A stretch of 20,164 nucleotides of DNA, taken from positions 1-20,164 of the forward strand of contig NW_013546133.1 of assembly GCF_000760515.2 (NCBI RefSeq), in the 5' to 3' direction. Below are positions 1 through 20,164 of the stretch, in pieces. How positions within the stretch are numbered: the stretch's first letter is position 1; the number at the start of each line of letters is the position of its first letter. Source of the DNA: Mitosporidium daphniae (lineage: Eukaryota > Microsporidia). The translations under genes and the position numbers were made by a program. Below the pieces are notes generated by a model. The model saw nothing but the letters and a program-made list of their open reading frames with translations. It had not been told where the DNA came from and made no database searches.

Positions 1-903
1 GAGAAAGTCATCGACTCAAATAGCACAAAATCGACTCCAATAAAATTTGAACGGCAAAATCGAATCTCTTCATTGATTTTGTGATGGAGCCAACTAATGA
101 AGGACGTCAGGTCAAGCTCGGTTTTTTTCTCGGAAACAAGGCTCGAATATATGGCTCTCAAATAGTTAAAAAGATCTTGCTGGAGCAATCTATGATAAAC
201 AGGCTCGGAGAATTTTGTAATCGAGTCGCTGACTTTCTCTAAAGCTCAGAAGAAAACCATACTTATGGATGATGTGAATATTTTTAGAAACCCAAGATCA
301 GAGGTTGAGGTTTTGCAGGAAATTATTTCCAGCACATTTTCAAGCAAAACATCGTGGAGAGGAATGAGGATCGTTTCATACCATGCTATCATGTTTAGCT
401 AAAAATAAACGTTCTATGTTACTTCTTCAATTGGATAGACCGGGTCATTGTACTTTTCTGTCCGCTTAAAGGGAATCCAGTACCGATCCAAATAGGAAAG
501 AATGAACGATGATTTTTCAGAAAAGTCTTCGAAAATATTCCAGTACTTGCAGTACACCTCGAGCGACAGATTGGTATTTAATTCTCGCTTAAATGTGGTT
601 GCCAAAAAGTCTGATAGGGCGGTTTCAAGCCATTTTTGATAGGCCTGATATATATCTTGGCCCAATATGATCGCTAGAAATAAAAAGGAAAAGCCAACCT
701 GACGCTTGTGAAGATGGATTAGAAACAAAAGAATTGCTAACACCGGTGCAGTAATTAAAAACAAGGCTACAGTCAAAATTAGAAGGTTACGAATATAAAT
801 CAAAAAGTATCTGAAAGTCAGGAGGCGCAGTACCGTCACAATGGACAAACAAAGAGTTGAAGTAGGGCATCAAATGTTGCCATACATCGTTAAATTGACT
901 CAT
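1..903 (-). CDS. Cullin, CUL1/Cdc53-like, N-terminal part (runs off the window start)
   Basis: Scaffold of an SCF-type cullin-RING ubiquitin ligase; the N-terminal helices present here are the part that binds the Skp1/F-box adaptor. I join exons 903-791, 766-699, 673-423, 398-263 and 238-<1 through introns of 24, 25, 24 and 24 nt (767-790, 674-698, 399-422, 239-262), all GT...TAG and all phase-consistent. The spliced protein, about 268 aa in the window, starts MSQFNDVWQHLMPYF. It then shows LYSLVFNYCTG (CUL1 has LYTHVYNYCTS), LGQDIYQAYQKWL (CUL1 VGLELYKRLKEFL), ILSYLDRYWIP (CUL1 AYLNRHWV), a W..TILIPL block, and a cullin-repeat segment FSEPVYHRLLQQDLFNYL. The start is the ATG at 903-901, 30 nt downstream of tRNA-Lys. 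The C-terminal cullin-homology and neddylation domains lie outside the window, so the choice of CUL1 over other cullins rests on the N-terminus only. No transmembrane segment exists once introns are removed. Confidence 0.88.
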
Positions 904-917
904 GATGCGAATTAAAT

Positions 918-931
918 AAAAAAACAAAAAA
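918..931 (-). terminator. Pol III terminator of tRNA-Lys
   Basis: The minus strand reads T6 (931-926), G (925), T7 (924-918), starting three bases after the tRNA 3' end. Runs of four or more T are the standard Pol III stop signal. The T-tract lies only 15 nt before the cullin ATG, so it takes up about half of the space available for an mRNA leader. Confidence 0.85.
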
Positions 932-933
932 GT

Positions 934-1006
934 CGCCCGAAGAGGGTCTCGAACCCTCGGCCTTAAGGTTAAAAGCCTCACGCTCTACCGACTGAGCTAT
1001 CCGGGC
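934..1006 (-). tRNA. tRNA-Lys(UUU), intronless
   Basis: A 73-nt cloverleaf reads on the minus strand. The 7-bp acceptor stem is GCCCGGA with TTCGGGC (one G-U). The D arm is GCTC/GAGC around AGTCGGTA. The anticodon stem TGAGG/CCTTA holds loop CTTTTAA, giving anticodon TTT. The T arm is GAGGG/CCCTC with loop TTCGAGA, and the discriminator is G. A-box- and B-box-like internal promoter sequences are present. No intron and no encoded CCA. A T6 run follows within three bases of the 3' end. Confidence 0.98.
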
Positions 1007-1313
1007 TGAGTAATGCACCTAGCTTGTTATATAAGTTCTTTTAAAAATAACATTTGATAATCAACCCATATGGCTCTTATTTCTGATAACGCCATTTTAC
1101 TGAATTTTCTGGTGATAAAAAGGCATTTCAAATGTTGAATATTTTCCCTACGTTTCCATTTCTGAAATTGATACCAACATTATAAGAGCCGGTACGCGCT
1201 TAAGCGGCGCTGCTTTAAATAAATTATTTCGTTGTACTCTTGTAACTGGTTTTTAATTTTAAAGCCTAGCACTACAATCATCCCATCAATTGATTTTTAT
1301 CATTTTTTCAAAT
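1007..1313. other. Intergenic region between tRNA-Lys and p24 gene; no gene seen
   Basis: 307 bp, AT-rich, separating the divergent tRNA-Lys and p24 genes, so it should hold the p24 promoter. I see no convincing ORF. A perfect 9-bp inverted repeat, GGCTCTTAT at 1072-1080 and ATAAGAGCC at 1182-1190, encloses about 100 bp; see the findings. A snoRNA-like reading of this stretch was considered and not accepted. Confidence 0.5.
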
Positions 1314-2031
1314 ATGCTCCTGTTATATTTGGCCATTTGCTGCGGCCTTTTTGTCAATTCTTGCCGGGGAATACATTTTTACCTCGAGCCAAATCAGAAA
1401 AGGTGTTTCATTGAGCATCTTCCTCGCCATACGGTATTTTTAGGTTAAGTAGCCTTCCTTACATATTAATTTAGGTGTTTATTCAACCCAAGTTTACAAT
1501 CCCTACACGAACAAATACACAGACGATCCATTATCCAGTGTAAGCATTATTGTCGATAGCGAAAGGGAAAATCTGCTCAAGCAAACGGGCTCCTCAAGCG
1601 ATCGTTTCTTTTTTACATCTGGGGAACACTCTGAACATATTATCTGTCTTTCCTCCAATAATCCTACCTTGGGATCGCAAAATGGTTGGTGGAGCCAGGG
1701 ATCATCAGGCAGCTCCAACATGCAGGGCTCAATTAAAATGACATTTGAGGTGTTTATTGGCGATCCAGGAGAGCCTTCTATTGTCTCCCCAATTGAAGCA
1801 AAGGTTGCCGGTCTCGCGCAAACAGTTTCTCAGCTGAATACTCTTGTCTCTGAAATAAGAAGGGAACAGTATTTACATAGAGAAAGAGAAGCTGAATTCA
1901 GATCGCTCTCAGAATATGTAAACGGACAGGTTGTATGGTGGACAATTGCCCAAATCTTGGTGCTTACTGGCGTTGCATCCTGGCAGGTTAAGAGATTGGG
2001 AAGGACATTGCGCACCAAGAGATTGATATGA
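1314..2031 (+). CDS. p24/TMED (EMP24/GP25L) family cargo receptor
   Basis: Type I membrane receptor of COPII/COPI vesicles cycling between ER and Golgi. Exons 1314-1443 and 1475-2031 are joined in phase 1 over a 31-nt intron (1444-1474, GTTAAG...TTTAG), giving 228 aa. The order is: signal peptide MLLLYLAICCGLFVNSC; GOLD-domain opening FYLEPNQKRCFIEHL with its first Cys, the second being in EHIICLSS; a Gly/Ser-rich insertion around residues 105-118; a coiled-coil segment SQLNTLVSEIRREQYLHRER; and the family signature SEYVNGQVVWW leading into one transmembrane helix. The tail ends TKRLI, a dibasic -3/-4 COPI-type signal, but lacks the usual paired aromatics. Only the 31-nt splice joins the Cys-bearing N-terminus to the rest, which supports it. 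The p24 subfamily (alpha, beta, gamma or delta) cannot be assigned. Confidence 0.92.
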
Positions 2032-2104
2032 GGTCTTAAATAAATTTGAAGAAAGCTAGCAAATTGGGTTGGATTTGGTTGAATCCCTACGCTAGCCGTA
2101 AGAG

Positions 2105-2362
2105 TTAGTGCAAACGTAGACGAGCCACTTGATGTAAGGGGCCTCCCAGGAGCGCAAGACTAATCTTGAAATTTAATATTAAATCTGGAACCGTGCATGT
2201 AGACAAGTAGTACACCTTTTTCTCATAAGTAGCCGCTGTTTTTAGCCGCAAGGCAGGCTTTCTGGTTGCAATGAATGTTATTTTAAGCAACACATAGGAG
2301 TCTTTCCAAGAGAACCTTGGTTTGCCTTTCTCAAATAAGTGTTCCTTGACCTCGAAAACCAT
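2105..2362 (-). CDS. Small protein of 85 aa, possibly SRP9/SRP21-like
   Basis: Uninterrupted reading frame with its ATG at 2362-2360 directly preceded by an in-frame TGA, so the start is fixed unless the 5' end is spliced. It lies 73 bp from the end of the convergent p24 gene. The segment SYVLLKITFIATRKPALRLK followed by KKVYYLST recalls the beta-strand pattern of the SRP9/21 fold (human SRP9 has RVVLKYRHSDGNLCVKV at a similar place), and the size fits SRP9 (86 aa). The similarity is by eye only and weak. If correct, the product would pair with SRP14 in the Alu domain of the signal recognition particle. No intron was needed. Confidence 0.35.
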   Translation of the reverse strand: MVFEVKEHLFEKGKPRFSWKDSYVLLKITFIATRKPALRLKTAATYEKKVYYLSTCTVPDLILNFKISLALLGGPLHQVARLRLH

Positions 2363-2444
2363 TCAATTAGATGCTTCGAAAGTCCCTTCAACAGCAAGGA
2401 TAACCTTATGTACATCAAATCAGACTAAATAATAAGAAACCTAC

Positions 2445-2476
2445 TGTCGGGAAGTCTAACACAAGGCTTCCCGACA
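2445..2476. repeat. Perfect 10-bp stem-loop between two minus-strand genes
   Basis: TGTCGGGAAG (2445-2454) and CTTCCCGACA (2467-2476) form a perfect inverted repeat around a 12-nt loop. It lies in the 190-bp gap downstream of the 2553-3038 gene and upstream of the 85-aa gene. It could be a 3'-UTR hairpin of the former or a leader or regulatory site of the latter. The rest of the gap is AT-rich and shows nothing else. Confidence 0.6.
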
Positions 2477-2552
2477 ATATAAAATCCGGACTGAGAAAAT
2501 TCATATTATTAAAAGTAACTTCAAGGCCCTTAGAATAGACAAGCTAGAGCTT

Positions 2553-3038
2553 TCAGGGTTCATCTGGTGCTTTGATGACAAAGATATTTGCGAGCGCCCG
2601 GTTGCCATTATAAATGTGCTCCGAATGCAAGTGTTTCGCAGATGCAAGAAAATCTGTAAATGCCTCAATCAATTCTGGGCTTTTTCTGAGCTCGTAAGCC
2701 CTTCTAATAAAGGAATTTACGGAGTCTGAAAGATCGGTGTGTTTGGTCAAAAGTGCAAGGGGTTTGCTTGAAAGGCTTCCAAAAAAGTCTACTTGTGCAC
2801 TAATGAGAATATCTTTTTGATAGATAAAATAGTTGATCCGATACCTATTGAAATAGCTCGAGATTCCAGCTTTATCAAAAAGAACGCAAATTTTATTGTA
2901 ACTTGTTTTTATTAGAGGCTCAGTTGTGGCATTTGGAGACAATTGAAAACTCGGATGGTTTGAAGTGGTAACTGCCGCATGAAAATGGCTTTCCGCATCA
3001 TTAGTATTCTTGGGGGTTCTATTATGTGCAATATTCAC
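2553..3038 (-). CDS. Unrecognised protein, about 160 aa, 5' end unresolved
   Basis: Open frame with protein-like composition. The part after about residue 45 looks folded: alternating hydrophobic stretches such as NKICVLFDKAGISSYF and RYRINYFIYQKDILIS, then likely helices SFIRRAYELRKSPELIEAFT. The first 45 residues are polar and low in order. The frame contains no ATG at all; upstream it is closed by TGA eleven bases before the GTG at 3038. A short 5' exon is therefore likely. A possible acceptor ending CATAATAG lies at the start of the frame (last base about 3022), but I found no matching donor with an ATG exon. I do not recognise the family. The neighbour is the divergently transcribed heme lyase. 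Confidence 0.6.
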   Translation of the reverse strand: MNIAHNRTPKNTNDAESHFHAAVTTSNHPSFQLSPNATTEPLIKTSYNKICVLFDKAGISSYFNRYRINYFIYQKDILISAQVDFFGSLSSKPLALLTKHTDLSDSVNSFIRRAYELRKSPELIEAFTDFLASAKHLHSEHIYNGNRALANIFVIKAPDEP

Positions 3039-3412
3039 AATTTTATGTCAAAGTACGGCAGATATCAATACAAAAGAATTCCGCTAGCAGCTATTGCTGT
3101 GCAAAAGAAATTTCAAATTGGTGAGTTGTCGACTGAATTTGCACAGGGCATTGCTTTTAAAGGCTCATCATGCTGGATATGCTAATACACCACACTGGAA
3201 TATAACATCCACAACTTTACGCCATGTTTGAGCTGTAATCGCACTCTTGTTATTTGCAACTATGTGCACCACCTTGGCTGCTTGATATCGGTAAGGAACG
3301 TTGGTGCGACTCGCATTCAATTTGGTTAAATTTTAATTCCGTTGGAGGGTTAAGGGGACTCTCAAATTCACCCAACAAACTTTTATTTGCAACCTTTTCT
3401 TGTTATAAATTT
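3039..3412. other. Divergent intergenic region, no gene assigned
   Basis: 374 bp between the minus-strand gene at 2553-3038 and the heme lyase ATG at 3413. It should contain two promoters and probably the missing 5' exon of the minus-strand gene. A short minus-strand ATG frame starts near 3151 (MPCANSVDN...), but I could not connect it by a TAG-ending intron. On the plus strand the heme lyase frame stays open back to 3254 but offers no ATG before 3413. Confidence 0.4.
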
Positions 3413-4087
3413 ATGGAAGCTTCAGAAGCCTGTTCATCGCATTCCTCTTCTTTGGATGCACACAATGAATGTCCATACCGGGAAAAAAAGTCAAATATTA
3501 ATCCGTGCACATTGATGCCACATCCCGAAATCTTGAACGCAACTTCAATTGACGGGATTTCATCTCCGCTCTCAAAAGGCCTATCCACAGAGAGGGAATC
3601 AAGCACGATCCCCAAAGTAACTGCACCTGGACATGTTGATGAAACATGGAAGTATCCATCTCCCCGAATGTTTTATCATGCTCTTTTAAGGAAAGGCTAC
3701 GCCACAGATCCACAAGATATTGACAGCATGTTATTTATTCACAATCAATTAAACGAGGGGGTCTGGAAACACATTTTGGAGTGGGAAAACTTTATGCAAC
3801 CCAACGCTACTGGCAGATGCCAACCGCTGCTAAAAAGCTTTCAAGGGCGGCCTCAAAAGCTGTCTCCAAAGGCCTGGTTTGCCCACAAATTCCTAGGCGC
3901 CGATAAGCCGTTTGATAGACACGATTGGGTGATTGAGCGCTGCGGAAAAAAAGTTAGATATGTTATTGACTACTACGAAAACGGAGTTGACCAATCCGGC
4001 TCTCCAACTATGAATGTATGTGTTAGGCCTGCATTAGACAGCATTGAATCAATTTTCTATCGCTTCCGTCGATTTCTTGACAGCTAA
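3413..4087 (+). CDS. Holocytochrome c synthase (cytochrome c heme lyase)
   Basis: Attaches heme covalently to apocytochrome c in the mitochondrial intermembrane space. The start is the first ATG in the frame, giving 224 aa against about 269 in yeast and human. The N-terminus carries a CP heme-regulatory-type motif (ECPYREKK) and an IPK motif. Conserved blocks follow in order: WKYPSPRMFYHALLRKG (yeast WEYPSPQQMYNAMVRKG); IHNQLNEGVWKHILEWE, including the His-Asn pair that contains the heme-ligating His; LSPKAWFAH; PFDRHDW; VRYVIDYYENG; and CVRPALDS near the C-terminus. No intron. Its presence implies a c-type cytochrome and hence a respiratory chain in this organism. Confidence 0.96.
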   Translation: MEASEACSSHSSSLDAHNECPYREKKSNINPCTLMPHPEILNATSIDGISSPLSKGLSTERESSTIPKVTAPGHVDETWKYPSPRMFYHALLRKGYATDPQDIDSMLFIHNQLNEGVWKHILEWENFMQPNATGRCQPLLKSFQGRPQKLSPKAWFAHKFLGADKPFDRHDWVIERCGKKVRYVIDYYENGVDQSGSPTMNVCVRPALDSIESIFYRFRRFLDS

Positions 4088-4097
4088 CAGACAACTG

Positions 4098-4170
4098 AAT
4101 GGCGATGGACGTGGAAATGGGGATCCAGGTGGCGATGGCGATCACGGTGGAAATGGAGATGGATATTTGT
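4098..4170 (+). repeat. Degenerate GGNGAT/GGNAAT-like low-complexity tract
   Basis: About 70 bases after the heme lyase stop consist of imperfect hexamer-like units (TGGCGATGGACGTGGAAATG and variants) with strong purine bias. The 144-bp gap to IleRS otherwise holds AAATTT-rich sequence at 4170-4205, which presumably contains the IleRS promoter. Confidence 0.75.
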
Positions 4171-4231
4171 TAATTTAAATTTTGAGTAAATTTACAAACT
4201 AAATTTGCGTGTGAGCGCCTAGTAATTCATA

Positions 4232-7200
4232 ATGCTTCAAGAAGCAGATCCTCAATGTTCTGCTAGTGGCTCCACATCTACCGATCGGTGTGACTTTTCT
4301 TCGGAGGAAGAAAAAATACTCCAATTCTGGGACTCCATTGATGCCTTTAATCTTTCAAAAGAACTATCTAAAGATAGGCCTCTTTGGACGTTTTATGACG
4401 GACCTCCATTTGCTACCGGTCTTCCTCACTATGGACACATACTTGCTGGAACCATTAAGGATGTCGTTTGTAGATATGCATATCAGAACGGATACAAGGT
4501 ACCCCGTCGGTTTGGATGGGACTGCCACGGTCTTCCTGTGGAGCACGAAATTGACAAGAAATTAAACATTACCTGCAAGGCCGATATTGAGAAGCTTGGT
4601 GGAATTGCCATCTATAACCAGGCCTGTCGAGAGATTGTCACCCGTTACACTTCAGAGTGGGAAAGCACCGTGCGCCGTACCGGTCGTTGGATTGATTTCA
4701 AAAATGACTATAAGACCATGTATCCTTCGTTCATGGAGAGTGTTTGGTGGGTGTTCAAATCTCTGTGGAATAAAGATCTGGTTTATCAGGGACACAAGGT
4801 TTGTTTCGACTTTTATTGTAGGTGTTGCCATACTCCACTGCCTGCACTTCGCCCCTGTCAAATTTCGAGGCCAACTTGAATTACAAGGACATTGTCGATC
4901 CCACTGTCATTGTGTCTCTTCCGCTTGTCGACCGCCCGGAAACAAGTCTTTTGGTATGGACCACCACTCCATGGACGTTACCTTCTAACTTGGCGGTTAT
5001 TGCCAATCCAGATCTTCTCTACGTCGAGGTCCTGGATACAGAGACATCAAAAAAGTTTATTCTTGCAGATGCTCTGTTAAGCTCCATTTACAAAGATGTA
5101 TCTGATACTTCCGAATCGTTCAAAAGAATTTCATCGTTCAAGGGATGCGAGCTGAAGGGATTGTCCTATCAGCAGCCGTTTCCGATATTCGAATCGCGAA
5201 GAGCCTCCCACGGAAACTTTGTTGTCATTACGGATCCGTTCGTAACTGCAGATGCTGGAACTGGTCTTGTACATTGCGCCCCTGCCTTTGGGGAGGACGA
5301 TCATCGGGTATCGCTGGCCAATAAGATCATCTCAGAGAACGAGGCTGTCCCATCTACCATTGATGAAAAGGGCCATTTTGAAGCAGGCTTTTTCGAGGGA
5401 ACTTCAATTCCAGGCTCGTATTTCAAAGATGCTGATAAGGAAATTATCAAGCTGCTCAAAGCCAAAGACCGCATAGTACGCCAAACTCAACACAAGCACT
5501 CGTATCCATTTTGTTGGCGCTCAGACACACCTTTGATGTTCAAAGCGGTACCCTCTTGGTTCATACGGGTTACCGATCACATTCCCAAACTTTTGGAAAA
5601 CCAAGCCAAGACTCGATGGGTTCCCGCAAATGTTGGGGAGAAAAAGTTCACCCATTGGCTGGCTGCCGCTCACGACTGGGCTGTATCGCGAAATCGATAC
5701 TGGGGCACCCCTATTCCGGTTTGGCGCTCTGCTGATGGAAAGGAAACCATTGTTATTGGAAGCATCGAAGAGTTAGCTCGCCTTGCCGGTATCCGAAGCG
5801 ATTCGATCACAGATCTACACCGTGAAAGCATTGATCACATCGAAATTCCCTCCCAAATCGATCCAAACGGACGCCCTCCATTAAGAAGAGTTGAAGAGGT
5901 CTTTGATTGCTGGTTTGAATCTGGCTCAGTTCCCTATGCCGCACAACATTATCCTTTCAGCGAAGTTTCAAATGCTGGTACGCCGGAACAACCACCGGGA
6001 ACGTTCGCCTCATCATTTCCTGCTGATTTTATTGCCGAGGGGATTGACCAGACTCGCGGATGGTTCTATACCCTTTCTGTATTAAGCACACTTTTGCTTG
6101 ATAGACCCCCATTTCGAAATGTCATTGTTAATGGCCTGATTTTAGCGGCTGATGGGAAAAAAATGTCAAAGCGATTGAAAAACTATCCAGAGCCCGAGGT
6201 GGTGATGGGGAAATTTGGTGCTGATGCGCTAAGACTTTATCTCATCAACTCCCCCGTTGTNTGTGCAGAGTTTCTAAAGTTCAAAGAGGAAGGTGTACGT
6301 GGAATTTTGAGGGATGTTTTGATCCCCTGGACCAATACATCTCGGTTCTTTACAGAGCAGGCCTCCCTGATAAGCGCAACGTTTGCGCGCCCCATTGTTG
6401 GCCAGTTTGTCGGCAATGCGGATGAATTTGTAGGGCAGTCTTCAAGTCTTTTTTCGGATGATATCATGGATCGTTGGATCCTTTCACTCTTACAAACGCT
6501 GATTGAAGAGGTGCGTCAAGAAATGGATGCTTACCATTTGTATTCCGTGGTCCCAAAGCTGCTAACCTTTCTTTCCTCGCTGTCTAGTTGGTATTTACGT
6601 CTTTCGCGCAAGCGTGCAAAGAACGATGAAGACAAAGAGGACCAGCTCAAGGCTCTTGGCACGCTGTTCCATGTGCTCTATTCTTTGACCATTATCATGG
6701 CACCATTCACGCCTTTTGTTGCTGAAAGTCTCTTTCAAGAGCTCTCCGGGTTTATTTCAAATGAAAAGGAGAAAAAAACATCGCCCCCGCTGCTTTCTGT
6801 CCATTTCCAGCCTTTTCCATGCGTAAATACTCTCTTGAAAGACAAATTGACAGAGGAGAGGTTTTCACTTTTCCAAGAGGCCATGGATCAAGCTAGAGCC
6901 ATTAGGGAGCAAAAGAATATTTCGCTCAAAATCCCCCTTTCTTCAATGATCATCGTTACAAACTCCCACGAGCAGCAATCACTATTGTTGCCTCTGGTTT
7001 CTTACATTTCCGTGGACTTGAATGTCCGCGATGTCCGCATTCTGGTGGACACGGATGTTGAACATCTGGGTATCAAAATTGCCTACAAGGCGCTCCCAAA
7101 TTTTTCTCTGCTTGGCCGGCGTTTGAAGACCGAGCTAGATGCGCTCCAAAAGGCTCTTAGGGAAGAAGTATGCGATTCCCATCTTCGTGCATATTTCTTG

Positions 7201-7644
7201 GACAAGTCAAAAGGGCTATGTGTTGGCAATAGATGGATCTTGTCCGAAGACGAGGTTTCGATTTCCCGCTCTGTCCTTGCTCTTCCGGAGCAATGGGAGC
7301 AGCAGAAAAACGCCTCTGCCAACCGCCAGGTCATCACACTGCTTTGCACAGAGCTTTCTGAAGATCTTCTTCAAGAAGGTGCCGCAAGAGAAATACTTTC
7401 GCGTATTCAGCAGCTCCGTAAAAAGGCTGGACTAAAACAGAGCGACACGGTCTCCATTTACCACGATGATTTGGCATCTGGGTCGATTTTTGTCAGCCAG
7501 GCTGCATACTTTGAGCGGTCTCTGAAGAATACGATTTTGATACCAAAGCAAACAGAGACCAATTCCCTTGAGCATGCTCTCGTCGATGAGATCATGATCT
7601 CAGATCGCCTTATCAAACTGACGCTCTCCAGCCAGTTTGAGTAG
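4232..7644 (+). CDS. Isoleucyl-tRNA synthetase, cytosolic
   Basis: Charges tRNA-Ile with isoleucine. Exons 4232-4798 and 4822-7644 join over a 23-nt intron (4799-4821, GTTTGT...TGTAG, phase 0), giving 1129 aa, close to yeast (1072). The splice restores the conserved [20 protein letters not shown]. Class I features: HIGH-type motif HYGH at residues 66-69, [15 protein letters not shown]1 editing-domain region with [10 protein letters not shown] and [25 protein letters not shown], and KMSKR at residues 636-640. The anticodon-binding domain and a eukaryotic C-terminal extension follow. The base at 6261 is n; the codon is GTN, so it is Val whatever the base. The next codon gives Cys where most IleRS have Arg or Lys (SPVV[R/K]AE), possibly a base-call error beside the n. 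Confidence 0.97.
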
Positions 7645-7785
7645 GCCCAATTAAATTTTACTGATCAGAAATACAGCTTTCACATTAAAGGAGTGGTGTT
7701 GACGAACAGTTTGCCTGGAAATAGTTTGCCGCGAAATAGTTTATTGAATTAAGGACAAATATCTACGAAAACAGCCGATTGCCAA

Positions 7786-9208
7786 TCAAGGCAGGCGCAA
7801 AACTCGCAGTTTCCCCTTTTCCGACTTGTTTGGAAAGGAAAGGCCGGGTGGCGGTCCATTAGGAGTAGAAACTGCCGGTGCGGTATTTTCCCGCTTTGGA
7901 AGTTCGGGAAAGGCCTCTGCGCGCGACTCTTGTCTTTTCAAGCTTTGGCTGGCTGGCAAGCTTGAGGGTTTTGACAACGGCACCTTTTCCGGAAAGGATA
8001 TTTTCGGTGCAGATGCTGAAACAGATGGGGGGCCCATAGCCGATGGCCTCAAAGACGAGAGAGAGGGAAACAATTTTTCTTTCGAATGTAGCACTGCCGG
8101 CTTCCTTTTCGAAATTAAAGGCATAGACGAATTGATGGGGGCAAGCGATGGAAAAGAGTCTTCAGATAGCACAAATGGCGTAGAAATGTCTTTCCTGGTC
8201 TCCCTGCTCGGTTCCTGTGTTGAAGAAGCTGGCGAATCCTTTTTAGACAAATCGATTGAGAGTATATGTCGATTCTGGGATCTTTGACCGCCCCTATAAA
8301 GCTCTGGATGCTGGTTGGCCATGTGGCCCTTCAGATCAATCACAGTCGAAAAGACAACAAATTTTTTTTCAAGGCAAGGCTTTTCATTGCACATAAAATG
8401 GGAATCGTGGAAATGTTGCTCCTAAGAAAACGTAAAAATTTCCGCACTTACCAGCGATTCATAATTCTTGTAATACTGGTCCTTGATCTCATTTGAAATA
8501 CATATGAAGCACGATTCGTGTGCATCCCTACAATGGGTGTAAAGCTCATCGTTAGAGTAAAAGCGCACACTGCAAAACTTGCATTCGGGATGCCCTATTA
8601 GCTTTTTCTGGATTTGCACGATTGGAGAAGTTTGGGGAATGTTGTCTTTCCGCCTTTTCTTTTCCTCAATTGTTCTCATGTGCGAACGCAATGTGAACGG
8701 ATTTTCAAATAGGGGGATCTCCTCAAAAAATAATTTCTGGTTATCAAAGCAGATGGTACAAATGAACTTTCCATGAACCCGCTCCAAGTGTACAGGAAAG
8801 TCGGTTCTTTTTGTCAAAGCCACGTTGCAAGAAAAAATGGGACATCGTGGGTTTATCAACTCCTCACACGTCCGCCTAACCCTTTCCGTTTCGAAATAAA
8901 TCTTGTATTGATTTTCCGGATCAAAAGAGATATAGTTCGAAGCACTTTCGGGGATTGAGACCAACTTTAAAAGAAAGTTTGGAATTGTCTCCTGTTCAAC
9001 ATGGCTTTCAAAAATCAAAACATTATTTGAGGACCTCTAAGCTTGATAAATCAAATTGAAGCCTAACTTTACAGAGCGGGCAAGCCATTATTTGAAAGAG
9101 GACTCTCAACCTAAGAGAGCATCTATAGCATATCAGATGCGAGCAAATTCCGATTGCCCAGGCCTTTACATTGACCTCCACGCAAATCTCGCAATTGGAA
9201 ATTTTCAT
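7786..9208 (-). CDS. Hel2/ZNF598-type E3 ubiquitin ligase of ribosome quality control
   Basis: RING E3 that senses collided ribosomes and ubiquitinates small-subunit proteins. Exons 9208-9068, 9036-8452 and 8421-7786 join over introns of 31 nt (9037-9067) and 30 nt (8422-8451, GTAAGT...TTAG), both phase 0, giving 453 aa, shorter than yeast Hel2 (639) or human ZNF598 (904). The RING is complete: C6, C9, C22, H24, C27, C30, C43 and C46, with the family spacing CEIC...WAIG.CSH..CYRC..R.RVL. C2H2-type fingers follow, then HPECKFCSVRFYSNDELYTH, QYYKNYESLEQHFHDSHFMC (across the splice) and the signature QNRHI. The disordered tail repeats FPSL/FPEL motifs and GPPPGL, as in the family. The ATG is 15 nt from tRNA-Pro on the same strand. 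The 3' end converges on IleRS with 141 bp between. Confidence 0.95.
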
Positions 9209-9210
9209 TT

Positions 9211-9223
9211 AAAAAATAAAAAA
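9211..9223 (-). terminator. Pol III terminator of tRNA-Pro
   Basis: The minus strand reads T6 (9223-9218), A (9217), T6 (9216-9211), beginning directly after the discriminator base. Only two bases remain before the Hel2 ATG at 9208. Confidence 0.88.
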
Positions 9224-9295
9224 GGGGTCAGCCGAGAATCGAACTCGGGACCTCTCGCACCCTAAGCGAGAATTATACCACTAAACCACTGACCC
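9224..9295 (-). tRNA. tRNA-Pro(AGG), intronless
   Basis: A 72-nt cloverleaf on the minus strand. Acceptor GGGTCAG/CTGACCC, anticodon stem CTCGC/GCGAG with loop TTAGGGT (anticodon AGG), T arm CCGAG/CTCGG with loop TTCGATT, discriminator C. The anticodon arm and variable region resemble eukaryotic tRNA-Pro(AGG). Confidence 0.98.
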
Positions 9296-9393
9296 AGTCT
9301 CAAGTTTAAAAAAAATAGTATCCTAACCCAATTTTATTAGAAAAGATAGAAAAAGAGGGCAAACCTAGTAGTGTTTTGCCAATAATTTTGGGA

Positions 9394-11137
9394 TTATAAT
9401 TTATTTTGCATTTCCACATATTCAAAAAGCAAGTCCAAATGCTCACTAATACCCAGTTTATAAGGCGAATATTTGTCGAGAATTTCTCGCTTGACAAGCT
9501 CTTTGGCTCCGCTATGTCTTATCAAGAGGCGTCTAATCTCTTTCTCGCTTGGAAGAGTGTAATGGGGCAAAAAAGAATGGTACTGACTGTGATCCTCTAC
9601 GATCTCTCCAGCAAGCATTTTGTGGTCGCGCAGAAATTCATTTAGATCGTCAGAATCGTTCACAATTGGCCATTCTGGGGTCCTTTTGAGCTTATCGATC
9701 AGCTTAGCTTTGGTGCCAAACTCAAACGTAGCTCCAGAAAGGAAGTATCTTGTGGCTGCCAATTCCATTGTCAAGCATTTGGCCAGCGATGCTAATTGAC
9801 CTCCAACTCGAAGCAATTTTACCGTCTTTCTCAGCGAATTTGGACACATCGTTTGAAGTTTTGTGAGGATTTTTTCGGAATACACAGCAGAGGGTCCCTT
9901 TGCTTCCTGAGAAATCCTCTTTAGCTTGCAGGCTATGTCTTCATAGCAATCGCTCTTGTTGAATCTGCGAATAAAAGCTAACAAACATACACATAATCGA
10001 CAAACCGTCTTGAGGGAAGGTTTGAGTCTATAGAGTTATCCGAAATTTTAAATGTCGTCTCGGGCAAGTAGGAGCCCGAAAACTCGTTTAGAATCAAATT
10101 GAAGTTGGGGTCTGAACCGTCCAGCCCAGAAAGCCTAGCAATTAGGTCTTCTATCCGGTGATGAGGAATATAATGAGTAGCCAATCCGCAATGACTAACA
10201 ACGGGGTTAACAAAACGCGATTACTAAATTTGCTGGCCATGAAGACGTTCGCCGGTGAGACCCAAGAAAACACCAAGGCCGCAATCTAATTTTGGAAGGA
10301 AGTTGGTTGCTCCAACGTCTGGGTAAAATCCGATCGCAGTCTCTGGCATTGCAAACACAGATCTTTCCGTGGAAACACAAAAAGGCGCATTAATGGAAAG
10401 ACCGGCACCGCCGCCAAGAGTCAATCCATCGATTATGCTGAGAACAGGGGCTATTTTGGGGCCGGTTAGCGAAATCAAGTGGTTCAATCGATATTCCTGT
10501 TGAAAAAACTTCATGGCCTCATCAACACCATGCTTTTTGCGTGTTTTGAGGACATCTAAAGTGTACATCAAATGGGATACCAATGACATCGCCGCCGGCG
10601 CAAAAGACGGGAGAGGCCTCATTCACCGCCCGGGCCTTGATGACAATAACCCGACATGAGGGTCTATCTCGAAGGATCTAGGAAAGTAGGTGCAGACGTT
10701 ACTTGGATATACGTTGTGATCTGCTGAATCATTTGCATTGTCAAGGAGTTCAATTTTGATGGACGGTCCAGCTCGATGATTCCTACGCTCCCCGAAATGC
10801 GCATATGGATATTTTCGCATTTGATTGCCTCCCCAGCAAGAGGCGAAATTGTATCTGAAATCTTTGAAAAGTCTCTTGATGCAAATGTACGATCCATCGA
10901 TTTGGAGGGTTTAGCTTGAGATAGGCTGGTTAAATCCGTAAAATAGTCGACCGCTTGTTTGAGTTCAACGATTGATGGATACGGATTTTGAAGGTCGTTA
11001 AATTTGCTGCGTTTGTAGTATTTTAAGAACGAGAGCGGCTTCCGATGAGTAGAGAGCGCCCTGCTATAAATTCCGAGCACCATAAAAGTTGACCCAAACT
11101 GCAACAATGCAACTCCATTATGCCTGCCACAGAACAT
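9394..11137 (-). CDS. Ehd3/HIBCH family: 3-hydroxyisobutyryl-CoA hydrolase or mitoribosomal mS47 homologue
   Basis: Enoyl-CoA hydratase/isomerase fold protein of the HIBCH branch (valine breakdown); in yeasts the orthologue Ehd3 is also the mitoribosomal protein mS47. Exons 11137-10703, 10677-10581, 10555-10225, 10194-9991 and 9964-9394 join over introns of 25, 25, 30 and 26 nt (10678-10702, 10556-10580, 10195-10224, 9965-9990), giving 545 aa. Spliced motifs in order: IKCENIHMRISGSVGIIELD, FCAGGDV (visible only after splicing), FFQQEYRLNHLI, IDGLTLGGGAGLS, AMPETAIGFYPDVGATNFL, CGLATHYIP and MSP-like MCPNSLRKT. The Glu and Asp of MPETAIGFYPDVG, catalytic in HIBCH, are kept. The N-terminus (MFCGRHNGVALLQ...) is basic and looks like a presequence. 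A C-terminal extension of about 70 aa exceeds HIBCH (386 aa) and is nearer Ehd3 (500 aa). The ATG is directly preceded by a TTAGGG repeat. Confidence 0.92.
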
Positions 11138-11151
11138 AACCCTAACCCTAC
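11138..11151 (-). promoter_or_regulatory. Double TTAGGG motif abutting the Ehd3/HIBCH start codon
   Basis: The minus strand reads GTAGGGTTAGGGTT immediately before the ATG at 11137, within the 41-bp gap to Hop1. TTAGGG/CCCTAA boxes bind Tbf1/Rap1-type Myb factors in fungal promoters. Whether the motif is functional here is inference. Confidence 0.4.
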
Positions 11152-11178
11152 ACAAGCCAACAAATCATTGCAAATTTA

Positions 11179-12979
11179 TTAATTTTTCAAAAAGCACTTT
11201 ATAGGGTTTTCTGTAGAGCTGGATTGCTTTTTCTTTTTCAACAATGGCTCAATAGACCGGCTTTTGCTAGAAGCGACATCTTTTCGGCAACTTTCATCTT
11301 TGCTGCAAATATCATGTCTGCTGAAACTATCAACGTTGCTGCAGCCATCGGAAGCGAAATGATTTTCCTCAAATAACGAATGCTTCAAGCTTGATATCGG
11401 GGCCGGGCTTGGGACAGGCTTACCGAGAGCTTTATGATACTCTGGAAATGTTGCTAGGTCTACGCTAAAGTAGTATTTGATTTTTTTCTTGATCTCATTG
11501 CTCTTAATACATTCATACGAAAACCTGGTTATCGCTCCATTTGAAGGAACCTTGAGCAAAAATCCTTCGTTCGCCAATTTCTTTAAAATATGAGAAGATT
11601 TCTGGAAAGTAGTTCCAAGTCTTGTTGCCAAGTCCATGTGATCAGTTATGGACAGGTTGAAGGAAATAAACAACGCTCTTCTGACAAGCGATAAATCGGA
11701 ACAGAATTTCAGCACCTTTGGTCGTTTTTTATGCTGGCAATTATAACAAGTATGAGTGGACCCTTCATGGCTTGGGATCCTCTTATCAGAGTTGCTATAA
11801 TATCCACAGCAGACCGTATGTTGCCAAGTATTGCAACTGTCACAGAATATCATGGCAACATCGGGCTCTTCATAATCGGATGCACCACACGGACAACGTA
11901 TAGAGTCACACGATGGCCTCGATGAAAAAACGGCCTCAGTCGGGGGTTTTATGTCGGGGGCGAATGGATCACAGGCTGGGTATCCATAATGGTAGAGCGG
12001 TCCATTTGGGGCGAAATCGTTTCGATTGGAGAGCATACCAAATTGTTAAAATCCAAATCATCGGCTTTCACAGGCCACTCCTTGCAAGGGGCGTGCGGAA
12101 GATTGCTTTGTGATGACGATATGGGGCATGCCCCAGCTTGAAACGACTCTTTTGTGTTTTTGCTGCCATGCTCGTCGTTGGGTAGCAAATCGGACTTTGT
12201 TTGAATTTTAAGAGATATTCTAACGTAGGTAACTAATACATCGGCAACACATACGTATGGAATGGGGTCGCTGCTTGCCCAAGATCAAATCTCAGAGAAT
12301 CTGCGCCACGGGAATTGACAAAAATCTCATCTGGGCAATCAAGAAACAACGGCGGTTGGTATGAGGATGGCGTCCGATCCTCGTAGTAATATATTCGGAT
12401 GGTTAAATATTTGATTGCGGGCAAGGACTAGAACAGAAACAAATCATTACCTTTAGCGTTTGGGTCAATATGCACATGGTCCTTAAAATCTGCACGGCAG
12501 AGCGCTTAAAGTCGATCTCCTTCTGGCTAAAGTGCAAAATTTCCTTGTCATTTTGTTCGATCGATAGAGATGATATGTCGGCACCAACATGGTCACTGTT
12601 GAATGGTGCATAGGCGACCTTGAAAGTATACCATTCAAGAACATTTTTCGGGTCATCCGGATCGATGAAAATGCCAAGGTATATTGTACGCAGGTATTTT
12701 TTATCCAAGGCGTCATAAATGCCAAGCTCAATCCAATCGAGAAAAGTATCTGCTTCTGGCGACATTCCACGGGCAAGTCTTTTCAGCGCCAGGTCGCACA
12801 AAAAGTGATCGGTAAAATTTTTCTCTTCAAACAAATCCCTCAAGTACCCAATGCAGGAAAACGACGTGGATATCAAATGTTTCATCAGAGCTAGGCTTTG
12901 GCCTTCGCTTTGGATGATATCAACCTTTTCATTAACCTAAGATGGTAACATCGCAACAACGGCATACCCTTAGCGCCAT
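11179..12979 (-). CDS. Hop1-type meiotic HORMA-domain protein with PHD and winged-helix modules
   Basis: Meiotic chromosome-axis protein promoting interhomologue recombination. Exons 12979-12968, 12936-12451, 12427-12255, 12219-11973 and 11934-11179 give 557 aa (yeast Hop1 605) over introns of 31, 23, 35 and 38 nt (12937-12967, 12428-12450, 12220-12254, 11935-11972). Exon 1 is a 12-nt microexon (MALR). HORMA domain, about residues 5-225: EGQSLALMKHLISTSFSCI, GYLRDLF, FLDWIELGIYDALDKKYLR, IFIDPDDPKNVLEWYTFK, KYLTIRIYYYEDRTPSSYQP and, after splicing, TPFHTISLKI (HORMAD1 TPFHTLKVRV). A disordered linker leads to a PHD finger (C320, C322, C337, C340, H345, C348, C368, C371) and a winged-helix segment near 380-470. 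The last intron is the weakest call: it ends GAG and is the longest; a 104-nt alternative uses the donor at about 12038. Confidence 0.88.
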
Positions 12980-13116
12980 CTTTCACGGCGTGTAATGAAT
13001 TTTTTCTCCCCAACGGTGGCATGCATTAATTCATGCAAACTGCATTTTAAGGTTCTCGATATTCGAATGTTTAATTGCTACGGTGATTTGATGCGGGTGG
13101 CGTGAAGCGAGTCTGC

Positions 13117-13140
13117 AAGTGCAAACCACGGTGCAAACGT
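13117..13140. repeat. Direct repeat of GTGCAAAC upstream of Hop1
   Basis: GTGCAAAC occurs at 13119-13126 and 13131-13138 in the 165-bp gap between the Trm2 stop and the Hop1 ATG. It may be a transcription-factor site for Hop1, but it does not match a meiotic element I know. The rest of the gap includes a near-palindrome at about 13018-13037 (TGCATTAATTCATGCA) and shows no gene. Confidence 0.4.
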
Positions 13141-13144
13141 TAAA

Positions 13145-14873
13145 TTAGTTCCTCTCAAATAAAAGCAATAATTCGTAATGATCTGTCTGGGGAAATAAAT
13201 CGACCGGGATTGCCCTTTTTATGCAAAATGGACCACCTGGGTATCTCTTGGAGGTTGATCGACAAAGACTAGTCAAATGATGAACGGTTTTCAGCTTACT
13301 CCTCAAAATTAACAGCGGCCAAATCGGCCTTACAAGATATGTAAATGACCTTTTTGATCAGGGGATTGCTTCGCAGAGAATGAATGACCTCCTTTTTGAC
13401 CCCATTTCTGGGAGGATCCAGGATAACAACGAACTCATCAGACTTTGAATGCGAAGACAAAACCTTTGGAAGAATCGTTTCAACGGGTCCAGCGATCCAC
13501 TCCGACTTTTCTGAAATGCCTAGGAAAATGAGAAATAAAATACCATTTATCGCTGCATTTCTTTTTGCGTCCTCGATGGCCTCAGCAATCAGTTCAATCC
13601 CTACAACATGATCAGCAAAGCTTGAAAGAATAATTCCAATGGTTCCAGAGCCGCAGCAAAGATCAAGAAGTATCCTATTTTTTTGAACGCTACTTGTGGC
13701 ATCGCTACCGTCTGCAATAAAAGACCCGGCAAGCGTAAACAGCTTTTCAGAGGCATATACGTTGGCTTGGAAAAAAGCTTCAATTGAAACCTCAAACTTA
13801 AAATCAAGAATGGTCATTGGAAGCGATTTGGGACCATATATGCTCACTAGGGGCTTCGAAAAATCGAAATTCAAGCTGAGACTTGAGCTTTCTTGATAAG
13901 ACAAAGAAGCAACACTAACATTCTTATTATCCTGGCCCTCCCAACTGAAAGATCTGCAAAACTCCTCCAGTCCTTTAAGAGGATAATTTGCATCGCTGGA
14001 AAGTTTTGTAACCGAGATCAGGGCCATCACTAAAAATTACGCCAAAAGATAACCCAAACATTTTCCGTCATCCATTAATCTCAGCAACAGAAGCCTCCAA
14101 AACCCACAATGAGTAATTCTATTATAAACTGCAAATAACGCATCCACTGGCGTGATTCTATCTTGTTGGTAATGTGCGGAAATAAGCCACTCGTTGAAGG
14201 CCGCTACGAAGGCCTTCATTCCGGGATGGACAATCAGGATTGGGTCTGGCGAACATACAGACAAGTTTTCCTCCATATAAGAGCCCATTGTAAATCCCAC
14301 GATCGGGTCTTTCCCGGATTCACCCCCAAATCCGATAGTAAATTCACATTTGTTTCTATATCCAGTAAGGACGGGGGACGCAACAACATATTCAATAACA
14401 TGGCTATAGTTAATCCGAGATAGAGCGGATGATGCCATTTTCTTTTTCAACTCCAGTTGTTCCGAATATGGATATCGCCAGAACTTTGTTACCTGATCTT
14501 GGATCCGTTCGCTTTCTGGAAGGGAGCTGTTCTTTTTGGATATCGAATAAAAGGCGTCCGACTCGACGTTCAGCTTTCGTTTGGTGAGTGAGTTAATCGA
14601 AAGTGGTTTCTTGCATTTTGGATACAAAATCTTTTTGTTTGAAATGAAATCTTGAAAATCGCTGAGACTCCCCTGGCTAGGGAAGATCATGATACAAGTG
14701 TCTTTTTTCGGGTCCTTTTGCACCTTATACTCATGCTGGAACTCCTTGAGGAGATCCTGTAATTTTGGCGTCAATTCTTTCGCAGTTAGGTATCGCGGGA
14801 CATTCTGAAGACATAATTTACATTCTTCTTTTGAGGGTTCTGCAACGATTTCCAAGCCAGCATTTTCTTCCAT
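13145..14873 (-). CDS. tRNA (uracil-5-)-methyltransferase Trm2/TRMT2A
   Basis: SAM-dependent enzyme making m5U54 (ribothymidine) in the tRNA T loop. Exons 14873-14060, 14029-13544, 13519-13300 and 13268-13145 give 547 aa (human TRMT2A 625, yeast Trm2 639). Introns are 30 nt (14030-14059), 24 nt (13520-13543) and 31 nt (13269-13299). An RRM-like N-terminus contains LCLQNVPRYLTAKEL. Then come WRYPYSEQLELKK, VLTGYRNKCEFTIGF, THCGFWR, SAM motif LLDLCCGSGTIGI, IELIAEAIEDAKRNAAINGI, VILDPPRNG, and YISCKAD with the nucleophilic Cys. The last exon supplies CRSTSKRYPGG and FPQTDHYELL with the catalytic Glu. The 24-nt intron is in frame and stop-free: unspliced it adds eight hydrophobic residues that the family lacks. 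The gene is head-to-head with glutathione synthetase. Confidence 0.95.
13520..13543 (-). other. Cryptic 24-nt in-frame intron within the Trm2 gene
   Basis: On the minus strand, GTATTT...CCTAG begins after the first base of a codon and removal leaves AAT GGC ATT. The result, NAAINGISEKSEWIAGPVE, follows the family pattern of helix, short turn, then strand. Retention would insert ILFLIFLG-like residues into the methyltransferase core without a stop or frameshift. Pyrimidine content and the TAG end match the other introns in the window. Confidence 0.85.
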
Positions 14874-14967
14874 TAAAATTTAAATATTTGCCGCTTCAAT
14901 TTAATTCGACTTTGAATCGCCACATCATTCATAAAAGACTGTGACATTTACATACCAAAAGGGGACG
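14874..14967. promoter_or_regulatory. 94-bp bidirectional promoter between Trm2 and glutathione synthetase
   Basis: The two start codons face away from each other with 94 bp between. The sequence is AT-rich and includes ATTAAAATTTAAATATTTG next to the Trm2 ATG. No plus-strand ATG lies upstream of 14968, so an upstream glutathione synthetase exon here is unlikely. Confidence 0.55.
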
Positions 14968-16535
14968 ATGAACTTTTTATCCTCCGCTAATAAATTCAAC
15001 TTTCTTTTTCTCGATCGCTCATATAATGCTAAGCCTTGCGCGATGACTAAACATCCATCTCCCTTCCCAAGATCCCAATATTTATTAGCCCTGAAACTAC
15101 AAACTTATTGGGATCGGCTATTCCAGTTTTTACTGTCCGAGCCTATTTATTCATCATATTTCTTGGATGCCCTAATGATAAGGTTTTTATAGCTTCATAA
15201 CTTTAGTATAACGCCTGGAGATGCCTTTATGAGCAGGCTCTACGAAATCGAAAAAGCACATAGGTTGCACCGCCAAAATGTTTTCATCATCTCCCTGTTA
15301 ATGATGTCTTTTAGATTCCAGTCCTTGCCGTGACAAGGACAGACTATTTGCTGGGTGGAGAGTCTGCTCCACAGCTGAAGACCGTTGAATTTAATACCAT
15401 TGCAACCGGGATGGGTTTGTTAACCGATTCGCTTTGGTCTATGAGGGAATTTTTATATGGGGCTGATGGAGCAGGTGAAAGGCCCAACTGTGGTCATTTG
15501 TATATTGAGTCTTTTTGCGATGCCTTTAATCTTTGGAATGAGCTTAACAGCGAAAACTCGGCCTTTCCCCCCATTTTCGCTATGATCGTTTTGCCAAATG
15601 AAAGAAATATTTTTGAGCACCAGGAAATATGTGAGCGACTTTTGAAAAAGGGCATCCAAACTCATAGGATAACGCTCTCCGAATTGGGAACATCGGGATC
15701 CTTGACCAAAGATCGATATTTAATTTACAAAGGGTGTGGTTTTCCTTGTCGTGACTTTGTAGGTCTTGCATAGCCGTTGCCTATTTTAGAACCGGCTATG
15801 CGCCAAGCAATTTCAATTCTGTAGATGTATTAATCAGCGCCTAAACGTAGGACTGGAATGGCCGCGATCTCATCGAGGCGTCCAACTGCATCGAATGTCC
15901 CTCCTTGGCCTTGCAGTTTATAGGTTCAAAAAAGGTGCAACAAATGATCGCCGAAGATTCCTTCCCATTGGATTGGTAACTGGATTTGGGTAAACAACCA
16001 TATAGGATTGTTGGCGATTCCTCTCATTTGCTTGCCTCCACATTTGTGCAGTTTTTTTCTCTAGATTCGGAAGTACGGAGGTGTGCGGCTGTTGAGTTTA
16101 TGGAGAAAACCCCAAAAGCCGAGTTTGTACTAAAACCACAAAGGGAAGGCGGAGGTATTTCGATTTTTTCTGATCTCAAGGCAATAATATTTTCTTTCGA
16201 GATGAGATTATGAAAATCATCTCGACAAATCAGGCTGCCGATCTCGCCCAATATATTCTTATGGAAAGGATCATACCTCCCCCAAAAGCCCGATTTCAAG
16301 CCACACTTATTTCAGAAGGGATCACTGAGGACGAAGAGCTGTGCACATCTGAGCTTGGAATATTTTCCTCCTTCATAAGGTTAGCATTTCTCAATAACCC
16401 GATAGCCATGCTGGCCACATGAGCAAGGAAAGAATTGGCGGATATATCTTGAGAACCAAATCACTCTCCGTAGATGAAGGCGGGGTTTCGGCTGGGTTTG
16501 CATTTCTTGACACTCTTGACCTTTGCGATCCCTAA
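14968..16535 (+). CDS. Glutathione synthetase (eukaryotic type)
   Basis: Joins gamma-glutamylcysteine and glycine, the second step of glutathione synthesis, in the cytosol. Eight exons: 14968-15182, 15207-15279, 15315-15733, 15763-15820, 15851-15975, 16006-16154, 16181-16379 and 16406-16535, with seven introns of 24, 35, 29, 30, 30, 26 and 26 nt. The product is 455 aa (human GSS 474). Human order is followed throughout: PSPFPRSQYLLALKLQ, DAFMSRLYEIEK, TRTDYLL, LKTVEFNTIATGMG, ERNIFEHQEI, GSCIAVAYFRTGYAPS (across a splice), SNCIECPSLALQFIGSKKVQ, FVLKPQREGGGNNIF (across a splice; ATP-grasp core), AQYILMERI, TSELGIF and GGYILRTKS...DEGGVSAGFAFLD. The N-terminus is about 20 aa shorter than usual. 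The first in-frame ATG was used; the next Met is directly before TKHPSPFPR. Confidence 0.95.
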
Positions 16536-16626
16536 TTGATGTGATTGATGAAAAGCGGCCTTGCGTTTAATAAATTCATACTTGTGGAAAGTTTGCTTTT
16601 CAGTAAAATTTAGACCCTCCAGCCGG

Positions 16627-18746
16627 ATGATTGCAGAGGCGGAAAATTCGACCGGGTTACCGACTCAATTTGCGGTAAAGAAAACCTATGGGCGCAAAAA
16701 AAGACGGCCAGCTGCGCTTCCATCGAAAATAGAAAAAAGAAGAGAATCAAATGCTAGCCTCTCATCTTTCTTTCCGCATCAGACAACCAATTGCCACTTG
16801 AACGTCCATTTTTCGCCTTTCAAAAGTCTGCAGAAGTACCTTCGTGCTGGAATATCCGCTGCTGAAATGGCCTCTCAGAATGTATTTGACCTGGTACCGA
16901 CTACCTCCCCCGTTCAAATAAATGCTCTTAGTAGGCCATCACGAGCGACCACTTCTAAAGGTCAAGCAAAGAGAAAAGTTGTTACTCAGCTGGCGAAGGC
17001 CATTTCAGGGGAACCCAATTCGCCAGCTGTTGTTTCGTTAGAGCCTTGTCCTCAAAACCGCAGTGCCAAAAAGCTCTCGATATCCGAACCCTTATTAAAG
17101 GGCCAACAAGCTTTCTCCCCCGAACATGCTATTGAGTTATCTCCTTCTGCTAATTTTTTGAAGGAAAATTTTTGTCTGAGTAATTCGATGGAAGAGAATC
17201 CATTTCTGGAATCAACATTTTTGTCGAATGCGAAAAGACCCGAGGCAGAGCCAGTGCTGAAGAGATATCCCGAGGCAGAGCCAGTGCTGAAGAGATATCC
17301 CGATGCTACGAAAGCTACGACAAAAGACATTTCAAACCTTTCACCTCCAAAAGAGATATCCAATGTTTTTAGCCCCGAAGTGTCGACGAAGCCGATGTGT
17401 TTGAACGAACCACCTCTATTGTCTACGCTTTTGTTGAATGCATGCGACCAAGAGCATGTTTTGGATTTTAACTTTTTTATGGAAGAATTCAAGTACTTTG
17501 CTTTTTTAATGGGTTAGGGAACACTACCTAATTGAAAAGGTCGGAGAGTCCTCATACTCCGAAGTCTTCAAATGTACATCCATTGAACGGGTAGATGGTG
17601 GGTCTCAGATGGCTCTAAAAATAATCCCCCTCAACTTGCAAATAACTAATCATGATAATGCTGAAGAACCTGACCACAATTCTGGTGAGAAGATCCCATA
17701 CCGAAGCAGACCGCGCGACGTCCTCCATGAGCTGCTTATCACGCAAGCTTTATCCCCGCCAGATATACTTCCCCCAATCTGGAATGGATTCATTCGCTTG
17801 TATGGCGCAGCCTTGGTTTCTGGGGCATATCCGTCCATTTTAATGCGGTCGTGGCATGATTACGAGTCTAAATTCGGCTCTGAAAATCTTCCCCCCTCGC
17901 TCCTGGATCAGTTTATGGATGACCAGCACTATATGATCTTGCTTTTGGAATATGGGGGCGTCGATTTAGACCATTTCCCTCTGACAACACTTCCTCAATT
18001 GAAAAGCCTTTTTTCGCAATTGGTGCTTGCTCTTTATGTGGCGCAAAAGGTTTCCATTACAACTCTAACATGGCGGTAGGATTATGCGTTTGAGCATCGA
18101 GATCTTCATTTGGGCAATATTTTAATACAATCCTGCGACGACCCACATCATCACAACGATGGCAGCAAACGTGATGCGGTGGTTTGTCAAAAAGTACCCA
18201 TGTTCATTCCTGTGCCTTCCGAATTCAGTGGGGTATTACCAGAAAATTTTGCATCCAGCGGGATTCAGGCCACAATAATCGATTATTCGCTTTCACGCCT
18301 GCAACCAAGTGCCTTTTGTTTCAGCTTAATTTAGATAAAAATGAAGGAATCCTATATGCCGATCTGGAACTTGACCCGAGCATCTTCGCAGGCGATGGTA
18401 GTCGACGAATTTGCCTAAATCCCTAGATCGTGTAGACATCCAATATGGAGTATATCGAGCCATGCGATCTATTCTTGGATTTCCCAAAGCTTCGCGCCCA
18501 AATTGGGAGGGATTCTTTCCATCAACAAATCTCCTTTGGCTGAAATTTGTTTCGGACAAGCTCTCAAAAAAAATATCGGCCAAACCAAGGATCCACGGAA
18601 GAAGGGACACCAACAATATGTCCATGAAGAGACTCCTCTCGTCGATCTCCTCGCTTTGTAAACATAACATACCATCTACATCAAATTGCTCTGGACTGAC
18701 CATGGATTTTGTAGCCAGCATTTTTCATTTGATGGACAATTTTTGA
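16627..18746 (+). CDS. Haspin kinase (histone H3 Thr3 kinase)
   Basis: Mitotic kinase whose H3T3ph mark recruits the chromosomal passenger complex to centromeres. Exons 16627-17492, 17518-18049, 18080-18308, 18335-18397 and 18427-18746 join over introns of 25, 30, 26 and 29 nt, giving 669 aa. Residues 1-288 are disordered and basic, with KKTYGRKKRR near residue 20 (resembling the YGA/R Pds5-binding motif of haspin) and a tandem decapeptide at 205-224. Kinase domain: YLIEKVGESSYSEVF, ALKII (Lys 323), a haspin-specific insert ending PSILMRSWHDYE, LLLEYGGVDL, EHRDLHLGN (472-479), IIDYSLSRL (533-541, the haspin replacement of DFG), then IFAGDDRVDIQYGVYRAMR and NLLWLKFVSDKL. The Gly-rich loop reads GESSYS and lacks the second and third glycines. 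The ATG at 16627 is the first Met in frame, 91 bp after glutathione synthetase. Confidence 0.95.
17239..17298 (+). repeat. Exact 30-bp tandem duplication in the haspin N-terminal region
   Basis: Two identical 30-bp units (17239-17268, 17269-17298) encode PEAEPVLKRY twice in frame, followed by a partial third start (PDATK). Identity at every synonymous position points to a recent duplication in disordered sequence. Confidence 0.95.
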
Positions 18747-19041
18747 AATAAATCAACAAATAAATACCGAATTGCACACCTTCCAATCATAGCTACTTGG
18801 CCTTTGTGTCAAGCGACATCAGCTATTAAAGCATTTCTAAATCAGCAGCGACATCAGCTATCAAAGCATTTCTAAATCAGCAAAATGCCCAAAACTCCAT
18901 AGCATATCATTCTGTCTTATTAACAAAGCTAGAGCATGCTTATGTGGATCTGTTTAAATCGGACCAACTAAACGCCACGCGATCGGTATTTACTCAAACA
19001 AAATTTATCGACCAAACTTAAACCAGGCAAATCTAAGAGCC
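18747..19041 (+). pseudogene. Possible broken or unexplained reading frame between haspin and thymidine kinase
   Basis: 295 bp with no confident gene. Directly after the haspin TGA the same frame stays open to the repeats (about YRIAHLPIIATWPLCQ...). A second frame, open from 18830 to TAA at 19019-19021, reads like protein (AFLNQQNAQNS...LLTKLEHAYVDLF). The two would be one frame if a 35-bp tandem duplication were single-copy. There is no ATG in either part. It may be a decayed gene, a sequencing duplication, or exons of a gene whose 5' end I cannot find. I do not recognise the product. Confidence 0.3.
18812..18881. repeat. 35-bp tandem duplication (one mismatch)
   Basis: Units 18812-18846 and 18847-18881 both start AGCGACATCAGCTAT and end TTTCTAAATCAGC; they differ at one position (T versus C). 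Because 35 is not a multiple of three, the duplication switches reading frame. Confidence 0.95.
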
Positions 19042-19758
19042 TCAAAGCTCGTCGGGGAAAACAAGATATGAATGCGTCTCTGTGCGCTTGGCATAACTCT
19101 TTGGGTTGCTGAGGATAATCTTTTCTTTGTAGCACTTGAAACAAGCGGGATGGTAGGTCTCTTCGCATCCAAGCTGAATAGCGGGTCCTTCCAGGGAGGC
19201 AACCCCGTCAACATGCTTCAAGGATAATGTCGCCTTACAGTGTCCACAATAGTAGCATGTGGTCTTGATCTCTTCAATAGAATCAGCCAGTTCAAATAGA
19301 CGCTTTGAAGCTGGGAAGAGTCTAGAGCGGAAATCCGTTCGAAGGCCGTAGCAAATGACCGGGATGCCATGGCTAGTTGCGATTTCACGAAGCTCTTCAA
19401 TGTGGACGGGAGAAAGAAACTGGGCCTCATCAACCAGCACACAAAAAAGATCCGTGGGATGCTGGAAAACCTCTAGGGACGTCAGATGGAGAAATGAAGA
19501 TCCATTTTCACGATCTGTATGTGGGATTCCATTGCCATCTCCAGAAAGGAAGACACCTTCTTCTGAAGAAAGCAGGATGTCCGCTGCAGATTCGAGCCCA
19601 ACTTTAGATTTGATGATACGCAGCCCAAATCGAGTGTCTAGCTTGGGCTTGATCAGAAGAACGGCCCTTCCTTGAATACGGTAGTTTTCAGCCACTGCAA
19701 GCAGGTTTAAGGTCTTTGCAGAAGAGACTGTTCCATAGCGGTAGTATAGTTTAGCCAT
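19042..19758 (-). CDS. Thymidine kinase, bacterial-like TK1 (type II) family
   Basis: Phosphorylates thymidine to dTMP in nucleoside salvage. 238 aa, no intron. It follows the bacterial Tdk pattern more than animal TK1: MAKLYYRYG opening (E. coli MAQLYFYYS), PKLDTRFG, LVDEAQFLSPVHIEEL with the catalytic Glu, IPVICYGLRTDF with the lasso-proximal region, ELADSIEEIKTTC, and a zinc site CYYCGHC...CFKCYKE. The P-loop reads GTVSSAKT: the invariant Gly before Lys is Ala at residue 14. An acidic insertion near residues 63-95 is longer than in E. coli. The next gene's candidate ATG is only 7 bp away in the divergent direction. Horizontal acquisition from bacteria is likely but needs a tree. Confidence 0.92.
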   Translation of the reverse strand: MAKLYYRYGTVSSAKTLNLLAVAENYRIQGRAVLLIKPKLDTRFGLRIIKSKVGLESAADILLSSEEGVFLSGDGNGIPHTDRENGSSFLHLTSLEVFQHPTDLFCVLVDEAQFLSPVHIEELREIATSHGIPVICYGLRTDFRSRLFPASKRLFELADSIEEIKTTCYYCGHCKATLSLKHVDGVASLEGPAIQLGCEETYHPACFKCYKEKIILSNPKSYAKRTETHSYLVFPDEL

Positions 19759-19765
19759 CGATGTG

Positions 19766-20164
19766 ATGCAAATTTGTTTGACCAGCTTCAGTTCGCTATT
19801 TGCTCCATCTTTACGATTGGAATTTCGGACTAAATTTTCAAATTTTGCTTTGCCACCTCGTTATTTTGTCGGACAAGATTGACTTGCAAAGAATTTTCAC
19901 GTCTGCCCATTTGAACCAGCTCAAACGAGATCAGAAAGAGACAGCTCTTCTGCCGTGGCAAGAATTCTTTTCCACGGTTTTGAAGAGCCTTTGGTCACCC
20001 ACCTGTTCTGCAGACAATCCAATTCCCAACTGGGACAGTATCCTCAAACTGAGTGATCAAAAGTCTATTGATGAGCTTAAATTGATCCTTTTTTGTGAGA
20101 GCAGGCCGAACAAAAAAATTGAAAAAATCTTTCAAACCAGCGACGTAGGGAAGAAACTTTTCCC
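19766..20164 (+). CDS. Unrecognised gene, 5' part, truncated by the window end; splicing unresolved
   Basis: A protein-like frame is open from 19834 to the window end (…LQRIFTSAHLNQLKRD…LLPWQEFFSTVLKSLW…NWDSILKLSDQKSIDELKL…). It contains no ATG, so a 5' exon is needed. The ATG at 19766-19768 opens a frame starting MQICLTSFSSLFAPSL, which looks like a mitochondrial presequence, and ends at TGA near 19880. The two frames join in phase only by a 52-nt intron (donor GTCGGA, acceptor GAACCAG), longer than any other here, so I leave the junction open. The family is not recognised. Confidence 0.5.

Follow-up and report, generated by a model that had tools for sequence, protein, structure and literature searches.

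Intron loss is classically illustrated by microsporidia, and a basal member with 0.57-2.07 introns per kb would separate the shrinkage of introns from their disappearance. For Encephalitozoon cuniculi, which belongs to the same phylum as Mitosporidium daphniae (NCBI taxonomy), the available text of two reports gives 37 introns of 22-76 nt, with a strict donor and a CTAAYTT branch (PMC3629993, PMC2483917). A reconstruction from 263 genomes, in the part of it available, puts intron density at 0.22 per kb of coding sequence in the microsporidian ancestor and at 2.53 in Rozella (PMC8476143). M. daphniae shares short GT-AG introns with E. cuniculi, but it has 30 of them in a 20-kb window (the whole stretch of DNA analysed, 20,164 nt), with loose signals and CTAAY in 5 of 73 introns. 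These introns do not form the small, strict-donor, CTAAY-branch set of the E. cuniculi type and have the narrow length range, high density and low donor information of the tiny-intron class. The literature naming Mitosporidium together with introns or gene prediction (leaving out Haag 2014, Whelan 2019, PMC5973626, PMC6492006, PMC8393795, PMC10716661 and PMC6699826) does not, in the portions available, go into splicing in M. daphniae except for a single gene that lacks introns (PMC6309107).

Nine genes of the window contain 30 GT...AG segments between them, 23-38 nt long with a mean of 27.8 (Table 1), a density of 2.07 per kb of coding sequence in these genes. From sequence features, they are very probably genuine U2-type spliceosomal introns that have shrunk almost as far as is physically possible while remaining common in housekeeping genes. 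A preliminary description had given the same count, genes and range, with a mean of 28, none above 38 nt and integral codon counts after splicing, and all of this was borne out, the longest proposed intron being 38 nt and the spliced lengths being multiples of three; the codon count of the cullin carries little weight because this gene is truncated at the window edge. Most of the individual lengths also stood, with three corrections: GSS intron 4 measures 24 nt and not 30 (360.1 vs 354.0 bits), HIBCH intron 4 was badly placed (522 of 1197 alternative excisions outscore the proposed one, some of them also GT..AG), and the 38-nt Hop1 segment, which sits in a linker and was passed over by the prior-guided finder, is doubtful.

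Table 1. Proposed introns of the window, by gene, with the basis of each placement.
Intron	Length (nt)	Position	Strand	Basis
Cullin	24	767..790	-	prior-guided gene finder; spliced-protein Pfam match
Cullin	25	674..698	-	prior-guided gene finder; spliced-protein Pfam match
Cullin	24	399..422	-	prior-guided gene finder; spliced-protein Pfam match
Cullin	24	239..262	-	prior-guided gene finder; spliced-protein Pfam match
p24 (EMP24/GP25L)	31	1444..1474	+	placed by eye in preliminary description; Pfam match 20-221 (spliced protein) crosses join
IleRS	23	4799..4821	+	unbeaten among 1321 excisions; 324.1 bits retained vs 1457.2 spliced
Hel2/ZNF598 intron 1	31	9037..9067	-	prior-guided finder; within RING_ZNF598 match
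Hel2/ZNF598 intron 2	30	8422..8451	-	prior-guided finder; within zf-C2H2_13 match
HIBCH intron 1	25	10678..10702	-	homology scan; read through in deposited model DI09_89p60
HIBCH intron 2	25	10556..10580	-	homology scan, 1.5 bits under best excision
HIBCH intron 3	30	10195..10224	-	unbeaten among 730 excisions
HIBCH intron 4	26	9965..9990	-	prior-guided finder; boundaries not fixed by homology
Hop1 intron 1	31	12937..12967	-	finder with and without length prior; outside HORMA match
Hop1 intron 2	23	12428..12450	-	finder with and without length prior; within HORMA match
Hop1 intron 3	35	12220..12254	-	finder with and without length prior
Hop1 intron 4, doubtful	38	11935..11972	-	placed by eye in preliminary description; between HORMA and PHD
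Trm2-like (tRNA U5 methyltransferase) intron 1	30	14030..14059	-	prior-guided finder
Trm2-like intron 2, 3n and stopless	24	13520..13543	-	prior-guided finder
Trm2-like intron 3	31	13269..13299	-	placed by eye in preliminary description; tRNA_U5-meth_tr match 465-546 crosses join
GSS intron 1	24	15183..15206	+	homology scan, 1.8 bits under best excision
GSS intron 2	35	15280..15314	+	homology scan, 3.5 bits under best excision
GSS intron 3	29	15734..15762	+	unbeaten among 1269 excisions
GSS intron 4 (30 nt in preliminary description)	24	15827..15850	+	homology scan, 360.1 bits
GSS intron 5	30	15976..16005	+	sole GT..AG among 787 excisions, 2.4 bits under best
GSS intron 6, ends AAG	26	16155..16180	+	unbeaten among 1412 excisions
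GSS intron 7	26	16380..16405	+	homology scan, 0.5 bit under best excision
Haspin intron 1	25	17493..17517	+	finder with and without length prior; spliced-protein Pfam match
Haspin intron 2	30	18050..18079	+	prior-guided finder; spliced-protein Pfam match
Haspin intron 3	26	18309..18334	+	prior-guided finder; spliced-protein Pfam match
Haspin intron 4	29	18398..18426	+	prior-guided finder; spliced-protein Pfam match

In IleRS, glutathione synthetase (GSS) and HIBCH (previously called Ehd3), which have 12 of the introns, we ran a scan with profile HMMs that used no splice letters, scoring in-frame, stop-free excisions of up to 78 nt around each proposed junction while length modulo 3 (the reading frame) and the gene's remaining introns were kept as proposed. 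GT..AG came out at the top of the 256 terminal dinucleotide pairs, with a total gap of 17.7 bits over the 12 introns, compared to 70.1 bits for the runner-up TT..AG and 208.4 bits for the median pair; its rank per intron was 1, 17, 35, 1, 3, 31, 1, 2, 4, 12, 1 and 102. By homology alone, the proposed length lay within 1 bit of the best in eight introns, and 11 of the 12 are well placed. TAG ends 10 of these 12 introns and 27 of all 30, though the prior-guided finder itself favoured T at that position. A codon-only test over 84.5 kb also put GT..AG first of 256, with a z of only about 2.7 and GC..TT a close second. Compared with single-exon pieces, the spliced proteins gained Pfam bits for the cullin (17.6 to 58.6), p24 (88.1 to 116.2), haspin (53.6 to 180.6), HIBCH (130.6 to 282.2) and GSS (28.5 to 208.4), in part simply because exons were added. 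When given a length prior of 22-38 nt, a gene finder recovered 26 of the 30 earlier lengths, and one with stricter penalties and no length prior gave five of the 30, plus two long alternatives in HIBCH. Gene finding with neither a length prior nor splice matrices joined neighbouring genes via false introns and was too weak to decide.

In a sample of 126.5 kb elsewhere in the genome, a finder with a flat length prior of 15-120 made 55 intron calls; 43 of them measure 23-36 nt and eleven measure 58-108 nt. The long calls, seven of which were not resolved into short introns when read by eye, would fit an atypical window in a genome also rich in ordinary longer introns. However, they are scattered, whereas the 43 short calls cluster, and three resolve into short introns: the calls of 58 and 97 nt, in Pfam matches, and of 98 nt, beside an AAA match, keep the frame unbroken when shortened to 25, 28 and 32 nt, and the 108-nt call resolves in part. 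We therefore regard an atypical window as improbable. Of 40 junctions in 20 of the 33 intron-bearing models, those that were scanned, 17 lie within above-cut-off Pfam matches, 15 of them with introns of 23-34 nt. Density in contigs C1-C5 is 0.57 per kb (33 introns in 84.5 kb), probably an underestimate. The preliminary description had already drawn the comparison with Paramecium and microsporidia; the organism is a basal microsporidian, and short introns dominate the calls on other contigs too.

That the frame breaks stem from errors of assembly or sequencing, or that these are pseudogenes, is less credible still. The published draft comprises 612 scaffolds and the window holds one ambiguous base, at position 6261, but errors would not favour GT..AG above 255 other pairs, nor add 23-38 nt at every break, and the segments occur in genes such as those for topoisomerase I, IleRS and a Brix-domain protein. 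Paramecium internal eliminated sequences have similar minimal lengths, but removal of the segments from the DNA in the manner of those ciliate sequences, or their bypass in translation, both without splicing, is highly unlikely given the GT..AG termini and the encoded snRNAs with intact elements, and we know of no DNA elimination in fungi.

The reading as spliceosomal, minimal and frequent introns, put forward in the preliminary description, agrees with these termini and with the splicing components encoded on the genome contigs. The U1, U2 and U6 RNAs score above the gathering threshold and have their GUAGUA, ACUUACCU and ACAGAG elements intact, and Prp8, Slu7 and Prp18 are encoded. A loss of Slu7 and Prp18, which a short branch-to-acceptor distance might have allowed, is ruled out, since both are present. 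Of the factors suggested earlier for an inventory, Prp8 is thus present; for the other two, an exon-by-exon search of 4.66 of 5.64 Mb returned U2AF_lg matches that were all below the cut-off and, with no positive control, no SF1-HH match. A long-read assembly of 2025 measures 5.83 Mb (PMC12449221). Read as gene models, the U2AF_lg match on contig C78 looks RBM39-like rather than U2AF65, and an above-cut-off KH match on contig C56 looks KHDC4-like rather than SF1. For RED and Smu1 of the human short-intron pathway (PMC6692369), the RED_N and LisH_TPL profiles gave no matches, again with no positive control.

Splice signals were examined in 73 introns, namely the 30 of the window and the 43 short ones of the sample, the latter picked with weight matrices. 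The donor carries 1.34 bits at +3..+6 (n=30) and is weak, as in Paramecium, unlike in Encephalitozoon; in the text available, dicyemids are given 0.5 bits and E. cuniculi 6.2, published values that were perhaps computed otherwise (PMC2483917). YTNAY, the strongest of nine motifs tried, occurs in 50 of the 73 introns vs 35.3 (sd 4.0) after shuffling, and there is an excess of A at the seventh and eighth base from the 3' end. No enrichment was found for YTRAY in the sample set (9/43 vs 8.8 shuffled), nor for CTAAY in all 73 (3.0 shuffled). Two of the 73 introns have no A in the usual branch zone, and the final 16 nt of Hop1 intron 2 hold a single A, that of TAG. The branch signal is weak rather than clearly absent. 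One of the 73 introns is 3n and stopless, a scarcity that carries no interpretation because the finder hardly detects such introns.

These features suggest that the whole intron may be recognised as a single unit. U1 would bind a loose GTA/GTT donor and U2 a weak YTNAY branch site, its A often the seventh or eighth base from the 3' end; the acceptor, mostly TAG, would lie directly behind the branch site, making long spacing unnecessary. A 23-nt intron would leave about 15 nt from donor to branch, so that U1 probably yields to U6 ahead of, or together with, the settling of U2.

Two genes are merged in the deposited model DI09_89p60, which also reads into the 25-nt HIBCH intron 1, and the proteins listed for the three genes searched included no intact one from M. 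daphniae. Since deposited models miss tiny introns, some published M. daphniae gene absences may be artefacts; comparisons based on these models may score present genes as lost, and reported absences such as that of the CLK kinases, as given in the available part of that paper (PMC12795684), deserve a recheck at the DNA level. In canonical microsporidia, introns may have shrunk ahead of their loss. If M. daphniae, at the root of the lineage, is still intron-rich, the massive loss would have come later than placed. We see an even chance that microsporidian shrinkage preceded loss, with M. daphniae keeping some two thousand introns or more (an extrapolation from the 33 in contigs C1-C5), nearly all near-minimal and with loose signals, the massive loss falling after the microsporidian ancestor, and part of the published gene absences being annotation artefacts. 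M. daphniae also offers a within-phylum test of the proposal, as worded in the available text, that intron number, not genome reduction, sets signal strength (PMC2483917).

For the question of how small an intron can be, a canonical spliceosome working on introns of 23 nt would be instructive. Stentor coeruleus, in the accessible part of its description, has introns of 15-16 nt and keeps the main snRNAs, as M. daphniae does, but its table gives Slu7 and Prp18, both encoded in M. daphniae, as not found (PMC9505925). Mikrocytos mackini is likewise an intracellular parasite with numerous tiny introns, and the available text reports 224 of them, of 16-17 nt, with conserved sequence and fixed length (PMC10245619), whereas those of M. 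daphniae span 23-38 nt and are loose in sequence. Also comparable are Paramecium, the Bigelowiella nucleomorph and dicyemids, for which the portion of the survey available describes very short, frequent introns with a donor of little more than GT(A) and a weak or absent branch signature (PMC2483917); M. daphniae resembles them in all of this, but they are unrelated lineages, and it differs in that YTNAY is modestly enriched towards the 3' end of its introns.

Each of the 30 segments that the preliminary description had proposed as introns in nine genes of the window is present and bounded by GT and AG; their lengths run from 23 to 38 nt, with a mean of 27.8, and 27 of them end in TAG. Given a length prior of 22-38 nt, a self-trained gene finder reproduced 26 of the 30 lengths; without the length prior, it recovered five of the 30, together with two longer alternatives in HIBCH. 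The gene finder also called an extra intron that was absent from the proposed list and lacks homology support (Table). Three introns were positioned by eye: the p24 intron and Trm2 intron 3 lie within Pfam matches of the spliced proteins, and Hop1 intron 4 lies outside them.

The placement of 12 junctions was scored, with splice letters unused, against profiles built from 87 IleRS, 116 glutathione synthetase (GSS) and 118 HIBCH homologues. Candidates were stop-free excisions of at most 78 nt that kept the proposed frame and began no more than 36 nt away from where the intron had been proposed to begin, the remaining introns of each gene being held fixed. The proposed excision was unbeaten at four junctions (IleRS 1, GSS 3, GSS 6 and HIBCH 3), lay at most 0.5 bit below the best at three more, and was within 3.5 bits of the best at 11 of the 12, in all of which it was the top GT..AG candidate. 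By homology alone, the proposed length was among the best at eight of the 12 junctions. When all 256 dinucleotide pairs were compared over the 12 breaks (excisions of at least 15 nt), the total gap was 17.7 bits for GT..AG, versus 70.1 for TT..AG and a median of 208.4; the nominal Fisher p from the ranks (5e-10) is only indicative, since the pairs are not independent. The placement proposed for HIBCH intron 4 was not supported by homology: 522 of 1197 alternatives outscored it, and the comparison of dinucleotide pairs credited this intron with another GT..AG than the proposed one.

Outside the window, a 126.5-kb sample (contigs C1-C5 and stretches from family searches) was analysed with a flat length prior of 15-120 nt and weight matrices taken from the window introns. 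This yielded 79 genes, 33 of them with introns, and 55 introns: 43 of 23-36 nt, one of 17 nt and eleven of 58-108 nt. A Pfam scan covered 20 of the 33 intron-bearing models, including thiamin pyrophosphokinase, a DEAD-box-type helicase, topoisomerase I, a Brix protein, condensin Cnd1, cullins, a protein kinase, an AAA protein and Slu7. By our own count, 17 of their 40 junctions fall within Pfam matches above the cut-off, 15 of them of 23-34 nt and two of them long calls (58 and 97 nt). Shorter introns (25, 28 and 32 nt) fit the 58-, 97- and 98-nt calls without breaking the frame, and a 108-nt call is resolvable in part; for the other seven long calls, no such reading was obtained. When the 256 pairs were compared by codon evidence alone (84.5 kb), GT..AG again ranked top, but weakly.

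The splicing machinery was searched in 4.66 Mb (147 contigs), which is roughly 83% of the genome size published (5.64 Mb). U1, U2 and U6 each gave one match above the gathering score, with canonical recognition elements, and Prp8, whose inventory had been proposed as a check, was found within a 2419-codon open frame. SF1, U2AF65, RED and Smu1 were not identified in these 4.66 Mb, the RED, Smu1 and SF1 searches having no positive control. Slu7 and Prp18 are both encoded, whereas both are listed as not found in Stentor (PMC9505925). Prp18 matches score identically on three contigs (C56, C80 and C118); two 3339-base stretches of C56 and C80 differ by one base, being either a duplicated segment or redundant contigs. 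Our best reading is that an ordinary spliceosome acts on near-minimal introns.

Signals were examined in the 30 window introns and the 43 short sample calls. Donor information at +3 to +6 amounted to 1.34 bits for the window introns and 1.66 bits for the sample introns, which had been chosen with weight matrices. Of nine motifs tried, YTNAY was the strongest: it occurs in 50 of the 73 introns versus 35.3 (sd 4.0) after shuffling, and CTAAY in just five (3.0 expected); A is over-represented at the seventh and eighth base from the 3′ end. In two introns, the sole A near the 3′ end is that of TAG (Table), and therefore either the branch would lie unusually close to the donor or the branch base would be other than A.

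Coordinates of introns, genes and repeats (window positions unless stated)
Feature	Location	Strand	Length
tRNA-Lys(ttt) gene	934-1006	-	
tRNA-Pro(agg) gene	9224-9295	-	
Extra intron call	4016-4037 (within 3413-4175)	+	22 nt
IleRS coding stretch downstream of its intron	4822-7644	+	
DI09_89p60 model	10664-11637	-	
Intron of DI09_89p60	11148-11197		
Two telomere-like CCCTAA units, between Hop1-like gene and HIBCH	~11130-11155		
A-poor 3′ end intron	12428-12450	-	23 nt
A-poor 3′ end intron	sampled stretch L024, reverse-strand offsets 1124-1149	-	25 nt
In-frame tandem repeat within haspin gene	17239-17303		30-base unit
Repeat downstream of haspin gene	18812-18882		35-base unit

Among the matches listed, no intact M. 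daphniae model is seen for any of the three genes searched (IleRS, glutathione synthetase and HIBCH), since an intact deposited protein, if within the length limits of the search, should have ranked first. No M. daphniae entry for IleRS or glutathione synthetase is named among the 120 best matches listed for each; the one identical IleRS entry among those listed is a 922-residue frame that starts downstream of the intron. For HIBCH, the sole M. daphniae entry among the matches listed is the fragment DI09_89p60 (307 aa), which fuses the 3′ part of the Hop1-like gene with the HIBCH start via a 50-nt intron, enters the 25-nt HIBCH intron 1 and meets a stop 14 nt past it. Annotation of the 2025 reassembly relied on BRAKER training together with the E. 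cuniculi model, and the word "intron" is absent from the main text of that paper (PMC12449221). An IleRS on another contig is 69% identical to that of the window, a hint of an undescribed Mitosporidium relative.

M. daphniae is placed under Microsporidia in the NCBI taxonomy. A study of 263 genomes assigns massive intron loss to the microsporidian ancestor, and Mitosporidium is unnamed in its main text (PMC8476143). Seen from M. daphniae, the data suggest that introns shrank first and were lost later, an order that we infer. According to PMC2483917, weak signals together with many tiny introns are the pattern of Paramecium, the Bigelowiella nucleomorph and dicyemids, and the opposite of that of the intron-poor E. 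cuniculi.
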